From: Oscillospiraceae bacterium
GTDB taxonomy: Bacteria; Bacillota; Clostridia; Oscillospirales; CAG-272
Assembly: GCA_015063545.1 (NCBI GenBank)
Contig: SVTX01000001.1
Coordinates: 87,994-145,011 of the forward strand
Direction: 5' to 3'
Length of the DNA: 57,018 nucleotides
Shown piece after piece: positions 1 to 57,018 of this stretch. How positions within the stretch are numbered: the first letter of the stretch is position 1; every line of letters begins with the position of its first letter. The translations under genes and the position numbers were made by a program. The notes below the pieces were generated by a model. It searched no databases. It had not been told where the DNA came from and saw only the letters and a program-made list of their open reading frames with translations.

Positions 1-147
1 AACGTTCGCGCGAATGCGCTCACTAAGCGGTTTGCATAGCAAACGTCGCAACGTTCGCGCGAATGCGCTCACTAAGCGGTTTGCATAGCAAACGTCGCAA
101 CGTTCGCGCGAATGCGCTCACTAAGCGAATTTGCTACGCAAATATCG
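1..147. repeat. 49-bp tandem hairpin repeat (two identical units plus a diverged third)
   Basis: Units run 1-49, 50-98 and about 99-147. The first two are identical. Each carries three palindromes: TTCGCGCGAA, CGCT-CACTA-AGCG and GTTTGC-ATA-GCAAAC. In the third unit the last hairpin is ATTTGC-TAC-GCAAAT, so both arms changed together and pairing is kept. The period is not a multiple of three, so the array is unlikely to encode protein. It touches the window edge and may continue upstream. The form resembles REP/BIME-type intergenic repeats; no function can be assigned. Confidence 0.9.
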
Positions 148-180
148 GGTCATCAGTTGAATTCTGATTACCAGATCCAG

Positions 181-212
181 AAGCACCTACGCAATAGTGT
201 AGGTGCTTTTGT
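181..212 (+). terminator. Intrinsic terminator, 10-bp stem
   Basis: AAGCACCTAC (181-190) pairs perfectly with GTAGGTGCTT (199-208) across an 8-nt loop, followed by TTTGTATTTT. It probably ends a plus-strand transcript that begins left of the window. No gene is visible between it and the edge, and the rest of 148-274 shows nothing else I recognise. Confidence 0.75.
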
Positions 213-274
213 ATTTTAGCCTTCCAAGCCTTTACGAGAGGGAGACTGCTGAAGCGGTATAGGTGTGTTTATAC

Positions 275-1390
275 TCAGTCAATTTTTTTAATATGGCGGT
301 CGTTGTGTGATGAGAAAATGCGTATTGCATGTATTAGCGGTAAAATCGAGCATGCGAAAAACAAAATGCATATCAGCGTTCCGTGTTCTCCGAAATATTT
401 ACCCGCCGAGGTTTGCGTTGAAGTTCCCATGCCTATGTCGAACAGTTTTAGTATCATGTATGTAGTTATTGCGGATAAAATCCCGCATGCTGATTTTTGC
501 AAGGCGAAGGCTTTTTTGTTTATATGTCCGTCGGTATCCAAGGACAAAATTTGCAGCATTACCGAAATACCCGAAAATCCCAAAAAGAATGAGGCAAGAA
601 TGGGCGCGATATCAGGCGGAGTGCCTATTGTCGCTGAAACTCCGTTTGAAATTTCAAGCAAGCCGCAGATAAATATTTTGGCAGTTTCGGAAAGATTTGC
701 GTGGGATAAAATAGCATTCAGGTAGCCGATAACAACCGAGAAAAACGTTACATATGCGCATACCGTGAGCATTACTGATGCAGATGATGAAACGGCGCGA
801 GTAAATGAATTTATGACATCGGGGCGAAGCTTTTTTTCGGGGCATTTACAATGTTCGTATTTGTATATAAATCTGCCCGTTATTCCCATGAGAGCCGATG
901 ATAGTAGAACAGATATGAACAGGACTACTCCTAACGTGCGATTTCCAAACATAACACCAACAGATCCGCATACGAAGGCCGGAGAGGGAATATTACAAAA
1001 GCCCATAATATGCCGCAGTTCTTCTTGGCTTATTCTGCCTTGATCGTATAGCTGCAGTGCGCTTTTTGCACCAACGGGAAAACCGCAAACAAAGCCCATG
1101 AGAACTGCAAACGCTCCATCTGTTGATAAGCCGAATATGAGCTTTATGGGAAAGCAAAGAACTTTAAAAAGCAATCGTCCGGCATTTGAAAGTATCAAGA
1201 AATCCGATATCACCATGAACGGAAACAACGATGGGACGAGATTGTGTATGCATAGTTTCAACGCGGATCTCATATATTCAAAAGAGACTTTTGGGAATAT
1301 GAGCAGCATACACAAAACAATAGCGACAAGCATGGAGATTATTACTCCGTTTATATGTGCGATATGTTTGTTTCTGCTTTTCAATTTCAT
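275..1390 (-). CDS. ylbJ: Sporulation integral membrane protein YlbJ
   Basis: 371 residues with about eight hydrophobic segments, a conserved early stretch (HNLVPSLFPFMVISDFL) and a glycine-rich GFVCGFPVGAKS segment near residue 100, both typical of the YlbJ family with its nucleoside-recognition (Gate) fold. In Bacillus subtilis ylbJ belongs to the sigma-E regulon and is needed for the spore cortex; that role is inferred by family. It is transcribed away from yqfC, with 57 bp between the two starts. A GAGGAG ribosome site lies 7 nt before the ATG. A sigma-E-like promoter candidate sits at 1423-1451 on this strand. Confidence 0.88.
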   Translation of the reverse strand: MKLKSRNKHIAHINGVIISMLVAIVLCMLLIFPKVSFEYMRSALKLCIHNLVPSLFPFMVISDFLILSNAGRLLFKVLCFPIKLIFGLSTDGAFAVLMGFVCGFPVGAKSALQLYDQGRISQEELRHIMGFCNIPSPAFVCGSVGVMFGNRTLGVVLFISVLLSSALMGITGRFIYKYEHCKCPEKKLRPDVINSFTRAVSSSASVMLTVCAYVTFFSVVIGYLNAILSHANLSETAKIFICGLLEISNGVSATIGTPPDIAPILASFFLGFSGISVMLQILSLDTDGHINKKAFALQKSACGILSAITTYMILKLFDIGMGTSTQTSAGKYFGEHGTLICILFFACSILPLIHAIRIFSSHNDRHIKKID

Positions 1391-1422
1391 AAAAATTCTC
1401 CTCAGTGAACATAGTCACCATA

Positions 1423-1451
1423 ATTTTATTTTCGGGAGGATAGGATTATGA
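1423..1451 (-). promoter_or_regulatory. Candidate sigma-E-like promoter of ylbJ
   Basis: Reading the minus strand, TCATAAT (1451-1445) is followed by exactly 14 bp and then AATAAAAT (1430-1423). This fits the KMATA-type -35 and the ATA core of the CATACANT -10, although the first C of the -10 is missing. The predicted start near 1416 leaves a leader of about 25 nt containing GAGGAG. The element overlaps the start of yqfC on the other strand. Spacing matches the three better candidates in this window. Confidence 0.4.
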
Positions 1452-1747
1452 GCCAAGAAAATAAAAATGCAAAGAACAGCAATGTAATTCAATCTATCAT
1501 ATCAAAAACTCAACTTCCGTGTGATCTTCTGAAAGGGCAATTTCGCTTGGAATTGCGCGGAAATTGCGAACTTTATGCCTGCGGGTGTAAAAAGATACTG
1601 GAATATTCGCAAGAAAATATTTTATTGATGGCGGAAAGGTTTAATTTACGCATACTCGGAGAAAATCTTACGTGCGCATCATTCCACTGCCGCGGTATCG
1701 TCATTGAAGGAAAAATACAGGAAATAGGATTGGAGAGTGAAAAATGA
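1448..1747 (+). CDS. yqfC: Sporulation protein YqfC
   Basis: 99 residues, the usual size of the YabP/YqfC family. It has the family pattern of a short N-terminal helix followed by a beta-rich domain with GNCELYACGCKKILEYSQENI and a C-terminal VIEGKIQEIGLE strand. The family is restricted to endospore formers and is sigma-E controlled in B. subtilis; its molecular role is unknown. GGGAGG lies 7 nt before the ATG. The stop overlaps the yqfD ATG by 4 nt, indicating translational coupling. A second family member, YabP, lies at 46157. Confidence 0.9.
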   Translation: MSQENKNAKNSNVIQSIISKTQLPCDLLKGQFRLELRGNCELYACGCKKILEYSQENILLMAERFNLRILGENLTCASFHCRGIVIEGKIQEIGLESEK

Positions 1748-2934
1748 ATATATCGTACTGTCTGTCCGGATATGTGAAAATATATATCGCAGATGACCAA
1801 CTATCGGATTTTATGAACACGTGCTTAAAACATAATTTGCCGTATTCCCAAGGGGAAGTCGCTGAAGGTGGCGCGTGCTTTTTGATACGCTTGAGATATT
1901 TGAAAATATTTGAGACGCTTTGCTCCAAAGAAAATATTCGCATTGATGTGAGGATCCGAGGGGGACTGCCGGTGTGGTTATATGGAAAAAGAAAAAGATA
2001 CGGCTTGATAGTGGGATTGTTTTGCGCTGTGGCATTGGTGATCATGGCGCGGCTTTTTATCTGGAGAATAGACGTAGTTGGAAATCAATCCATGACAAGC
2101 GCGCAGGTTCTTGAGTGCTTGAAAAGTCACGGTCTTTTCGCCGGCAGCTATATACCAAAGCTTGACACGGACAAAATGCAGAACAGAATACTTATAGATT
2201 CCGATGAGATCGCGTGGATATCCATAAACATAAACGGGAACACCGCGTGTGTCGAGATAAAGGAGCGCGATATGGCGCAGCAGGAGCAACAGTCGTCAGC
2301 ACCTGCAAATCTTGTCGCGTCGAAGGCGGGCAGGATAGCTTGGGTACAAATAATGCAAGGAAATATCGTGGTCAGAGAGGGGGATATAGTACAGCAAGGA
2401 GAGCTTCTGGTCAGCGGACTTTTTGATAGCAAGCTCGACGGATTCCGCGTTACAAGAGCGCAGGGCAAGATTTATGCCGAGACGTCGGAGGAATTTTATA
2501 TAAAAATTCCTTACGATTATGAGGCAAAAGTATATACCGGAGAGCAATATTGTGACAAATATTTAAATTTTTTCGATTTTTCGGTAAAAATTTCGAAAAA
2601 CAGTAGAAATAATTATACTTTTTATGATAAAATAAGTACAGTGGACAGTTATAGCTTTTTTGATGGGGAAATATTGCCTATATCAAAAACGACGGATAAA
2701 TATTTAGAGTACGAAATCCTGCGCGCCACGCGCACCAAGGAGGAAGCAGAAGAGCTTGCGTACTTTGAACTCTCGCAGAAAATAAGAGAGCTTCCGTCCG
2801 ATACGATACTGATACGCAAGGTTATCATTCCGCAGATACACGAGGATTTTTTTGCTTTGAGATGCGTTATTGTGTGTATTGAGAATATTGCGCAGACATC
2901 GGAGTTTGAGGTCGATATGATTCCGGTAGAATAA
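1744..2934 (+). CDS. yqfD: Sporulation protein YqfD
   Basis: 396 residues. A cytoplasmic N-terminal part is followed by one transmembrane segment near residues 84-103 (GLIVGLFCAVALVIMARLFI) and a large extracytoplasmic region beginning with a POTRA/FtsQ-like stretch (IDVVGNQSMTSAQVLECLKSHG). This is the YqfD architecture. The protein is needed for efficient sporulation in B. subtilis and is encoded next to yqfC and phoH in most spore-forming Firmicutes, as here. The precise biochemical function is unknown. The gene overlaps yqfC by 4 nt. Confidence 0.9.
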   Translation: MNISYCLSGYVKIYIADDQLSDFMNTCLKHNLPYSQGEVAEGGACFLIRLRYLKIFETLCSKENIRIDVRIRGGLPVWLYGKRKRYGLIVGLFCAVALVIMARLFIWRIDVVGNQSMTSAQVLECLKSHGLFAGSYIPKLDTDKMQNRILIDSDEIAWISININGNTACVEIKERDMAQQEQQSSAPANLVASKAGRIAWVQIMQGNIVVREGDIVQQGELLVSGLFDSKLDGFRVTRAQGKIYAETSEEFYIKIPYDYEAKVYTGEQYCDKYLNFFDFSVKISKNSRNNYTFYDKISTVDSYSFFDGEILPISKTTDKYLEYEILRATRTKEEAEELAYFELSQKIRELPSDTILIRKVIIPQIHEDFFALRCVIVCIENIAQTSEFEVDMIPVE

Positions 2935-2946
2935 GGGAGGGTGTTA

Positions 2947-3981
2947 ATGAGCACTAAAACTATAAAGGCAGACGGCCCGAATATCGTGTCTGCGATATTC
3001 GGCAGTTTCGATGCCAATGCAAAAGTCGTGGAGAGAAAGTTTGGAGTTACACTTTATAACCGACTTGCTGAAGACGGAAATGATGCTATCATTATTTCAG
3101 GGGATGACGAGGGTAGAGTAAAGCAGGCGTACGATGCGGTGGCATACCTTGTCAAAATGGCAAAATACAACGAGGATATAAACGAACAAAGCGTCATATA
3201 TATTTGTGACATGGTGACCGCCGGACATGCAAGTGAGCTTGATGATCTTGGAGACGACTGCATTTGTGTTACCATGAAGGGAAAGCCTATCAAGGCAAAG
3301 ACCGTGGGACAAAAGCAATATGTTCGCGCAATACAGAAGAATACAATAGTTATCGGTACAGGTCCCGCCGGTACGGGTAAGACCTTCCTTGCGGTCGCTA
3401 TGGCGGTAAAGGCGCTTCGTGAAAAGCAGGTGTCAAGAATAATCCTTACAAGACCGGCTATTGAGGCGGGCGAAAAACTTGGATTTTTACCGGGTGACTT
3501 GCAGTCAAAGATAGATCCTTACCTTCGCCCTTTGTATGATGCTCTTTATGAGATGATGGGCGCGGAAAATTATCAGAGACAAGTGGAAAAGGGTGTGATC
3601 GAGATAGCGCCTCTGGCATATATGAGAGGAAGAACGCTTGATGATTCGTTTATAATTCTTGACGAGGCACAGAACTGTACTCCCGAGCAGATGAAAATGT
3701 TTTTGACGCGTCTTGGATTTAATTCAAAGGCGGTCGTTACGGGAGACCTTACGCAGACAGACCTTCCCTCGGGACAGAAAAGCGGACTTGCCATGGCGGT
3801 AAAGATACTTGCCGACATAGACGATATAGCGATACACAATTTTTCCGAGCGCGATGTAGTGCGTCATAAGCTCGTACAAAAAATCATACTTGCTTACGAA
3901 AAATTTGAGCGCGAGCAACAGGAAAAGTACGCGAAAAAAACAGCAGTTCAAAAGCCTAATCACAATAATAAGAACAACTAA
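2947..3981 (+). CDS. phoH: PhoH family ATPase
   Basis: 344 residues from the ATG at 2947. A GTG at 2941 is in frame but abuts the GGGAGG (2935-2940), so the ATG 6 nt downstream is the better start. Walker A GPAGTGKT is at about 139-146 and Walker B ILDEAQN near 239, with a KH-like N-terminal part. PhoH/YbeZ proteins are cytosolic P-loop ATPases linked to RNA metabolism and usually encoded next to ybeY, as here. The C-terminus is a lysine/asparagine-rich tail. The exact substrate is unknown. Confidence 0.93.
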   Translation: MSTKTIKADGPNIVSAIFGSFDANAKVVERKFGVTLYNRLAEDGNDAIIISGDDEGRVKQAYDAVAYLVKMAKYNEDINEQSVIYICDMVTAGHASELDDLGDDCICVTMKGKPIKAKTVGQKQYVRAIQKNTIVIGTGPAGTGKTFLAVAMAVKALREKQVSRIILTRPAIEAGEKLGFLPGDLQSKIDPYLRPLYDALYEMMGAENYQRQVEKGVIEIAPLAYMRGRTLDDSFIILDEAQNCTPEQMKMFLTRLGFNSKAVVTGDLTQTDLPSGQKSGLAMAVKILADIDDIAIHNFSERDVVRHKLVQKIILAYEKFEREQQEKYAKKTAVQKPNHNNKNN

Positions 3982-3996
3982 AGGACGGACAGTGAT

Positions 3997-4491
3997 ATGA
4001 ACAGAAAAATGAAGCTTAAAATATACTTTGAAAACGAGCAGGAAAAGCTCCCCATAACATACAAACTCAAGATGCTTGTCAGAGAAGCGGTGGAAGCAAC
4101 TTTGGATTTTGAGGATTACAGAAATTTGTGCGAGGTCTCCGTTACGTTTACGGACAACGACGGTATTAGAGAGCTCAATAACAAATTCAGACAGATAGAC
4201 CGACCTACAGATGTGCTCTCATTTCCACTTTTCGATTTCGAAGGCGATAGCGAAGAGCCCCCCGTTGATGAGATAATGAATATGCTCGGAGACATAGTAA
4301 TTTCTCTTGAGCGCGCAAAAGAACAGGCGGATGAATACGGTCACAGCTTTGAGCGAGAGGTTGCATTCCTTTGCGTACATTCCATGCTACATCTTTTGGG
4401 ATATGACCATGAGACGAGCGAGGAGGATGATAAAAATATGCGCGCCCGCCAGACCGAGATAATGAACATAATGGGACTTCAAGTTAAATAA
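3997..4491 (+). CDS. ybeY: Endoribonuclease / rRNA maturation factor YbeY
   Basis: 164 residues. The metal-binding signature HSMLHLLGYDH places the zinc histidines at about 128, 132 and 138, preceded by the family segment RQIDRPTDVLSFP. YbeY is a metal-dependent endoribonuclease acting in 16S rRNA 3'-end maturation and 70S quality control. It lies 15 nt after phoH and shortly before era, the standard Firmicutes arrangement tying these genes to 30S biogenesis. The ribosome site is weak (AAGGAC about 11 nt upstream), so coupling to phoH is likely. Confidence 0.95.
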   Translation: MNRKMKLKIYFENEQEKLPITYKLKMLVREAVEATLDFEDYRNLCEVSVTFTDNDGIRELNNKFRQIDRPTDVLSFPLFDFEGDSEEPPVDEIMNMLGDIVISLERAKEQADEYGHSFEREVAFLCVHSMLHLLGYDHETSEEDDKNMRARQTEIMNIMGLQVK

Positions 4492-4508
4492 AAGCGGAGG
4501 AAAATGCT

Positions 4509-5060
4509 TTGAAACCAAGCGAAAGACGCGCTCTCAGGGAGCAAAAACGTCAGGAAAATGAAAACGCAGAAATCAACCGCACCTCACACAGCCAAGAGGG
4601 AACCGCCCATGCTCCCCGCAAGGAAGGGTTTATTCAAAGCCATATAAGGCTGATAACCTTTATAATATGTATGGTTATACTTGTGTGGATAGTATTTCCC
4701 ATCAGTATAGCTGAGATAGTGAAGAAATTCTCAAAGGAGGAGGATCTTCCAAAGATCACGTTAGATTACGTATGTAACGTATCCGAGATAGGCGAGGAGA
4801 TACAGTGGCTTCACTTTGAAGACTATTCGTATAACGATATGAGCTACAAGACGGACGGCGTAAAGTACATAAAGCGTGAGTATCCCATAAAGGGTACGGG
4901 ACTTGTCCTTTGGGTAGGAGGAGCATCTGATGAGGGCAGACCCGACTACGTGTATATTGTAGATATGGAGTATGGTACACCGCACATAGATATACGCAAA
5001 GACAGTGTTGATGAATTTCTGAAAAAAGTAGAACAGGCAAAAGAGGAAAGTCATGAGTAA
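4509..5060 (+). CDS. Conserved-context hypothetical single-pass membrane protein
   Basis: 183 residues from a TTG start with GCGGAGG 8 nt upstream; the ATG just before it is out of frame and stops at once. The N-terminal 45 residues are hydrophilic and charged. One transmembrane helix spans about 47-72 (IRLITFIICMVILVWIVFPISI), followed by a ~110-residue extracytoplasmic domain rich in aromatic and acidic residues and ending in a lysine/glutamate helix. I do not recognise the family. It occupies the ybeY-era gap where many clostridia carry dgkA and cdd. Its last 8 nt overlap era. Confidence 0.75.
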   Translation: MKPSERRALREQKRQENENAEINRTSHSQEGTAHAPRKEGFIQSHIRLITFIICMVILVWIVFPISIAEIVKKFSKEEDLPKITLDYVCNVSEIGEEIQWLHFEDYSYNDMSYKTDGVKYIKREYPIKGTGLVLWVGGASDEGRPDYVYIVDMEYGTPHIDIRKDSVDEFLKKVEQAKEESHE

Positions 5061-5937
5061 GACAGTTTTTATAGCAATAGTCGGCAGACCTAATGTCGGC
5101 AAATCCACACTTATGAATACAATTCTCGGTGAGAAGGTGGCAATAGTTTCGTCCAAGCCCCAGACCACGAGAAACAGAATAATGGGAATACACACAGTAG
5201 AAGACAAGCAGTACGTGTTTCTTGATACTCCCGGCATTTTCAAGCCCCGCAATTCGCTTGGCACGTTTATGGTAAAGGCGGCAAACTCTACCATGCAGGA
5301 TGCAGACGCGGTGGTGCTCGTTGCAGATACGGGAAAGCCGATAAGCGACATAGAGCAAAAGGTTATAGATTATGTAAAACGTACCGAAACACCTTGTATT
5401 CTCGCGCTTAACAAAATTGATATGTACCGTCGCGAGCAGATAGCCGAGACCATTGCGGCTTACGCGGCGCTCCATGATTTTGACGCGGTAGTTCCGCTTT
5501 GCGCGAAGAACGGAAAGGGAGTGGATGCGCTTCTTGGCGAATGCGAAAAATTCCTCGCGGAATCCGATTTCTTTTTCCCGGAGAATATGATCACGGACCA
5601 GTCCGAAAGACAGGTGGCTGCTGAGGTAATTCGTGAAAAATTGCTCCGTACACTGGATAAGGAGATACCTCACGGTATAGCGGTAGCGATTGAGGAATTC
5701 AAGGTCGAGGGCAAGCTTTGCCGTATTCGCGCGGAGATATTCTGCGAGAAGGCGTCGCACAAGGGAATTATCGTCGGCAAGAACGGCGAGGAGCTCAAGC
5801 GTGTCGGCTCATATGCCCGCGCAGACCTTGAGGAGATATTTGACATGAAGGTCTATCTTAACCTTTGGGTGAAGGTTAAGGAAAATTGGCGTGACAGCCA
5901 AAGAGGGATAACAGATTTTGGTTTCACAGAAGACTGA
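5053..5937 (+). CDS. era: GTPase Era
   Basis: 294 residues. G1 GRPNVGKST at about 10-18, the switch-I TTRNR motif, G3 DTPG near 58, G4 NKID near 120 and a C-terminal KH domain containing GKNGEELKRVGSYAR are all present. Era binds the 3' end of 16S rRNA and couples 30S assembly to growth. It overlaps the upstream membrane-protein gene by 8 nt and is followed by recO, the usual order. No motif is missing. Confidence 0.97.
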   Translation: MSKTVFIAIVGRPNVGKSTLMNTILGEKVAIVSSKPQTTRNRIMGIHTVEDKQYVFLDTPGIFKPRNSLGTFMVKAANSTMQDADAVVLVADTGKPISDIEQKVIDYVKRTETPCILALNKIDMYRREQIAETIAAYAALHDFDAVVPLCAKNGKGVDALLGECEKFLAESDFFFPENMITDQSERQVAAEVIREKLLRTLDKEIPHGIAVAIEEFKVEGKLCRIRAEIFCEKASHKGIIVGKNGEELKRVGSYARADLEEIFDMKVYLNLWVKVKENWRDSQRGITDFGFTED

Positions 5938-5967
5938 TTTCTGATTACTTGCGATGGGAGGGTGAAT

Positions 5968-6768
5968 ATGCTTTTTGCGACTGACGGCATTGTAACGAAA
6001 GTAAGCGATGCAAACGGCAGTGACAAGTTTTTAAATATAATTACCCCTAACCGAGGACGTATAGGAGTTCTTGTTAAGGGAAGCCGTTCTCCCGAAAGTA
6101 AGACCGCGTCTCTGTCTCAGCTTTTTACATACGGAAATTTTGAGATATATGAAAAAAACGGAATGTACTGGCTTCGAGGCGGAATGGTTATAAATCCGTT
6201 TTACAATCTTTCCGAGGATATAGTTCGTATAGCAGCCGCAACTTATATGTGCGAGTTGGCAAACGAGTTGACCGATGAATCCGATGAGTGTGAGGATATA
6301 TTGCGATTGTTGCTCAATTCACTCTATTTACTTGGCAGAGGTGACAAAAAAATACCTCTCATCAAAACCGTATTTGAAATGCGAGCAATGGCGCTTTCGG
6401 GATATACTCCCGACGTTTCTGCTTGCAGATACTGTCATGAAATGATAGCAGATGAAATGTATCTGGATATTCTTGGCGGTCGTATTATGTGCGCGGAGTG
6501 TTTTAATGATCGCGGAGCGCAGATGAAGAAGATCAAGAATGATTTTGACGACATTAGGGAAGCTAGCGTCATTTGCAGAATGACGTCTTCGGTTGCTGTT
6601 GCCTTGAAATTTATTCTCGGCTCACCGTCGGAAAAAATATTTTCCTTCGACATCAAGGATGAAGATGAGCTTGCTATGCTCTCTAAACTGTCCGAAACTT
6701 ATGTTACCTCGCATTTGGGCAGAAGCTTTGATTCGCTTGAGTTTTATAATGCGGTCAAAAACTGTTGA
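5968..6768 (+). CDS. recO: DNA repair protein RecO
   Basis: 266 residues from the ATG at 5968, placed 6 nt after GGAGG; an in-frame GTG at 5962 is too close to that site. The N-terminal OB fold begins FATDGIVTKVSDANG, and a four-cysteine zinc site is formed by CRYC (about 153-156) and CAEC (about 175-178). RecO works with RecF and RecR to load RecA onto gapped DNA. It is the last gene of the yqfC-recO run, which ends at the bidirectional terminator beginning at 6794. Confidence 0.93.
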   Translation: MLFATDGIVTKVSDANGSDKFLNIITPNRGRIGVLVKGSRSPESKTASLSQLFTYGNFEIYEKNGMYWLRGGMVINPFYNLSEDIVRIAAATYMCELANELTDESDECEDILRLLLNSLYLLGRGDKKIPLIKTVFEMRAMALSGYTPDVSACRYCHEMIADEMYLDILGGRIMCAECFNDRGAQMKKIKNDFDDIREASVICRMTSSVAVALKFILGSPSEKIFSFDIKDEDELAMLSKLSETYVTSHLGRSFDSLEFYNAVKNC

Positions 6769-6793
6769 TGCCAAATAGCCCAACATATGCATT

Positions 6794-6845
6794 AAAAACC
6801 GCCGTGTCAAATCACCATTATGGTCAATTTGACACGGCGGTTTTT
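6794..6845. terminator. Bidirectional intrinsic terminator
   Basis: A 19-bp perfect stem (6794-6812 with 6827-6845) has an A5 start and a T5 end, so it can terminate both recO on the plus strand and the TIGR04086 gene on the minus strand. The core is CCGCCGTGTCAAAT paired with its complement, with a 14-nt loop. Confidence 0.93.
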
Positions 6846-6853
6846 GATTTTTG

Positions 6854-7318
6854 TTATCTTCTGCGGCGACGTCTTTTCCCACTTTGAAAGCTTTTGCTAC
6901 CCATAAAACAACCCATCACCCCACAAGCGATCATGAGACATCGTAACCCCCAGAATTTAACGGCACTCATATCCCCCGTTGTTGAGGGAAGCAGGGGATA
7001 CATTAAAAGAGCAAGGATCACGTTCATAAAACAAAAGATCGCTGCGCAGAGAGCAATATTGCCCTTGAAAAGTCTGTAGCTGACAAATCCCCCGAGCATG
7101 GCGCATGGGTATGACAATACCGATGACACGATCAAAAGCGATTTTTCAGGATCGGGTTTTGTAAGCGAAAACAGAGCAGTAAGACTTATAACTACAATAG
7201 CGGCGGCGAGAGATATCAGCAGACCGCACAAGCAACATTTGACCACAAAAAATATTGACGATGTATCCTCTTTACTGTTTCTGTGGGTTTTGGATAAATA
7301 TTTTTTTCTGGTGTCCAT
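6854..7318 (-). CDS. TIGR04086 (YrzE-like) family membrane protein
   Basis: 154 residues with four predicted transmembrane helices (about 25-50, 62-84, 88-110, 120-140), a charged N-terminus and an arginine-rich tail. Size, four-helix layout and position directly after yajC match the TIGR04086/YrzE family of Firmicutes membrane proteins. Function is unknown. The ATG is preceded by GGAGGC and six U residues, all inside the 3' arm of the hairpin that also terminates yajC. The sigma-E-like promoter reading in that hairpin suggests sporulation-time expression; this is inference. Confidence 0.8.
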   Translation of the reverse strand: MDTRKKYLSKTHRNSKEDTSSIFFVVKCCLCGLLISLAAAIVVISLTALFSLTKPDPEKSLLIVSSVLSYPCAMLGGFVSYRLFKGNIALCAAIFCFMNVILALLMYPLLPSTTGDMSAVKFWGLRCLMIACGVMGCFMGSKSFQSGKRRRRRR

Positions 7319-7385
7319 AAAAAAGCCTCCGAATACATATTTTACACTATCGGTAAAATATATGTGTCCGAAGGCTTTTTTATTC
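7319..7385 (-). promoter_or_regulatory. Composite element: yajC terminator, sigma-E-like promoter and ribosome site of the TIGR04086 gene
   Basis: On the minus strand: GAATAAA (7385-7379), 14 bp, CATATATT (7364-7357). The -10 lies in the 5' arm of a hairpin whose loop (CGATAGT) holds the expected start near 7350. The 3' arm ends in GTATTCGGAGGC followed by U6 and the ATG. The stem pairs GCCTTCGGACACATA and TTTTAC with GTAAAAT and ATGTATTCGGAGGC, with G-U pairs and a TA bulge. As a terminator it closes yajC. Two blocks of the same design are at 23082-23141 and 46098-46159. Confidence 0.6.
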
Positions 7386-7398
7386 TTTTGTTATTTAA

Positions 7399-7689
7399 TC
7401 AGTCAATGCTGTCCTCGGCTTTAACGTCAACTCTGCTTACTGCACTCTTGAGAATTCTGATCTTGGTGCAGTCGCGAGACGTTTCGATAACACACGTCTC
7501 TTCCTTGATGCTTATGATCTTGCCGATGATTCCGCCAATGGTTGTGATCTCATCACCCACCTGAAGATTTGCGAGCATGTCCTTTGTCTGCTTTTCCTGC
7601 TTTTTGTTTGAACGCCACATGAAGAAGAACATAGCACCGATGACTACGACCATCATAAGCGTCATTGCAAGTGAACCTCCGCCACCCAT
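7399..7689 (-). CDS. yajC: Preprotein translocase subunit YajC
   Basis: 96 residues: a glycine-rich N-terminus, one transmembrane helix (about 7-26), then a short cytosolic domain with the family signature MLANLQVGDEITTIGGIIGKI. YajC associates with SecDF at the Sec translocon; secD/secF are not in this window. AAGGAAGG precedes the ATG. The gene has its own sigma-A promoter at 7734-7762 and is followed by the hairpin block that starts the TIGR04086 gene. Confidence 0.95.
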   Translation of the reverse strand: MGGGGSLAMTLMMVVVIGAMFFFMWRSNKKQEKQTKDMLANLQVGDEITTIGGIIGKIISIKEETCVIETSRDCTKIRILKSAVSRVDVKAEDSID

Positions 7690-7733
7690 AGTTTTAATTC
7701 CTTCCTTTATATGCTTAAATTTCTTTCTACATC

Positions 7734-7762
7734 ATTGTACACGAGCCATACCTTAAATTCAA
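7734..7762 (-). promoter_or_regulatory. Sigma-A promoter of yajC
   Basis: On the minus strand TTGAAT (7762-7757), 17-bp spacer, TACAAT (7739-7734). It is divergent from the rimM promoter at 7827-7855, with about 65 bp between the two -35 boxes. Confidence 0.7.
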
Positions 7763-7826
7763 TAACTAATTGTAAATTTTTTTTGCTCCCGTGTATCGAA
7801 TAATTTCAAAAAATTTGTTATTTTAG

Positions 7827-7855
7827 TTGCATTTTCATTTTGTGTGTGATATAAT
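7827..7855 (+). promoter_or_regulatory. Sigma-A promoter of rimM-trmD
   Basis: TTGCAT (7827-7832), 17 bp, TATAAT (7850-7855). The predicted start near 7862 leaves a leader of about 43 nt before the rimM ATG. Confidence 0.8.
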
Positions 7856-7904
7856 TACTATGTATAATTATATCTTAAGTAAAATAAGGACGAAAATCAG
7901 GAAT

Positions 7905-8414
7905 ATGAAAAGCAACTATCTTGAATGCGGAATCATAATAAATACACACGGGGTGGGCGGTGACGTAAAGCTTGAATCTCTTTGTGACACACCGCAGGTT
8001 CTTGCATCGTTTAAAAAAATATACTTCAAGGAAGGCGACGGCTACCGTGCCGCTAAGATACTGAAGGCATCTGTGTTTAAAAGCTTTGTTATTGCTCGCA
8101 TTGAGGGTATTGACGATATGGACAAAGCTATTTCGTTGAAAAACACCACAGTATATGCGGCGAGAAAGGATTTCAAGCTTCCCGAAGGGAGTTACTTTAT
8201 TGCAGACCTCATCGGTCTTGATGTAATTGATAACAAGAGTGGCAAGGTGTATGGGCAGATAACCGATGTGCAGAATAAGGGCGCGTCTGACATTTACGTT
8301 ATAAAAACCCCGGACGGAGAAAGAATGATGCCCGCTGTTGCGGAATTCGTAAAGAAAACAGATCTTGATAAAGGAGTATTCGTAGAAGTCATTCCCGGAA
8401 TGCTTTATGACTGA
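7905..8414 (+). CDS. rimM: Ribosome maturation factor RimM
   Basis: 169 residues from the ATG at 7905. An upstream in-frame start at 7827 is excluded because the promoter occupies it. The N-terminal domain begins LECGIIINTHGVGGDVKLESL, the RimM opening, and a C-terminal PRC-barrel contains YFIADLIGLDVID. RimM binds ribosomal protein S19 and assists 30S head assembly. trmD follows after 8 nt, the conserved pair. Confidence 0.95.
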   Translation: MKSNYLECGIIINTHGVGGDVKLESLCDTPQVLASFKKIYFKEGDGYRAAKILKASVFKSFVIARIEGIDDMDKAISLKNTTVYAARKDFKLPEGSYFIADLIGLDVIDNKSGKVYGQITDVQNKGASDIYVIKTPDGERMMPAVAEFVKKTDLDKGVFVEVIPGMLYD

Positions 8415-8422
8415 ACAGAATA

Positions 8423-9121
8423 ATGAGATTCGATATTATGACTCTTTTTCCGGACATGGTTGATTACATACTCGGAGAAAGTATTATAGGCAGAGCAAGA
8501 AAAAATAATTTTATAGATGTGCGTCTTCACAATATCAGAGATTATTCCGAGGACAAGCACCGCCGCGTTGATGACACCCCTTACGGTGGCGGCAAGGGAA
8601 TGCTTATGATGGCGCCGCCTATATACAATTGCTATTCTGCCATTCTGAACGAGCAGGCAGAGGAGAGCTTTGTGCCCGAGAGCAGAAGGGTGATATATAT
8701 GTCCCCCACAGGGAAGGTTCTCAATCAGAAGAAGGCAGAGGAGCTTTCAAAATACGACAACCTGATAATTCTGTGCGGTCATTACGAGGGAGTTGACAGG
8801 CGTATAGTCGATGAGATAGTTGACGAGGAGATATCTATCGGAGATTTTGTTCTTACAGGTGGAGAGATACCCGCGTGCATTTTGGTTGACTGCGTGGCAA
8901 GACTTGTGGATGGAGTTCTCTCGGATCCCGAGTGTCATGAAAAAGAAAGCATCTCATCGGGCATGTTGGAATATCCCCAGTATACACGGCCCTATGAGTT
9001 TCACGGTGTTAAGGTTCCCGATGTACTTATATCGGGGCATCATGCCAATATTGACAAATGGCGCGATGAAAGCGCGAAAAAATTAACGGAGCAGAACAGA
9101 CCGGATCTGCTGGAAAAATGA
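8423..9121 (+). CDS. trmD: tRNA (guanine-N1-)-methyltransferase TrmD
   Basis: 232 residues. The SPOUT deep-knot region includes LCGHYEGVDRRIVDE and the SAM-binding IGDFVLTGGE; the N-terminal RFDIMTLFPDM and DDTPYGGGKGM motifs are intact. TrmD makes m1G37 in tRNAs, preventing +1 frameshifts. The gene directly follows rimM. The ribosome site is poor, so translation is probably coupled. Standard gene order would continue with rplS, which is absent; a polysaccharide-type membrane gene follows instead. Confidence 0.97.
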   Translation: MRFDIMTLFPDMVDYILGESIIGRARKNNFIDVRLHNIRDYSEDKHRRVDDTPYGGGKGMLMMAPPIYNCYSAILNEQAEESFVPESRRVIYMSPTGKVLNQKKAEELSKYDNLIILCGHYEGVDRRIVDEIVDEEISIGDFVLTGGEIPACILVDCVARLVDGVLSDPECHEKESISSGMLEYPQYTRPYEFHGVKVPDVLISGHHANIDKWRDESAKKLTEQNRPDLLEK

Positions 9122-9148
9122 CGGTCAAATCCTTTGAGAGGAGGATAT

Positions 9149-11146
9149 TTGAAAGATATGGACAAGATCACCGAGAGAGAACAGGGCAAAAAAAGAACCG
9201 GCGGGTCTTTCTTTGGCAGACTTTGCCATGGTTTTTTGAACGTGATGAATTCACTGTTTGTAAAAAGCCACGTAGGCGGTAATATCGTATCAAGCGAAAG
9301 CCGTTATGAGAGCAGTACGATTGGCGAGGCAACCAAGAAGGAAAAAAGAAAGAGAACTTCACGTATAGCCGATTGGGTAAATATATTTTTAGCGAAAAGC
9401 AAGACAGCCCTCTTTTGCAAAGGCTTGACAAGAGCTGTCATGTCAATGTCGGTAAACGTATATGCGATATTCTTCACGGTGTACGGTATAACCTCGGCAT
9501 TACTTAATTATGCTATGATGTTTATTGATTGGGGCGACGGACACAGTCTTGAAGGACTTATTGTGTCGGTCGTGACGGTTATTCTGTCTATCCCATTTCT
9601 CACATCCTCAAAGTCCTTGACAGAGGTGGTCTCAGGCAGCCTGGTAATGGGCAAGGTGGTCAGATCGTTTTTGCTTATACCGGAGGAAAATCTTGTTACG
9701 AAAAAGCGCATAGGATCGACCGCATATATGCTTATATTTGCGGCATTGGGACTTTTGGCGGGCGCCGCAACGTATTTCGTTCACTCGCTTACAGCACCGC
9801 TTGTGTTTTTCGCAATAGTAGTTTTTCTTGTTATAATGTCTTTCCCGGAATCGGGAGTGATGTTGATAGCGGTAACGGTTCCTTTTTTGCAGTATGCAGA
9901 TAACTTAAAAGTAATACTGCCTATACTTGTGTGTACGACTTGCGCATCGTTTTTCTTGAAGGTATGGGGCGGAAAAAGAGTCAAAACAAGATCCTCCGAG
10001 GGAGTTATGTTTTCCTTCTTTTGCATATTGCTTGTAATCGGCTCGAGTTTTACTCTTGGTGGATGGCATACGTTCAGTGACGGTTTGTATGCTATGTTGT
10101 TCATGGTCGGGGGATTTTACGTTACCAAAAATCTCATGAGAAGCAAAGAAAAGCTTCGCGTGTGTACCAGGGCATTGATAATATCGTTCGGTATTCTTGT
10201 TTTTATGGGAATATGGGATCTGATATATGGAAAGGGCGCGGCAGAGGTTATCAAGTCGTCGCTTAACGACATAAGCTCACTGGTTTCCGAAAGAGTATTT
10301 TACATAGCTGACAGCGCATCGAATTTTGGCATTATAGCTTGTCTTATATGTCCAATACTGTTTTGCCATGCTTGTTCCAAAAAAAGCATTTCGGGAAGTG
10401 TCATTTCATTCATTTGCTTTATTGCGGCTATAGCAGCATCGCTTATATACGGAACCTACGAATCCCTTATAGCTATGTCAGTTGGACTTTTGGCATATAT
10501 TATTTTTAAAAGCAGAAAATCTTTTGCGGCACTCCTTATAACCGTAACTGTTATAAGCATCGGAATAATGCTTGCCGTATCATTTGTGCCTGATGAAATT
10601 ACAAATCGGGCGGTAACTGCAGTTGAAGACTATATTCCCGTTTCCGATCCTCAGACCGAAATACAGGACGAGGTGGAGCGTGATGTCCGGACAATGCTGA
10701 AGGACGGCAATCTTTCGGGAATAGGCGTGGGTGAACATGCATTTAATAAAACATTTGCCAACTATTCTTCTGAGGTGTCGGAGGAAGCGACGGGCCCGTC
10801 TAATTTGTATTTGCAGATAATATGCTGGTCGGGTGTAGGTGGACTTATAGTGTTCATTATCTTTTTCGTATTGGTGTTTAAGAAGGCAATAGGATACATA
10901 ATTACATCAAAGGATAAAGAGATACGTAGCACGGTTTTGGCATTGACGTGCGGATTAGCTTCTGCGTTGATACTTGGCATGGTCACATGCCTGTGGAATG
11001 ATGTGAGAATGCTATATTTGTTCTGGATGATGACGGGACTGCTGTGCGCTTGTGTTAAGCTCGGACGAGAGGAAGAGGACAGAAATGCACTTTTCTACAC
11101 GTTTGAAAACAATACGGCAGACATTTGCGTAAGATGGAAAAAATGA
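9149..11146 (+). CDS. O-antigen ligase / Wzy-like polytopic membrane protein
   Basis: About 666 residues from a TTG at 9149 (GGAGG 4 nt upstream); an ATG at 9158 is the alternative. A basic cytoplasmic N-terminus of ~95 residues precedes roughly 12-13 transmembrane helices and one large extracytoplasmic loop between late helices (about 490-555) containing GIGVGEHAFNKTFANYSSE, similar to the periplasmic loop of the O-antigen ligase/Wzy_C family. Such enzymes transfer or polymerise undecaprenyl-linked glycans. No other glycan genes are nearby, so the substrate is unknown. The two downstream genes may encode partners. Confidence 0.7.
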   Translation: MKDMDKITEREQGKKRTGGSFFGRLCHGFLNVMNSLFVKSHVGGNIVSSESRYESSTIGEATKKEKRKRTSRIADWVNIFLAKSKTALFCKGLTRAVMSMSVNVYAIFFTVYGITSALLNYAMMFIDWGDGHSLEGLIVSVVTVILSIPFLTSSKSLTEVVSGSLVMGKVVRSFLLIPEENLVTKKRIGSTAYMLIFAALGLLAGAATYFVHSLTAPLVFFAIVVFLVIMSFPESGVMLIAVTVPFLQYADNLKVILPILVCTTCASFFLKVWGGKRVKTRSSEGVMFSFFCILLVIGSSFTLGGWHTFSDGLYAMLFMVGGFYVTKNLMRSKEKLRVCTRALIISFGILVFMGIWDLIYGKGAAEVIKSSLNDISSLVSERVFYIADSASNFGIIACLICPILFCHACSKKSISGSVISFICFIAAIAASLIYGTYESLIAMSVGLLAYIIFKSRKSFAALLITVTVISIGIMLAVSFVPDEITNRAVTAVEDYIPVSDPQTEIQDEVERDVRTMLKDGNLSGIGVGEHAFNKTFANYSSEVSEEATGPSNLYLQIICWSGVGGLIVFIIFFVLVFKKAIGYIITSKDKEIRSTVLALTCGLASALILGMVTCLWNDVRMLYLFWMMTGLLCACVKLGREEEDRNALFYTFENNTADICVRWKK

Positions 11147-11177
11147 TATCTTATGATACACGAAAGGAATTGCTGAG

Positions 11178-11804
11178 ATGAATGATAATAAAAATATATC
11201 TCCCGAAGAAAAGAAGGACCTGAAGCATGCCGACATGAACAGATTCGGCACGGAAAGTCTTGATAACTCTGCTTTTGGCAGTGCGGAGATTGTTCATAAG
11301 GAGCGAACAAAAGAAAAGCAGCAGATACGCGGGGAGAGAGCTGCGGAAAATAAGAAAAGCAGAAATATACCGTTGGCATTGGATATAACTATTGCCGTAG
11401 TGGTGGTGTTGTTTGCCGCCGCGCTCGTGGTCGGTATTTATTTTATGTTCCAGCACTATACTGCGGGATATAAAAATGTAGATATTGAATATACTGTCGC
11501 AATAGAAGATGGCAACTTTGGTTTGGGTGAGGATCTGACAAAGCTGAAAGAGAAGGATGTCTATCTTGATTTTGAAGGCAACTCGCTGTACTTTGGTAAG
11601 ATCACAGATGTAAAGGTCAAAAAATCGCACGGCGGTACAAGACAGGTAACGGTGAGCATTACTACCGATTCCGAATATAAAGAGGGAGAGGGGTATTCCG
11701 TTGACGGACACAGAATCGCCGTGGGCAGTGAATACTGTTTGCGTATAGATCAGACGGAGTTTGATGCTACGGTTGTAGAGCTTGTGAAGGGGGGTAACAA
11801 ATAA
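11178..11804 (+). CDS. DUF4330-like membrane-anchored protein, first of a pair
   Basis: 208 residues: a hydrophilic, charged N-terminus of ~70 residues, one transmembrane helix (about 71-95, LALDITIAVVVVLFAAALVVGIYF) and an extracytoplasmic beta-rich domain. The C-terminal stretch GHRIAVGSEYCLRIDQTEFDATVVEL parallels GMNITVGSEIEVYTDNAEFTIVVKEL in the next gene, so the two appear to be tandem paralogues. Assignment to DUF4330 is from layout and context. It lies 31 bp after the O-antigen-ligase-like gene and shares one base (11804) with the next ORF. Confidence 0.65.
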   Translation: MNDNKNISPEEKKDLKHADMNRFGTESLDNSAFGSAEIVHKERTKEKQQIRGERAAENKKSRNIPLALDITIAVVVVLFAAALVVGIYFMFQHYTAGYKNVDIEYTVAIEDGNFGLGEDLTKLKEKDVYLDFEGNSLYFGKITDVKVKKSHGGTRQVTVSITTDSEYKEGEGYSVDGHRIAVGSEYCLRIDQTEFDATVVELVKGGNK

Positions 11805-12358
11805 TGAGAGATAATGCAGGCAAAAAGAGAATCGGCTTTAATGTATTTGATGTTTTCATTATACTTCTCGTTGTTATTCTCATAGCTACCGTGGGATACA
11901 AAATATACCAGACCACCTCCAAGGAAGCGCGAAAGGACAATCCTACGTGTACCGTGGTTTTCGAGTGTGACAGTGAGTATGATAGCCTCGGTGGGTATTT
12001 GAAAAACGGTGATGCTGTGTACCTAAAATCCACAGGACAGCTTTTAGGCTATATGTACGCATCGTCAACAAATGATGTTGTTCAGATCGTATCTAAAAAC
12101 GATAAAGAAGATGTACAGACCGATAAGGAAGATGCATCAGAGCTTCCCGGTGAAAAGAATGTAGAGATTGGAGCAGTTTACAGCCGTGTGAAATATACCG
12201 GAAAGCTCCGTCTGAACGGAAATGCGGAAAAGAGCCGCGAGGGTGCATTTTATATTCTTGAAGGAATGAACATCACGGTTGGAAGCGAAATAGAAGTATA
12301 TACCGATAACGCAGAATTTACAATAGTTGTGAAGGAATTAATAGACAAAAACAGCTGA
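11804..12358 (+). CDS. DUF4330-like membrane-anchored protein, second of a pair
   Basis: 184 residues. A basic N-terminus with GKKRIGFNVFDVFIILLVVIL leads into one transmembrane helix (about 12-33), followed by an extracytoplasmic domain whose end repeats the pattern of the preceding protein. Its ATG overlaps the preceding stop (TAATG). Proteins of this type occur next to O-antigen-ligase-like proteins in clostridia and may form an envelope complex; function is unknown. No clear terminator follows; the HPr promoter begins about 110 bp downstream. Confidence 0.7.
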   Translation: MRDNAGKKRIGFNVFDVFIILLVVILIATVGYKIYQTTSKEARKDNPTCTVVFECDSEYDSLGGYLKNGDAVYLKSTGQLLGYMYASSTNDVVQIVSKNDKEDVQTDKEDASELPGEKNVEIGAVYSRVKYTGKLRLNGNAEKSREGAFYILEGMNITVGSEIEVYTDNAEFTIVVKELIDKNS

Positions 12359-12466
12359 TGCTGTTTTGACGTGCCGGAACTCGATTATTTTCAAAAACGC
12401 ACCGTATTTGTGTATTTTGTAAAAAATATGATACCGAATATGTGCAAAATTGCTCCATATTGACAC

Positions 12467-12495
12467 TTGATTTTGTTTCTGTCTTTTGATATACT
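12467..12495 (+). promoter_or_regulatory. Sigma-A promoter of the HPr gene
   Basis: TTGATT (12467-12472), 17 bp, TATACT (12490-12495). A perfect TTGACA lies 7 bp further upstream, but its spacing to the -10 would be 24 bp. The leader from about 12502 to 12590 contains the hairpin at 12512-12531. Confidence 0.65.
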
Positions 12496-12511
12496 TATTA
12501 CAGTTAGAAGT

Positions 12512-12531
12512 GTATCGATACGCATCGGTAC
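12512..12531 (+). promoter_or_regulatory. Leader palindrome upstream of the HPr gene
   Basis: GTATCGAT (12512-12519) pairs with ATCGGTAC (12524-12531) around an ACGC loop, with one G-U pair. It begins about 10 nt after the predicted transcription start, a place suited to an operator or a 5'-end stabilising hairpin. No regulator can be named. Confidence 0.45.
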
Positions 12532-12590
12532 AGCATTGGAACAAAACCAATATTGGGCATTGATGTGCCCGCGAATAGGAGTAAGCTAAT

Positions 12591-12854
12591 ATGAAAACTC
12601 GCGAAGTAGTTGTAACAAATGACAGCGGTCTTCACGCAAGACCTGCAACTTTCTTTATTCAGAAGGCAAATTGCTATAAGTGCTCCATATACGTTGAAAA
12701 GGACGATCGCAAAGTAAACGCAAAGAGTTTGCTCGGCGTACTTTCACTTGGTATTGCAAAGGGTATGACGATCACCCTTATCGCCGATGGACAGGATGAA
12801 GAGGCTGCGCTCAATGGACTCGCTGCGCTTGTGAACTCTGGATTCAACGAATAA
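12591..12854 (+). CDS. ptsH: Phosphocarrier protein HPr
   Basis: 87 residues. GLHARPAT places the EI/EII phosphorylation site at His15, and AKSLLGVLSLG places the HPr kinase site at Ser46. Both are present, so this is HPr and not the histidine-lacking Crh. HPr transfers phosphate in the sugar phosphotransferase system, and P-Ser46-HPr is the CcpA corepressor in Firmicutes. The gene is monocistronic, between its own promoter and a strong terminator, with no ptsI nearby. Confidence 0.95.
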   Translation: MKTREVVVTNDSGLHARPATFFIQKANCYKCSIYVEKDDRKVNAKSLLGVLSLGIAKGMTITLIADGQDEEAALNGLAALVNSGFNE

Positions 12855-12871
12855 TCGAGGCAAAAGAAAAC

Positions 12872-12912
12872 GGCACGGAACAGTTCTTTTTTGAGAACGT
12901 CCGTGCCTTTTT
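12872..12912 (+). terminator. Terminator of the HPr gene
   Basis: GGCACGG (12872-12878) pairs with CCGTGCC (12901-12907), with an inner GTTCT/AGAAC extension, followed by TTTTTGT. uvrC starts 28 nt later. Confidence 0.88.
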
Positions 12913-12939
12913 GTCTAAAAACAGGGAGAGGAGATATTT

Positions 12940-14790
12940 ATGGCTCAAACTAAAGAAGATATTAAGCGCTTGCTTGAAAAAGCCAATACACTCCCTATGC
13001 GCCCCGGCGTGTATATCATGAAAAATTCCGTTGGAAGCGTGATATACGTAGGTAAATCACGCAAGTTGAAAAATCGGGTAAGTCAATATTTCCGTTCGGG
13101 AGAAAAAAACACAAAAACCGCACACATGGTATCGCAAGTAAAAGAATTTGAATATTATGTATGTGATACCGAAATCGAGGCGTTGACACTTGAAAATACA
13201 CTTATCAAGCAGTATTCGCCCAAATATAATATTCGCCTTAAGGATGCGAAATCCTATCCGTATATAAAGATAACCGAAGGCGAATATCCGTCTCTTATTA
13301 TGACAAGAAAGCGCGAAAACGACAAAGGAAGATATTTTGGTCCTTATTCCGGTGTATCTACGGTGTATTCGATAATAAACACCTTGTCGGGCGCGTTGGG
13401 ACTTTATACATGCAAACGCAAATTTCCCAAGGATATAGGCAAGGACAGGCCGTGTATATATTATCAGATAGGCAAATGCTGCGGTGTTTGCACTGGCAGG
13501 ATATCTTCCGCCGAATATGCCGAGAAGATAAAATATGCGTCGGATATTTTGCGCGGCAATACGGATGAGGTCAAGAATGAGCTTACCGAAAAAATGTACA
13601 CGCTCGCAGAAAAAGAGCTGTACGAGGCGGCAGCAAAGTGTAGAGATACAATATCCGCGCTTGACCGTTTAAGTCAAAAGCAAAAGGTGGTCGCTTCTCC
13701 CGATACAGAACACGATATCATAGCTTTGTACTCGGATGATGTGTGTACTGCGATATCGGTCATGTATATAAGAAACGGCGCGATGAGTGATAAAAATGAC
13801 AAGGTTTACGGCTCCGACAGGATAATTGATGAGAGCAATATAAGTTCATTTATATGCGAGCATTATCTGAGTCGGGAGTATATACCCAAAAGCATTTTGC
13901 TGACGTTTGAGATGGACGATTTGGAAAAAGAGATGCTTTCTGAATATTTAACGTCTCGCGCAGGCCATAAAGTGAAGATAAAAACTCCCGAAAGAGGAGA
14001 TACGAAGATGCTCTGCAATATGGCGAGAGACAATGCCGCGGAGCAGGCAAAGCTGTATAAAATTGAGAATGAAAAGGACGAGAAGGTGCTTTTGCGCCTC
14101 GCGGAGCTTTTGTGTCTTGAAACTTATCCTGAGAGAATAGAGGCTTACGATATTTCAAATATCGGCAAAGAGCATATTACAGCCGGAATGATAGTTACAG
14201 AGGGAAGGTCGTTCAAACGCTCGGATTACAGAAGCTTTAAGATCAAAAGTCTTGAAAATACCACCGACGATTACGCTTCTATGAGAGAGGTCATAAGCAG
14301 ACGTCTTGATCATTTGTCTGATGGTGAAGGATCTTTTTCACACATTCCCGATCTTATACTTCTTGACGGTGGAAAAGGGCATGTGTCTGTAGTGAAAGAG
14401 CTTATGAGAGAGAGAGGAATAGACTATATTCCTGTGTTCGGCATGGTAAAGGACGATTTTCATAAGACCAGAGCTCTGTGTACCGAGATCGATGAGATAA
14501 ATATATCCAAAGAAAATGCCTTGTTCGTATTCATATACAAGATACAAGAGGAAGTCCACAGATACACGGTGTCCAAAATGGACAGCGCAAAGCGCAAAAC
14601 TCTCACAAAGTCCTCACTGACCAAAATAAAGGGGATTGGCGATGCAAAGGCAAAGCTGTTGCTCAAAACCTTCGGCGGACTTGCGGGAGTTGAAAAGGCG
14701 AGTGTCGAGGAGCTGACCAAGGTTTCGGGAATTACCGAGACTTTGGCGAAAAATATAAGAGAATACTTTGATAAAGGCAAAAACAGGTAA
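12940..14790 (+). CDS. uvrC: Excinuclease ABC subunit UvrC
   Basis: 616 residues. The GIY-YIG nuclease domain is at about 17-95 (PGVYIMKNSVGSVIYVGKSRKLKNRV), a UVR motif for UvrB contact near 200-235, the RNase H-like endonuclease around 375-535 (EAYDISNIGKEH, ILLDGGKGHV) and tandem helix-hairpin-helix motifs at the C-terminus. UvrC makes both incisions during nucleotide excision repair. GGAGAGGAG precedes the ATG. uvrB and uvrA lie downstream in the same direction, so all three Uvr subunits are clustered here. Confidence 0.97.
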   Translation: MAQTKEDIKRLLEKANTLPMRPGVYIMKNSVGSVIYVGKSRKLKNRVSQYFRSGEKNTKTAHMVSQVKEFEYYVCDTEIEALTLENTLIKQYSPKYNIRLKDAKSYPYIKITEGEYPSLIMTRKRENDKGRYFGPYSGVSTVYSIINTLSGALGLYTCKRKFPKDIGKDRPCIYYQIGKCCGVCTGRISSAEYAEKIKYASDILRGNTDEVKNELTEKMYTLAEKELYEAAAKCRDTISALDRLSQKQKVVASPDTEHDIIALYSDDVCTAISVMYIRNGAMSDKNDKVYGSDRIIDESNISSFICEHYLSREYIPKSILLTFEMDDLEKEMLSEYLTSRAGHKVKIKTPERGDTKMLCNMARDNAAEQAKLYKIENEKDEKVLLRLAELLCLETYPERIEAYDISNIGKEHITAGMIVTEGRSFKRSDYRSFKIKSLENTTDDYASMREVISRRLDHLSDGEGSFSHIPDLILLDGGKGHVSVVKELMRERGIDYIPVFGMVKDDFHKTRALCTEIDEINISKENALFVFIYKIQEEVHRYTVSKMDSAKRKTLTKSSLTKIKGIGDAKAKLLLKTFGGLAGVEKASVEELTKVSGITETLAKNIREYFDKGKNR

Positions 14791-14795
14791 ATATT

Positions 14796-15371
14796 ATGAT
14801 GAGAATAATCACGGGCAAGGCACGCGGTGTTAAGCTCAAAACACTTGAGGGTGATGCTACAAGACCTACGTCCGAAAGAAGCAAGGAAGCACTTTTTTCA
14901 ATGCTTCAGTTTGATATAGAAGGCAGAGAGGTGCTTGACCTTTTTGCGGGCTCCGGACAGCTTGGGCTTGAGGCTCTTTCAAGAGGGGCTGCAGCTGCTA
15001 CTTTTGTAGATAAATCCAAGCAAGCCACGAAAATAATAGACGAGAATGTAATCAAAACAAAGCTGCTTGACGGGGCAAGGGTAATATGCTCGGACGTGAC
15101 GGATTTTGTCCGTACAGTGCGAGGCAGAAACAAATACGACATCGTATTCATTGATCCCCCGTACGCACAGCAAATAGCTGTACAGACTGCAAAAAGCCTT
15201 TACGACGCAAGGCTTTTAAAGCCAACATCTATAGTGTGTTGTGAAAGCAGTGAACAGGATATTTTTGCGACGTGTCCCGACGCGGCTCAAATTTTTGCGG
15301 TTATAAAGCAGAAAAAATTCGGAATATCCTATATTACACTTTTGGGATTGAAGGGAGAGGATGAACAATGA
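14796..15371 (+). CDS. rsmD: 16S rRNA (guanine966-N2)-methyltransferase RsmD
   Basis: 191 residues. It begins with the family motif RIITGKARGVKLKT and RPTSERSKEALFSML, then the SAM site VLDLFAGSGQLGLEALSRGA and the catalytic IDPPY. RsmD methylates G966 of 16S rRNA. It starts 5 nt after uvrC, has ATGATG so the start could be 3 nt later, and overlaps coaD by 4 nt. The rsmD-coaD pair is standard in Firmicutes. Confidence 0.95.
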   Translation: MMRIITGKARGVKLKTLEGDATRPTSERSKEALFSMLQFDIEGREVLDLFAGSGQLGLEALSRGAAAATFVDKSKQATKIIDENVIKTKLLDGARVICSDVTDFVRTVRGRNKYDIVFIDPPYAQQIAVQTAKSLYDARLLKPTSIVCCESSEQDIFATCPDAAQIFAVIKQKKFGISYITLLGLKGEDEQ

Positions 15372-15889
15372 AAGCTCTCATGCCGGGAAGCTTTGATCCG
15401 ATGACGCTCGGACACCTTAACATTCTTGAGAGATGCGCGCCCATGTTTGAAAAAATATACGTGGCAGTGATGAATAACGACATGTCTAAGTATGAGGAGG
15501 GAGCGAGTTCAAAGACTTATATGTTCACTCCAAATCAAAGACTGGAAATAGTGCGCGCGACCGTGTCGCACATTCCAAACGCAGAAGCGGTTCTGTGGGA
15601 GGGAAAACTTATAGATTTTTGCGACGAATACGAGACTGTCGCGGTCATTCGCGGAGTCCGGAACACAAAGGACTTTGAATACGAGCTTATTCACGCAAAG
15701 TACAACCGCGAGCATAATGCGCGCGCACAGGCGATATTTGTGCCTGCGGATGAAAAGTATGACGGATTAAGCTCAACAAAAATCAGAGAAGTTATAGCTA
15801 AGGGTGAGCTTTCAGCTCTCGAGGGAAGTGTTCATCCCGACGCTTTGACTTATATAAAACAATTAAATTTAAAATCAGAAAGGGATTAA
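15368..15889 (+). CDS. coaD: Phosphopantetheine adenylyltransferase CoaD
   Basis: 173 residues. The nucleotidyltransferase motif GSFDPMTLGHL (TxGH) is at the N-terminus, RGVRNTKDFEYE in the middle and LSSTKIRE near residue 138. CoaD makes dephospho-CoA from 4'-phosphopantetheine and ATP. At about 15 residues longer than typical, it carries a small insertion near SKYEEGASSKTYMFT. It overlaps rsmD by 4 nt. Confidence 0.96.
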   Translation: MKALMPGSFDPMTLGHLNILERCAPMFEKIYVAVMNNDMSKYEEGASSKTYMFTPNQRLEIVRATVSHIPNAEAVLWEGKLIDFCDEYETVAVIRGVRNTKDFEYELIHAKYNREHNARAQAIFVPADEKYDGLSSTKIREVIAKGELSALEGSVHPDALTYIKQLNLKSERD

Positions 15890-15894
15890 ACAAC

Positions 15895-16497
15895 ATGGCT
15901 ACAAAGACAAAAAAGAGCGTACTTGCTGAGATAATCATCTCGCTCGTATTCGGACTTCTTTTCGGAGGACTTATTCTCCTTATCGCAAATCTTCTTGATG
16001 CAACCGACATCATTAAGTGGTGTCTCATTATCGCGGGTGTTATCATCGCGGTAACGAATATTGCTCCCCTTATCAGAGGAATCGTACATATTACCGAAAA
16101 GGGTGGAGTTCTTGACGTTATATTCTCCGCGCTCGGAATAGTTCTCGGTGTTCTTCTTGCAATATTCAACATAGGTGTACTCGGTGACGTAATAACTGTC
16201 CTCTTGGCTGTTTACCTCATCGTTTTCCCCATCATCAGAATTATCATTGCTCCTTCCAAGAAGGAACAGCTTTCCAAGGAATGGATAAGAATTCTTATCG
16301 GCGCGATCCTTATCGTGTTCATGCCCTTTATTTTCGGTTCGCTCAACACAATAGTTGACCTCGTTCTCACAATCGTAGGTATTGTTATTATTGTTCTTAC
16401 AGTGATTTCTTTCGTTCTTTCTCTTATCGCTTACATAAAGGCAACAAAGAAGGCTGACGAAGAAGCTCCCGTTGAAGTTGAGGCAACAGAGGAATAA
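15895..16497 (+). CDS. DUF308/HdeD-like six-helix membrane protein
   Basis: 200 residues with six evenly spaced hydrophobic helices (about 11-33, 38-58, 70-92, 96-117, 127-147, 151-175) and an acidic C-terminal tail (EEAPVEVEATEE). The paired-helix repetition resembles DUF308/HdeD-like proteins. Function is unknown. It sits 5 nt after coaD and 29 nt before uvrB, so it is probably cotranscribed. Codon use is more optimised (CTC, ATC, AAG rich) than in its neighbours, hinting at higher expression. Confidence 0.7.
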   Translation: MATKTKKSVLAEIIISLVFGLLFGGLILLIANLLDATDIIKWCLIIAGVIIAVTNIAPLIRGIVHITEKGGVLDVIFSALGIVLGVLLAIFNIGVLGDVITVLLAVYLIVFPIIRIIIAPSKKEQLSKEWIRILIGAILIVFMPFIFGSLNTIVDLVLTIVGIVIIVLTVISFVLSLIAYIKATKKADEEAPVEVEATEE

Positions 16498-16526
16498 TTC
16501 TACAACAAAAGCACAATAATTAAGAT

Positions 16527-18497
16527 ATGGAAAAATTCATTCTTAAAAGTGAATATCAAGCCTCGGGCGATCAGCCCGAGGCTATCGAGGGGCTGGTGCG
16601 CGGCATTCGAGAGGGCCGTCGTATGCAGACTCTTTTGGGCGTCACGGGATCGGGTAAGACCTTTACTATGGCAAACGTTATAGCGCAGATAAACAAGCCC
16701 ACCCTGGTGCTCGCGCACAACAAAACACTTGCGGCGCAGCTCTGTACTGAATTTCGGGAGTTTTTCCCCGATAACGCGGTTGAGTATTTCGTGTCCTATT
16801 ATGACTACTATCAGCCCGAGGCGTATATTCCCGGCAAGGATATGTATATTGAGAAGGATGCGCTTGTCAACGACGAGATAGACAGACTTCGCCATTCGGC
16901 TACGAGCGCTCTTTTCGAGAGAAGAGACGTCATTATCGTAGCCTCTGTGTCGTGCATATATTCACTCGGTGAGCCCGATGAGTACAAGGGTCTTGTGCTG
17001 GCTCTCCGTCCGGGAATGATAATGTCGCGCGAGGAGCTCATACAGCGACTGGTCGCTATCAGCTATACGAGAAATGATATGAGTCTCGCGCGTGACAGCT
17101 TCCGCGTGCGTGGGGATACTCTTGAGATAATCCCCGCAAATATGGACGACAAAGCCATAAGAATTGAATTTTTTGACGACGAAATTGACAGAATATCCGA
17201 GGTAAATATCGTGACGGGAGAGCTGGTGCGACTGCTTTCCTACGTCGCCATTTACCCTGCAACTCACTACGCCGTGTCGGACGAGAAGCGCGAAGCGGCG
17301 ATAGCTGATATTATGAATGAGATGTACGACCGCGTAGAGTATTTTGAGTCCGAGAATAAGCTAATTGAGGCGCAAAGAATAAAAGAGCGCGTCAAGTATG
17401 ATATGGAGATGCTCCGTGAAATCGGCTTTTGCTCGGGAGTTGAGAACTATTCAAGAGTTCTCGCAAGACGCCCGGCGGGCTCGACACCTTACACTCTTCT
17501 CGACTATTTTCCCGAAGACTTCATAATGTTCATAGACGAGTCTCACGTAACTTTACCGCAGGTACGGGGAATGAGTGGGGGAGATACAGCAAGAAAGAAA
17601 AACCTTATAGACTATGGATTCAGACTCCCCTCGGCATACGACAACAGACCGCTTTATTTTGAGGAGTTTGAGTCAAAAATAAATCAGGCGATATTCGTCT
17701 CCGCAACGCCCGGAGACTATGAAAATTTACACTCGGAGCAGACCGTTGAGCAGATAATTCGCCCCACGGGACTTGTTGACCCCGAGCTCGAGGTGCGCCC
17801 CATTGAGGGACAGATAGACGACCTTATGGGAGAGATACGTGAGCGCACCAAAAAGGGAGAGAGGGTACTTGTGACCACTCTAACCAAAAAGATGGCGGAG
17901 GACCTTACCGAATATCTTGAAACTAATGAAATTAAGGTCAGATATATTCATCATAACGTGGATACAATGGAGAGAATGGAGATAATCCGAGATTTGCGTC
18001 TCGGCGTTTTCGACGTTCTCGTTGGCATAAATTTGCTCCGCGAGGGACTTGACATTCCCGAGGTGTCGCTTGTAGCGATACTTGACGCGGACAAGGAGGG
18101 TTTTTTGCGCGCAGAGCGCTCCCTCATTCAGACCATAGGACGCGCGGCGAGAAACGCAAGCGGAAAGGTCATAATGTACGCAGACAGCATAACAAATTCA
18201 ATGGCGGGCGCGATACGCGAGACCGAGCGCCGCCGCAAGATTCAGATGGCGTACAATGAGGCGCACGGCATCACGCCTAAAACGATCATCAAGGGGGTGC
18301 GCGACGTTATTGACATAGGCGTCTCTGAGGATACCTCCAAGAAAAAACAGACCAAATCAAAGAAGAAGATGACAGCGCAGGAAAAGGACAAGCTCATCGC
18401 ATCGATGACTGTCGAGATGAAGAACGCGGCTCGCAAGCTGGACTTCGAACGCGCCGCATACCTGCGTGACGAGATAAAGAGAATAAGGGAAGAATAG
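16527..18497 (+). CDS. uvrB: Excinuclease ABC subunit UvrB
   Basis: 656 residues. Walker [15 protein letters not shown] near 40, the damage-probing beta-hairpin region ([13 protein letters not shown]), the DESHV Walker B near 340, helicase motifs [30 protein letters not shown] and QTIGRAARN, and a C-terminal UVR domain ([16 protein letters not shown]) are intact. UvrB verifies damage after UvrA loading and recruits UvrC. A lysine-rich linker at about 605-625 precedes the UVR motif. The upstream ribosome site is weak. Confidence 0.97.
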
Positions 18498-18500
18498 AGA

Positions 18501-18530
18501 TGTGCGGGAGGAGCAAGCCCCTCCCATACA
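18501..18530. repeat. Short GC-rich palindrome between uvrB and uvrA
   Basis: GGGAGG (18506-18511) pairs with CCTCCC (18520-18525) around AGCAAGCC. It is not followed by a T tract, so it is a poor plus-strand terminator. It looks like one of the dispersed small palindromic repeats of clostridial genomes; that family assignment is from memory of similar sequences. Confidence 0.6.
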
Positions 18531-18584
18531 AAAAAATATTGCGATACAAAGGAAGGTAAAACAAAATGCGAGAAAGTTCTTTGG

Positions 18585-18610
18585 GTTACCTTTCTTTCAA
18601 GAAAGGTAAC
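18585..18610 (+). promoter_or_regulatory. Perfect 12-bp hairpin covering the uvrA ribosome site
   Basis: GTTACCTTTCTT (18585-18596) and AAGAAAGGTAAC (18599-18610) are exact complements separated by TC, so the stem closes as 11 bp with a TTCA loop. The 3' arm contains AAAGG, the only ribosome site for the ATG at 18611, which follows with no gap. A GGAAGG at 18551-18556 serves an in-frame ATG at 18566. The hairpin either represses initiation at 18611 or is read through as codons of a longer N-terminus. Confidence 0.7.
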
Positions 18611-21442
18611 ATGGCACAAAAAATTACTATAAGAGGAGCGAGGGTACACAACCTCAAAAATATTGACGTTGACATACCGAGGGACAAGCTTGTCGTGCTT
18701 TCGGGACTGTCGGGAAGCGGTAAGTCTTCACTGGCGTTTGACACGGTCTACGCCGAGGGACACAGACGCTTTGTTGAGTCACTCTCAAGCTATGCGAGAA
18801 TGTTTCTCGGTCAGCTTGACAAGCCCGATGTAGATATCATTGAGGGGCTCTCTCCGTCTATTTCCATAGACCAGAAAACAACATCGAAAAATCCCCGTTC
18901 AACAGTCGGAACGGTGACTGAAATATACGACTATCTGCGTCTGCTTTACGCGCGTATTGGCGTGCCGCACTGTCCTGTTTGCGGCAAAGAAATACGTCAG
19001 CAGAGCGTTGACCAGATAATCGAGCGCGTGACGGCGCTCCCCGAGGGTGAAAGATTTATGATACTTGCGCCCGTTGTACGCGCGCAAAAGGGAATGCACG
19101 AAAAGGTGCTGACTGACGCCAAAAAGAGCGGATACGCGCGTGTCAGAATAGACGGCAGTATTTACGATTTGTCCGAGGAAATAAAGCTTGACAAGAACAA
19201 AAAACACTCCATAGAGATAGTGGTTGACCGACTTGTAATGAAGGACGGCATACGCCCGCGCCTTGCGGACTCGGTCGAGAGCGCGCTCTCGGCGGCGGAC
19301 GGACATCTGCTCGTCGTCACTCTGCCGCGTGACGGTAGTGACGGCGAGGAGCTTTCGTTTTCGCAGTCCTATGCCTGTGAGGAGCACGGAATATCCGTCG
19401 GAGAGCTTGAGCCGAGAATGTTCTCGTTTAATAATCCGCAGGGCGCGTGCCCACACTGCTCGGGACTTGGCGAGACCAGACGAATTGCGCTTGACAGAGT
19501 TATTCCCGATAAATCACTGTCTCTGCGTGAGGGAGCTATAAATGTAAACGGCTTCAAAACACTTGAGGACGAAAGCTGGAACGGACCGCTTTTCTCGGCG
19601 GTTGGCGAAAAATTCGGTTTTGACCTCAACACACCCATAAAGGACTTCTCAGATAAGGCTTACGACGTGCTTATGTATGGAAGCGGTGCTGAAAAATACG
19701 ACGTGGTAAGATATTTCGGTGGCGAGGCGCACAGACGTCTTGCATCTTTTGATGGCGTTGTTCCTATGATAGAGCAGAGAATGGCTATGGGTATGGCGGC
19801 TGAATATTACGAGCAGTTTGTGGAGGAAGCGCCTTGCGCGTACTGCCACGGACAGAGACTTAACCCCCTATCGCTTGCAGTGACTGTCGGCGGCATAAAT
19901 TTGCACGACTTTTGCGCTATGTCGGTTGAAAAAGAGCTTGATTTTGTAAACAATCTCACTCTGACCGAAACAGAGCAGGAAATATCCCGCGAGATACTCA
20001 AGGAAATAAGAGCAAGACTGGGTTTTCTTGTAAGCGTAGGACTTGAATATCTTACACTCTCTCGAAAGGCGGGAACGCTGTCTGGCGGCGAGGCGCAGAG
20101 AATAAGACTTGCCACGCAGATAGGCTCGTCACTCGTGGGCGTGCTTTATATACTTGACGAGCCCAGCATCGGACTTCACCAAAGAGATAATTCCAAGCTG
20201 ATAGCGACGCTCAAACGCTTGCGCGATATAGGAAACACAGTAATCGTCGTTGAGCACGACGAGGAGACTATGCAGGAATCTGACTATATTGTTGACATTG
20301 GTCCGGGCGCGGGTATCCACGGCGGCCACGTGGTCGCGGCGGGTACTCCCGACGAGGTCAAAAACAACCCGGATTCAATCACAGGCGCGTATCTGTCGGG
20401 CAGAATGAAGATAAACGTGCCCGAAAGTAGACGTGAGGGCAACGGAAAATTTTTGACCGTCAGGGGCGCGGAGCAGAATAACCTTAAATGTATTGACGTG
20501 GATATACCGCTCGGCAAATTTGTCTGCGTGACGGGTGTTTCGGGCTCCGGTAAATCCTCGCTTGTAAACGGCATAATCTATCCAAAGCTCGCGCATGACC
20601 TTAACCGCGCGATAGCTTATCCGGGCAAAAACAAAGGTATTGACGGGCTTGAAAATCTTGACAAGGTAATATGCATTGACCAAAGCCCGATAGGACGAAC
20701 GCCGCGTTCAAATCCCGCCACGTACACGGGACTGTTTACGGACATTCGCGACCTTTTCGCGCAGACCAAGGACGCAAAGGCAAAAGGATACAACGCGGGC
20801 AGATTTTCCTTTAACGTCAAGGGCGGCAGATGCGAAGCCTGCGAGGGTGACGGTGTCAAATGTATTGAAATGCACTTTTTGCCCGACGTTTACGTCACCT
20901 GTGACGTCTGCAAGGGAAAGAGATATAACCGCGATACGCTTGAAGTGAAATATAAGGGTAAAAATATTTTTGACGTGCTTGATATGTCGGTCGAGGAGGG
21001 AATAACCTTCTTTGACGGACTGCCAAAGATACAGCGCAAGCTCCAAACGCTTTACGACGTGGGACTTGGATACGTCAAAATAGGTCAGTCGTCCACCACG
21101 CTTTCGGGCGGTGAGGCGCAGAGAGTAAAGCTTGCAACCGAGCTTTCCAAGCGTAGCACGGGAAGGACGATATATATTCTTGACGAGCCTACGACGGGAC
21201 TTCATACGCATGATGTTGCAAAGCTCCTTGAGGTGCTCAATCGCCTTTGCGATGGTGGAAACACGGTGCTTGTTATTGAGCATAACCTTGACGTGATCAA
21301 GACCGCTGACCATATCATCGACCTTGGTCCTGAGGGAGGTGACGGTGGTGGAACGATAGTTGCCACCGGCACGCCTGAGGAGGTTGCCAAGATCAAGGGC
21401 TCTTACACAGGGCAGTATTTGAAGAAAATTTTAGAAAAATAA
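18611..21442 (+). CDS. uvrA: Excinuclease ABC subunit UvrA
   Basis: 943 residues from the ATG at 18611, where family homology begins ([23 protein letters not shown]). Two ABC ATPase halves are present: Walker [10 protein letters not shown] near 30 and GVSGSGKSS near 640, signatures LSGGEAQR twice, and zinc fingers starting CPVCG near 122 and [11 protein letters not shown] near 740. UvrA scans DNA for lesions and loads UvrB. An in-frame ATG at 18566 with a better spaced GGAAGG would add 15 residues encoded by a palindrome. A MITE-like element starts 2 nt after the stop. Confidence 0.96.
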
Positions 21443-21443
21443 A

Positions 21444-21560
21444 ATAGCCTTCCCCAGCGGGGGAAGGTGGCGCCGAAGGCGACGGATGAGGTGTTTTGTG
21501 GCACAAACTAACTACTCATCCACCGCAAGTGGGCACCATTTCCTCACAAGGTAAGGCTAT
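21444..21560. repeat. MITE-like element with 28-bp imperfect terminal inverted repeats
   Basis: The left end ATAGCCTTCCCCAGCGGGG and the inverted right end ATAGCCTTACCTTGTGAGG share about 18 of 28 positions. Inside lie GCGCCGAAGGCG, GGATGAG and, near the right, CTCATCCACCGCAAGTGG, so it can fold into one cruciform. It resembles short non-autonomous repeats common in gut Clostridia (from memory; not searched). It has no coding capacity and starts 2 nt after the uvrA stop. Confidence 0.7.
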
Positions 21561-21700
21561 AACGTGCCGCAGGCACGCAGCATTTGTGAGGATAGGAGTC
21601 AAGAGGAAAGGGAGGAATCACCCCCCTTTTCTTTTTGCGGCGTTTTTGGTCACTTTTTGCCGCTATTGTCAAAAAGCGACAACAAAAGAAAATTCAAAAA
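21561..21700. repeat. Further short inverted repeats in the uvrA-hisJ gap
   Basis: Three small palindromes follow the MITE-like element: CGTGCC-GCA-GGCACG (21563-21577), AAAGGGAGG with CCCCCCTTT (21607-21629), which with CTTTTCTTTTT is a plausible terminator, and GTCACTTTTTG (21649-21659) with CAAAAAGCGAC (21670-21680). No open frame here looks coding. Together with the promoter at 21706 this accounts for most of the 324-bp gap. Confidence 0.55.
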
Positions 21701-21705
21701 ACTTA

Positions 21706-21734
21706 TAGACACAAAATCAAAAAAGTGATATAAT
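21706..21734 (+). promoter_or_regulatory. Sigma-A promoter of the hisJ-type gene
   Basis: TAGACA (21706-21711), 17 bp, TATAAT (21729-21734). The predicted start is about 26 nt before the ATG at 21767. Confidence 0.75.
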
Positions 21735-21766
21735 CATCTTAATAAAGAACGAAAAAGGATTTTAGA

Positions 21767-22537
21767 ATGCTCCACTCCTACCATAACCACACCTACCGCT
21801 GCAACCACGCAGACGGAACAGAAAGAGAATATATAGAGGAAGCTATCGCCGCTGGAATAAAAACCCTTGGCTTTGCCGACCACGTTCCCATGCCGTTTGG
21901 CGGCGAGTACTACTCATTTTTCAGAATGAAATTAAACGAGACGGACGAATATTTCAAAACTCTCGAATCGCTCAAAAAAGAATACTCAAGCGATATAAAA
22001 ATCCGTATCGGATTTGAAGCTGAGTATTACCCCGACGTATTCCCCAAAATGATAAATTTTCTCAAGGATTACCCTTACGAATACCTCATTCTCGGTCAGC
22101 ATGCGTTGGGAAACGAGGAAAATGATCATTACTGTTCAAGAAAAACAACAGACAAAAATCAATTGACACGCTATATAGACCAAGTTACAGAAGGGATTTC
22201 AACCGGTAAATTCCTCTATATCGCCCACCCCGATATATTGAATTTTGTGGGCGACGATGACTTTTACAGAGCCGAGATGAGCCGATTTTGCAAATTTGCA
22301 AAGGAAAAGAACATCCCTCTTGAAATAAACGTCCTCGGTATGCGCGAGGGCAGAAATTACCCCAATGCGGAATTCTGGAGGCTCGCCGCAGAGCACGGTT
22401 GTGAGGCAGTTCTCGGCGCGGATGCGCACCACTCCTACCATGTACATGATACGGAAAACATCAAAAAAGCAAGAGATCTTGCGGATAGTGTAGGAATAAA
22501 AATGATCGAAACTCTTGAAGACAGATTGGATAAGTAA
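21767..22537 (+). CDS. hisJ: PHP-domain histidinol-phosphatase family protein
   Basis: 256 residues. The PHP metal motifs are visible: HNHTYRCNHADG near the start, FADHVP near 40, GFEAEYY near 85, GQHAL near 113, AHPDIL near 148 and GADAHHSYHV near 222. HisJ-type enzymes hydrolyse L-histidinol phosphate in histidine synthesis. No other his gene is present, so another phosphoester substrate is possible. It has its own promoter and is followed after 1 nt by the DUF5662 gene. Confidence 0.85.
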   Translation: MLHSYHNHTYRCNHADGTEREYIEEAIAAGIKTLGFADHVPMPFGGEYYSFFRMKLNETDEYFKTLESLKKEYSSDIKIRIGFEAEYYPDVFPKMINFLKDYPYEYLILGQHALGNEENDHYCSRKTTDKNQLTRYIDQVTEGISTGKFLYIAHPDILNFVGDDDFYRAEMSRFCKFAKEKNIPLEINVLGMREGRNYPNAEFWRLAAEHGCEAVLGADAHHSYHVHDTENIKKARDLADSVGIKMIETLEDRLDK

Positions 22538-22538
22538 A

Positions 22539-23087
22539 ATGAAAGATACAACATTCCATCCCATAAAGCATTTTCGTACTATAACAAAGCACAGACACAA
22601 GGTCATCTCCCACTGCTTTCGCGCAGGAATAGGATGGCAGGGGCTTTTCCACGACCTGTCAAAATATTCGCCCACGGAGTTTTCCGAGGGTGCAAGGCAT
22701 TATCTCGGCACGCGCAGTCCCAACGAGCGTGCCCGTGAGCTTTACGGATACTCGCTTGCATGGATGCACCATAAGGGACGAAACAAGCATCATTACGAGT
22801 ATTGGAGAGACGTCGATCCCAAGATAAAGCAGTATGTTCCAATAGAGATGCCTCTGCGCTACGTTACTGAAATGTTCTGTGACCGTGTTGCCGCATGTAA
22901 GATATATCGCGGCAAGGATTATACCGACAGCGCGGCGCTTGAATATTTTTTGCGCGGAAACGCGAAAAATATAATGCACCCCAACACAGCCGTGCTTTTG
23001 CAGAGCTGGCTTGAAATGCTTGCGCAAAAGGGAGAAGATGAGACTTTCTCCTATATAAAAAAGCTCAACAGATCAAATAAATCATAA
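22539..23087 (+). CDS. DUF5662 family protein
   Basis: 182 residues from the ATG at 22539, one base after the hisJ stop. It is rich in histidine and aromatic residues, with FHPIKHFRTITKHRHKVISHCF at the start, GLFHDLSKYSPTEF and AWMHHKGRNKHHYEYW. Spacing of the histidine/aspartate motifs (H..HDLSKY..HH) suggests an HD-like metal fold, as described for DUF5662. Substrate is unknown. The stop TAA overlaps the -35 of the dacF-like promoter. Confidence 0.8.
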   Translation: MKDTTFHPIKHFRTITKHRHKVISHCFRAGIGWQGLFHDLSKYSPTEFSEGARHYLGTRSPNERARELYGYSLAWMHHKGRNKHHYEYWRDVDPKIKQYVPIEMPLRYVTEMFCDRVAACKIYRGKDYTDSAALEYFLRGNAKNIMHPNTAVLLQSWLEMLAQKGEDETFSYIKKLNRSNKS

Positions 23088-23138
23088 AAAACATAAGCTC
23101 CTCATACTATTATGTAGATAATAGAGAGGAGCTTTTTT
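23082..23138 (+). promoter_or_regulatory. Composite element: DUF5662 terminator, sigma-E-like promoter and ribosome site of the carboxypeptidase gene
   Basis: TCATAAA (23082-23088), 14 bp, CATACTAT (23103-23110). The hairpin pairs AAGCTCCTC (23095-23103) with GAGGAGCTT (23126-23134) and CTATTAT with ATAATAG around GTAG (23114-23117); the expected start falls at that loop. The 3' arm GAGGAGC is the ribosome site, U6 (23133-23138) is the spacer and the ATG begins at 23139. As a terminator it ends the hisJ-DUF5662 transcript. Confidence 0.65.
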
Positions 23139-24332
23139 ATGAAATTTAAAAAACTTTTATGTGTTTTTCTGACAGCGCTGATGCTTTTATCTCCTGTCAA
23201 CGTGTATGCGACAGATTATACGTATCCCACTGACGATGGGGCGATAAATACTTCTTTGGACCAATCCGTGGAGGGAAATGAATTTGACTGTAAAAGCGCG
23301 ATTTTGATGGAAGCAAACACGGGCAAAATCCTTTATACGCAAAACGCAGATGAGGCTTTACCGCCTGCATCGGTTACCAAGGTAATGACACTTTTGCTTG
23401 TTATGGAGGCGATTGATGCAGGAAAAATAAAACTGACCGACAGCGTATCTGTCAGTGAGCATGCGGCATCAATGGGCGGTTCACAAATATTCCTTAAGGT
23501 CGGCGAGGAAATGAGCGTTGAGGATATGTTAAAAAGCGTTGTTATTGCCTCGGCAAATGATGCTGCCTGCGCTTTGGCGGAATTTGTTTGCGGAAGTGAG
23601 GGAACATTTGTTGAACAAATGAATGCTAAAGCCAAATCGCTCGGTATGAAAAATACCCATTTTGAAAACACCAACGGGCTTGACGATACTGCGCAGAATC
23701 ACGTCACCTCTGCGCGAGACATAGCCATAATGTCACGGGAGCTTATAAAACACAAAAAAATATTGGAATATAGCTCTATTTGGATGGATACGGTCAGAAA
23801 TGGGGCATTCGGACTTACCAATACCAATCGTTTGGTAAGGTTTTATAAGGGGTGTACAGGGCTTAAGACCGGCTCCACAGATAAGGCGGGATTTTGCATA
23901 AGCGCTACCGCAGAGAGAGAGGGAGTTTCTCTTATTTGCGTTATTATGGGCGCACCGACACGTGACGTGCGAAACAGTATAGCCACCAAGCTATTGGACA
24001 GAGGATTTGCAAATTTTGAAATGTATAGCGTCAAGGGAGATGTTTTGGCGGATATTCCGATCAAGGGAGCTATGAATGATTTTACTCAAGGAAGCTTTGA
24101 AAAATTCACATATCTTGCTCCCAAGGGCTCGGCATCAAAGATAACCCGAAGCATAATTATAAACGACAATCTGTGCGCGCCGCTTGTGAAGGGAGACGTA
24201 ATAGGTCGCGTGGTGTATCTTCTTGATGGCAAGGAGATAGGCTCTGTAGATATAGTAGCTTGTAATGATGAGAAGAAAATTCAGTATTTTGATCTGTTTT
24301 TGCGCGGAATTTCGCGATATTTTCTGAAATAA
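23139..24332 (+). CDS. D-alanyl-D-alanine carboxypeptidase (penicillin-binding protein 5/DacF/DacB type)
   Basis: 397 residues. A signal peptide (MKFKKLLCVFLTALMLLSPVNVYA) precedes the peptidase S11 domain with the SxxK motif SVTK near 79, SAND (SxN) near 135 and KTG near 245, then a C-terminal beta domain. It removes the terminal D-Ala of peptidoglycan stem peptides outside the membrane. The C-terminus (FDLFLRGISRYFLK) may anchor it as an amphipathic helix. The sigma-E-like promoter block suggests a sporulation-stage DacB-like role, an inference. Confidence 0.9.
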   Translation: MKFKKLLCVFLTALMLLSPVNVYATDYTYPTDDGAINTSLDQSVEGNEFDCKSAILMEANTGKILYTQNADEALPPASVTKVMTLLLVMEAIDAGKIKLTDSVSVSEHAASMGGSQIFLKVGEEMSVEDMLKSVVIASANDAACALAEFVCGSEGTFVEQMNAKAKSLGMKNTHFENTNGLDDTAQNHVTSARDIAIMSRELIKHKKILEYSSIWMDTVRNGAFGLTNTNRLVRFYKGCTGLKTGSTDKAGFCISATAEREGVSLICVIMGAPTRDVRNSIATKLLDRGFANFEMYSVKGDVLADIPIKGAMNDFTQGSFEKFTYLAPKGSASKITRSIIINDNLCAPLVKGDVIGRVVYLLDGKEIGSVDIVACNDEKKIQYFDLFLRGISRYFLK

Positions 24333-24347
24333 AAGTGATTTGAGCTA

Positions 24348-24376
24348 TTGCAAAACGCTTGGGCTTATGATATAAT
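24348..24376 (+). promoter_or_regulatory. Sigma-A promoter of pgi
   Basis: TTGCAA (24348-24353), 17 bp, TATAAT (24371-24376). No terminator is visible between the carboxypeptidase stop and this promoter. Confidence 0.8.
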
Positions 24377-24406
24377 AAAGTCAATAAAATGAAAGGAATT
24401 TACAAA

Positions 24407-25744
24407 ATGTCAGTAAAATTAAACGATAAGTACTTATCAGGTTTTGTAAGTCAGCATGAATATGATTGCATCCGCCCTCTCCTTACATCTGCTCACGAGC
24501 AGATAGTTAACAGAAACGGCGCGGGAAATGATTTTCTCGGTTGGGTAGATCTCCCCGAAAATTATGACAAAGAAGAGTTTGCTCGCATAAAGGTTGCGGC
24601 TGAAAAGATCAAAAAGAGCTGTGACGTATTCATAGTTATCGGTATCGGCGGCTCGTATCTCGGCGCTCGCGCGGTCATCGAATTCCTCAAGTCCCCCAAT
24701 TACAACAATATTAAAAAGGATACCCCCGATATTTATTTTGCAGGCTGTGATATAAGCGCGGCTTCTATCGCTGAGCTTGTGGAAATATGCGAGGGCCGTG
24801 ACGTTTGTATCAACGTTATCTCAAAGTCTGGAACGACTACGGAGCCTGCCGTTGCGTTCAGAGTATTCCGCGGAATGCTTGAGAAAAAATACGGCGTTGA
24901 GGGTGCAAAAGAGAGAATTTTCGTCACAACCGACAAGGCTCGCGGAACTCTCAAGGGCTTCTCGGATAAGATGGGCTACGATACCTACGTAGTACCCGAT
25001 GACGTTGGCGGAAGATTTTCAGTCCTCACCGCAGTAGGACTCCTTCCCATAGCAGTTGCGGGCATTGATATCGATGCTCTTATGCAGGGCGCGGCAGACG
25101 CGAGAAAGGCTTATTCCGTAAACGATATTGAAACCAACGACGCGTACAGATACGCAGCTATAAGAAACATACTTTACAACAAGGGCAAGACCACCGAAAT
25201 TCTTGCAGGATACGAGTCATACGCGAGAATGTTCAACGAGTGGTTCAAGCAGCTTTACGGCGAGAGCGAGGGCAAGGACCAAAAGGGAATTTTCCCTGCG
25301 TCGGTCATTTTCTCGACAGACCTTCACTCGCTCGGTCAGTATATTCAGGACGGCATGAGAAACCTCTTTGAAACGGTCATCTCCATTGAGGACACGGGTG
25401 TCTCCTTCAATATTCCCTATGACGAGGAGAATATTGACGGACTCAATTTCGTGGCGAATACCGACCTCAATACAGTCAAAAAGCTTGCTATGCAGGGAAC
25501 ACTCCTCGCGCATGTTGACGGCGGCGTACCCAACATTCTTATTGAGGTCGCCGACAGAAGCGCGTACTCCATGGGATATCTTATTTATTTCTTTGAGATC
25601 GCGTGTGCCGTTTCCGGATATATGCTCGGTGTAAATCCCTTCAACCAGCCCGGAGTTGAGGCGTATAAGAAAAATATGTTTGCGCTTCTCGGAAAGCCCG
25701 GATACGAGGACATGAAGGCAGAACTCGAAGCGCGTCTCAAATAA
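24407..25744 (+). CDS. pgi: Glucose-6-phosphate isomerase
   Basis: 445 residues from the ATG at 24407, 9 nt after AAAGGA; an upstream in-frame ATG at 24389 overlaps that site. Sugar-isomerase motifs are present: [14 protein letters not shown] near 76 and [16 protein letters not shown] near 135, with the catalytic region [13 protein letters not shown] near 282. It interconverts glucose-6-P and fructose-6-P in glycolysis. Length fits the short Firmicutes form. Monocistronic with its own strong promoter. Confidence 0.96.
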
Positions 25745-25777
25745 TCCAAAAAAATTCAAGAAATTGTATTATACCAC

Positions 25778-25806
25778 TTGAAAAATAGCAAATTTTGTGC
25801 TATAAT
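25778..25806 (+). promoter_or_regulatory. Sigma-A promoter of the P-loop gene
   Basis: TTGAAA (25778-25783), 17 bp, TATAAT (25801-25806). A leader of about 90 nt follows, with a GCCGCG-CTTG-CGTGGC hairpin at 25874-25889 just before GAGGAGG. Confidence 0.8.
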
Positions 25807-25902
25807 ATGAAAAACAAGACCGGCAACCGAGATATTTTGGTCAAGGTAATGGAATTTTAAATACTTATATAAAGCCGCGCTTGCGTGGCGAGGAGGTTAA
25901 TT

Positions 25903-26310
25903 ATGTTAAAGCTTATCATCGGTGTTAAGGGAACAGGTAAGACAAAGGCCCTCATCAACACAGTAAACGAAGCAGCGGAAAAGTCCGCGGGTACAGTTGT
26001 TTGTATCGAAAAGGGAATAGGACTCCGCTTTGATATTAAGTACAGTGTAAGACTTATAAATACAAACGAATACCTTATTTTTGATGCAGATGCTCTTTAC
26101 GGCTTCATCGCAGGCATTCTTGCAAGCAACCATGACGTAACAGACGTATTTGTTGACTCTGCGCTCAAGATCGCAAACAACGATATCGTTGCATTCGACA
26201 CATTCGTAAAAGAGGTTGACGAGCTTGCGACCAACCTCAACGTAAATATCGTTATGACGTCTTCTATCCCCGCTGAAGAAGCAAGCGATATTGTAAAGAA
26301 GTATCTCTAA
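25903..26310 (+). CDS. Small conserved P-loop ATPase of unknown function
   Basis: 135 residues from the ATG at 25903, 6 nt after GAGGAGG. Walker A GVKGTGKT is at about 7-14; the rest alternates strands and helices with FVDSALKI as a likely Walker B region near 85. Similar 135-140-residue proteins recur in Clostridia, sometimes labelled PilT-like without experimental basis. The gene is monocistronic, has a consensus promoter and two downstream terminators, and uses optimised codons, so it is probably well expressed. Confidence 0.8.
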   Translation: MLKLIIGVKGTGKTKALINTVNEAAEKSAGTVVCIEKGIGLRFDIKYSVRLINTNEYLIFDADALYGFIAGILASNHDVTDVFVDSALKIANNDIVAFDTFVKEVDELATNLNVNIVMTSSIPAEEASDIVKKYL

Positions 26311-26329
26311 TACTTAAATAAATTTCTTT

Positions 26330-26368
26330 CCGCACTGCATGTTTTTATGCAGTGCGGAGGGTGTTTTT
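26330..26368 (+). terminator. Terminator of the P-loop gene
   Basis: CCGCACTGCAT (26330-26340) pairs perfectly with ATGCAGTGCGG (26347-26357) around GTTTTT, followed by AGGGTGTTTTT. Confidence 0.85.
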
Positions 26369-26381
26369 CATATTTTGTGTG

Positions 26382-26410
26382 CTCGGGGAATATTCTCCGA
26401 GTTTTGCTTT
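26382..26410 (+). terminator. Second hairpin, probable backup terminator
   Basis: CTCGGGGAAT (26382-26391) and ATTCTCCGAG (26392-26401) form a stem with one G-U pair, followed by TTTTGCTTT. It lies between the first terminator and the Lrp-type regulator. Confidence 0.6.
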
Positions 26411-26445
26411 GAAAAGGAATTTTTAAAATTGAAAGGCTGAAAATT

Positions 26446-26928
26446 ATGAACATTCAGATTTTGAACTTGCTCGCTAAAAATGCTCGCTATACCGTAGAAG
26501 ATCTTGCTGTTATGACAGGGCTTTCTGAGGATGTTGTGGAGGCTGATATAAAAGAGCTTGAGGTTGCAGGACTTATTCGCGGATATAAGGCGGTTATTGA
26601 CTGGGAAAAGCTTGATAATGCATACGTTTCCGCTGTTATAGAGCTTAAAGTGGTCCCTCAGGATGAGTATGGCTTTGAGAAGGTCGCTGAGAATATAATG
26701 AAATATAGCGAGGTGGAGTCTGTCTATCTTATGTCGGGTACGTACGATCTTTGCGTTATAGTTAAGGGAAAGACCTTCCATGAGGTAGCTATGTTTGTAT
26801 CCAGAGAGCTTGCCACAAAGCATGAGATAACTTCTACCGCAACACATTTCGTGCTCCGCAGATACAAAGAGCTTGACGTTGAGCTTGTTAATACACAGAA
26901 AGACGAAAGAGAAGCGTACTTTATATGA
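26446..26928 (+). CDS. Lrp/AsnC family transcriptional regulator
   Basis: 160 residues. An N-terminal winged helix (ILNLLAKNARYTVEDLAVMTGLSEDVVEADIKELEVAGLIRGY) is followed by the RAM ligand-binding domain (VYLMSGTYDLCVIVKGKTFHEVAMFV). The family senses amino acids and acts as dimers or octamers. The stop overlaps the aminotransferase ATG by 4 nt, so it may sense that enzyme's substrate or product. No dedicated sigma-A promoter is clear; it lies 40 nt after a hairpin. Confidence 0.9.
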   Translation: MNIQILNLLAKNARYTVEDLAVMTGLSEDVVEADIKELEVAGLIRGYKAVIDWEKLDNAYVSAVIELKVVPQDEYGFEKVAENIMKYSEVESVYLMSGTYDLCVIVKGKTFHEVAMFVSRELATKHEITSTATHFVLRRYKELDVELVNTQKDEREAYFI

Positions 26929-28100
26929 TAGATTATTCCAAAATTTTGAGCCCTGTTGTCAGTCAGGATATAAAGCCGTCCGGAATACGGAAATATTTTG
27001 ATATTGCCAACAGTATGGAGGGAGTAATATCCCTTGGTGTGGGAGAGCCTGATTTTCCAACGCCGTGGCACATAAAGAGCGCGGGTATACAGTCTTTGGA
27101 GCAGAGTAAGACCAAGTACACGGCAAATTCGGGATTGCTTGAGCTGCGCGCAGAAGTGTGTAGATTTATGAAAAGAAAATACGGCACAGAGTACGACCCC
27201 AAGAGCGAGGTCCTTATAACTGTGGGCGGAAGCGAGGGAATTGACAACGCGATACGTGCGGTAGTCTCCCAGGGAGATGAGGTCATAATTCCTCAGCCGA
27301 GTTTTGTGTGTTATGAGCCTCTTGTAAGACTGGCGGGCGGTGTTCCCGTAATTATTGACCTTAAAGCAGAGAACGAGTTCAGACTCACGGCTGAGGAGCT
27401 ACGAGAGAAGATTACAGATAAAACCAAGCTTCTCGTATTTCCGTTTCCTTGTAATCCTACGGGAGCGATTATGGAGAAGGCAGATCTTGAGGAGATAGCA
27501 GAGGTTCTTCGCGGAACAAATATATGCGTGCTTTCCGATGAGATATATTCCGAGCTTACATACGGGGAAAATTCTCATGTATCAATTGCATCTGTTGACG
27601 GAATGCGTGAGAGGACGATAGTAATAAACGGATTTTCCAAGACCTATTCCATGACGGGATGGAGACTTGGATATGTTTGCGCGCCCGCGCCCATTGTCTC
27701 ACAGATAACAAAAATACACCAGTTCGCAATAATGAGTGCGCCCACGACGGCGCAGTATGCTGCAATCGAGGCACTCAAGAACGGAGATTCGGACATTGAG
27801 AGAATGAAGGCGGAATATGATGTTCGCCGACGTATTATGGTCAACGGATTTCGCAAGCTCGGCATGGATTGCTTTGAGCCCAAGGGAGCGTTCTATACCT
27901 TCCCGTCCATAAAGATATCGGGACTCTCAAGTGATGATTTCTGCGAGCAGCTTTTGTATTCGCAGAAGGTTGCTGTTGTTCCCGGAAATGCGTTTGGCGC
28001 ATCGGGCGAGGGATTTATCCGCGCATCGTATTGTTATTCGACGGAGCATATTAAAGAGGCTATTGACAGAATAGGTAAATTTCTTAAAGAAGTAAAGTAA
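26925..28100 (+). CDS. Pyridoxal-phosphate aminotransferase, class I/II (aspartate/PatA type)
   Basis: 391 residues, fold type I. The PLP lysine lies in INGFSKTYSMTGWRLGY near residue 236; FPFPCNPTGA near 170 and the arginine motif GFIRASYCYS near 364 are intact. The N-terminal GVGEPDFPTP is typical of the aspartate aminotransferase I-gamma group. Substrate cannot be read from sequence. Translationally coupled to the Lrp-type regulator. Confidence 0.9.
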   Translation: MIDYSKILSPVVSQDIKPSGIRKYFDIANSMEGVISLGVGEPDFPTPWHIKSAGIQSLEQSKTKYTANSGLLELRAEVCRFMKRKYGTEYDPKSEVLITVGGSEGIDNAIRAVVSQGDEVIIPQPSFVCYEPLVRLAGGVPVIIDLKAENEFRLTAEELREKITDKTKLLVFPFPCNPTGAIMEKADLEEIAEVLRGTNICVLSDEIYSELTYGENSHVSIASVDGMRERTIVINGFSKTYSMTGWRLGYVCAPAPIVSQITKIHQFAIMSAPTTAQYAAIEALKNGDSDIERMKAEYDVRRRIMVNGFRKLGMDCFEPKGAFYTFPSIKISGLSSDDFCEQLLYSQKVAVVPGNAFGASGEGFIRASYCYSTEHIKEAIDRIGKFLKEVK

Positions 28101-28113
28101 CCGAGGTAATATT

Positions 28114-28854
28114 TTGAATAATGTGGATGTAACAAAACGCAGAAAATTAAATATTGGTTTAGCTCTGGGAATGCTTATTTTATATAGCCTGTACTGTTTT
28201 GTCCTTGTTCCGCTGGGCATTTCGGTATCGAATAATGTAATGTATTCTGACACGGTGCTTCCCAACGTAATAGAGATCGTATACGATATCGTTGAAATAA
28301 TGGCTATGTCGCTGGGATATGCAGTAACGGCATACTCAATATACAGTTTTACAACGGTGCGTTCATGGCCGTCCATGATCATATTTTGCGGTTTGACTGT
28401 GTTCAAGTATGTCTCTAATCTTGCAATGGACTGGATTGGCGGAAGTTATGTGCCAAATAATGTGCTACATGACGTGGCTGTGATCACTGCACCGCTTTTG
28501 CTTGAAATTTTGCAGTATTTTGTAGTGGTATGGATAGCGTCAAGGGTAATCTCAAACTTTCACCGAGGCAGGGGGAAGGGCAAGGCTCAATATGAGAACA
28601 TCTACCCATTCAAGCGTATGCTTGATATGTCAAACCCCATGATGAAGATATCGTTTTACGTTGCTGTCGTTATAGCGGTCACAAGTGTTTTACAGAGCAT
28701 CCCGTATTATGTTGAACTATTTTCAATAACGGGATTTATTCTGAGTATGATACTGTCACAGCTTGTAGCATCGGTCATACACGCAGTGATATGCTATTTT
28801 GTGATGAGAGCCTTGACGGTATGTACTATTCGTAAAGATTTAAAACGCTCATAA
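28114..28854 (+). CDS. Hypothetical multi-pass membrane protein
   Basis: 246 residues from a TTG start preceded by CGAGG; the nearby ATG is out of frame. About six hydrophobic segments occur (near 13-34, 59-82, 88-106, 125-148, 177-197, 206-235), with a basic loop (FHRGRGKGKAQ) between the fourth and fifth. No family is recognised. It lies 13 nt after the aminotransferase and before a strong terminator, so it probably belongs to the same operon. Confidence 0.7.
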   Translation: MNNVDVTKRRKLNIGLALGMLILYSLYCFVLVPLGISVSNNVMYSDTVLPNVIEIVYDIVEIMAMSLGYAVTAYSIYSFTTVRSWPSMIIFCGLTVFKYVSNLAMDWIGGSYVPNNVLHDVAVITAPLLLEILQYFVVVWIASRVISNFHRGRGKGKAQYENIYPFKRMLDMSNPMMKISFYVAVVIAVTSVLQSIPYYVELFSITGFILSMILSQLVASVIHAVICYFVMRALTVCTIRKDLKRS

Positions 28855-28870
28855 ACTAAAAAATAAAATG

Positions 28871-28927
28871 CTTGTCTGCATGTTTTCGGCTAAGTTATGA
28901 GGCCTTACTGCAGACAAGCGTTTTTTG
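28871..28927 (+). terminator. Terminator of the Lrp-aminotransferase-membrane protein operon
   Basis: CTTGTCTGCA (28871-28880) pairs perfectly with TGCAGACAAG (28909-28918); the 28-nt inner loop has a second small stem (GGC..GCC type). CG then TTTTTT follow. Confidence 0.85.
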
Positions 28928-28971
28928 TTGCAAAAATTCGGTATTATTTAATATATATTTTAATATATTAC

Positions 28972-29001
28972 TTGACTTTACGGACAATTATCTGTTATAA
29001 T
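28972..29001 (+). promoter_or_regulatory. Sigma-A promoter of pncB
   Basis: TTGACT (28972-28977), 18 bp, TATAAT (28996-29001). The leader is about 65 nt. The octamer GCACATTA occurs at 29047-29054 and 29067-29074, flanking the ACGGAGG ribosome site; its meaning is unknown. Confidence 0.75.
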
Positions 29002-29073
29002 ATACATAAGAATGCTATTTTAAAATGAGATAGTGTTTCCACAACCGCACATTACCGAACGGAGGCGCACATT

Positions 29074-30537
29074 ATGAAGGATATCAGCAGAAATCTTACG
29101 ATGCTTTTTGATTTTTACGAGATAACTATGGGCAATGGTTATTTTAAAAGTGGATATGCAGACAGAATAGTTTACTTTGATCTTTTTTACAGAGACAATC
29201 CCGATAACGGTGGTTATGCCGTAGCGGCAGGTCTTGAGCAGATAATCGAATATATCGAGAATCTCAGCTTTGATGGCGACGATATAGAGTATCTTCGCTC
29301 AAAGGGATATTTTGATGAGGAGTTTTTAAACTATCTTTCGACCTTCAGATTTACGGGAGATATCTGGGCGGTTCCCGAAGGAACTGTGGTATTCCCGGGA
29401 GAGCCTCTTATCACCGTCAGAGCTAAGGCAATAGAGGCGCAGTTCATAGAGACGTACATGCTTTTGATGATAAATCATCAGTCGCTTATAGCGACCAAAG
29501 CGGCGAGAATAACACGCGCAGCAAGAGGAAGGGCAGTAAGCGAATTTGGCTCTCGCAGAGCGCAGGGAGCAGATGCGGCAATTTTGGGTGCTCGCGCAGC
29601 ATATATAGGCGGATGTAATTCCACCGCTTGCGCTATAGCGGATCAGGTTTACGGTGTTCCCGCAACGGGAACCATGGCGCACTCATGGGTACAAATGTTT
29701 GATGATGAATACACGGCATTCAAAACGTATTGCGAGATTTATCCCAATAATGCGACACTCCTTATAGATACGTACAACGTACTTAACTCCGGTGTGCCGA
29801 ACGCGATAAAAGTATTTAATGAGGTATTGAAGCCTCTCGGAATTACAAAGTGCGGTGTGAGACTTGATTCGGGAGATATAACTTATCTTACAAAGAAGGT
29901 TCGTAAGATGCTTGACGATGCGGGCTGGAATGAATGCAAGATAATCGTCTCCAATTCACTTGACGAGTACATCATAAGAGAGATTATCCGACAGGGCGCG
30001 GAGGTTGACGCGTTTGGTGTGGGCGAGAGACTTATCACCGCAAAGAGTCATCCCGTTTTCGGCGCAGTATATAAGCTTTGCGCGGTCGAGAATGAAAACG
30101 GAGAAATAATCCCGAGAATAAAGATAAGCGAAAATGTCGGAAAGATCACCACACCGCACTTTAAGAAAGTTTACAGACTTCGCGGAAGGGATACGGGTAA
30201 GGCAGAGGCAGACCTTATTTGCCTGTATGATGAGACGGTTGATGACAGTATGCCCATAGAGCTATTCGATCCTGAATATACATGGAAAAGAAAAACACTC
30301 GAAAATTATACGGCAGAGGAATTGCTTGTTCCAATTTTTAAGAACGGTGAATTGGTATATGAGGTGCCCACGCTTGAAGAAATAAGAGCGCACCACCAAA
30401 AAGAAATGAATGGAATGTGGGATGAGGTGAAGAGATTTACAAATCCTCACAACTATTACGTGGATCTGTCTCAAAAATTATGGGACATAAAGAACGGATT
30501 GCTTCAAAAAGCAGGAACAAGAGATAATCGGAAATAA
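29074..30537 (+). CDS. pncB: Nicotinate phosphoribosyltransferase
   Basis: 487 residues. Family segments include LFDFYEITMGNGYF at the start, EFGSRRAQGADAAILGARAAYIGG, GTMAHSWVQMFDDEYTAF and GVRLDSGDI. The enzyme makes nicotinate mononucleotide from nicotinate and PRPP in NAD salvage. The C-terminal ~60 residues form the extension seen in the long Firmicutes version. It is 26 nt upstream of cdaA, with no terminator between. Confidence 0.95.
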   Translation: MKDISRNLTMLFDFYEITMGNGYFKSGYADRIVYFDLFYRDNPDNGGYAVAAGLEQIIEYIENLSFDGDDIEYLRSKGYFDEEFLNYLSTFRFTGDIWAVPEGTVVFPGEPLITVRAKAIEAQFIETYMLLMINHQSLIATKAARITRAARGRAVSEFGSRRAQGADAAILGARAAYIGGCNSTACAIADQVYGVPATGTMAHSWVQMFDDEYTAFKTYCEIYPNNATLLIDTYNVLNSGVPNAIKVFNEVLKPLGITKCGVRLDSGDITYLTKKVRKMLDDAGWNECKIIVSNSLDEYIIREIIRQGAEVDAFGVGERLITAKSHPVFGAVYKLCAVENENGEIIPRIKISENVGKITTPHFKKVYRLRGRDTGKAEADLICLYDETVDDSMPIELFDPEYTWKRKTLENYTAEELLVPIFKNGELVYEVPTLEEIRAHHQKEMNGMWDEVKRFTNPHNYYVDLSQKLWDIKNGLLQKAGTRDNRK

Positions 30538-30563
30538 TTTCTATTTGGAGAGGAAAGGCTATT

Positions 30564-31535
30564 ATGCAAAAAATAACTGCATTTTGGAACACCGTAGTTG
30601 AATTTTTAAAAGACTACGTGGTATTCCCAATAAAGGATATAGGTATCGTGGATATTGTGGATATCCTTTTGCTTTCACTTTTGCTTTACATGGTATATAA
30701 ATTCATAAGAGACAGACACGTAGGACGTATTGCGTTGGGATTTGCTGCTATAGTGTTTATTTATGTGGTCAGTGATTTGTTCCATATGACGGCAATAAGC
30801 TCGATACTTAAGAATTTTTATGTTGTAGGTATTATGGTAGTGTGTATTATTTTCCAGCCCGAGCTTCGCGCGGCGCTTGAAGAGGTGGGTTCGACGTCCA
30901 TAAGTTTTAAAAACATAAAGAGCAAGAAGCCCGACCATGATGCCGAGGTGTTTAAAATGGTTGAAGAGGTTTCTGCTGCGGCATTTGAGCTTTCCGCGCG
31001 CGGTGACGGAGCACTTATAGTCATGGAACGTTCGGGACGTCTTCGCTCCCAGATGTCTGAGGGTGTATTGGTGGATGCTGCTGTTTCAAGGCAGTTGCTC
31101 AGCAACATATTTTTCAACAAATCACCTCTGCACGATGGGGCGGTAATTATACGCGATCTCAGAATAGTTGCGGCATCAAGTAAATCCAAGACCATATCTG
31201 AGAGCGACGATCCTCAGATGCGCAGGCTCGGAACACGTCACAGAGCCGCGTTGAGGATATCTGAGGTTAGTGATGCTATCGTAGTTGTGGTCTCGGAGGA
31301 AACCGGAAATATTTCGATTGCCAACAATAAGATACTCAAAAGAGACTATCAGGATATCGGCAAGGACGGTAAGCACAAGTCGAATGACCTTCGTGATGAC
31401 TTATACATGCTTATGACAGGAACTCCTGTCAAGGATGGTATTATAGAAGTGACCAATTTTGGAAATGATGATATTGTCAACACGGATATGATAGACATAG
31501 AAAACACTAATGAGGAGGGCGGCGATTCAGTATGA
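30564..31535 (+). CDS. cdaA: Diadenylate cyclase CdaA
   Basis: 323 residues. Three N-terminal transmembrane helices (about 30-48, 55-73, 77-96) precede the DAC domain with HDGAVII (DGA near 191) and LGTRHRAALRISE (RHR near 225). It converts two ATP to cyclic-di-AMP, essential for osmotic and potassium control. About 50 residues beyond the usual end form an acidic, asparagine-rich tail (DIVNTDMIDIENTNEEGG). GGAGAGGAAAGG precedes the ATG, and the stop overlaps cdaR by 4 nt. Confidence 0.95.
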   Translation: MQKITAFWNTVVEFLKDYVVFPIKDIGIVDIVDILLLSLLLYMVYKFIRDRHVGRIALGFAAIVFIYVVSDLFHMTAISSILKNFYVVGIMVVCIIFQPELRAALEEVGSTSISFKNIKSKKPDHDAEVFKMVEEVSAAAFELSARGDGALIVMERSGRLRSQMSEGVLVDAAVSRQLLSNIFFNKSPLHDGAVIIRDLRIVAASSKSKTISESDDPQMRRLGTRHRAALRISEVSDAIVVVVSEETGNISIANNKILKRDYQDIGKDGKHKSNDLRDDLYMLMTGTPVKDGIIEVTNFGNDDIVNTDMIDIENTNEEGGDSV

Positions 31536-32602
31536 GACAGATGAATTTCAAGAAAGAATATGATGAACGCGGCCGCGAATCGGTGGTAATTGGAAACAAA
31601 TCCAAGAAGAGACTTGACATAGTTCCGAGACTTATATGTGTTTTGCTTGCGCTCATAATCTGGATCTATTGCGTTAACATTAACGAAAGCGACGTTGTAA
31701 CTACGTTTACTGTTAAGTTTGAGGTCGTAGGGCAGAACAGTATGGGTAACGGGCTTCAGATGTACGATATAAGCCAGGATATATCCGAAATCAAGGTGAC
31801 CGTTCAGGGTACGAACAGAGACATAAATAAGTTTACCTCATCGGATTATAAGGCATATATTGACGTAAGCAAGATAACGTCTGCGGGCTGGTCAACTGTC
31901 GAGATAGTCACGGAAATTCCTAAAGATTCCAGTTTGAAAATACTCAGCGTAGATAAGGACACAGTATCTGTGTATGCGGATATTCCCACGTCTGCCGTAA
32001 TACCGCTTTCCATCAAGGAAGGTAACATATCCAAGCCCTCGGCTGCAAGCTTTGACTACAAGCTTGAAGGTGCGGATGAAAAGGATGGAAAATGGTATAT
32101 TACCATAAACGGTCCCAAGGGAATTATTGAAGGTATAATCGGCGCCGAGCATATCCTTGAAGGAGACTTCAACTCCAGTAAGGAAATATCCGGTTTCCCG
32201 CTTAACTTTTACGGAGCTGACGGATCGCTTATAAATGCGGGCGGAAGTAACAATGTATCTGGTAGCATGATCACATACGATACGTCCAAAATGACTATCA
32301 AGGTTGATGTATCTACCGAAAAGACAGTGCCTGTACGCGCGTCACACGGAACACCCGAATGCAATCATGAGTGTATTCCCAGTATTTCCAATATTACTGT
32401 AGTGGGCGATCCTAAGGCGCTCGAATCTCTGTCGGAGATACTTATTCAGGTTGCAGAGACCGTTCCGGGAACATATGACTATGTCTTGACCGATGATATT
32501 ATAGGCGTACAGGGCGCGGTTCTCAAAAACGGAGAGCAGAAAGTGACTGTTACCGTCAAAGAAATCGAAAATCAGGTAATACCCAATGATCCTGAACAAT
32601 AA
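31532..32602 (+). CDS. cdaR: CdaA regulator CdaR (YbbR-domain protein)
   Basis: 356 residues. A basic cytosolic N-terminus and one transmembrane helix (about 27-48, IVPRLICVLLALIIWIYCVNI) are followed by about four extracytoplasmic YbbR repeats, each with a central PxxV/GP-type strand pattern. CdaR binds CdaA and modulates c-di-AMP synthesis. It is coupled to cdaA by a 4-nt overlap. The usual third gene, glmM, is absent here and replaced by a flavoprotein gene. Confidence 0.92.
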   Translation: MRQMNFKKEYDERGRESVVIGNKSKKRLDIVPRLICVLLALIIWIYCVNINESDVVTTFTVKFEVVGQNSMGNGLQMYDISQDISEIKVTVQGTNRDINKFTSSDYKAYIDVSKITSAGWSTVEIVTEIPKDSSLKILSVDKDTVSVYADIPTSAVIPLSIKEGNISKPSAASFDYKLEGADEKDGKWYITINGPKGIIEGIIGAEHILEGDFNSSKEISGFPLNFYGADGSLINAGGSNNVSGSMITYDTSKMTIKVDVSTEKTVPVRASHGTPECNHECIPSISNITVVGDPKALESLSEILIQVAETVPGTYDYVLTDDIIGVQGAVLKNGEQKVTVTVKEIENQVIPNDPEQ

Positions 32603-34214
32603 GACACAATACATAGTTGATGCCATCTCAGTCTCGCCCTCGATGGGCGAGACTGAAGCATTGAATATTGTAAAAAACAAGCTGGGTAAGATAGGCATTC
32701 AGCCAAAAGACTATGAGGCTGTCATATACAAAAAGTCAGTTGATGCCAGAAAAAAACAGGATATCAGACTTGTTTATTCGGTTGCTGTGACGCTTGAAGA
32801 TAAAAAGCTGGGTAAAAAGCTGACCGAGCGTCTTGGAGCGAGAACGGCTAATTTTGAAACCATAGAATATCACTACGGAGATAGGGCAATGACAGAGCGT
32901 CCAATGGTGGTAGGAATGGGCCCTGCCGGTATGTTCTGTGCGCTTATTTTGGCGGAGCAGGGATACCGTCCGATCATAATTGATCGAGGGGACTGTGTAG
33001 CCGACAGAGTACGTGCGGTGGATAAGTTTTACAGTCATGCTATGCTTGACACCGATTCCAACATTCAATTCGGTGCAGGCGGTGCGGGAACTTTTTCTGA
33101 CGGAAAGCTTCTTACCCGAATAAACGATGCAAAATGCTCGTACGTGCTTGATACGTTCTTTAAGTTTGGTGCGCCGAGCGATATTCTCATCAAGGCGAAG
33201 CCACATATCGGCACAGATATCCTCAGAGATGTGGTTGATAATATTCTAAGACGCATACAAGAGCTTGGCGGCGAGGTCATATACCGTTGCAGGATGCTGA
33301 GTTTTTGCAAAATGTCAGACGGAAATATAAAGGTCAACACCACAAAAGGAGACTTTGTTTGCGGTGATATCGCGCTTGCTCTCGGTCACAGTGCAAGAGA
33401 TACCTATAAAATGCTCATAGACGGAGGATACGCTATAGTTCCCAAACCCATTTCCGTGGGTGTAAGAATAGAACATCTCAGACAGGATATAGAACAAGCT
33501 CTGTATGGAGATTTTGCCGGACATCCTGCGCTTGGCGCTGCTGAATACGCATTGTCGGATACAAAGCGCGAACGCGGAGTTTACACATTTTGCATGTGTC
33601 CCGGAGGCGAAGTCGTAGGAGCAGCTTCCGAAGAAGGCGGAGTGGTTGTAAACGGAATGAGCAGCTACGCGCGTGACGGCAGAAATTCCAACAGCGCAAT
33701 AGCAGTATCCGTGCGACCGGAGGATTTTGAGGCGATGAACGGGAGCGCGGCTCTCGGTGCCATAGAATTTCAGAGAAAGATAGAGAGGGCGGCATTTGTT
33801 GCAGGAGGAAGAGATTATTCGGCTCCCATGCAGACGGTGGGAGATTTTCTGACAAAAAAATGCGGTAGCCATCCTACGAAAGTTATTCCCACGTACATGG
33901 GAGGTAGATGCAAAATTGCAAGCATGGACGATGTTTTACCGGAATTTGTAACGGAGCATCTGAGATATGGGATCATGTCCTTTGACAAAAAGATTTGCGG
34001 CTTTGCGGATGAAAGCGCAATATTGACAGGAGCAGAGACAAGAACTTCTGCTCCCGTGAGGATACTCAGAGGCGAGGACATGTGTGCCATAGGACATGAA
34101 AATATTTACCCTTGCGGAGAGGGAGCAGGCTACGCAGGAGGTATTACGAGCGCCGCGGTTGACGGCATAAAGACTGCTCTGGCTATAATTAGTAAATATA
34201 AAAGTATGTATTGA
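32586..34214 (+). CDS. NAD(P)/FAD-dependent oxidoreductase, COG2509 type
   Basis: 542 residues. The N-terminal ~85 residues form a ferredoxin-like domain, then the dinucleotide-binding site VVGMGPAGMFCALILAEQGY near 107 and the family segments NIQFGAGGAGTFSDGKLLTR and YPCGEGAGYAGGITSAAVDG. Such uncharacterised FAD dehydrogenases occur widely in anaerobes. The ATG lies 17 nt inside the end of cdaR and the ribosome site is weak, suggesting coupled translation. The reaction is unknown. Confidence 0.85.
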   Translation: MILNNKTQYIVDAISVSPSMGETEALNIVKNKLGKIGIQPKDYEAVIYKKSVDARKKQDIRLVYSVAVTLEDKKLGKKLTERLGARTANFETIEYHYGDRAMTERPMVVGMGPAGMFCALILAEQGYRPIIIDRGDCVADRVRAVDKFYSHAMLDTDSNIQFGAGGAGTFSDGKLLTRINDAKCSYVLDTFFKFGAPSDILIKAKPHIGTDILRDVVDNILRRIQELGGEVIYRCRMLSFCKMSDGNIKVNTTKGDFVCGDIALALGHSARDTYKMLIDGGYAIVPKPISVGVRIEHLRQDIEQALYGDFAGHPALGAAEYALSDTKRERGVYTFCMCPGGEVVGAASEEGGVVVNGMSSYARDGRNSNSAIAVSVRPEDFEAMNGSAALGAIEFQRKIERAAFVAGGRDYSAPMQTVGDFLTKKCGSHPTKVIPTYMGGRCKIASMDDVLPEFVTEHLRYGIMSFDKKICGFADESAILTGAETRTSAPVRILRGEDMCAIGHENIYPCGEGAGYAGGITSAAVDGIKTALAIISKYKSMY

Positions 34215-34277
34215 CCCTTTTCGGGGGAGCATGCCGATGGATGCTTTCTTTGAGATATATGGGGTTTTGGAGAAATA

Positions 34278-36476
34278 ATGAAATATACGGATAAAGAAAA
34301 GATATGGTCTTTGCGTTATACGGAGAATGAGCAGTCAGCGATCGCGATAATGAATTTATCAAAGTCGTTGAATATCTCACCCGTTTGCGCAAAGCTGATA
34401 TATAACAGAGGATATTCCGAGCCCGAGGCGGCGAAGGGATTTTTAAATACAGACGAGGGATGCCTGCATAATCCTTACCAAATGAAGGATATGGACAAGG
34501 CGGTGCAAAGGATCTCACAGGCGATAAATACAGGAGAAAGAATCACGGTATACGGTGACTATGACGTTGACGGAGTTACTTCGGTCAGCCTTATGTACCT
34601 GTATTTTAAATCTTGCGGCGCAGATATAGATTACTATATTCCTTCCAGAAGCAAGGAAGGCTACGGTGTATCTGTGTCAGCTATTGATAGGTTACACGAA
34701 AAAGGAACAAGTCTCATCATAACGGTGGATACAGGAATAACCGCAAACAGCGAGGTTGAATATGCAAAGACCTTGGGTATAGACGTGGTGGTTACAGATC
34801 ATCATGAATGTTACGGTATCTTGCCCGATGCACAGGCGGTAGTAAATCCTCACCGTCCCGATTGCGAGTATCCCTTTGACGAGCTTGCGGGTGTTGGAGT
34901 GGTGTTTAAACTTGTTTGCGCTTATGAGGAGCATCTTCACCCCGAGTTTTCCCGCGAAGAATGCGCCAGACGTATTTGCAAAGAATATATAGATCTGGTT
35001 GCCATCGGTACGGTAGCTGACGTTATGCCTTTGTGCGATGAAAACAGATATATAGTCAGCTTCGGATTGAAGAAAATATCCGAAACCGACAGATGCGGTC
35101 TTGTCGCGCTTATCGAGATGGCGAGTGCGTCGTCGGGAAATTCACAGCCTGCGATCGGAGTGGCGCAAAAGCCCAAAAAGCGCAAGATAAATACAGGCTT
35201 TATCGGATTTACTCTCGCGCCCAGAATAAATGCTGCGGGCAGAATAAGCTCTGCGCAAAAGGCTGTTGAGCTTCTTTTGTGCGAGAATTATGACGAGGCG
35301 ATTGAGAAGGCGCAGGAACTGTGCGAAATAAATCTTTGCAGACAGATAGAGGAAAACCGTATTGCTGAGCAGGCATATAAAATGATCGAGCAGACGCATG
35401 ACTTTGAAAAGCATAAGGTCATAATTCTTGATAACGATTCATGGCAACAGGGAATTATAGGTATCGTATCCTCCAGAATAACAGAGAAATACGGACTTCC
35501 GTCAATTCTTGTTTCCTACGAGGGTGCGACTCGCGGCTTTGCAAGCTCCGACGACATAGGAAAGGGTTCGGGCAGAAGCATCAAGGGGTTGAATCTGGTC
35601 GATGCGCTTAATGCATGTGAGGATCTTCTTGAAAAATTCGGAGGACATGAGCTTGCAGCAGGACTTTCGGTACGCAGAGGAAATATTGACTTGTTGCGCG
35701 AAAAAATAAATGAATATGCCGCAGAGCATCTTACTGATGACGACATAAAGGTAAGATACGAGGCAGATTGCGAACTGGATATAAACGATGCGACCATGGC
35801 TTTGGCAAACGAGATAGAGATGCTTGAGCCGTTTGGCGTTGCGAATTCAACACCCGTTTTTCTTATTAGGGATCTCGAAGTCGATAGGATCATCTCTCTC
35901 GGCGCGGGAAATCACAGCAAGATCTTTTTCTCTCCCAATGCTACGTCTGTGAGCGCGGTTTGCTTTGGTGTTACAACGTCAGAGCTTAGTTTTTGCCGTG
36001 GCGAAAAGGTGGATTTGTTGTGTCAACTGTCCATAAACGAATTCCGAGGAGTCAAGTCACTTCAGCTTATAGTGCAGGATATACGGCTGTCCGAGGGATA
36101 CGCGATTAAAAGAGAAGCAGATAAAAAGAGATATTTGGAAATTTCCGGCGGCGGAGAGTTTGACAGGGAAGAGTGTTTTGTCCCCAGTCGAGACGAAGTT
36201 GCGCGGGTATACAAATTTCTGCGTTACGAGATAGGCGAGGGACATACAGCATTTTCTGACAGAATGTTGAAGTCTGTAATTGACAGTTCGCCCGAAGTAA
36301 GCATAAATTATGTAAAGCTAAGATTTATTCTTGATATACTTAATGATATGAAGGTGATGAGCGTCACCGAGATATCCGAAGGGATATTTGAATTTGGTCT
36401 TTGTCAGAACGCTCAAAAAACAAGCATTGAAAATTCAAACGTATTTAAAATGCTTTCAGCTCGTTGCAGGGGATAA
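34278..36476 (+). CDS. recJ: Single-stranded-DNA-specific exonuclease RecJ
   Basis: 732 residues. DHH motifs are intact: YGDYDVDGVTS near 94, VDTGI near 151, VTDHHE near 173, and DHHA1-domain GGHELAAGLSV near 455. RecJ degrades single-stranded DNA 5' to 3' in recombination and mismatch repair. The C-terminal ~150 residues form the extra domain of the long Firmicutes RecJ. The stop overlaps the relA ATG. Confidence 0.95.
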   Translation: MKYTDKEKIWSLRYTENEQSAIAIMNLSKSLNISPVCAKLIYNRGYSEPEAAKGFLNTDEGCLHNPYQMKDMDKAVQRISQAINTGERITVYGDYDVDGVTSVSLMYLYFKSCGADIDYYIPSRSKEGYGVSVSAIDRLHEKGTSLIITVDTGITANSEVEYAKTLGIDVVVTDHHECYGILPDAQAVVNPHRPDCEYPFDELAGVGVVFKLVCAYEEHLHPEFSREECARRICKEYIDLVAIGTVADVMPLCDENRYIVSFGLKKISETDRCGLVALIEMASASSGNSQPAIGVAQKPKKRKINTGFIGFTLAPRINAAGRISSAQKAVELLLCENYDEAIEKAQELCEINLCRQIEENRIAEQAYKMIEQTHDFEKHKVIILDNDSWQQGIIGIVSSRITEKYGLPSILVSYEGATRGFASSDDIGKGSGRSIKGLNLVDALNACEDLLEKFGGHELAAGLSVRRGNIDLLREKINEYAAEHLTDDDIKVRYEADCELDINDATMALANEIEMLEPFGVANSTPVFLIRDLEVDRIISLGAGNHSKIFFSPNATSVSAVCFGVTTSELSFCRGEKVDLLCQLSINEFRGVKSLQLIVQDIRLSEGYAIKREADKKRYLEISGGGEFDREECFVPSRDEVARVYKFLRYEIGEGHTAFSDRMLKSVIDSSPEVSINYVKLRFILDILNDMKVMSVTEISEGIFEFGLCQNAQKTSIENSNVFKMLSARCRG

Positions 36477-38752
36477 TGAGGCATATCGCCTATCCCTGTG
36501 ATAAGACTATACAGGAGATAGCACGTATAATGAATACTACCCCCCATACGGACATAACTGCGCTTCTTGCGATGCTTAGAGGCACAGAGAAAAAATACAA
36601 CTTAGAAAAAATTCAAAAAGCATACGATTATGCAAATGCTCTTCACGAAGGACAGTTCAGAGCAAGCGGAGAAGCTTATATTTCCCATCCGGTTGCAGTT
36701 GCCGAAATAGTCGCAAGCCTTGAACTTGATACCGATTCTATATGCGCGGCGCTTCTTCACGATACGGTTGAGGACTGTTCCGAAAAGACGGATCTTAAAG
36801 AAATAGAAAAGCTTTTCGGCAAGGACGTTGCGCTTTTGGTTGACGGACTCACAAAGCTTGTCGCGCTTCAGCTTGACGACAAGGAAGAGCAGCACATAGA
36901 GAATTTGCGAAAAATGCTTCTCGCTATGTCAAAGGACGTGCGAGTAATATTTATAAAGCTCTGCGACAGGTTGCACAATATGCGTACGCTTGATGCGAAG
37001 GCTGAAAACAAGCGCAGAATGACGGCTCTTGAGACCATGCAGGTTTACGCGCCCCTGGCTCACCGTCTCGGTATGCAGAAGATAAAGCAAGAGCTTGAAA
37101 ATCTCGGCTTGCGTTACCTCGATCCCATAGGATATGCAGAGGTTCGCGGAGATATGGAGGCAAAATACGGTCAAAGCCTCAATTTTATTGAGGGTATAAG
37201 AAACTCTATATCCGAAAAACTGACCGAAAACAACATACATTTCACGCTCGAAGGCAGAATAAAGACCGTATATAGCATTTACAAAAAGATGTATAATCAA
37301 AATAAGAGTTTTGATGAGATATATGACTTTTACGCGCTGAGAATAATCGTTGATACCGAGCTTGAGTGTTATGCGTCACTCGGTATTATTCACGAAATGT
37401 TTAATTCTATTCCCGGACGCTTTAAAGATTATATATCTACTCCTAAGCCCAATATGTACCGTTCGCTCCATACGACCGTTATCGGTCGTGACGGTATTCC
37501 GTTTGAGGTACAGATCAGAACGCACGAGATGCATCATATAGCGGAATACGGTATTGCCGCGCACTGGAAATACAAGTCCGGAGCTTCCTCTAAGGAAGAA
37601 ATGGACAAAAAGCTTGAGTGGATATCCAAGCTTGTCGAGGCAGAGGATGATACCCGTGATCCGGATGAGTTTATGAACGCACTGAAGACGGATATTTTCC
37701 ATGATGAGGTATTCGTGTTCACCCCTAAGGGAGACGTTATTGCGCTTCCGCAGGGAGCGACAGTAATAGACTTTGCATATGCGATACATTCAGCCGTAGG
37801 AAACAAGATGATGGGTGCAAAGATCAACGGAATGATAGTTCCCATTGACCGTGTAGTGCAAAACGGTGAGATAATAGAGATAATTACGTCGTCTGCCATG
37901 AAAGGCCCCGGACGCGACTGGATAAATATCGTAAAGACAAGTGAAGCGCGCGCAAAGATAAGACAGTGGTTTAAGAAAGAGACCAGATCTGAGAACATTG
38001 TTGTAGGACGAAATGTTGCGGAGACAGAATTCAGAAAGTTCTCGGTGCGTTTGTCAGAACAGAAAAAGAGCGATTGCGTGGCAGCCGTAGCACCTAAGCT
38101 CGGGTTTACAAGCGCAGACGACCTTTATAACGCTCTCGGTTACGGCGGAGTATCTTTGCAGAAATTCGGTTCAAAGCTTAAGGATGAGATAAGCAAGTAT
38201 ATAGAGCCCGATACAGATGCCGCGCCTATAGATGAACAGACCGTGGTAAAAACAGTTGCGCGCCCAAGACATCTGAAGTCCAATAGCGGAATAATCGTTG
38301 ACGGTGAGGCGGGATGTCAGGTCAAATTTGCAAAATGCTGTAATCCCTTGCCGGGCGATGAGGTTATAGGTTTTGTGACGAAGGGATACGGCATATCCAT
38401 CCACAAGAAAGACTGTCCCAATGTAATAGATGGGCAGAAAAACTCCGAAAATGCAGACAGATGGAAAGAAGCGTATTGGGAAGAGCCTGAGATCACAAGC
38501 ACGACCAGAAACGTATACGAGGCGCACCTGCAGCTCTTTACGGAGGACCGTGTGGGAATGCTCGCGGATATAGCTGTTGCTCTTGCGGATATGAAGGTTG
38601 CAATATTGCACGTTAATTCCCAAAAGCGAAACGGCGGCAGATGTATCATAAATCTTAAGATCAGCTGTAAAAATATTGAGCATTACAATTCGATAGTATC
38701 AAGGCTGCACTCTCTTGACGGAGTAGAGAATGTTGCGCGTGGATATTCGTAA
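36476..38752 (+). CDS. relA: Bifunctional (p)ppGpp synthetase/hydrolase, RelA/SpoT family
   Basis: 758 residues from the ATG overlapping the recJ stop (AGGGG upstream); an ATG at 36530 with AGGAGA is the main alternative. The HD hydrolase motif HDTVED is near 93, the synthetase segment FKDYISTPKPNMYRSLHT near 316, a TGS domain (VFTPKGDVIALPQGATVIDFAYAIHS) near 415, and a C-terminal ACT domain. Both catalytic centres look intact. It sets the stringent alarmone level. It follows recJ and precedes dtd, the usual clostridial order. Confidence 0.95.
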   Translation: MRHIAYPCDKTIQEIARIMNTTPHTDITALLAMLRGTEKKYNLEKIQKAYDYANALHEGQFRASGEAYISHPVAVAEIVASLELDTDSICAALLHDTVEDCSEKTDLKEIEKLFGKDVALLVDGLTKLVALQLDDKEEQHIENLRKMLLAMSKDVRVIFIKLCDRLHNMRTLDAKAENKRRMTALETMQVYAPLAHRLGMQKIKQELENLGLRYLDPIGYAEVRGDMEAKYGQSLNFIEGIRNSISEKLTENNIHFTLEGRIKTVYSIYKKMYNQNKSFDEIYDFYALRIIVDTELECYASLGIIHEMFNSIPGRFKDYISTPKPNMYRSLHTTVIGRDGIPFEVQIRTHEMHHIAEYGIAAHWKYKSGASSKEEMDKKLEWISKLVEAEDDTRDPDEFMNALKTDIFHDEVFVFTPKGDVIALPQGATVIDFAYAIHSAVGNKMMGAKINGMIVPIDRVVQNGEIIEIITSSAMKGPGRDWINIVKTSEARAKIRQWFKKETRSENIVVGRNVAETEFRKFSVRLSEQKKSDCVAAVAPKLGFTSADDLYNALGYGGVSLQKFGSKLKDEISKYIEPDTDAAPIDEQTVVKTVARPRHLKSNSGIIVDGEAGCQVKFAKCCNPLPGDEVIGFVTKGYGISIHKKDCPNVIDGQKNSENADRWKEAYWEEPEITSTTRNVYEAHLQLFTEDRVGMLADIAVALADMKVAILHVNSQKRNGGRCIINLKISCKNIEHYNSIVSRLHSLDGVENVARGYS

Positions 38753-38774
38753 TATAAATTTATAAGGACAGTAT

Positions 38775-39236
38775 ATGAAAGCAGTACTTCAAAGAGTAAA
38801 ACAGGCTAAGGTAGAGGTGGACGGAGCAGTTACGGGAGAATGCGGAGAGGGTCTTATGATACTTCTCGGAGTAGCGAAGGGTGACTGTGAGACCGACGCA
38901 GAGCTACTTGTAAGAAAAATATGTAATTTGCGTATATTTTGCGACGAAAACGACAAGATGAACCTTTCCGTAAAAGATATAAACGGAGAGGCGCTTGTGA
39001 TATCGCAGTTCACACTTATGGCAAACTACAGACACGGTAACCGCCCGGATTATATGGATTCGGCATCGCCGGAAGAGGCAAACAGACTTTATGAGTACTT
39101 CAAATCCCTCATGGCTCGGGAACTCAGACACGTAGGATGCGGAGTATTCGGAGCGCACATGGACGTGACGCTCACAAACAACGGACCCGTGACAATAGTA
39201 ATGGACAGTAACGTACTTAAAACAAAAAAGAGTTAA
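38775..39236 (+). CDS. dtd: D-aminoacyl-tRNA deacylase
   Basis: 153 residues. The active-site motifs SQFTL (near 77) and NNGPVTI (near 135) are present. Dtd hydrolyses D-aminoacyl-tRNAs and mischarged Gly-tRNAAla. It lies 22 nt after relA, as in most Firmicutes. Confidence 0.96.
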   Translation: MKAVLQRVKQAKVEVDGAVTGECGEGLMILLGVAKGDCETDAELLVRKICNLRIFCDENDKMNLSVKDINGEALVISQFTLMANYRHGNRPDYMDSASPEEANRLYEYFKSLMARELRHVGCGVFGAHMDVTLTNNGPVTIVMDSNVLKTKKS

Positions 39237-39266
39237 CTTGTTCAAAAGAAAGGAATTTACTTTAAT

Positions 39267-40760
39267 ATGAAGGTCCATATCAGTGGAAATGTAAATCATT
39301 ACTATGTGCAGATGCTGTGCATGATATTTTTTCCCGGAGCGCATTTTTCGGAAAATGAGGAGCTACACGAGGACACTCCCGTGTTGGATCTGAGTCTTGC
39401 CGAGGAGGAGACCGGAATAAGGGTTAATGTAAAGCTTACGCATGGTGACAAGAGTGCGGAATGCGAGAGATTTGGAGAATACCGAGAAGGCATAACTCTT
39501 GATCGCCTAAAGAAAATGACTATCGGCGAGGCGATCATAAAAGCAGGCGGTGAGCTTCTGGGTTATCGCCCGTCGTGGGGAATGCTTATAGGTGTAAGAC
39601 CGTCAAAGGTGGCAACCGAAATGCTTCAAAGCGGCATGCCCAAGACACGAGTCAAGAAGGCTCTTGCTAGTGAATATTTCGTTATTCCCAAGAAGGCGGC
39701 GCTGGCGACCGACGTTGCACTTAACGAAGCTAAGATAATAGGAACTCCCGACAAAAAGGATTGCAGTGTTTATATTTCAGTTCCGTTTTGTCCTACAAGA
39801 TGCGCATATTGCTCATTTGTCTCATATACCTCACCAAAGCTTCTGGCGACTATACCCGACTATCTTGACAGGCTGAATGTCGAGCTTGTAAAGACGTTTG
39901 ATCTTATCAAAAAGCTTGATCTGAATATCAAAACGGTATATATCGGCGGAGGCACGCCCACCATACTTGATGAGACACAGTTGGAAAGATTGTTGCGCAC
40001 TGTTTCGGAAAATATAGACATATCAAAGCTTGAGGAATATACCCTTGAAGCGGGAAGACCTGATACTGTAACTGAGGAAAAATTCAGAATCGCCAAGGCA
40101 TACGGCGTAAATCGTGTCAGCGTAAATCCTCAGATACTCAACGATGACGTTCTCAAAAAGATAGGCAGAGCGCACAACACAGAGGATTTCCTTCGCGCAT
40201 ATGATATGGCGAGAAATTCGGGCATTCCGATAATAAATACAGACATTATCGCAGGACTTCCCGGGGATAGATTTTCGACATTCTCGGCATCATTTGATAA
40301 GCTCTTGCCCCTTCGTCCCGAAAATATTACGGTACATACCTTCAGCGTAAAGAAGGCTTGCGATGCGTTAAAGCACGACAGCAATATATACTCCATGCGC
40401 GGCGGTGACGTTGGAAAATGCGTGGACTATTCACAGATAAAGACCAAGTTTGCAGGCTACATACCTTATTACATGTACCGACAGAAGAACACCGTCGGAA
40501 ACTATGAAAACGTAGGCTTCGCTCTTGAGGGTACTGAAGGACTTTATAACATCTACATGATGGAGGAAGTACATTCCATATTCGCGGCAGGCGCGGGAGC
40601 AGTTTCAAAATTTGTGGATTATGCTCCTTCAAATGGCGAGAAGAGAGTGATAGAAAGATTTTTCAATGCCAAATATCCCTACGAATATCTTTCATGTGAC
40701 AAGATAGACGAAAAAATAGCGGCGGCAGAAGAATTTTATATAAAGAGAGGTCTTTGTTGA
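39267..40760 (+). CDS. hemZ: Coproporphyrinogen dehydrogenase HemZ-type radical SAM protein
   Basis: 497 residues. The N-terminal ~165 residues are specific to HemZ; the radical SAM core begins with SVPFCPTRCAYCSF (CxxxCxxC near 175) and has YIGGGTPT near 230 and ITVHTFSVKKA near 357. HemZ is annotated as oxygen-independent coproporphyrinogen III dehydrogenase, but no other heme gene is here and many anaerobes carry it without a full pathway, so another role is possible. AAAGGA lies 13 nt upstream. Confidence 0.88.
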   Translation: MKVHISGNVNHYYVQMLCMIFFPGAHFSENEELHEDTPVLDLSLAEEETGIRVNVKLTHGDKSAECERFGEYREGITLDRLKKMTIGEAIIKAGGELLGYRPSWGMLIGVRPSKVATEMLQSGMPKTRVKKALASEYFVIPKKAALATDVALNEAKIIGTPDKKDCSVYISVPFCPTRCAYCSFVSYTSPKLLATIPDYLDRLNVELVKTFDLIKKLDLNIKTVYIGGGTPTILDETQLERLLRTVSENIDISKLEEYTLEAGRPDTVTEEKFRIAKAYGVNRVSVNPQILNDDVLKKIGRAHNTEDFLRAYDMARNSGIPIINTDIIAGLPGDRFSTFSASFDKLLPLRPENITVHTFSVKKACDALKHDSNIYSMRGGDVGKCVDYSQIKTKFAGYIPYYMYRQKNTVGNYENVGFALEGTEGLYNIYMMEEVHSIFAAGAGAVSKFVDYAPSNGEKRVIERFFNAKYPYEYLSCDKIDEKIAAAEEFYIKRGLC

Positions 40761-40821
40761 CTGTGTTAGCGTGTGATTTGCGGAATACAATATTATTATA
40801 TTTCGCATAGGAGGATTATAG

Positions 40822-41718
40822 ATGAATACACAGTACAAAACGGCATATCCCAAAATAGATAAAGATTTTGTGGCGGAATGCGACGCAAAATTCGATCGGA
40901 TGTTAAATATGACTACCGATCGGATATGCAAAGACAGAGACGTCAGGGTGGTGGGTATAACGGGCCCAACCTGTTCGGGAAAAACCACGGCGGCAAAGAA
41001 GGTAATAGGCTATTACCGTTCTCACGGAATAAAGCTCCACGTTATATCACTTGACGATTTTTTCAAAGATCAATTTTCCCGCGAGGACGAAATAGACCCC
41101 AAAAACGTGGATTTTGATTCTCCCGATACCTTTGACACAGAGGAATTTTATTCATTTGTGACGGATCTGTTTTCAAACGGAGAGGCACAAAAGCCCATAT
41201 TCGATTTCGTGACGGGAGACAGAAGCCGTCGGGAAACAGTTATAAACGGAGATGGAGACGTATTTCTTTTTGAGGGAATACAGCTTCTTTATCCGCAAGT
41301 GGATAAAATAATTCGTCAAATGAACGGAAAAAGCATATATCTGTGCGCCGAAAGCGGAATTCAGGTAGGAGATATATCTGTTTCCAAAGAGGAATTGCGT
41401 CTTATGCGCAGACTTGTCAGAGACAGCAATTTCCGCGCGGCGGATCCCATTTTTACGCTTGACCTTTGGGAAAGTGTAAGAAGAAATGAGGATATAAATA
41501 TACTTCCTTACGCTCACCGCTGTGATATTTGCATAGACACCACATTGGAATATGAGCTTAACATATTGAAGCCATATCTTGAAAAGATTCTCGGAGAGAT
41601 AGCCCCGGATAGTGAGCATTACAGCTTTTGCAGGCGAGTGCTGGATATGCTTTCGGGCATAAATGATATCAACAGAGAAGTGTTAAGCGATAACTCTCTT
41701 TATAATGAATTTGTATAA
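40822..41718 (+). CDS. Uridine kinase-like nucleoside kinase (P-loop)
   Basis: 298 residues. Walker A GPTCSGKTTAAKKV is near 50, with SLDDFFKDQFSRED near 78 and an FEGIQLLYP Walker B region near 152; the order matches the uridine/phosphoribulokinase superfamily. These clostridial kinases lack the usual short Udk length and may phosphorylate another nucleoside. AGGAGG lies 7 nt upstream, after a GCGGAATA/TATTTCGC hairpin at 40780-40806. It is followed by the amidohydrolase, possibly for nucleoside salvage. Confidence 0.8.
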   Translation: MNTQYKTAYPKIDKDFVAECDAKFDRMLNMTTDRICKDRDVRVVGITGPTCSGKTTAAKKVIGYYRSHGIKLHVISLDDFFKDQFSREDEIDPKNVDFDSPDTFDTEEFYSFVTDLFSNGEAQKPIFDFVTGDRSRRETVINGDGDVFLFEGIQLLYPQVDKIIRQMNGKSIYLCAESGIQVGDISVSKEELRLMRRLVRDSNFRAADPIFTLDLWESVRRNEDINILPYAHRCDICIDTTLEYELNILKPYLEKILGEIAPDSEHYSFCRRVLDMLSGINDINREVLSDNSLYNEFV

Positions 41719-41738
41719 AAAGGAAATAAAAAAGGAAA

Positions 41739-43028
41739 ATGAAAATACTTTTTAAAAACGTGCATTTGCCCGAAGAATACGGATTTGGCATGGGCAGTGT
41801 AAATGTTTTGGTAAATGATAAAATTATAGCTTATGTAGGTAAAGATCTTCCGAGTGGGGAGGCAGACAGAATAATTGAGGGACAAGGCAATTTGCTCGCC
41901 CCTGCATTCTATAATGCGCACTGTCACAGCGCAATGACACTGTTTCGCGGCTACGGAGACGATCTGGCTCTCAGAGAATGGCTGGACACAAAGATACTTC
42001 CCGCAGAAGAGCTTTTGAACGATACGCGTGTTTATTACGGCTCTGTAATGGCAATAGCCGAGATGATAAAAAACGGTGTGGTATCCTTTTCGGATATGTA
42101 CTTTTTTTTGGATTCCACCGCGCGCGCGGTCGGAGAGTGCGGAGTAAAGGCAAATATATCACGTTCGGTAGTATCCTTTGATCCTGATCTTGATGTTTTG
42201 ACCGACTCAAGAATCAAGGAAGGGCTCGATGCGTACAATAAGTGGCATAATGAGTTTGACGGAAGACTTCGTGTAGATATGTCGGTGCATGCGGAATATT
42301 CAAACGTTGAAAAATGTTGCAGATATGTCGGTGAGCTTGCAAAGGATCTCGGCACGGGAATTCAGCTCCATTTGTCCGAGACGAAGAGTGAGCATGAAAA
42401 GTGCATAGCTGAGCGCGGCATGACACCTGCGGAATTTTTTGAAAGTACGGGAGTATTTGATGTTCCCGTAACTGCGGCTCATTGCGTGTGGGTAAGCGAC
42501 AGCGATATAAAAATACTCGCCGATAAGGGTGTAAGCGTAGCGCATAACCCTGTAAGTAACTTAAAGCTTGCAAGCGGCATAATGCCTTATAACAAGATGA
42601 GGGATGCGGGAATAAACATTGCGCTTGGAACAGACGGAGTGGCTTCTAATAATAAACTCAGCGTTCTCCGCGAGATGCAGTATGCGGCGCTTATTCACAA
42701 GGGCAATACTTATAGTGCTTGCGCAACTCGCGCCTCGGATATGATAAAATGCGCGACCGAAAACGGAGCAAGGGCTCAGGGCAGAGAAAAGTGTGGCAGA
42801 GTGGAGGTTGGATACAACGCAGATCTTATTTTGGTAAATATGAACTCTGTCAATAATATTCCCGTATTCAGTTATGATTCGGCTCTCACTTACAGCGCGT
42901 GTGAATCCGATATACTTATTACCATGTGTGACGGACGCATACTTTACGAGTATGGAGAATATACTTCAATTGATATAGAGAAGATCACGGCAGAGGCGAA
43001 AGACGTCTTTGCGCACTATTTCGATTGA
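41739..43028 (+). CDS. Amidohydrolase, S-adenosylhomocysteine/methylthioadenosine deaminase type
   Basis: 429 residues. Metal-site motifs include NAHCHSAMTLFRGYGDDLALREWL near 57-81, HLSETKSEHE near 210, TAAHCVW near 244 and GTDGVASNN near 300. This pattern matches the MtaD/SsnA deaminase branch of the amidohydrolase superfamily, which deaminates adenosine-like substrates. Nucleoside deamination next to a nucleoside-kinase-like gene is consistent. Substrate is unproven. Confidence 0.85.
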   Translation: MKILFKNVHLPEEYGFGMGSVNVLVNDKIIAYVGKDLPSGEADRIIEGQGNLLAPAFYNAHCHSAMTLFRGYGDDLALREWLDTKILPAEELLNDTRVYYGSVMAIAEMIKNGVVSFSDMYFFLDSTARAVGECGVKANISRSVVSFDPDLDVLTDSRIKEGLDAYNKWHNEFDGRLRVDMSVHAEYSNVEKCCRYVGELAKDLGTGIQLHLSETKSEHEKCIAERGMTPAEFFESTGVFDVPVTAAHCVWVSDSDIKILADKGVSVAHNPVSNLKLASGIMPYNKMRDAGINIALGTDGVASNNKLSVLREMQYAALIHKGNTYSACATRASDMIKCATENGARAQGREKCGRVEVGYNADLILVNMNSVNNIPVFSYDSALTYSACESDILITMCDGRILYEYGEYTSIDIEKITAEAKDVFAHYFD

Positions 43029-43043
43029 GGGGTGTAGATATTA

Positions 43044-44627
43044 TTGAGACGTGTTGAGGGGGAAACAAACGAAAAAAGCAGGAAGTTTATATCCGGCGTT
43101 TATGTTTTGACGCTTTCAACAGTTATCGTTAAAGTAATAGGTCTTATATATAAAATTCCCATGCTGAAGCTACTGGGTAATGTCGGCATGGGATACTTTA
43201 ATTGTGCTTATGAAATATACGCATCGTTTTGCGTGATATCAACGTCGGGCATGCCGGTCGCGATGTCACTTCTGATATCCGGAACAAAAGATGAGGGTAG
43301 AAGAAAAAGAATATTCAAGGTCGCCCTATTTACGTTTTTTGTTATCGGCGTGTTGTGCATGGCGCTGATACTTGGACTGGCGCATCCGTTTTCCGTATTT
43401 TTGGGAAGCCCGGACACGTATGTGTCGCTCTTGTGTATTTCTCCTGCTATATTTTTTATATGCCTCTCAAGCGCTGTGAAGGGGTATTTCCAAGGGCTTG
43501 GAGAAATGAACCGCACCGCTGTATCACAGGTCATAGAAGCTGTTGGTAAGCTTGCGTTTGGATTGCTTTTTGCAAGCTTGTCCGTAAGGCTTGGCATGGA
43601 ACTTAAATATATTGCTTCAATGGCGGTGCTGGGACTGACACTGGCGGAAATGTTGTCCGCTGCATATTTGTTTGTCTCTAAAGGCAAAGCTCCACCGTGT
43701 GTTGACGATGGGCAAAAAGACAGGAAAGTGTTTGGCGAGCTTATGAGGACGACGATTCCCATAACGGTTTCGGCATCGGTGTTGAGTATAACGAAGCTTG
43801 TGGATATGACAATGATATTCAGAAGGCTTGGCAGTTTGGGTTATGACAGCAATTTGATAAATGCCATATACGGCAGTTACACGACTTTGGCAATACCTCT
43901 TTTTAGTCTCGCTCCCGCGCTGGTCAGCTCGATAGCTTTACCGCTTATTCCGGCGATTTCGTCAGCTAACGCGGAGAAAAACACAGAAATGCAGGATCAG
44001 ATAGCCCGCAGAGCATTTAAACTCACAGCGCTGATATCAGCACCCATAGGCGCCGGACTTGTAATATTTTCAAGACCGATATTAGAGCTTATCTTTTCGG
44101 GTGAGCATGAGGCGATATCTTACGCAGCGCCGCTTTTGACAGTGCTGGGGCTTTCCGTGCTTTTGTCCTGCCTTATAAGTGTGCAGAATGCATTGTTGCA
44201 AGCATATCACAAGCCTAATCTTCCAATCATATCTATGCTGTGTGGCTCGGCACTCAAAATAGCGCTCTGTTATTGGCTTGTCGGTAATGAAAGCGTAAAT
44301 ACTTATGGCATCCCGATAGGTACGTTTGCTTGTGACGTTTGCATAAGCGCGATGAATTTTGCTTTTCTGGCAAAGCACTCGCCCCTCAAATTTAAATTTT
44401 CGGACATTTTGGCAAAGCCGTACTTTTGCGCGATATTAGCGTGTATCGCATCTTATCTGTTGGCGCTGACGGTGAAAATTCCAAATTGCGGAATTGCCAT
44501 AGATGTGCTGATAAAAATTGGCGTGTCTGCGGCGGCGTATTTGATACTTTTGTTTATCACCCGCACATTAGATAAAAATGAAATAAACATATTACTGTTA
44601 AAAAACACAACACATAAAAGGACGTAA
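43044..44627 (+). CDS. SpoVB/YabM-type lipid flippase (MOP superfamily)
   Basis: 527 residues from a TTG start with GAGGGG 11 nt upstream. About 14 transmembrane helices; N-terminal KFISGVYVLTLSTVIVKVIGLIYKIPMLKLLGNVGMG is the SpoVB family opening. These proteins flip undecaprenyl-linked glycans; SpoVB is required for spore cortex in B. subtilis. Position just upstream of mazG matches YabM. No sigma-E-like element with 14-bp spacing was found upstream. Confidence 0.88.
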   Translation: MRRVEGETNEKSRKFISGVYVLTLSTVIVKVIGLIYKIPMLKLLGNVGMGYFNCAYEIYASFCVISTSGMPVAMSLLISGTKDEGRRKRIFKVALFTFFVIGVLCMALILGLAHPFSVFLGSPDTYVSLLCISPAIFFICLSSAVKGYFQGLGEMNRTAVSQVIEAVGKLAFGLLFASLSVRLGMELKYIASMAVLGLTLAEMLSAAYLFVSKGKAPPCVDDGQKDRKVFGELMRTTIPITVSASVLSITKLVDMTMIFRRLGSLGYDSNLINAIYGSYTTLAIPLFSLAPALVSSIALPLIPAISSANAEKNTEMQDQIARRAFKLTALISAPIGAGLVIFSRPILELIFSGEHEAISYAAPLLTVLGLSVLLSCLISVQNALLQAYHKPNLPIISMLCGSALKIALCYWLVGNESVNTYGIPIGTFACDVCISAMNFAFLAKHSPLKFKFSDILAKPYFCAILACIASYLLALTVKIPNCGIAIDVLIKIGVSAAAYLILLFITRTLDKNEINILLLKNTTHKRT

Positions 44628-44631
44628 AAAA

Positions 44632-45462
44632 ATGAACACACAAGAAATACTTTGCAGAAAAAAAGAGCTTTTGGAAAAGCAGAATTATCATTTTGAGGAT
44701 CTTGTCCTTATAGTAGAGCTTTTGAGAAGCGAAGGCGGATGCCCGTGGGATATGGAGCAGACGCACAAAAGCATCCGAAATGATTTTATTGAGGAGACGT
44801 ACGAGGTCATAGAGGCCATCGATACGGAGGATCCAAAGCTTATGAGGGAAGAACTGGGAGACGTGCTTTTGCAGGTGGTATTTCATGCTCAGATCGAGAC
44901 CGAGGAGGGACGATGCAACATTGATGACGTTGCCAATGATATATGTAAGAAACTTATACACAGACATCCCCATGTATTTGCAGACGTTCAGGTAAGCAAC
45001 AGCACCGAGGTGTTGAGCAATTGGGAAAAAATAAAAGGAGTGGAAAAGCAGAGAATAACACTTACCGATAAGCTCAATGCCATTCCCCCCATGTATCCGG
45101 CTCTCATCCGCGCGCAGAAGGTGGGCAAAAAAGCAAGCTTTTTCGATTTTGAAAATATAGAAGATGTGTACGCCAAGCTTTACGAGGAGATAGATGAGGT
45201 AAAGGATGCCTCTGCCACCAAGACAAAAGCAGAGGTCGAGGAAGAACTCGGAGATCTGCTTTTGACGGTTACGAGCCTTGCGCGAAAGCTTGGAGTGAAC
45301 TCGGAGGAGGCGCTGTTTAAGGCGACAAATAAGTTCATTGACAGGTTCTCGAAGGTTGAAAAAGAGGTTATAAAACAAGGAAAAAACGTGGAAAACATGT
45401 CAATGACCGAGCTTGATGCGGTGTGGGATAGCATAAAAGGGCAAAAAAACGTCGAAATCTAA
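44632..45462 (+). CDS. mazG: Nucleoside triphosphate pyrophosphohydrolase MazG
   Basis: 276 residues with two MazG domains, each carrying the EExxE...ExxD motif: RNDFIEETYEVIEAID...EELGDVLLQVVFHAQ near 85 and YEEIDEVKDA...EEELGDLLLTVTSLAR near 205. The N-terminal GGCPWDMEQTH is diagnostic. MazG hydrolyses NTPs to NMP and pyrophosphate. It corresponds to the C-terminal part of B. subtilis YabN but lacks the methylase half. It begins 4 nt after the flippase stop. Confidence 0.95.
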   Translation: MNTQEILCRKKELLEKQNYHFEDLVLIVELLRSEGGCPWDMEQTHKSIRNDFIEETYEVIEAIDTEDPKLMREELGDVLLQVVFHAQIETEEGRCNIDDVANDICKKLIHRHPHVFADVQVSNSTEVLSNWEKIKGVEKQRITLTDKLNAIPPMYPALIRAQKVGKKASFFDFENIEDVYAKLYEEIDEVKDASATKTKAEVEEELGDLLLTVTSLARKLGVNSEEALFKATNKFIDRFSKVEKEVIKQGKNVENMSMTELDAVWDSIKGQKNVEI

Positions 45463-45513
45463 AATTTTTTTGTAAAAAATGTGCTTTTTTTCAAAAAAAA
45501 TAGAAGAAAACTA

Positions 45514-45542
45514 TTGAAATATCATAAAAAGTGTGCTATAAT
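45514..45542 (+). promoter_or_regulatory. Sigma-A promoter of the HU gene
   Basis: TTGAAA (45514-45519), 17 bp, TATAAT (45537-45542), in an A/T-rich stretch. It would drive HU and rqcP up to the hairpin at 46113-46156. Confidence 0.8.
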
Positions 45543-45582
45543 TATCTTGCTTAAAAAAATAAAAAAAGGAAGGTATTTTACC

Positions 45583-45855
45583 ATGAATAAGTTACAGCTC
45601 ACAGAAGCAGTTGCAGCTAAGGCCGGCATTTCTAAGAAGGCAGCTGCAGAGGCAGTTTCCGCAGTTCTCGACGTTATCGCTGACGCTCTCGCAGCAGGCG
45701 ACGACATTAAGATCACAGGCTTCGGTTCTTTCGAGGTTAAGGCTCGTGAAGCAAGAGTAGGCAGAAACCCCAAGACAGGTGAACCCGTACAGATCCCCGC
45801 TTCCAAGTATGTTTCCTTCAGCGCAGGTAGCGTTCTTAAGGACAAGGTAAACTAA
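45583..45855 (+). CDS. hup: DNA-binding protein HU
   Basis: 90 residues from the ATG at 45583 after AAAAAAGGAAGG; upstream in-frame codons overlap the promoter. The fold is intact: NKLQLTEAVAAKAGISKKAAAEA, GFGSFEVKAREARVGRNPKTGEPVQIPA with the beta-arm proline, and C-terminal SAGSVLKDKVN. HU bends and compacts DNA. Codons are strongly optimised (lysine only AAG, no ATA). It is inserted between mazG and rqcP, unlike in B. subtilis. Confidence 0.97.
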   Translation: MNKLQLTEAVAAKAGISKKAAAEAVSAVLDVIADALAAGDDIKITGFGSFEVKAREARVGRNPKTGEPVQIPASKYVSFSAGSVLKDKVN

Positions 45856-45861
45856 TATTTA

Positions 45862-46107
45862 ATGCGACTTGACAAATATCTCAAGGTTTCAAGAATAATA
45901 AAGCGCAGAACTGTTGCCAATGAGGCATGCGATGCCGAGCACGTAAGTGTCAACGGCAGACCTGCCAAAGCCTCTTACGAGGTAAAGACGGGCGACGTTA
46001 TTGAAATAAGCTTTGGGCAAAGAACCCTCAAGGTCAAGGTTCTTGACGTTAAGGACTATACCGCCAAGGCGGATGCTTCCTCGCTTTATGAAGTACTGAA
46101 TAATTGA
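45862..46107 (+). CDS. rqcP: S4-domain RNA-binding protein RqcP (YabO/HSP15 family)
   Basis: 81 residues: an N-terminal S4 domain (MRLDKYLKVSRIIKRRTVANEACDAEHVSVNGRPAKASYEVKTGD with long motif broken here only by reading) typical of RqcP. RqcP binds stalled 50S subunits and acts with RqcH in poly-alanine tailing; rqcH is not in the window. It lies 6 nt after HU. The stop abuts the -35 of the yabP promoter candidate. Confidence 0.9.
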   Translation: MRLDKYLKVSRIIKRRTVANEACDAEHVSVNGRPAKASYEVKTGDVIEISFGQRTLKVKVLDVKDYTAKADASSLYEVLNN

Positions 46108-46156
46108 AAATCCCTCCGCATATAATGTACAAAACATTATTATGCGGAGGTTTTTT
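46098..46156 (+). promoter_or_regulatory. Composite element: rqcP terminator, sigma-E-like promoter and ribosome site of yabP
   Basis: GAATAAT (46098-46104), 14 bp, CATATAAT (46119-46126). The hairpin pairs CCTCCGCATATAATGT (46113-46128) with ACATTATTATGCGGAGG (46134-46150), one bulged base, loop 46129-46133; a start 7 nt after the -10 falls at the loop. The 3' arm ends in GGAGG, followed directly by U6 (46151-46156) and the yabP ATG at 46157. This is the clearest of the three such blocks; yabP is sigma-E controlled in B. subtilis. Confidence 0.7.
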
Positions 46157-46420
46157 ATGCTTGGCGGATCGGAACATTCATTTGTGTCGGAGATGAGAAA
46201 AAATATAAAATTGCGCGGAGTGGAGGAGGTCGTAAGCTTTGACGACAGAGAAGTAGTGCTTAAAACTCAGTGTGGCGGCATGACTGTGGAGGGAGAAGAG
46301 CTGCATATAGCGGTGTTGAATGTTGAGGAGGGGCGAGTGGAGCTTGACGGAAGGATCGACGGTCTTTTTTATTTTGACGATACACCATCACAGAAAAAGA
46401 AGCTGTTTGGCAAAAGATAA
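46157..46420 (+). CDS. yabP: Spore cortex/sporulation protein YabP
   Basis: 87 residues from the ATG at 46157, 6 nt after GGAGG. An in-frame ATG at 46142 lies inside the hairpin stem without a ribosome site and is rejected. It shares the beta-rich YabP/YqfC domain (LRGVEEVVSFDDREVVLKT, then VEGEELHIAVLNVEEGRVELDGRIDGLFY). The family is confined to spore formers. It is followed after 17 nt by yabQ, the conserved pair. Confidence 0.9.
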   Translation: MLGGSEHSFVSEMRKNIKLRGVEEVVSFDDREVVLKTQCGGMTVEGEELHIAVLNVEEGRVELDGRIDGLFYFDDTPSQKKKLFGKR

Positions 46421-46437
46421 TAAAGACGTAGAGGGGC

Positions 46438-47022
46438 ATGATATTTAATTTACAAGCTCAGACTGTTTTGCTGTTGTTGCGGTCATTTTTATCGGGCTGT
46501 GTGCTTTCGGCGGTATATGACATATTTACCGTTATGATAGGGAATACGGATACACCGCGCAGATTACGAAAAATAATTTTGTCTGTTTTGCTTTTTGTTT
46601 GCGATTTTTGCTTTTGCCTTTTGTGCGGAATTGTATCGCTGCTACTTATGTATTATTCCAACGGCGGATTTTTCAGAGCAATAATATTTCCCGTAATGCT
46701 TGTGGGATTTATCAGCTTCAGATGCTCACTGGGAATATTGTGGCGTAAGCTTTTGATGCTTTTGAAGAAAGCGATATTGAAGCTACTTATGTTGCTCTCA
46801 AGACCGATGATTTTTATAATAAAGAAATTGATTTTGCTGTATCACTTGACAATACACAAAATTCTTGATAAAATAAAGATGAGGATAGAGAGCCAAAAAG
46901 AAAAAAGGGCTTTGAGATCGGCTCAAGCTGAGCAGACGGAATCCTCAATACAGGAAACGGAGGATTTTGTGCATGTCGGAAAAAGCGCCGGATACAGAAA
47001 AACAGGGCGAATTAAATTCTGA
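46438..47022 (+). CDS. yabQ: Spore cortex biosynthesis protein YabQ
   Basis: 194 residues. Four hydrophobic helices in the first ~105 residues (beginning FNLQAQTVLLLLRSFLSGCVLSAVYDIF, the YabQ opening) are followed by a basic, helical C-terminus. YabQ is membrane-bound in the mother cell/outer forespore membrane and needed for cortex in B. subtilis. GAGGGG is only 1-2 nt before the ATG, so initiation may depend on coupling to yabP. The end overlaps the start of divIC. Confidence 0.9.
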   Translation: MIFNLQAQTVLLLLRSFLSGCVLSAVYDIFTVMIGNTDTPRRLRKIILSVLLFVCDFCFCLLCGIVSLLLMYYSNGGFFRAIIFPVMLVGFISFRCSLGILWRKLLMLLKKAILKLLMLLSRPMIFIIKKLILLYHLTIHKILDKIKMRIESQKEKRALRSAQAEQTESSIQETEDFVHVGKSAGYRKTGRIKF

Positions 47023-47380
47023 AACAGATGCATCGGTGTCAGAATATGAATTGCCGCCGCAAGAGCCTCTTGTTCCCGATGCTGTGGTAATAGCGGCAAA
47101 AAGACCGTTTGCCTCAACGACCGCGAAGTTTTTGCTTATAGGACTGCTTGTGGCATCAATTCTCATTTTTGTGGCGAGCATGATACGTTACAAAGAGCTT
47201 CAAAATGACAAAGTCGCGCTGGAGCAGCAGATATCCGAGAAAGAGGAAAATATAGAAGAAGCAGAATATCTTCTTGATATTCCGCTTGAGGATAGAGAAT
47301 ACATAATACGTATAGCAAAAGAAAAGCTGGGGCTTTTTCTCCCCGATGAGATAGTATATTACAGTGATCTCAATGAATAA
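46973..47380 (+). CDS. divIC: Septum formation initiator family protein (DivIC/FtsB)
   Basis: 135 residues from the ATG at 46973, 9 nt after GGAGG and inside the yabQ frame. An acidic cytosolic N-terminus precedes one transmembrane helix (about 51-71, FLLIGLLVASILIFVASMI), a coiled coil (ELQNDKVALEQQISEKEENIEEAE) and a short C-terminal domain with EYIIRIAKEKLGL. DivIC/FtsB links FtsL and DivIB in the divisome. The N-terminal extension of ~50 residues is longer than in B. subtilis. Confidence 0.9.
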   Translation: MSEKAPDTEKQGELNSETDASVSEYELPPQEPLVPDAVVIAAKRPFASTTAKFLLIGLLVASILIFVASMIRYKELQNDKVALEQQISEKEENIEEAEYLLDIPLEDREYIIRIAKEKLGLFLPDEIVYYSDLNE

Positions 47381-47457
47381 GCCGAAGACAGGGTGTTCTG
47401 CGGCTTATTGATATAAGTCTGAATTTTTATGACAAAATTGAAAGGACAGATTAAATT

Positions 47458-47778
47458 ATGACTGTTAAAACACAAAAAAACATTATCAGATTTATCCCTG
47501 TGGTTAATTGGATTATTACTGTAATCTTTTGGTTTAGAATGATGAGCAAGGTAAAGCTACCCACAACATATATTTTTAAACCTTTGTTCAAAATGATTGT
47601 TTTGATAGTAATAGTTTCAATTCCAAGAATTATTTGCGACATATTCGTTGACATTAATTGGGTAAATACTGTTGTGATGTCGGCAAGCACCTACTTATCA
47701 ACAGTTATTATGGCAAGCATTTTTGTTAGCGAGCAGGAAAAGCATCCTATAGAACAGGACAATACGACGGGTGAATGA
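47458..47778 (+). CDS. Hypothetical small membrane protein
   Basis: 106 residues with three hydrophobic segments (about 11-29, 42-62, 71-91) and a charged tail. AAAGGA lies 11 nt upstream. It is A/T-richer than its neighbours, and isoleucine/valine-rich. No family recognised. It lies 77 nt after divIC and before a bidirectional terminator; it may be a lineage-specific gene. Confidence 0.6.
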   Translation: MTVKTQKNIIRFIPVVNWIITVIFWFRMMSKVKLPTTYIFKPLFKMIVLIVIVSIPRIICDIFVDINWVNTVVMSASTYLSTVIMASIFVSEQEKHPIEQDNTTGE

Positions 47779-47828
47779 GATGGGCGCGAGGATTGCCCGA
47801 CGGACGGCAAGACGCATATATTTAGTTC

Positions 47829-47859
47829 AAAAAGCCGCACGGATTTCCGTGCGGCTTTT
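47829..47859. terminator. Bidirectional terminator between the small membrane gene and the AEC transporter
   Basis: AAAAAGCCGCACGG (47829-47842) pairs with CCGTGCGGCTTTT (47847-47859) around ATTT. A and T tracts on both sides allow termination of both converging genes. Confidence 0.93.
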
Positions 47860-47862
47860 CTG

Positions 47863-48816
47863 TTACATTGCAAAAATTATCTGAGCCAAATTCAGGACAA
47901 GTGGCAGGCTTACTACACAAAGCAGCGAGGATGCGCCCACCACAAGAGATGCGTGAGACGGGTCTATGTCATATATCTCGCACAGCATGGTGATGTTTGA
48001 CGCGGCGGGAAGCGCCGCGGCGGCCGTCAAAAACATGGCGGTAGTGCCGTCCATGTGTATCAGCTTGGTTATCAAGCACACGAGCAAAGGAAAAAGCGCG
48101 AGCTTGATTATACAAAACAGGTAGACCTTCCAGTTGAGAAATATCTGCTTTGGAGATTGCTTGGCAATAAGCGCGCCGAGGATCAGCACCGAAAGAGGTG
48201 TGCAGAGATTTTTCAGATATACGAGAAATTCGCTCACAAATATGGGGAGCTCAAAGCCTATTGCGGGCATTTTAAGAAGATACAGTATAAAGCCTATCGC
48301 GCAGGGAACAGTTCCGAAGTTTAAAACAGCCTTCTTCCACGTGAGCTTTATATCATTTCTTCCGCGTGAGAGAATGGCAATTCCGAGTATCCACACAAGC
48401 ACGTTAAAGCTTATAAGGAAGAATGCCGCCAAAAACAGTCCGCGACTTCCGAACAGCGCCTCGAATATGGGAAAACCGATAAAAGCGCAGTTGGTAAATA
48501 CCAGTGAAAACTCCGTAACTTTTTGTTCGGTTATATCACGGAACGGTTTGCATATAAGAAATGCAACCGCGGCAGACAGAAGGTGAAATACAAATCCCAT
48601 GCCTATCATAGCTGCGGCGCTTTTAAGATTGGCGACCGAATACTCTGCCCCCGATATCGAGGATATGAGCATGCAGGGAAGTCCCACCTTTAAAACTATT
48701 GCCGAAAGCTTTTTTGAAGCTCCGTCATCAATTATGCGTACTTTTCTGAGAACAAAGCCACACACCAAAAGCAAAAACAAAGTTGCTATTACGATATATA
48801 ATCTGTCGAAATTCAT
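47863..48816 (-). CDS. AEC (auxin efflux carrier) family transporter
   Basis: 317 residues with ten hydrophobic helices in two halves, and the family segments GFVLRKVRIIDDGASKKLSAIVLKVGLPCMLISSI and FTNCAFIGFPIFEALFG. AEC proteins export small organic acids such as malate or malonate; the substrate here is unknown. It starts 1 nt after the UDG stop on the minus strand, so they share a transcript. Confidence 0.88.
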   Translation of the reverse strand: MNFDRLYIVIATLFLLLVCGFVLRKVRIIDDGASKKLSAIVLKVGLPCMLISSISGAEYSVANLKSAAAMIGMGFVFHLLSAAVAFLICKPFRDITEQKVTEFSLVFTNCAFIGFPIFEALFGSRGLFLAAFFLISFNVLVWILGIAILSRGRNDIKLTWKKAVLNFGTVPCAIGFILYLLKMPAIGFELPIFVSEFLVYLKNLCTPLSVLILGALIAKQSPKQIFLNWKVYLFCIIKLALFPLLVCLITKLIHMDGTTAMFLTAAAALPAASNITMLCEIYDIDPSHASLVVGASSLLCVVSLPLVLNLAQIIFAM

Positions 48817-48817
48817 A

Positions 48818-49366
48818 TCAGATTTCCTGTATTTTTTCCTTTATTTTTTGCATATCACGAAGCATGTCTTCCTTTTTGCGGGGATCGCGTAAAAGCGCTG
48901 CGGGGTGATATACCGCAGTCATCAGATAGTTGCCTTTTTTAAACCACATGCCGTGTTCCTGTGTTATCTTGAAATCCGGTTTTATAAGCTTCATGGCAGA
49001 GATCCTGCCAAGACATACTATAACCTTGGGATTAATCAGACGCACCTGTTCTCTGAGGTAATCAATACAGGCTTCTTCCTCATCAGGACGGGGATCGCGG
49101 TTTTGAGGCGGACGGCATTTGAGTATATTGGCAATATAAACGTCCTCGCGCTTTATGTCAATGGCGTAAAGGAATTTATCAAGAAGCTGACCTGCGCGCC
49201 CTACGAACGGAGTGCCCGACAGATCCTCTTGTTGCCCGGGAGCCTCTCCTACGAACAAAATATCCGCATTTTTGTTTCCCACGCCGAAAACACAGTTGGT
49301 ACGCGTTTTGCAAAGCTCGCACTTTTCGCAGCTTTCGCATGATGCCAAAAGCTCATCCCAAGTCAT
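48818..49366 (-). CDS. Uracil-DNA glycosylase, family 4 ([4Fe-4S] type)
   Basis: 182 residues from the ATG at 49366, 8 nt after GGAGG; an upstream in-frame TTG at 49381 overlaps that site. The N-terminal cysteines C-EKCELC and the later CRPP and CLG positions match the iron-sulfur ligands of the family. [24 protein letters not shown] (motif I, GEAPG) and VYHPAALLR (motif III) are present. It excises uracil from DNA, complementing the Uvr genes of this window. Confidence 0.93.
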
Positions 49367-49398
49367 AACAAAGTCCTCCAAATCTTGATTGTGATAAC

Positions 49399-49427
49399 AT
49401 TATATCAAAAAAAACTTGGGATTTCAA
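49399..49427 (-). promoter_or_regulatory. Sigma-A promoter of the UDG-AEC operon
   Basis: On the minus strand TTGAAA (49427-49422), 17 bp, TATAAT (49404-49399). Confidence 0.8.
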
Positions 49428-49442
49428 TAGCAAATATAAAAT

Positions 49443-50030
49443 TTAAAGCACGCCCAGAGTGGATACCGCGTTTTTGCATATCCAATTACTGTACTCGTTG
49501 ATATATCTCTCGAAGCTTTCAATATTCTCACGCTTTCCGTATTCCAGCACAAATGTAAATTTATCAAGACGCGTGTACGGCGATACGCTTGAATGTTTTA
49601 GCATCAAAAAATATTTTCCCGAAATATCGGAATACGCGGTACTGTCAATTTCTTTTTTCAGAGCAAACAAGCGCCTGCATGACAAAATAAGGTTGTAAAA
49701 CGAATCAAAGGAATACAGACTTTGATATGTACGTCCATTTTCTTTTTTGGGGCTTTCATTATTTAAGCCAATATCAAAATTCTCCTGTTCTCCCTTGGTT
49801 ATAAAAAGCTCGCATCCTCCGTGAGCAGATGTGAAAAGCTGAACGAAAAAGCGCTTTCCTTCCGTGTCGAATCCCGTAAGATCCTTAGCATCACTAAGTA
49901 TGCTTTTGAGAACTGTGCGCGTGGAGAGCTTGGAGTAATCCAACTCATCACCCGAAATGTGGTAACGCTGCATATCTTCCTCAGACAGCATTATTTTCAG
50001 TTTATCATCGCTGATCAGAATAAGTTCCAT
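49443..50030 (-). CDS. mecA: Adaptor protein MecA-like
   Basis: 195 residues from the ATG at 50030, after AAAGGA; longer in-frame starts would lie in the promoter region. The N-terminal domain (ISDDKLKIMLSEEDMQRYHISGDELDYS) and the C-terminal alpha/beta domain with a DSFYNLILSCRRL helix fit the MecA/YpbH family, which hands substrates to ClpC-ClpP. The linker is acidic and lysine-rich. The leader has two short hairpins (GGAG-TTTTA-CTCC and GCCGA-TATCT-TCGGC) between a TATAAT at 50083-50088 and the gene. Confidence 0.85.
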   Translation of the reverse strand: MELILISDDKLKIMLSEEDMQRYHISGDELDYSKLSTRTVLKSILSDAKDLTGFDTEGKRFFVQLFTSAHGGCELFITKGEQENFDIGLNNESPKKENGRTYQSLYSFDSFYNLILSCRRLFALKKEIDSTAYSDISGKYFLMLKHSSVSPYTRLDKFTFVLEYGKRENIESFERYINEYSNWICKNAVSTLGVL

Positions 50031-50134
50031 AATAATCCTTTCATGCCGAAGATATCGGCGCGGAGTAAAACTCCACATTAATATTATAGTGCATTTACCG
50101 CACAAAGGGAAGCCCTAAAATATTGGTAATTTTA

Positions 50135-50163
50135 TTGACATGAGCGAAGGCGTTTGATATAAT
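50135..50163 (+). promoter_or_regulatory. Consensus sigma-A promoter of the helicase gene
   Basis: TTGACA (50135-50140), 17 bp, TATAAT (50158-50163), a perfect match. It is divergent from the mecA promoter region. Confidence 0.88.
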
Positions 50164-50193
50164 AATCTTGTATCATTTTATGAAAGGCAGGGC

Positions 50194-52617
50194 ATGCGTG
50201 TGAAATACAGTTTTGAATACGACCATATTGAAATTAACGCAGACGAGCTCTGCCTTAATATATTCGGAAGATCCGACCTCGACATATCGCTCATCAAAGA
50301 GTACAACACCGCCAAAAAGCTCAAGCGCGCGTATTCGCCCAAGTTGGCATCCGACATGGGCGGAGAATACTATATGAATGTAGCCCTTTGTAATACTTCA
50401 AAGCTTGACGATATATATTACTGTGTCAGTGGAGAATGTGACGGAATTATAAAACGCAACAGCTCTTACACGGTGGTGGAGATATCTGTCAACGGTAAAA
50501 GGGATATTCCATTGATAAGCAGGGATTTCTATACGGCAAGGCTTTACCTGATGGCATATTTTGTTTGCTGTCAAAAGGATCTTGATGCTGTTGAAATATG
50601 CATGGTCTCATATAACACCGAGCTTGGAAAAACTTCCGAGCAAAGAGACAGTATAAGCCGCGAGGAGCTTCGTAATTCATATATGAAAATGCTGGGCGCT
50701 GTTCACCGCAGAGCAGGCTTTATCGTGGCATCGAAGCGAGAGAGGATACCTATGCTTTCGGATGCAGTTTTTCCGTACAGAGAGCTTCGCGAAAGTCAGG
50801 CGGAGATGATACGCGAATGTTATAGAGACATAAAGCACGGCAACCGTCTTTTCTGTCAGGCTCCCACTGGAATAGGAAAAACCATTTCCACTCTTTACCC
50901 CGCGGTAAAATGTATCGGCGAGGGTGTGGCGGATAAGATATTTTATCTGACATCAAAAAACAGTATACGCAGAGAAGCACTTTCCGCGGCAACAAACATG
51001 CGCGAGCATGGCTCAAAGATTTACACGTGCGTTTTGTCTTCCAAAGAGCAGATGTGCGCGTGCGAGGCGGCAAAACTGGCAAAAGGCAGACTTTCGTCGT
51101 ATTGTAGGGCGGAAACTTGCCCTTACGCAAAGGGATATTACGATAGAGCAGAGAATGCGATATTTGATTTGATATCTCACGGATTTGAGTTTGACCGTGA
51201 GGACATTCGCCGCGCCGCGCTGAAGCATCGAGTTTGTCCTCATGAGTTGTCACTTGATCTTTCGGAGCTTTGTGATATAATAATCTGCGACTATAACTAC
51301 GTTTTCTCTCCGAGTGTATATTTGAAAAGATATTTTGCAAATGATGGCAGAGAAGAAAAATATATTTTCTTGGTGGATGAGGCTCACAATCTTCCCGACA
51401 GGGCAAGAGATCTGTTTTCAGCTAAGCTTTGTGTGTCTGATTTCGAGACGGTGGCACAGAGCCTTTCGGAAAATTCGTCGCTGATGTCTGAGATTGGCAG
51501 CGTTATGTCCGAACTTGAAAATTTGTCTGTTTTGTGTAATGATAATCTGAAATATGACGCGGAACACAACAAAGTTGGCTATTATGTAGGCAAGCAACTT
51601 CCTCAAAAGCTCTCCGAAAAGCTTACGGCATGCGGCAAAGCCATCGAGAGATGGATGAAATATAATTCTGACAGTCCCGCATATTCCTTCTTGGACGAGT
51701 TGTACTCAAAAATACGCGAATATAAGATAGCCGAGGAGTGCTTTGGTGACAAATTTCTCGTATTTATAAGTACGTGCGGAGATAATACCGAGATCTTACT
51801 GTATTGTCTTGATCCGTCCGAGCTTTTGGATGCGTCTCTGAACCGCGCGGTCGCGTCGGTGCTTTTCTCTGCAACACTTACACCCGCAGAGTATTTTGCG
51901 GATATTCTCGGAGGTGGCAAAAAGGGAGTAGCTGTCAGTTTCCCGTCACCCTTCGACAGAGATCATTTATGTGTTGCGGCGGTAGATACTATCAGTACCC
52001 GATATGAGGACAGGGAGAGATCTTACAAAAAAATTGCATCGTGTGTCGCGGCAACTGCTTCGGCAAAGGCTGGAAATTATATAGTGTTTCTGCCATCATA
52101 CAGTTATATGGAAAGTGTGGCAAAGGCATTTACCGACAAGTATCCCAAGGTGCGCGTTAAGATACAAGAGCGCGGCATGAGCTACAAAGACAGGGAAGAT
52201 TTTTTGGCGTTTTTTGAAGATGACAAGAAACTCCGCATAGGATTTTGCGTAATGGGTGGACTTTTCTCGGAGGGAATAGATCTGCCGGGCAATCGGCTCA
52301 TAGGTGTCGTTGTTGTTGGCGTCGGACTGCCGGGAATATCCAACGAGCGAAACATTATGCGCGACTATTACGATGAAAAATGTGGAGAGGGTTACGACTA
52401 CGCATATACCTATCCGGGAATGAACGGAGTGCTTCAGGCTGTGGGCAGAGTTATACGCCGCGATGAGGACAGAGGTATCGCCGTTCTGATAGACGACAGA
52501 TATTCTGAACCTAAGTATATAAACTTGTTCCCACAAGAGTGGAAAAACATAAAATTTGCAGGAAATTCTGTATCTCTTGCAGAAATTGCGCGTAAATTTT
52601 GGGAAAAACAGGGGTAA
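50194..52617 (+). CDS. Rad3/DinG-type ATP-dependent DNA helicase with N-terminal nuclease-like domain
   Basis: 807 residues. Walker A APTGIGKT is near 229, DEAHN near 395, helicase-C motifs MGGLFSEGIDLPG and QAVGRVIRRDEDRG near 690 and 755. Four cysteines between about 288 and 350 (CACE, YCRAETCPYAKG, RVCPHEL) fit an XPD-like Fe-S domain. The first ~180 residues resemble the PD-(D/E)XK domain of Firmicutes relatives (SGECDGIIKRNSSYTVVEIS), but the expected final lysine reads serine (ExS), so nuclease activity is doubtful. Confidence 0.88.
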   Translation: MRVKYSFEYDHIEINADELCLNIFGRSDLDISLIKEYNTAKKLKRAYSPKLASDMGGEYYMNVALCNTSKLDDIYYCVSGECDGIIKRNSSYTVVEISVNGKRDIPLISRDFYTARLYLMAYFVCCQKDLDAVEICMVSYNTELGKTSEQRDSISREELRNSYMKMLGAVHRRAGFIVASKRERIPMLSDAVFPYRELRESQAEMIRECYRDIKHGNRLFCQAPTGIGKTISTLYPAVKCIGEGVADKIFYLTSKNSIRREALSAATNMREHGSKIYTCVLSSKEQMCACEAAKLAKGRLSSYCRAETCPYAKGYYDRAENAIFDLISHGFEFDREDIRRAALKHRVCPHELSLDLSELCDIIICDYNYVFSPSVYLKRYFANDGREEKYIFLVDEAHNLPDRARDLFSAKLCVSDFETVAQSLSENSSLMSEIGSVMSELENLSVLCNDNLKYDAEHNKVGYYVGKQLPQKLSEKLTACGKAIERWMKYNSDSPAYSFLDELYSKIREYKIAEECFGDKFLVFISTCGDNTEILLYCLDPSELLDASLNRAVASVLFSATLTPAEYFADILGGGKKGVAVSFPSPFDRDHLCVAAVDTISTRYEDRERSYKKIASCVAATASAKAGNYIVFLPSYSYMESVAKAFTDKYPKVRVKIQERGMSYKDREDFLAFFEDDKKLRIGFCVMGGLFSEGIDLPGNRLIGVVVVGVGLPGISNERNIMRDYYDEKCGEGYDYAYTYPGMNGVLQAVGRVIRRDEDRGIAVLIDDRYSEPKYINLFPQEWKNIKFAGNSVSLAEIARKFWEKQG

Positions 52618-52660
52618 ATTTGAAAATTTTGCAAAATTTCAAATTTACTCTTGCTTTTTT
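52614..52660 (+). terminator. A/T-rich 16-bp hairpin, probable helicase terminator
   Basis: GTAAATTTGAAAATTTTGC (52614-52632) is an almost exact inverted copy of GCAAAATTTCAAATTTAC (52631-52648), with one extra A. It includes the helicase stop codon and is followed by TCTTGCTTTTTTTG. The stem has almost no G-C pair, unusual for the terminators in this window. Confidence 0.6.
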
Positions 52661-52679
52661 TGTTTTATTGTGATATAAT
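52651..52679 (+). promoter_or_regulatory. Sigma-A promoter of the second aminotransferase gene
   Basis: TTGCTT (52651-52656), 17 bp, TATAAT (52674-52679). The leader is about 30 nt, with TTTGGAGAA before the ATG. Confidence 0.75.
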
Positions 52680-52715
52680 GAGGCATATTAATTTTTTACT
52701 GTTTGGAGAACACCG

Positions 52716-53996
52716 ATGAATTACTCAGAAATGACAAAAGTACAGCTTGCAGAGGAACTTGGTAAGCTTAAAATAGAATATTCCAATATTTGTGAAAAGG
52801 GATTGTCCCTCGACCTTTCAAGAGGCAAGCCGGCAGCGGATCAGCTCAGTCTTTCGGACGGAATGCTTACGTGTATATCAAGTGCCGATGACTGCAAAAC
52901 CGAGGCGGGATTTGACTGCCGAAATTACGGACTTTTTGATGGAATTCCCGAAGCCAAGAAGCTGTTTTCCGATTTGCTCGGAATTCCTCAGAACTATATA
53001 TTTGTGGGAGGAAGCTCGTCACTTAATCTTATGTATGACTCTGTTGCACGTGCGATGCTTTACGGAGTGTACGGAAGTGAGAAACCTTGGTGTCGCGAGG
53101 AAAAAGTAAAGTTTGTTTGTCCTGTTCCCGGATATGACAGACATTTCAAAATATGCGAGTCTCTCGGCATTGAAATGATAAACGTTGATATGATTTCCAC
53201 AGGTCCCGATATGGATGCGGTTGAGGCTCTTGTTGCAAATGATGCGAGCATAAAGGGAATTTGGTGCTGTCCTAAATATTCTAATCCCGACGGAATAACG
53301 TATTCAGGCGAAACGGTTCGTCGCCTTGCCCGTATGAAGACTGCCGCGCCCGATTTCAGAATTATGTGGGATAACGCTTATGCGGTGCATGATCTCTGCG
53401 ACGACGGAGATGAGCTGCTTGACATATTCGAAGCATGTCGCGAGGTGGGAAATGAGGACAGAGTTCTTTACTTTGCATCTACATCTAAGATCACGTATTC
53501 CGGCGCCGGAGTTGCTATTCTCGCGGCTGATGAAAATAACCTGAAGCAAATAAAGTCGGTTATGACCGCGCAGACCATAAGCTTTGATAAGATAAATCAG
53601 CTCAGACATGTGAAATTTTTCGGAAATGCCGACGGAGTTCGCGCACACATGAAAAAGCATGCAGCTTTGCTTGCTCCCAAATTCAAGCTTGTTCTTGATA
53701 AGCTTGAGCAGGATCTTGCCTCTGTCGGAATAGGAAAATGGACAAATCCTCGCGGAGGATATTTTGTAAGTCTTTTTGTGCCCGCAGGATGTGCAAAGCG
53801 TACGTTTGAGTTGGCAAAATCAGCAGGAGTCACCCTTACAACGGTGGGGGCGACATACCCTTACGGCAAGGATCCGGCAGACAGCAATATCCGTATTGCT
53901 CCGACGTTTGCAAATATGGAAAACCTTTCTGCTGCAATGGATGTTTTGACACTGTGTGTAAGACTTGCGACAATTGAAAAAATGCTTGCGGAATAA
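52716..53996 (+). CDS. Aminotransferase, class I-type (Asp_aminotransf/PF12897-like)
   Basis: 426 residues, fold type I. The PLP lysine is in [16 protein letters not shown] near 266; [15 protein letters not shown] near 35 and [18 protein letters not shown] near 190 are typical of the large aspartate/alanine aminotransferase group PF12897. Distinct from the aminotransferase at 26925. Substrate cannot be determined. It has its own promoter and a terminator at 54015. Confidence 0.88.
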
Positions 53997-54014
53997 GCGA
54001 AAACATTAAAATAA

Positions 54015-54038
54015 CAGGGCGGTTATCCGCCCTGTTTC
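54015..54038 (+). terminator. Terminator of the second aminotransferase gene
   Basis: ACAGGGCGG (54015-54023) pairs perfectly with CCGCCCTGT (54028-54036) around TTAT, followed by TTCG. The short T tract means readthrough into the radical SAM gene 14 nt downstream is possible. Confidence 0.7.
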
Positions 54039-54051
54039 GATAAGGTGAAAT

Positions 54052-55020
54052 ATGAAAAAAAGACCGAACCAGTCGGATATAAATCCGTATCCGAACAGCA
54101 ACACCAATAAGAGATATTATACTTACGATTATTGGTTAAAAAAGACCTTTGGCGGTAAATGCATGAAGATCCCGATAGATGCGGGATTTACCTGTCCGAA
54201 TATAGACGGAAAGTGCTCTGTGGGAGGATGTATTTATTGCTCGCAAAGGGGAAGCGGAGATTTTGCTCCGGAAGCAGAAATGCCGGTTATTGAGCAATTT
54301 GAGACAGTAAAAAAACAACTTTCATCCAAGTGGGATACGGATAAATATATTCCGTATTTTCAGGCGCATACCAATACATACGCCCCACTTTCGAAAATCA
54401 AGGAAAAAATAGATCCCGTAATGGAAATGGAAGGTGTTGTGGGACTAAATATAGCCACTCGCGCAGACTGTCTTGAGGATGATGTCGTAAGCTATCTGTC
54501 AGAGCTTGCCGAGCGCACACTCCTTACCGTTGAGTTGGGCTTGCAAACTGTGCATGACAGAACGGCAAACCTCATTAACAGAGGACATACTTATGCGGAT
54601 TTTCTTGAAGGATATAGCAAATTACGCAAGGCATCGAACAACATAAATATTTGCGTTCATTTGATATTTGGACTTCCGGGCGAGGGCAGGGAAGATATGC
54701 TTGAATCTGTCAGAGAACTGTCTAAGCTAAAGCCCGATCAGGTTAAAATACACTTGTTACACGTTTTGAAAAATACAAAACTTGCCGATATGTATCTGAG
54801 AGGGGAATACATCCCTATGGAAATGGAGGAATACGTGGAGACTGTCTCGCAAGCTCTCACTTATTTGCCACCCAATACAGTAATAGGAAGACTCACAGGA
54901 GACGGCATGCAGAGTGATTTGCTCTCACCGGATTGGAGCAGAAAAAAGACTGTCGTGATCAATAACATTGACAAAAAAATGTACGAAGATAATCTTTGGC
55001 AGGGCAAAAAATTTTCATAA
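54052..55020 (+). CDS. TIGR01212 family radical SAM protein (YhcC/YtqA)
   Basis: 322 residues. The cluster region reads FTCPNIDGKCSVGGCIYCSQRG, with the CxxxxxxC-xxx-CxxC arrangement of this family, and downstream come YFQAHTNTYAP, VELGLQTVHDRTANLINRGH and HLIFGLPGE. TIGR01212/YhcC proteins are widespread and contain the radical SAM core plus a C-terminal region; their substrate is not established. AAGGTG precedes the ATG. Confidence 0.9.
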   Translation: MKKRPNQSDINPYPNSNTNKRYYTYDYWLKKTFGGKCMKIPIDAGFTCPNIDGKCSVGGCIYCSQRGSGDFAPEAEMPVIEQFETVKKQLSSKWDTDKYIPYFQAHTNTYAPLSKIKEKIDPVMEMEGVVGLNIATRADCLEDDVVSYLSELAERTLLTVELGLQTVHDRTANLINRGHTYADFLEGYSKLRKASNNINICVHLIFGLPGEGREDMLESVRELSKLKPDQVKIHLLHVLKNTKLADMYLRGEYIPMEMEEYVETVSQALTYLPPNTVIGRLTGDGMQSDLLSPDWSRKKTVVINNIDKKMYEDNLWQGKKFS

Positions 55021-55065
55021 TGTTCCATCTGATAAAAGGTTCCGAAAACTATATGTTTTAATACA

Positions 55066-55164
55066 AAAAAGACCAAATGTGATGAGTTTGTGAAAGGTTG
55101 ATATAATTATCGTTTTCTGTCGGGTAAATATCAACAATTTACACCTTACAAGTTTGGTCTTTTT
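55066..55164. repeat. 99-bp nested inverted repeat before the secreted-protein gene
   Basis: AAAAAGACCAAA (55066-55077) pairs exactly with TTTGGTCTTTTT (55153-55164), and inside it GTTGATAT (55097-55104) pairs with ATATCAAC (55128-55135). Outer A5/T5 ends make it usable as a terminator for the radical SAM gene in either direction, but the 75-nt loop with its own stem and TATAAT (55102-55107) is larger than needed. It could be a small mobile palindrome or a structured RNA. Confidence 0.6.
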
Positions 55165-55169
55165 GATAA

Positions 55170-55198
55170 TTTACTTTTATTTTGCAGTATGGTATAAT
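55170..55198 (+). promoter_or_regulatory. Probable promoter of the secreted-protein gene
   Basis: TTTACT (55170-55175), 17 bp, TATAAT (55193-55198). The leader (about 52 nt) has an AAAACG-AGA-CGTTTT hairpin (55211-55225) and AAAAAGGAG before the ATG. Confidence 0.65.
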
Positions 55199-55256
55199 AC
55201 TAATGAGAGCAAAACGAGACGTTTTGCAAGAAATTTTCAAAAAGGAGAAAAAGAAA

Positions 55257-57018
55257 ATGAAAAGATTTATCTCTACAGCCATTGTGGTTGTAATGATCCT
55301 CTCTGCTCTGATGGTTGCGGCTATGATGCCTGCAGCGGCTGACGATGTTGTAGCTCCTCAGAACACAGAGGCAGTAGAGGGAACAGGCGATTGGCGCATT
55401 TATACTGCGGCAAAAGAGTATCCCTTAGACGAGGAAGGCAAGCCCGATTACGACACGCCTCCCGAAGAGGTTTATGTCCCCGGCGCTTCCTACACAGCGG
55501 ACGGATTTACCGTAACAGGTGAATTCAAGAGCCCCCAGCAGCAGCGCTACAACATTATGTCAAAGGAAAAGCAGAACATTAAGAATCTTAGCATGACAGT
55601 AAGACTTGATGACTTCTCTTTTGGCGGTGACTTCTGGTTCAGCTTCTACGTTTGGGATTCGCCCAACCTCAACCAGGGTGTCACAGAGGGAACTTGGGGA
55701 CAGGGTATATTCGGACTTATGCGTGCTACGGTAAACCGTACAGGCAAGGTTTCCTGGACACAGAGCCAGTCCTTTATTTCCGACCAGTCCTACTACAACA
55801 CATCTACACCCCCCGCTCTTGATCCCGGTAGCGCATCCGCTCCTATGAAGTTCAATATCGTTGATTTCGGTGCAGATCTTGCAACTTATCCTCCCGAGCA
55901 GGATGATAACGGTGACTTCATTTTGACCATGGAAGTTACTTATGACGCAAATACAAACATGTACGGTATGGAGATTTGCGGTATTCCTGTACCCCAGGCG
56001 GTTGTTGACCAGTACTTCAAGTACCGTTTCGCTGACGGTATGGCATACGTTGGCTTCGGTGTAAACGGCGGTAAGACAAACTGTGTATCCGGTTGTACAA
56101 TTATAGATTTCAACGGCGAGACACCTACAGGAACTGATGTTTTCCCCGCAACAGGTGTATTTGAGGACATCGGTCCCATGATTGATTCTTCCACAATTGA
56201 AGACGATCAGCCCGCACTTTACTTCGACGGTGCTAATGCAAACGGTGATTACAAGAAGACAGGTGACTTCTTTGCACATCTTAACCTTAATAAAAACTTG
56301 AACGCTGATAACACGTTCACACTTTATCCCCAGACTATCAACGGTTCATGGGTAATGGTTGCTCCCAGAAACGCAATTTCTTACGAGGCATCTGATTTCC
56401 CGTACATAGCAGTTCTTCTCAGAGACTACTGCAACTGTGTCTTTGCTCCCGGTGAGACAGGTTGTTATGAAGAAGAAACTCTCAACATATACTACTGCGC
56501 AGGCGAAGTACTTACGCCCGATGAAGAACACAGATATGACGGTGAGGTAATTACTAACTCTTGGGAGGATGAAGAAGGTCATAACTACAAGCTCTTCATC
56601 TTCTACATGGACGATCCTGACTTCACTCCCGACTGGGAAGGAAGAATCAACCGTATTGAGATCGTATTCAACAACATGATCCTTGTAAACGACGGACAGA
56701 ACCACTTTGACTTCTGCTATGCAGGATTCTTCAAGGATGATATGGCGGCTGAAGATTTCGCTGCAACTTACGTAGAGAACGTTGCTCCCAGCTGTGCTCA
56801 CGAAAATACTGAGACTATTCCCGGAAAGGATGCGTCTTGCCAAGAGACAGGTCTTACAGAAGGTATAAACTGTCTTGACTGTGGAAAGATTCTCGTTCCC
56901 CAGACAAACATTCCCGTACAGGATTGTACACCCGGTGCAGAGGCAACATGTACAACAGCACAGGTATGTACAGTATGTGGCAAGGTAATTGTTGCGGCTA
57001 AGGGACACACGGAGGTAT
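55257..57018 (+). CDS. Secreted protein with cysteine-pair modules, incomplete at the window edge
   Basis: 587 codons are visible without a stop; the gene runs off the right edge. A signal peptide (MKRFISTAIVVVMILSALMVAA, ending near PAAADD) is followed by ~490 residues rich in aromatic and aspartate residues, likely beta-sandwich domains, and then repeated modules near the edge with NCLDCGK, TCTTAQVCTVCGKVI and CTPGAEATC, the CxxCG-type repeat of clostridial surface proteins. Codons are as optimised as those of HU (CCC proline, AAG lysine), so it is probably abundant. Ligand unknown. Confidence 0.85.
   Translation, partial: MKRFISTAIVVVMILSALMVAAMMPAAADDVVAPQNTEAVEGTGDWRIYTAAKEYPLDEEGKPDYDTPPEEVYVPGASYTADGFTVTGEFKSPQQQRYNIMSKEKQNIKNLSMTVRLDDFSFGGDFWFSFYVWDSPNLNQGVTEGTWGQGIFGLMRATVNRTGKVSWTQSQSFISDQSYYNTSTPPALDPGSASAPMKFNIVDFGADLATYPPEQDDNGDFILTMEVTYDANTNMYGMEICGIPVPQAVVDQYFKYRFADGMAYVGFGVNGGKTNCVSGCTIIDFNGETPTGTDVFPATGVFEDIGPMIDSSTIEDDQPALYFDGANANGDYKKTGDFFAHLNLNKNLNADNTFTLYPQTINGSWVMVAPRNAISYEASDFPYIAVLLRDYCNCVFAPGETGCYEEETLNIYYCAGEVLTPDEEHRYDGEVITNSWEDEEGHNYKLFIFYMDDPDFTPDWEGRINRIEIVFNNMILVNDGQNHFDFCYAGFFKDDMAAEDFAATYVENVAPSCAHENTETIPGKDASCQETGLTEGINCLDCGKILVPQTNIPVQDCTPGAEATCTTAQVCTVCGKVIVAAKGHTEV

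Follow-up and report, generated by a model that had tools for sequence, protein, structure and literature searches.

Sigma-E-type promoters buried in hairpins upstream of several spore genes of uncultured gut Clostridia, and the predicted closure of read-through RNA

Introduction

A spore gene situated after a housekeeping gene is in danger of being switched on while the cell is still growing. How might such a gene be kept silent when polymerases arrive from its neighbour? This question is raised by a window of 57,018 nt (the whole stretch of DNA analysed here) from an Oscillospiraceae bacterium (assembly GCA_015063545.1, contig SVTX01000001.1, positions 87,994-145,011, forward strand; GTDB lineage Bacteria; Bacillota; Clostridia; Oscillospirales; CAG-272). 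A sequence-only reading had described three similar promoter-containing blocks in it and had proposed that they shield sporulation genes from read-through. Our modelling suggests that, in this group of uncultured gut bacteria, several genes of spore formation have their promoter buried in a hairpin, with read-through RNA predicted to be untranslatable and the promoter's own RNA predicted to be open.

Anatomy of the blocks

All three blocks were confirmed (Table 1). Each contains a sigma-E-like promoter within a strong hairpin, with the Shine-Dalgarno sequence (SD) of the next gene in the 3' arm, followed by T6-ATG. This shared design, including the 14-nt spacer, stood as it had been described, both at the sequence level and by folding. 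The sigma-E consensus consists of a KMATA-type -35, a 14-nt spacer and a CATANNNT-type -10. Judged by this pattern, which their sequences match, sigma-E is the putative sigma factor of the block promoters. The window contained four matches to KMATA-N16-CATANNNT, where 0.57 were expected; three were the blocks and the fourth (1250-1278) lay within ylbJ, on the strand opposite to that gene. In every block the sequence complementary to the SD (anti-SD) is located inside the -35/-10 spacer, so that only read-through RNA can carry it.

The blocks follow codirectional genes. In block B the -35 shares nucleotides with the DUF5662 stop codon, and in block C it is located where the S4/RqcP-like gene has its stop codon. 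For the genes upstream of block C the putative labels RqcP (the S4-type gene) and HU-like are those of the sequence-only reading. Sigma-A promoters had been claimed for all upstream units. Sigma-A-like promoters matching at 11 of 12 positions were indeed present before hisJ and before the ATG at 45584 (taken as the HU start); the one before yajC was weaker, with just 9/12, and matches in that region were fewer than in shuffles. The use of ylbJ as a control without a codirectional neighbour was upheld, as its promoter TCATAAT-N14-AATAAAAT has the same 14-nt spacing, no SD hairpin is present and the neighbouring yqfC is divergent.

Table 1. Positions of the blocks, their parts and the associated genes in the window
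Feature	Position	Strand	Description
Block A	7316-7385	-	
Block A promoter	7357-7385	-	Sigma-E-like; -35 GAATAAA 7385-7379, 14 nt, -10 CATATATT 7364-7357
Block A hairpin	7320-7380	-	-10 in 5' side; SD GGAGG 7330-7326 in 3' arm; T6 7324-7319
Block A start codon	7318-7316	-	ATG directly after T6
Block A downstream gene	6854-7318	-	TIGR04086/DUF3792-like membrane protein, 154 aa; both matches below curated cut-offs
yajC	7399-7689	-	Codirectional gene upstream of block A
Block B	23082-23141	+	
Block B promoter	23082-23110	+	Sigma-E-like; TCATAAA 23082-23088, 14 nt, CATACTAT 23103-23110
Block B hairpin	23095-23134	+	SD GAGGAG 23126-23131 in 3' arm; C; T6 23133-23138; ATG 23139
Block B downstream gene	23139-24332	+	D-alanyl-D-alanine carboxypeptidase; Peptidase_S11 match; the name dacF is our own
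DUF5662 gene	22515-23087	+	Codirectional gene upstream of block B; hisJ also a neighbour
Block C	46098-46159	+	
Block C promoter	46098-46126	+	Sigma-E-like; GAATAAT 46098-46104, 14 nt, CATATAAT 46119-46126
Block C hairpin	46113-46150	+	SD GGAGG 46146-46150 in 3' arm; T6 46151-46156; ATG 46157
yabP (block C downstream gene)	46157-46420	+	TIGR02892, 73.7 bits, just under the cut-off of 75.4; start is the ATG after the T-run
S4/RqcP-like gene	45862-46107	+	Codirectional gene upstream of block C; weak S4-type matches
ylbJ (control)	275-1390	-	TIGR02871, E 2.5e-53 but below curated cut-off; divergent neighbour yqfC

Predicted accessibility of the SD

Folding energies of the hairpins were -26.7 (block A), -20.1 (block B) and -24.2 kcal/mol (block C), with z values of -6.9, -6.3 and -8.1. 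In folds of the read-through RNA the SD lay in the stem, as in the shielding of phage T4 genes, and in folds of RNAs beginning after the -10 the SD hairpin was not re-formed for any block. The predicted cost of opening the SD was 16.3 kcal/mol in read-through RNA against 0.9 kcal/mol in RNA from the putative promoter start for block A, 14.6 against 0.6 kcal/mol for dacF and 14.7 against 4.9 kcal/mol for yabP. With shuffled promoter segments it was 3.5-4.7 kcal/mol, and when the predicted start was shifted to +2 to +10 after the -10 the median cost for promoter-start RNA was still 0.9-4.8 kcal/mol. Among the 48 window ORFs taken as genes, 33 of them with a recognisable SD, the blocks ranked 1 to 3 for upstream-dependent SD closure (15.0, 13.6 and 9.8; the fourth reached 7.4 and the median was 0.1).

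Occurrence in the genome and its relatives

We found 67 sites of the form GAGG-N0-4-TTTT-N0-6-ATG in the genome. A loose promoter motif was present within 70 nt at six of them (0.72 in shuffles) and a strict one at four (0.11 in shuffles). Five of the six promoter-bearing sites formed a hairpin of -20 to -28 kcal/mol, as read from the 26 strongest of the 67 folds; the promoter count covers all 67 sites. These five were blocks A, B and C, ymxH and a DUF4830 gene, all with a codirectional gene upstream; the sixth was ylbJ, without a hairpin. Only two of the five belong to sporulation-named NCBIfam families (ymxH above the cut-off and yabP just below it), the others being TIGR04086, D,D-carboxypeptidase and DUF4830, and the enrichment for sporulation genes expected from the sequence-only reading rests on these few genes. 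The promoter motif with a downstream GAGG alone was hardly enriched genome-wide (41 places against 35 in a reversed control). Only the motif combined with T-run, ATG and hairpin stands out.

A follow-up covering 38 of the 41 places (C67:22323, C67:35792 and C67:38933 were left out) placed the motif at ten gene starts outside longer codirectional ORFs, namely A, B, C, D (ymxH), F (TspO-like), spoVD, a radC-like gene, sipL, an M50-like gene and spoIIID. The M50-like gene was named from our own reading of its sequence and had no NCBIfam match. Two other patterns were set aside. A looser promoter-plus-GAGG pattern (112 against 57 in the reversed control) was uninformative, its excess being expected from the SD-ATG signal by itself, and CTCC...GGAG...ATG (203 against 159) was too loose and was inspected only among the matches listed. 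Over 12 genomes, CATANNNT-N6-36-GAGG-N0-4-TTTT gave 396 against 272 matches, summed over genomes with overlapping matches counted. Ten candidate places among the matches listed, which reach into the fifth genome, led to spoIVA and sipL; as candidates were drawn from these alone, further members in relatives may have been missed.

Dependence on neighbour orientation

Of the loci that could be evaluated in the genus (12 genomes, six genes), 47 had a codirectional neighbour, and the hairpin was found at 41 of them. Of the 19 with a divergent neighbour one had it, ylbJ of G002, which passes the hairpin threshold. The Fisher p of 3e-10 for this link between hairpin and orientation is no true probability, because orientation varies in part with gene identity and the genomes come from related species. 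The link is seen even for spoIVA alone, with a hairpin at 8/10 loci with a codirectional neighbour and 0/2 with a divergent one; in G000 and G002 a different, divergent gene lies upstream. Homology confirmed the codirectional neighbour at each of the 34 loci of yabP, A and dacF in the genus, and the yabP hairpin was present in 12/12 genomes. The proposed shielding of sporulation genes from read-through gains support from this dependence across the genus.

Codirectional genes with the motif do not always have the hairpin, however. It was absent from the genome's own spoVD and radC-like gene and from two of three codirectional sipL loci. G006 lacked it at codirectional A and dacF (its dacF start is doubtful), and the spoIVA hairpins of G003 and G006 were weak. 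These counts leave 3/12 ylbJ loci and 1/14 A loci as not evaluable; for sipL the second fragment of G003 was not entered and G009 gave no match, and for dacF of G001, G005 and G010 the scored promoter differs from the AATATAAT one.

Conservation outside the genus and pairing tests

For yabP the SD was sequestered at 17 of 36 evaluable loci outside the genus (a further 2 of 38 were not evaluable), and p<=0.05 was reached at 18 of the 36 against 1.8 expected; four of 54 places had been left out (G046, G056 and the second weak matches of G028 and G054). A T-run accompanied only three of the 17 sequestered sites, the other 14 having T-runs of at most 2, and SD sequestration therefore appears more conserved than termination. 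Within the earlier proposal, which combines termination with a buried ribosome site, termination is the weaker part. An rqcP homologue was found upstream at 27 of the evaluable yabP loci, 14 of them with the hairpin; of the nine loci where none was found three had it, a modest difference. Further yabP loci, retrieved with a single protein as query, showed sequestration in 11/17, with the neighbour not identified in 15/17. At dacF it was seen at 4/7 evaluable loci outside the genus (of 30 loci, the incomplete L180 and the more distant L197-L205 were not entered, and two of the 20 entered were not evaluable) and at spoIVA at just 1/16 (22 of 52 rows without a locus were left out, and G029, at a contig edge, and G040, with no SD found, were dropped from the remaining 30). 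For block A the hairpin was present in L171 and absent from L175.

Double changes preserving pairing occurred in 9/25 pairs of block A (10 genomes) and 7/17 of dacF, and in only 1/17 of yabP. The RNAalifold covariation terms were modest (-0.16, -0.89 and -0.51 kcal/mol), and 13/25 pairs of A and 10/17 of dacF fail to form or are gapped in one or more of the sequences. Loops and stem lengths varied too strongly among the genomes for a covariance model. When arms were exchanged among genomes, native arms gave the better mean fold in A, dacF and yabP and not in the ylbJ control. The native arm was the single best partner in 4/10 cases for yabP, 3/10 for A, 6/10 for dacF, 1/6 for spoIVA, 2/9 for the further yabP loci and 8/17 for non-genus yabP, counts in which native arms are favoured, as the non-genus yabP set was picked for having the hairpin and non-hairpin genomes were excluded from A, dacF and spoIVA.

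Proposed mechanism and alternatives

The anatomy, the folding difference, the conservation, the compensatory changes and the tie to neighbour orientation computed here can be read together. We consider it probable that the blocks are self-insulating spore-gene promoters, whose gene is translated only from the RNA of its own developmental promoter. The complement of the SD is encoded in the -35/-10 spacer of a putative sigma-E-type promoter. A polymerase arriving from the codirectional upstream gene would transcribe the entire element, and the resulting RNA would fold into a long hairpin burying the SD; where a T-run follows the stem, transcription by this polymerase may in addition end at the start codon. 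A polymerase starting at the promoter would begin downstream of the anti-SD arm, and since its RNA would lack this arm the hairpin could not form and the SD would be free. We give about even chances to a wider version, in which the sigma-E promoter is a reusable self-proofreading format, its spacer doubling as anti-SD and its RNA translatable only via the right sigma factor, that is gained and lost with neighbour orientation and to which the T-run was added later in some clades.

The same features might arise from ordinary compaction: the promoter, SD and start codon of the next gene would lie within the same 50-90 nt as the intrinsic terminator of the upstream gene, and SD burial would be a by-product. 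The gaps at yabP, A and dacF of the genus are indeed short, at about 50-90 nt (A and dacF of G006 being exceptions). Where these genes or spoIVA carry the hairpin in the genus, the stem is followed by a T-run of 4-7, and a 3' arm with GGAGG naturally suits a terminator. We nevertheless hold compaction to be unlikely, since sequestration conserved largely without terminators is already seen in the yabP hairpins outside the genus with their short T-runs, and since element F of the own genome and G001 sipL lack a T-run. Moreover, a simple terminator scan listed none of the three blocks in spite of their stem and T6; the length of the stems and their interruptions are the probable reason.

Hairpin, SD and T-run also look like the expression platform of an attenuator or riboswitch acting in cis on the promoter's own transcript. 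This appears very improbable, as the 5' arm is encoded before the predicted start site and would be missing from that transcript, no Rfam family matched within the window at the gathering threshold, and the loops vary among the genomes. Near-perfect inverted repeats overlapping the -10 could instead work as DNA, as a cruciform or protein site affecting promoter activity; such a role gives no reason to expect pairing partners centred on the SD, or a missing repeat beside a divergent neighbour, and we regard it as extremely unlikely.

If self-insulation is the true reading, a compact element of ~60 bases monitors which polymerase a message comes from. This would be a clear, testable case of neighbour orientation shaping a regulatory RNA. 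A device known from phage T4, and suggested for a single Bacillus subtilis gene, would then be in repeated use on the scale of a genome. The element would also provide a sequence signature to find sigma-E targets in uncultured gut Clostridia.

Comparison with known systems

Tn10/IS10 is reportedly protected from external promoters in that outside transcripts are not translated, as Davis et al. are said to have described in 1985; it differs from the blocks in being a mobile element with a transposase gene and no sporulation sigma factor. Terminators just before a gene, for example an IS gene, stop expression from incoming transcription (survey in PMC2965389). The passages of this survey on premature-terminator attenuators do not describe a promoter inside the hairpin, and the word sporulation is absent from its main text.

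In phage T4 the read-through RNA of e, soc, 49 and I-TevI (also I-TevII/III and segB, and mobE of Aeh1) buries the SD in a helix, and at e and I-TevI the late promoter sits where the 5' strand of this helix is encoded, so that late RNA is without that strand (PMC3014915, PMC2988022). The blocks would resemble these genes in both respects, as modelled: an SD buried in read-through RNA and a 5' strand missing from own-promoter RNA. Unlike the blocks, the T4 genes have phage late promoters, and the relevant passages do not describe a T-run fused to the start codon or a link to neighbour orientation.

For B. subtilis sigG (spoIIIG), downstream of spoIIGA-sigE, a large hairpin was proposed to block translation of PspoIIG read-through, and this hairpin cannot form in PsigG RNA (PMC5942855, citing Sun 1991 and Masuda 1988). 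Biology and logic are the same as proposed for the blocks. As presented in that account, sigG is one gene with a sigma-F/sigma-G promoter, its upstream operon itself belongs to sporulation and a T-run element is not mentioned, whereas several sigma-E-type genes are concerned here, most of them preceded by genes whose names do not point to sporulation. In the open-licence literature, sigG was the only sporulation case we found of a described promoter-in-terminator or read-through-shielded gene. The claim that no named system has this form therefore stands in part: as far as these accounts go, T4 is a known precedent for the logic and sigG a proposed one, while the recurrence, the terminator-like T-run and the dependence on the neighbour are new.

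Anatomy and folding of the elements

Three intergenic blocks of the window carry an ATA-type -35, a spacer of 14 nt and CATANNNT, a combination that fits the sigma-E consensus and is taken here as a predicted promoter of the sigma-E type. Their hairpins (z below -6 for each) cover the -10 and part of the -35/-10 spacer and contain the Shine-Dalgarno sequence (SD) in the 3' arm, followed by T6 and then ATG. The -35 of blocks B and C is located at the preceding gene's stop codon. Matches of the block A gene, yabP and ylbJ to their families were under the curated cut-offs. The sequence-only reading had placed sigma-A promoters before the upstream units; the sigma-A-like matches there were clear at hisJ and HU, weak at yajC. 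Because block A is so symmetric, a promoter-like ATA-N16-CATATTTT is also readable on its opposite strand.

Promoter-hairpin elements and other features (positions in the window unless a contig is named; energies in kcal/mol; SD opening costs from folding of upstream-gene RNA, of RNA from the predicted promoter start, and as the average over 60 dinucleotide-shuffled versions of the promoter segment)
Feature	Position (strand)	Upstream gene	Downstream gene	Hairpin	Fold energy	Cost, upstream-gene RNA	Cost, promoter RNA	Cost, shuffled
Block A, ~60 bases, intergenic	7316-7385 (-)	yajC, codirectional	TIGR04086-like membrane protein	+	-26.7	16.3	0.9	4.2
Block B, ~60 bases, intergenic	23082-23141 (+)	DUF5662 gene, codirectional	D,D-carboxypeptidase (dacF in this analysis)	+	-20.1	14.6	0.6	3.5
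Block C, ~60 bases, intergenic	46098-46159 (+)	S4/RqcP-like gene, codirectional	yabP	+	-24.2	14.7	4.9	4.7
D	contig 55	gene with E1-E2 ATPase domain	ymxH (TIGR02888)	+
E	contig 12	rodA-like gene	DUF4830	+
F		transpeptidase-like by eye	TspO-like gene	+, T-run absent
ylbJ	275-1390 (-)	divergent		absent
ylbJ/yqfC gap	1391-1447
Promoter-like, other strand of block A	7317-7343 (+)
ftsL-like ORF	46967-47380
Hairpin at ftsL-like ORF	46895-46975
L153, locus in genome G000	C65, 11566-11613 (-)

In upstream-gene RNA the SD would be buried in the hairpin and costly to open, and in RNA from the predicted sigma-E-type start it would be cheap to open; sigma factor, start site, termination and translational effect are all predictions. 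Among the window genes the three blocks had the most upstream-dependent SDs, a ranking that covers the 33 of 48 ORFs with a recognisable SD. With the assumed start shifted from +2 to +10 past the -10, median costs at hairpin-bearing loci of the genus (12 related genomes) were 0.9-4.8 kcal/mol, with dacF scorable in only 5 of 10 loci at +8 and +10; single loci reached 9.3 kcal/mol at +2 and 7.1 at +6. The SD of an ftsL-like ORF also lies within a hairpin, GAATCCTC...GAGGATTTTG, located in yabQ, and has an upstream-dependent opening cost of 7.4 kcal/mol; a sigma-E-like promoter was sought at this hairpin and none was found.

Further members in the same genome

We analysed all 67 sites with the pattern GAGG-N0-4-TTTT-N0-6-ATG in the genome itself (1.83 Mb assembly, 92% complete). 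A loose promoter motif occurred within 70 nt at six sites compared with 0.72 in shuffles, and a strict motif at four compared with 0.11. Five of the six motif-bearing sites (A to E) have a hairpin. The sixth, ylbJ, combines the promoter motif with a divergent upstream gene and no hairpin, and so retains the role of no-neighbour control it had been given. Promoters and SDs of ylbJ and the divergent yqfC (plus strand) crowd round their 57-base gap. Counterexamples in this genome are spoVD and a radC-like gene, both with motif and codirectional neighbour but lacking a hairpin. At L153, CATACGCT-GCCTCC...AGAGGTGGC-T7-ATG resembles another member; its ORF has only 28 aa.

Neighbour orientation and conservation in the genus

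Hairpins, taken as an extra SD opening cost of at least 6 kcal/mol, were scored at yabP, spoIVA, ylbJ, sipL, A and dacF in the 12 genomes. They were present at 41 of 47 codirectional loci (yabP 12/12, spoIVA 8/10, A 10/11, dacF 10/11, sipL 1/3) and at 1 of 19 divergent loci (ylbJ 1/9, sipL 0/8, spoIVA 0/2), counts that are phylogenetically non-independent and contrast mostly different genes. Orientation at spoIVA, ylbJ and sipL was our judgement, based on homology and lists of ORFs. All 34 genus loci of yabP, A and dacF were preceded by a homologue of rqcP, yajC or DUF5662 in the same direction. The same-gene comparison is spoIVA: genomes G000 and G002 have a different, divergent gene upstream and lack the hairpin, and the other ten have a codirectional gene, the hairpin being strong in eight of them and weak in two. 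The hairpin loop of spoIVA in genome G001 (L309) has an extra stretch, with the element's two ends retained.

The proteins downstream of A share only 19-47% identity with that of the window; the element is nonetheless present in 10 of 11. Double compensatory changes occurred in 9 of 25 pairs of A and 7 of 17 of dacF, a pair being counted if one or more sequences showed such a change; 13/25 and 10/17 pairs, respectively, were broken or gapped somewhere, and covariation terms were small. The lower stem of yabP was nearly invariant (double change in 1 of 17 pairs) because both its arms hold promoter or SD. In dacF the promoter has moved, AATATAAT nearer the loop replacing the in-stem CATACTAT in 8 of 10 aligned genus loci.

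Swapping arms between genomes weakened the mean fold of A (-27.1 to -21.9), dacF (-21.6 to -13.6) and non-genus yabP (-17.6 to -9.8), with smaller losses for genus yabP (-25.9 to -23.5), a second yabP set, from genome_contigs (-25.9 to -23.0), and spoIVA (-26.4 to -25.0). sipL changed little (-10.4 to -9.0) and ylbJ was not weakened by the swap (-7.6 to -8.8). Except for the two controls, the swapped sets comprise hairpin-bearing loci and are biased towards native arms.

Sequestration outside the genus

Outside the genus, the SD of yabP was sequestered in 17 loci (36 of 38 evaluable): in 14 of the 27 that have an upstream rqcP homologue and in 3 of the 9 that lack one. The T-run of these 17 was at least 4 in only three and at most 2 in fourteen. 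Of the dacF loci, seven could be evaluated and four showed sequestration, a T-run of at least 4 being present in one of these; for spoIVA it was found in 1 of 16. Sequestration occurred in 11 of the 17 loci of the second yabP set, of which 13 are labelled Oscillospiraceae and several are close relatives; T-runs were 4-6 in eight, 3 in two and absent in one. The stems were mostly quite different in sequence from that of the window. The nearest named locus is labelled Clostridiales, most others Oscillospiraceae. The more general feature therefore seems to be sequestration of the SD, with the T-run as a frequent addition. In another genus (G032), a weak TIGR04086-like relative (L171) has an equivalent promoter-hairpin-T-run block, TAATATT-N14-CATATGAT, with opening costs of 17.6 versus 2.7.

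Comparison with known systems

IS10 offers a related case of protection, in which outside transcripts are reportedly not translated. In phage T4, a helix buries the SDs of e, soc, 49 and I-TevI; at e and I-TevI the late promoter removes the helix's 5' strand (PMC3014915, PMC2988022). For Bacillus subtilis sigG, a large hairpin has been proposed to stop translation of spoIIG-operon read-through and to be unable to form in RNA from sigG's own promoter (PMC5942855). The principle is therefore already known, and has been proposed even in sporulation, which corrects, as far as the logic goes, the sequence-only reading, to which no named system of this form was known. Distinctive here are the repeated use at predicted sigma-E-type promoters, a T-run and start codon fused to the element, and the dependence on the neighbour gene.
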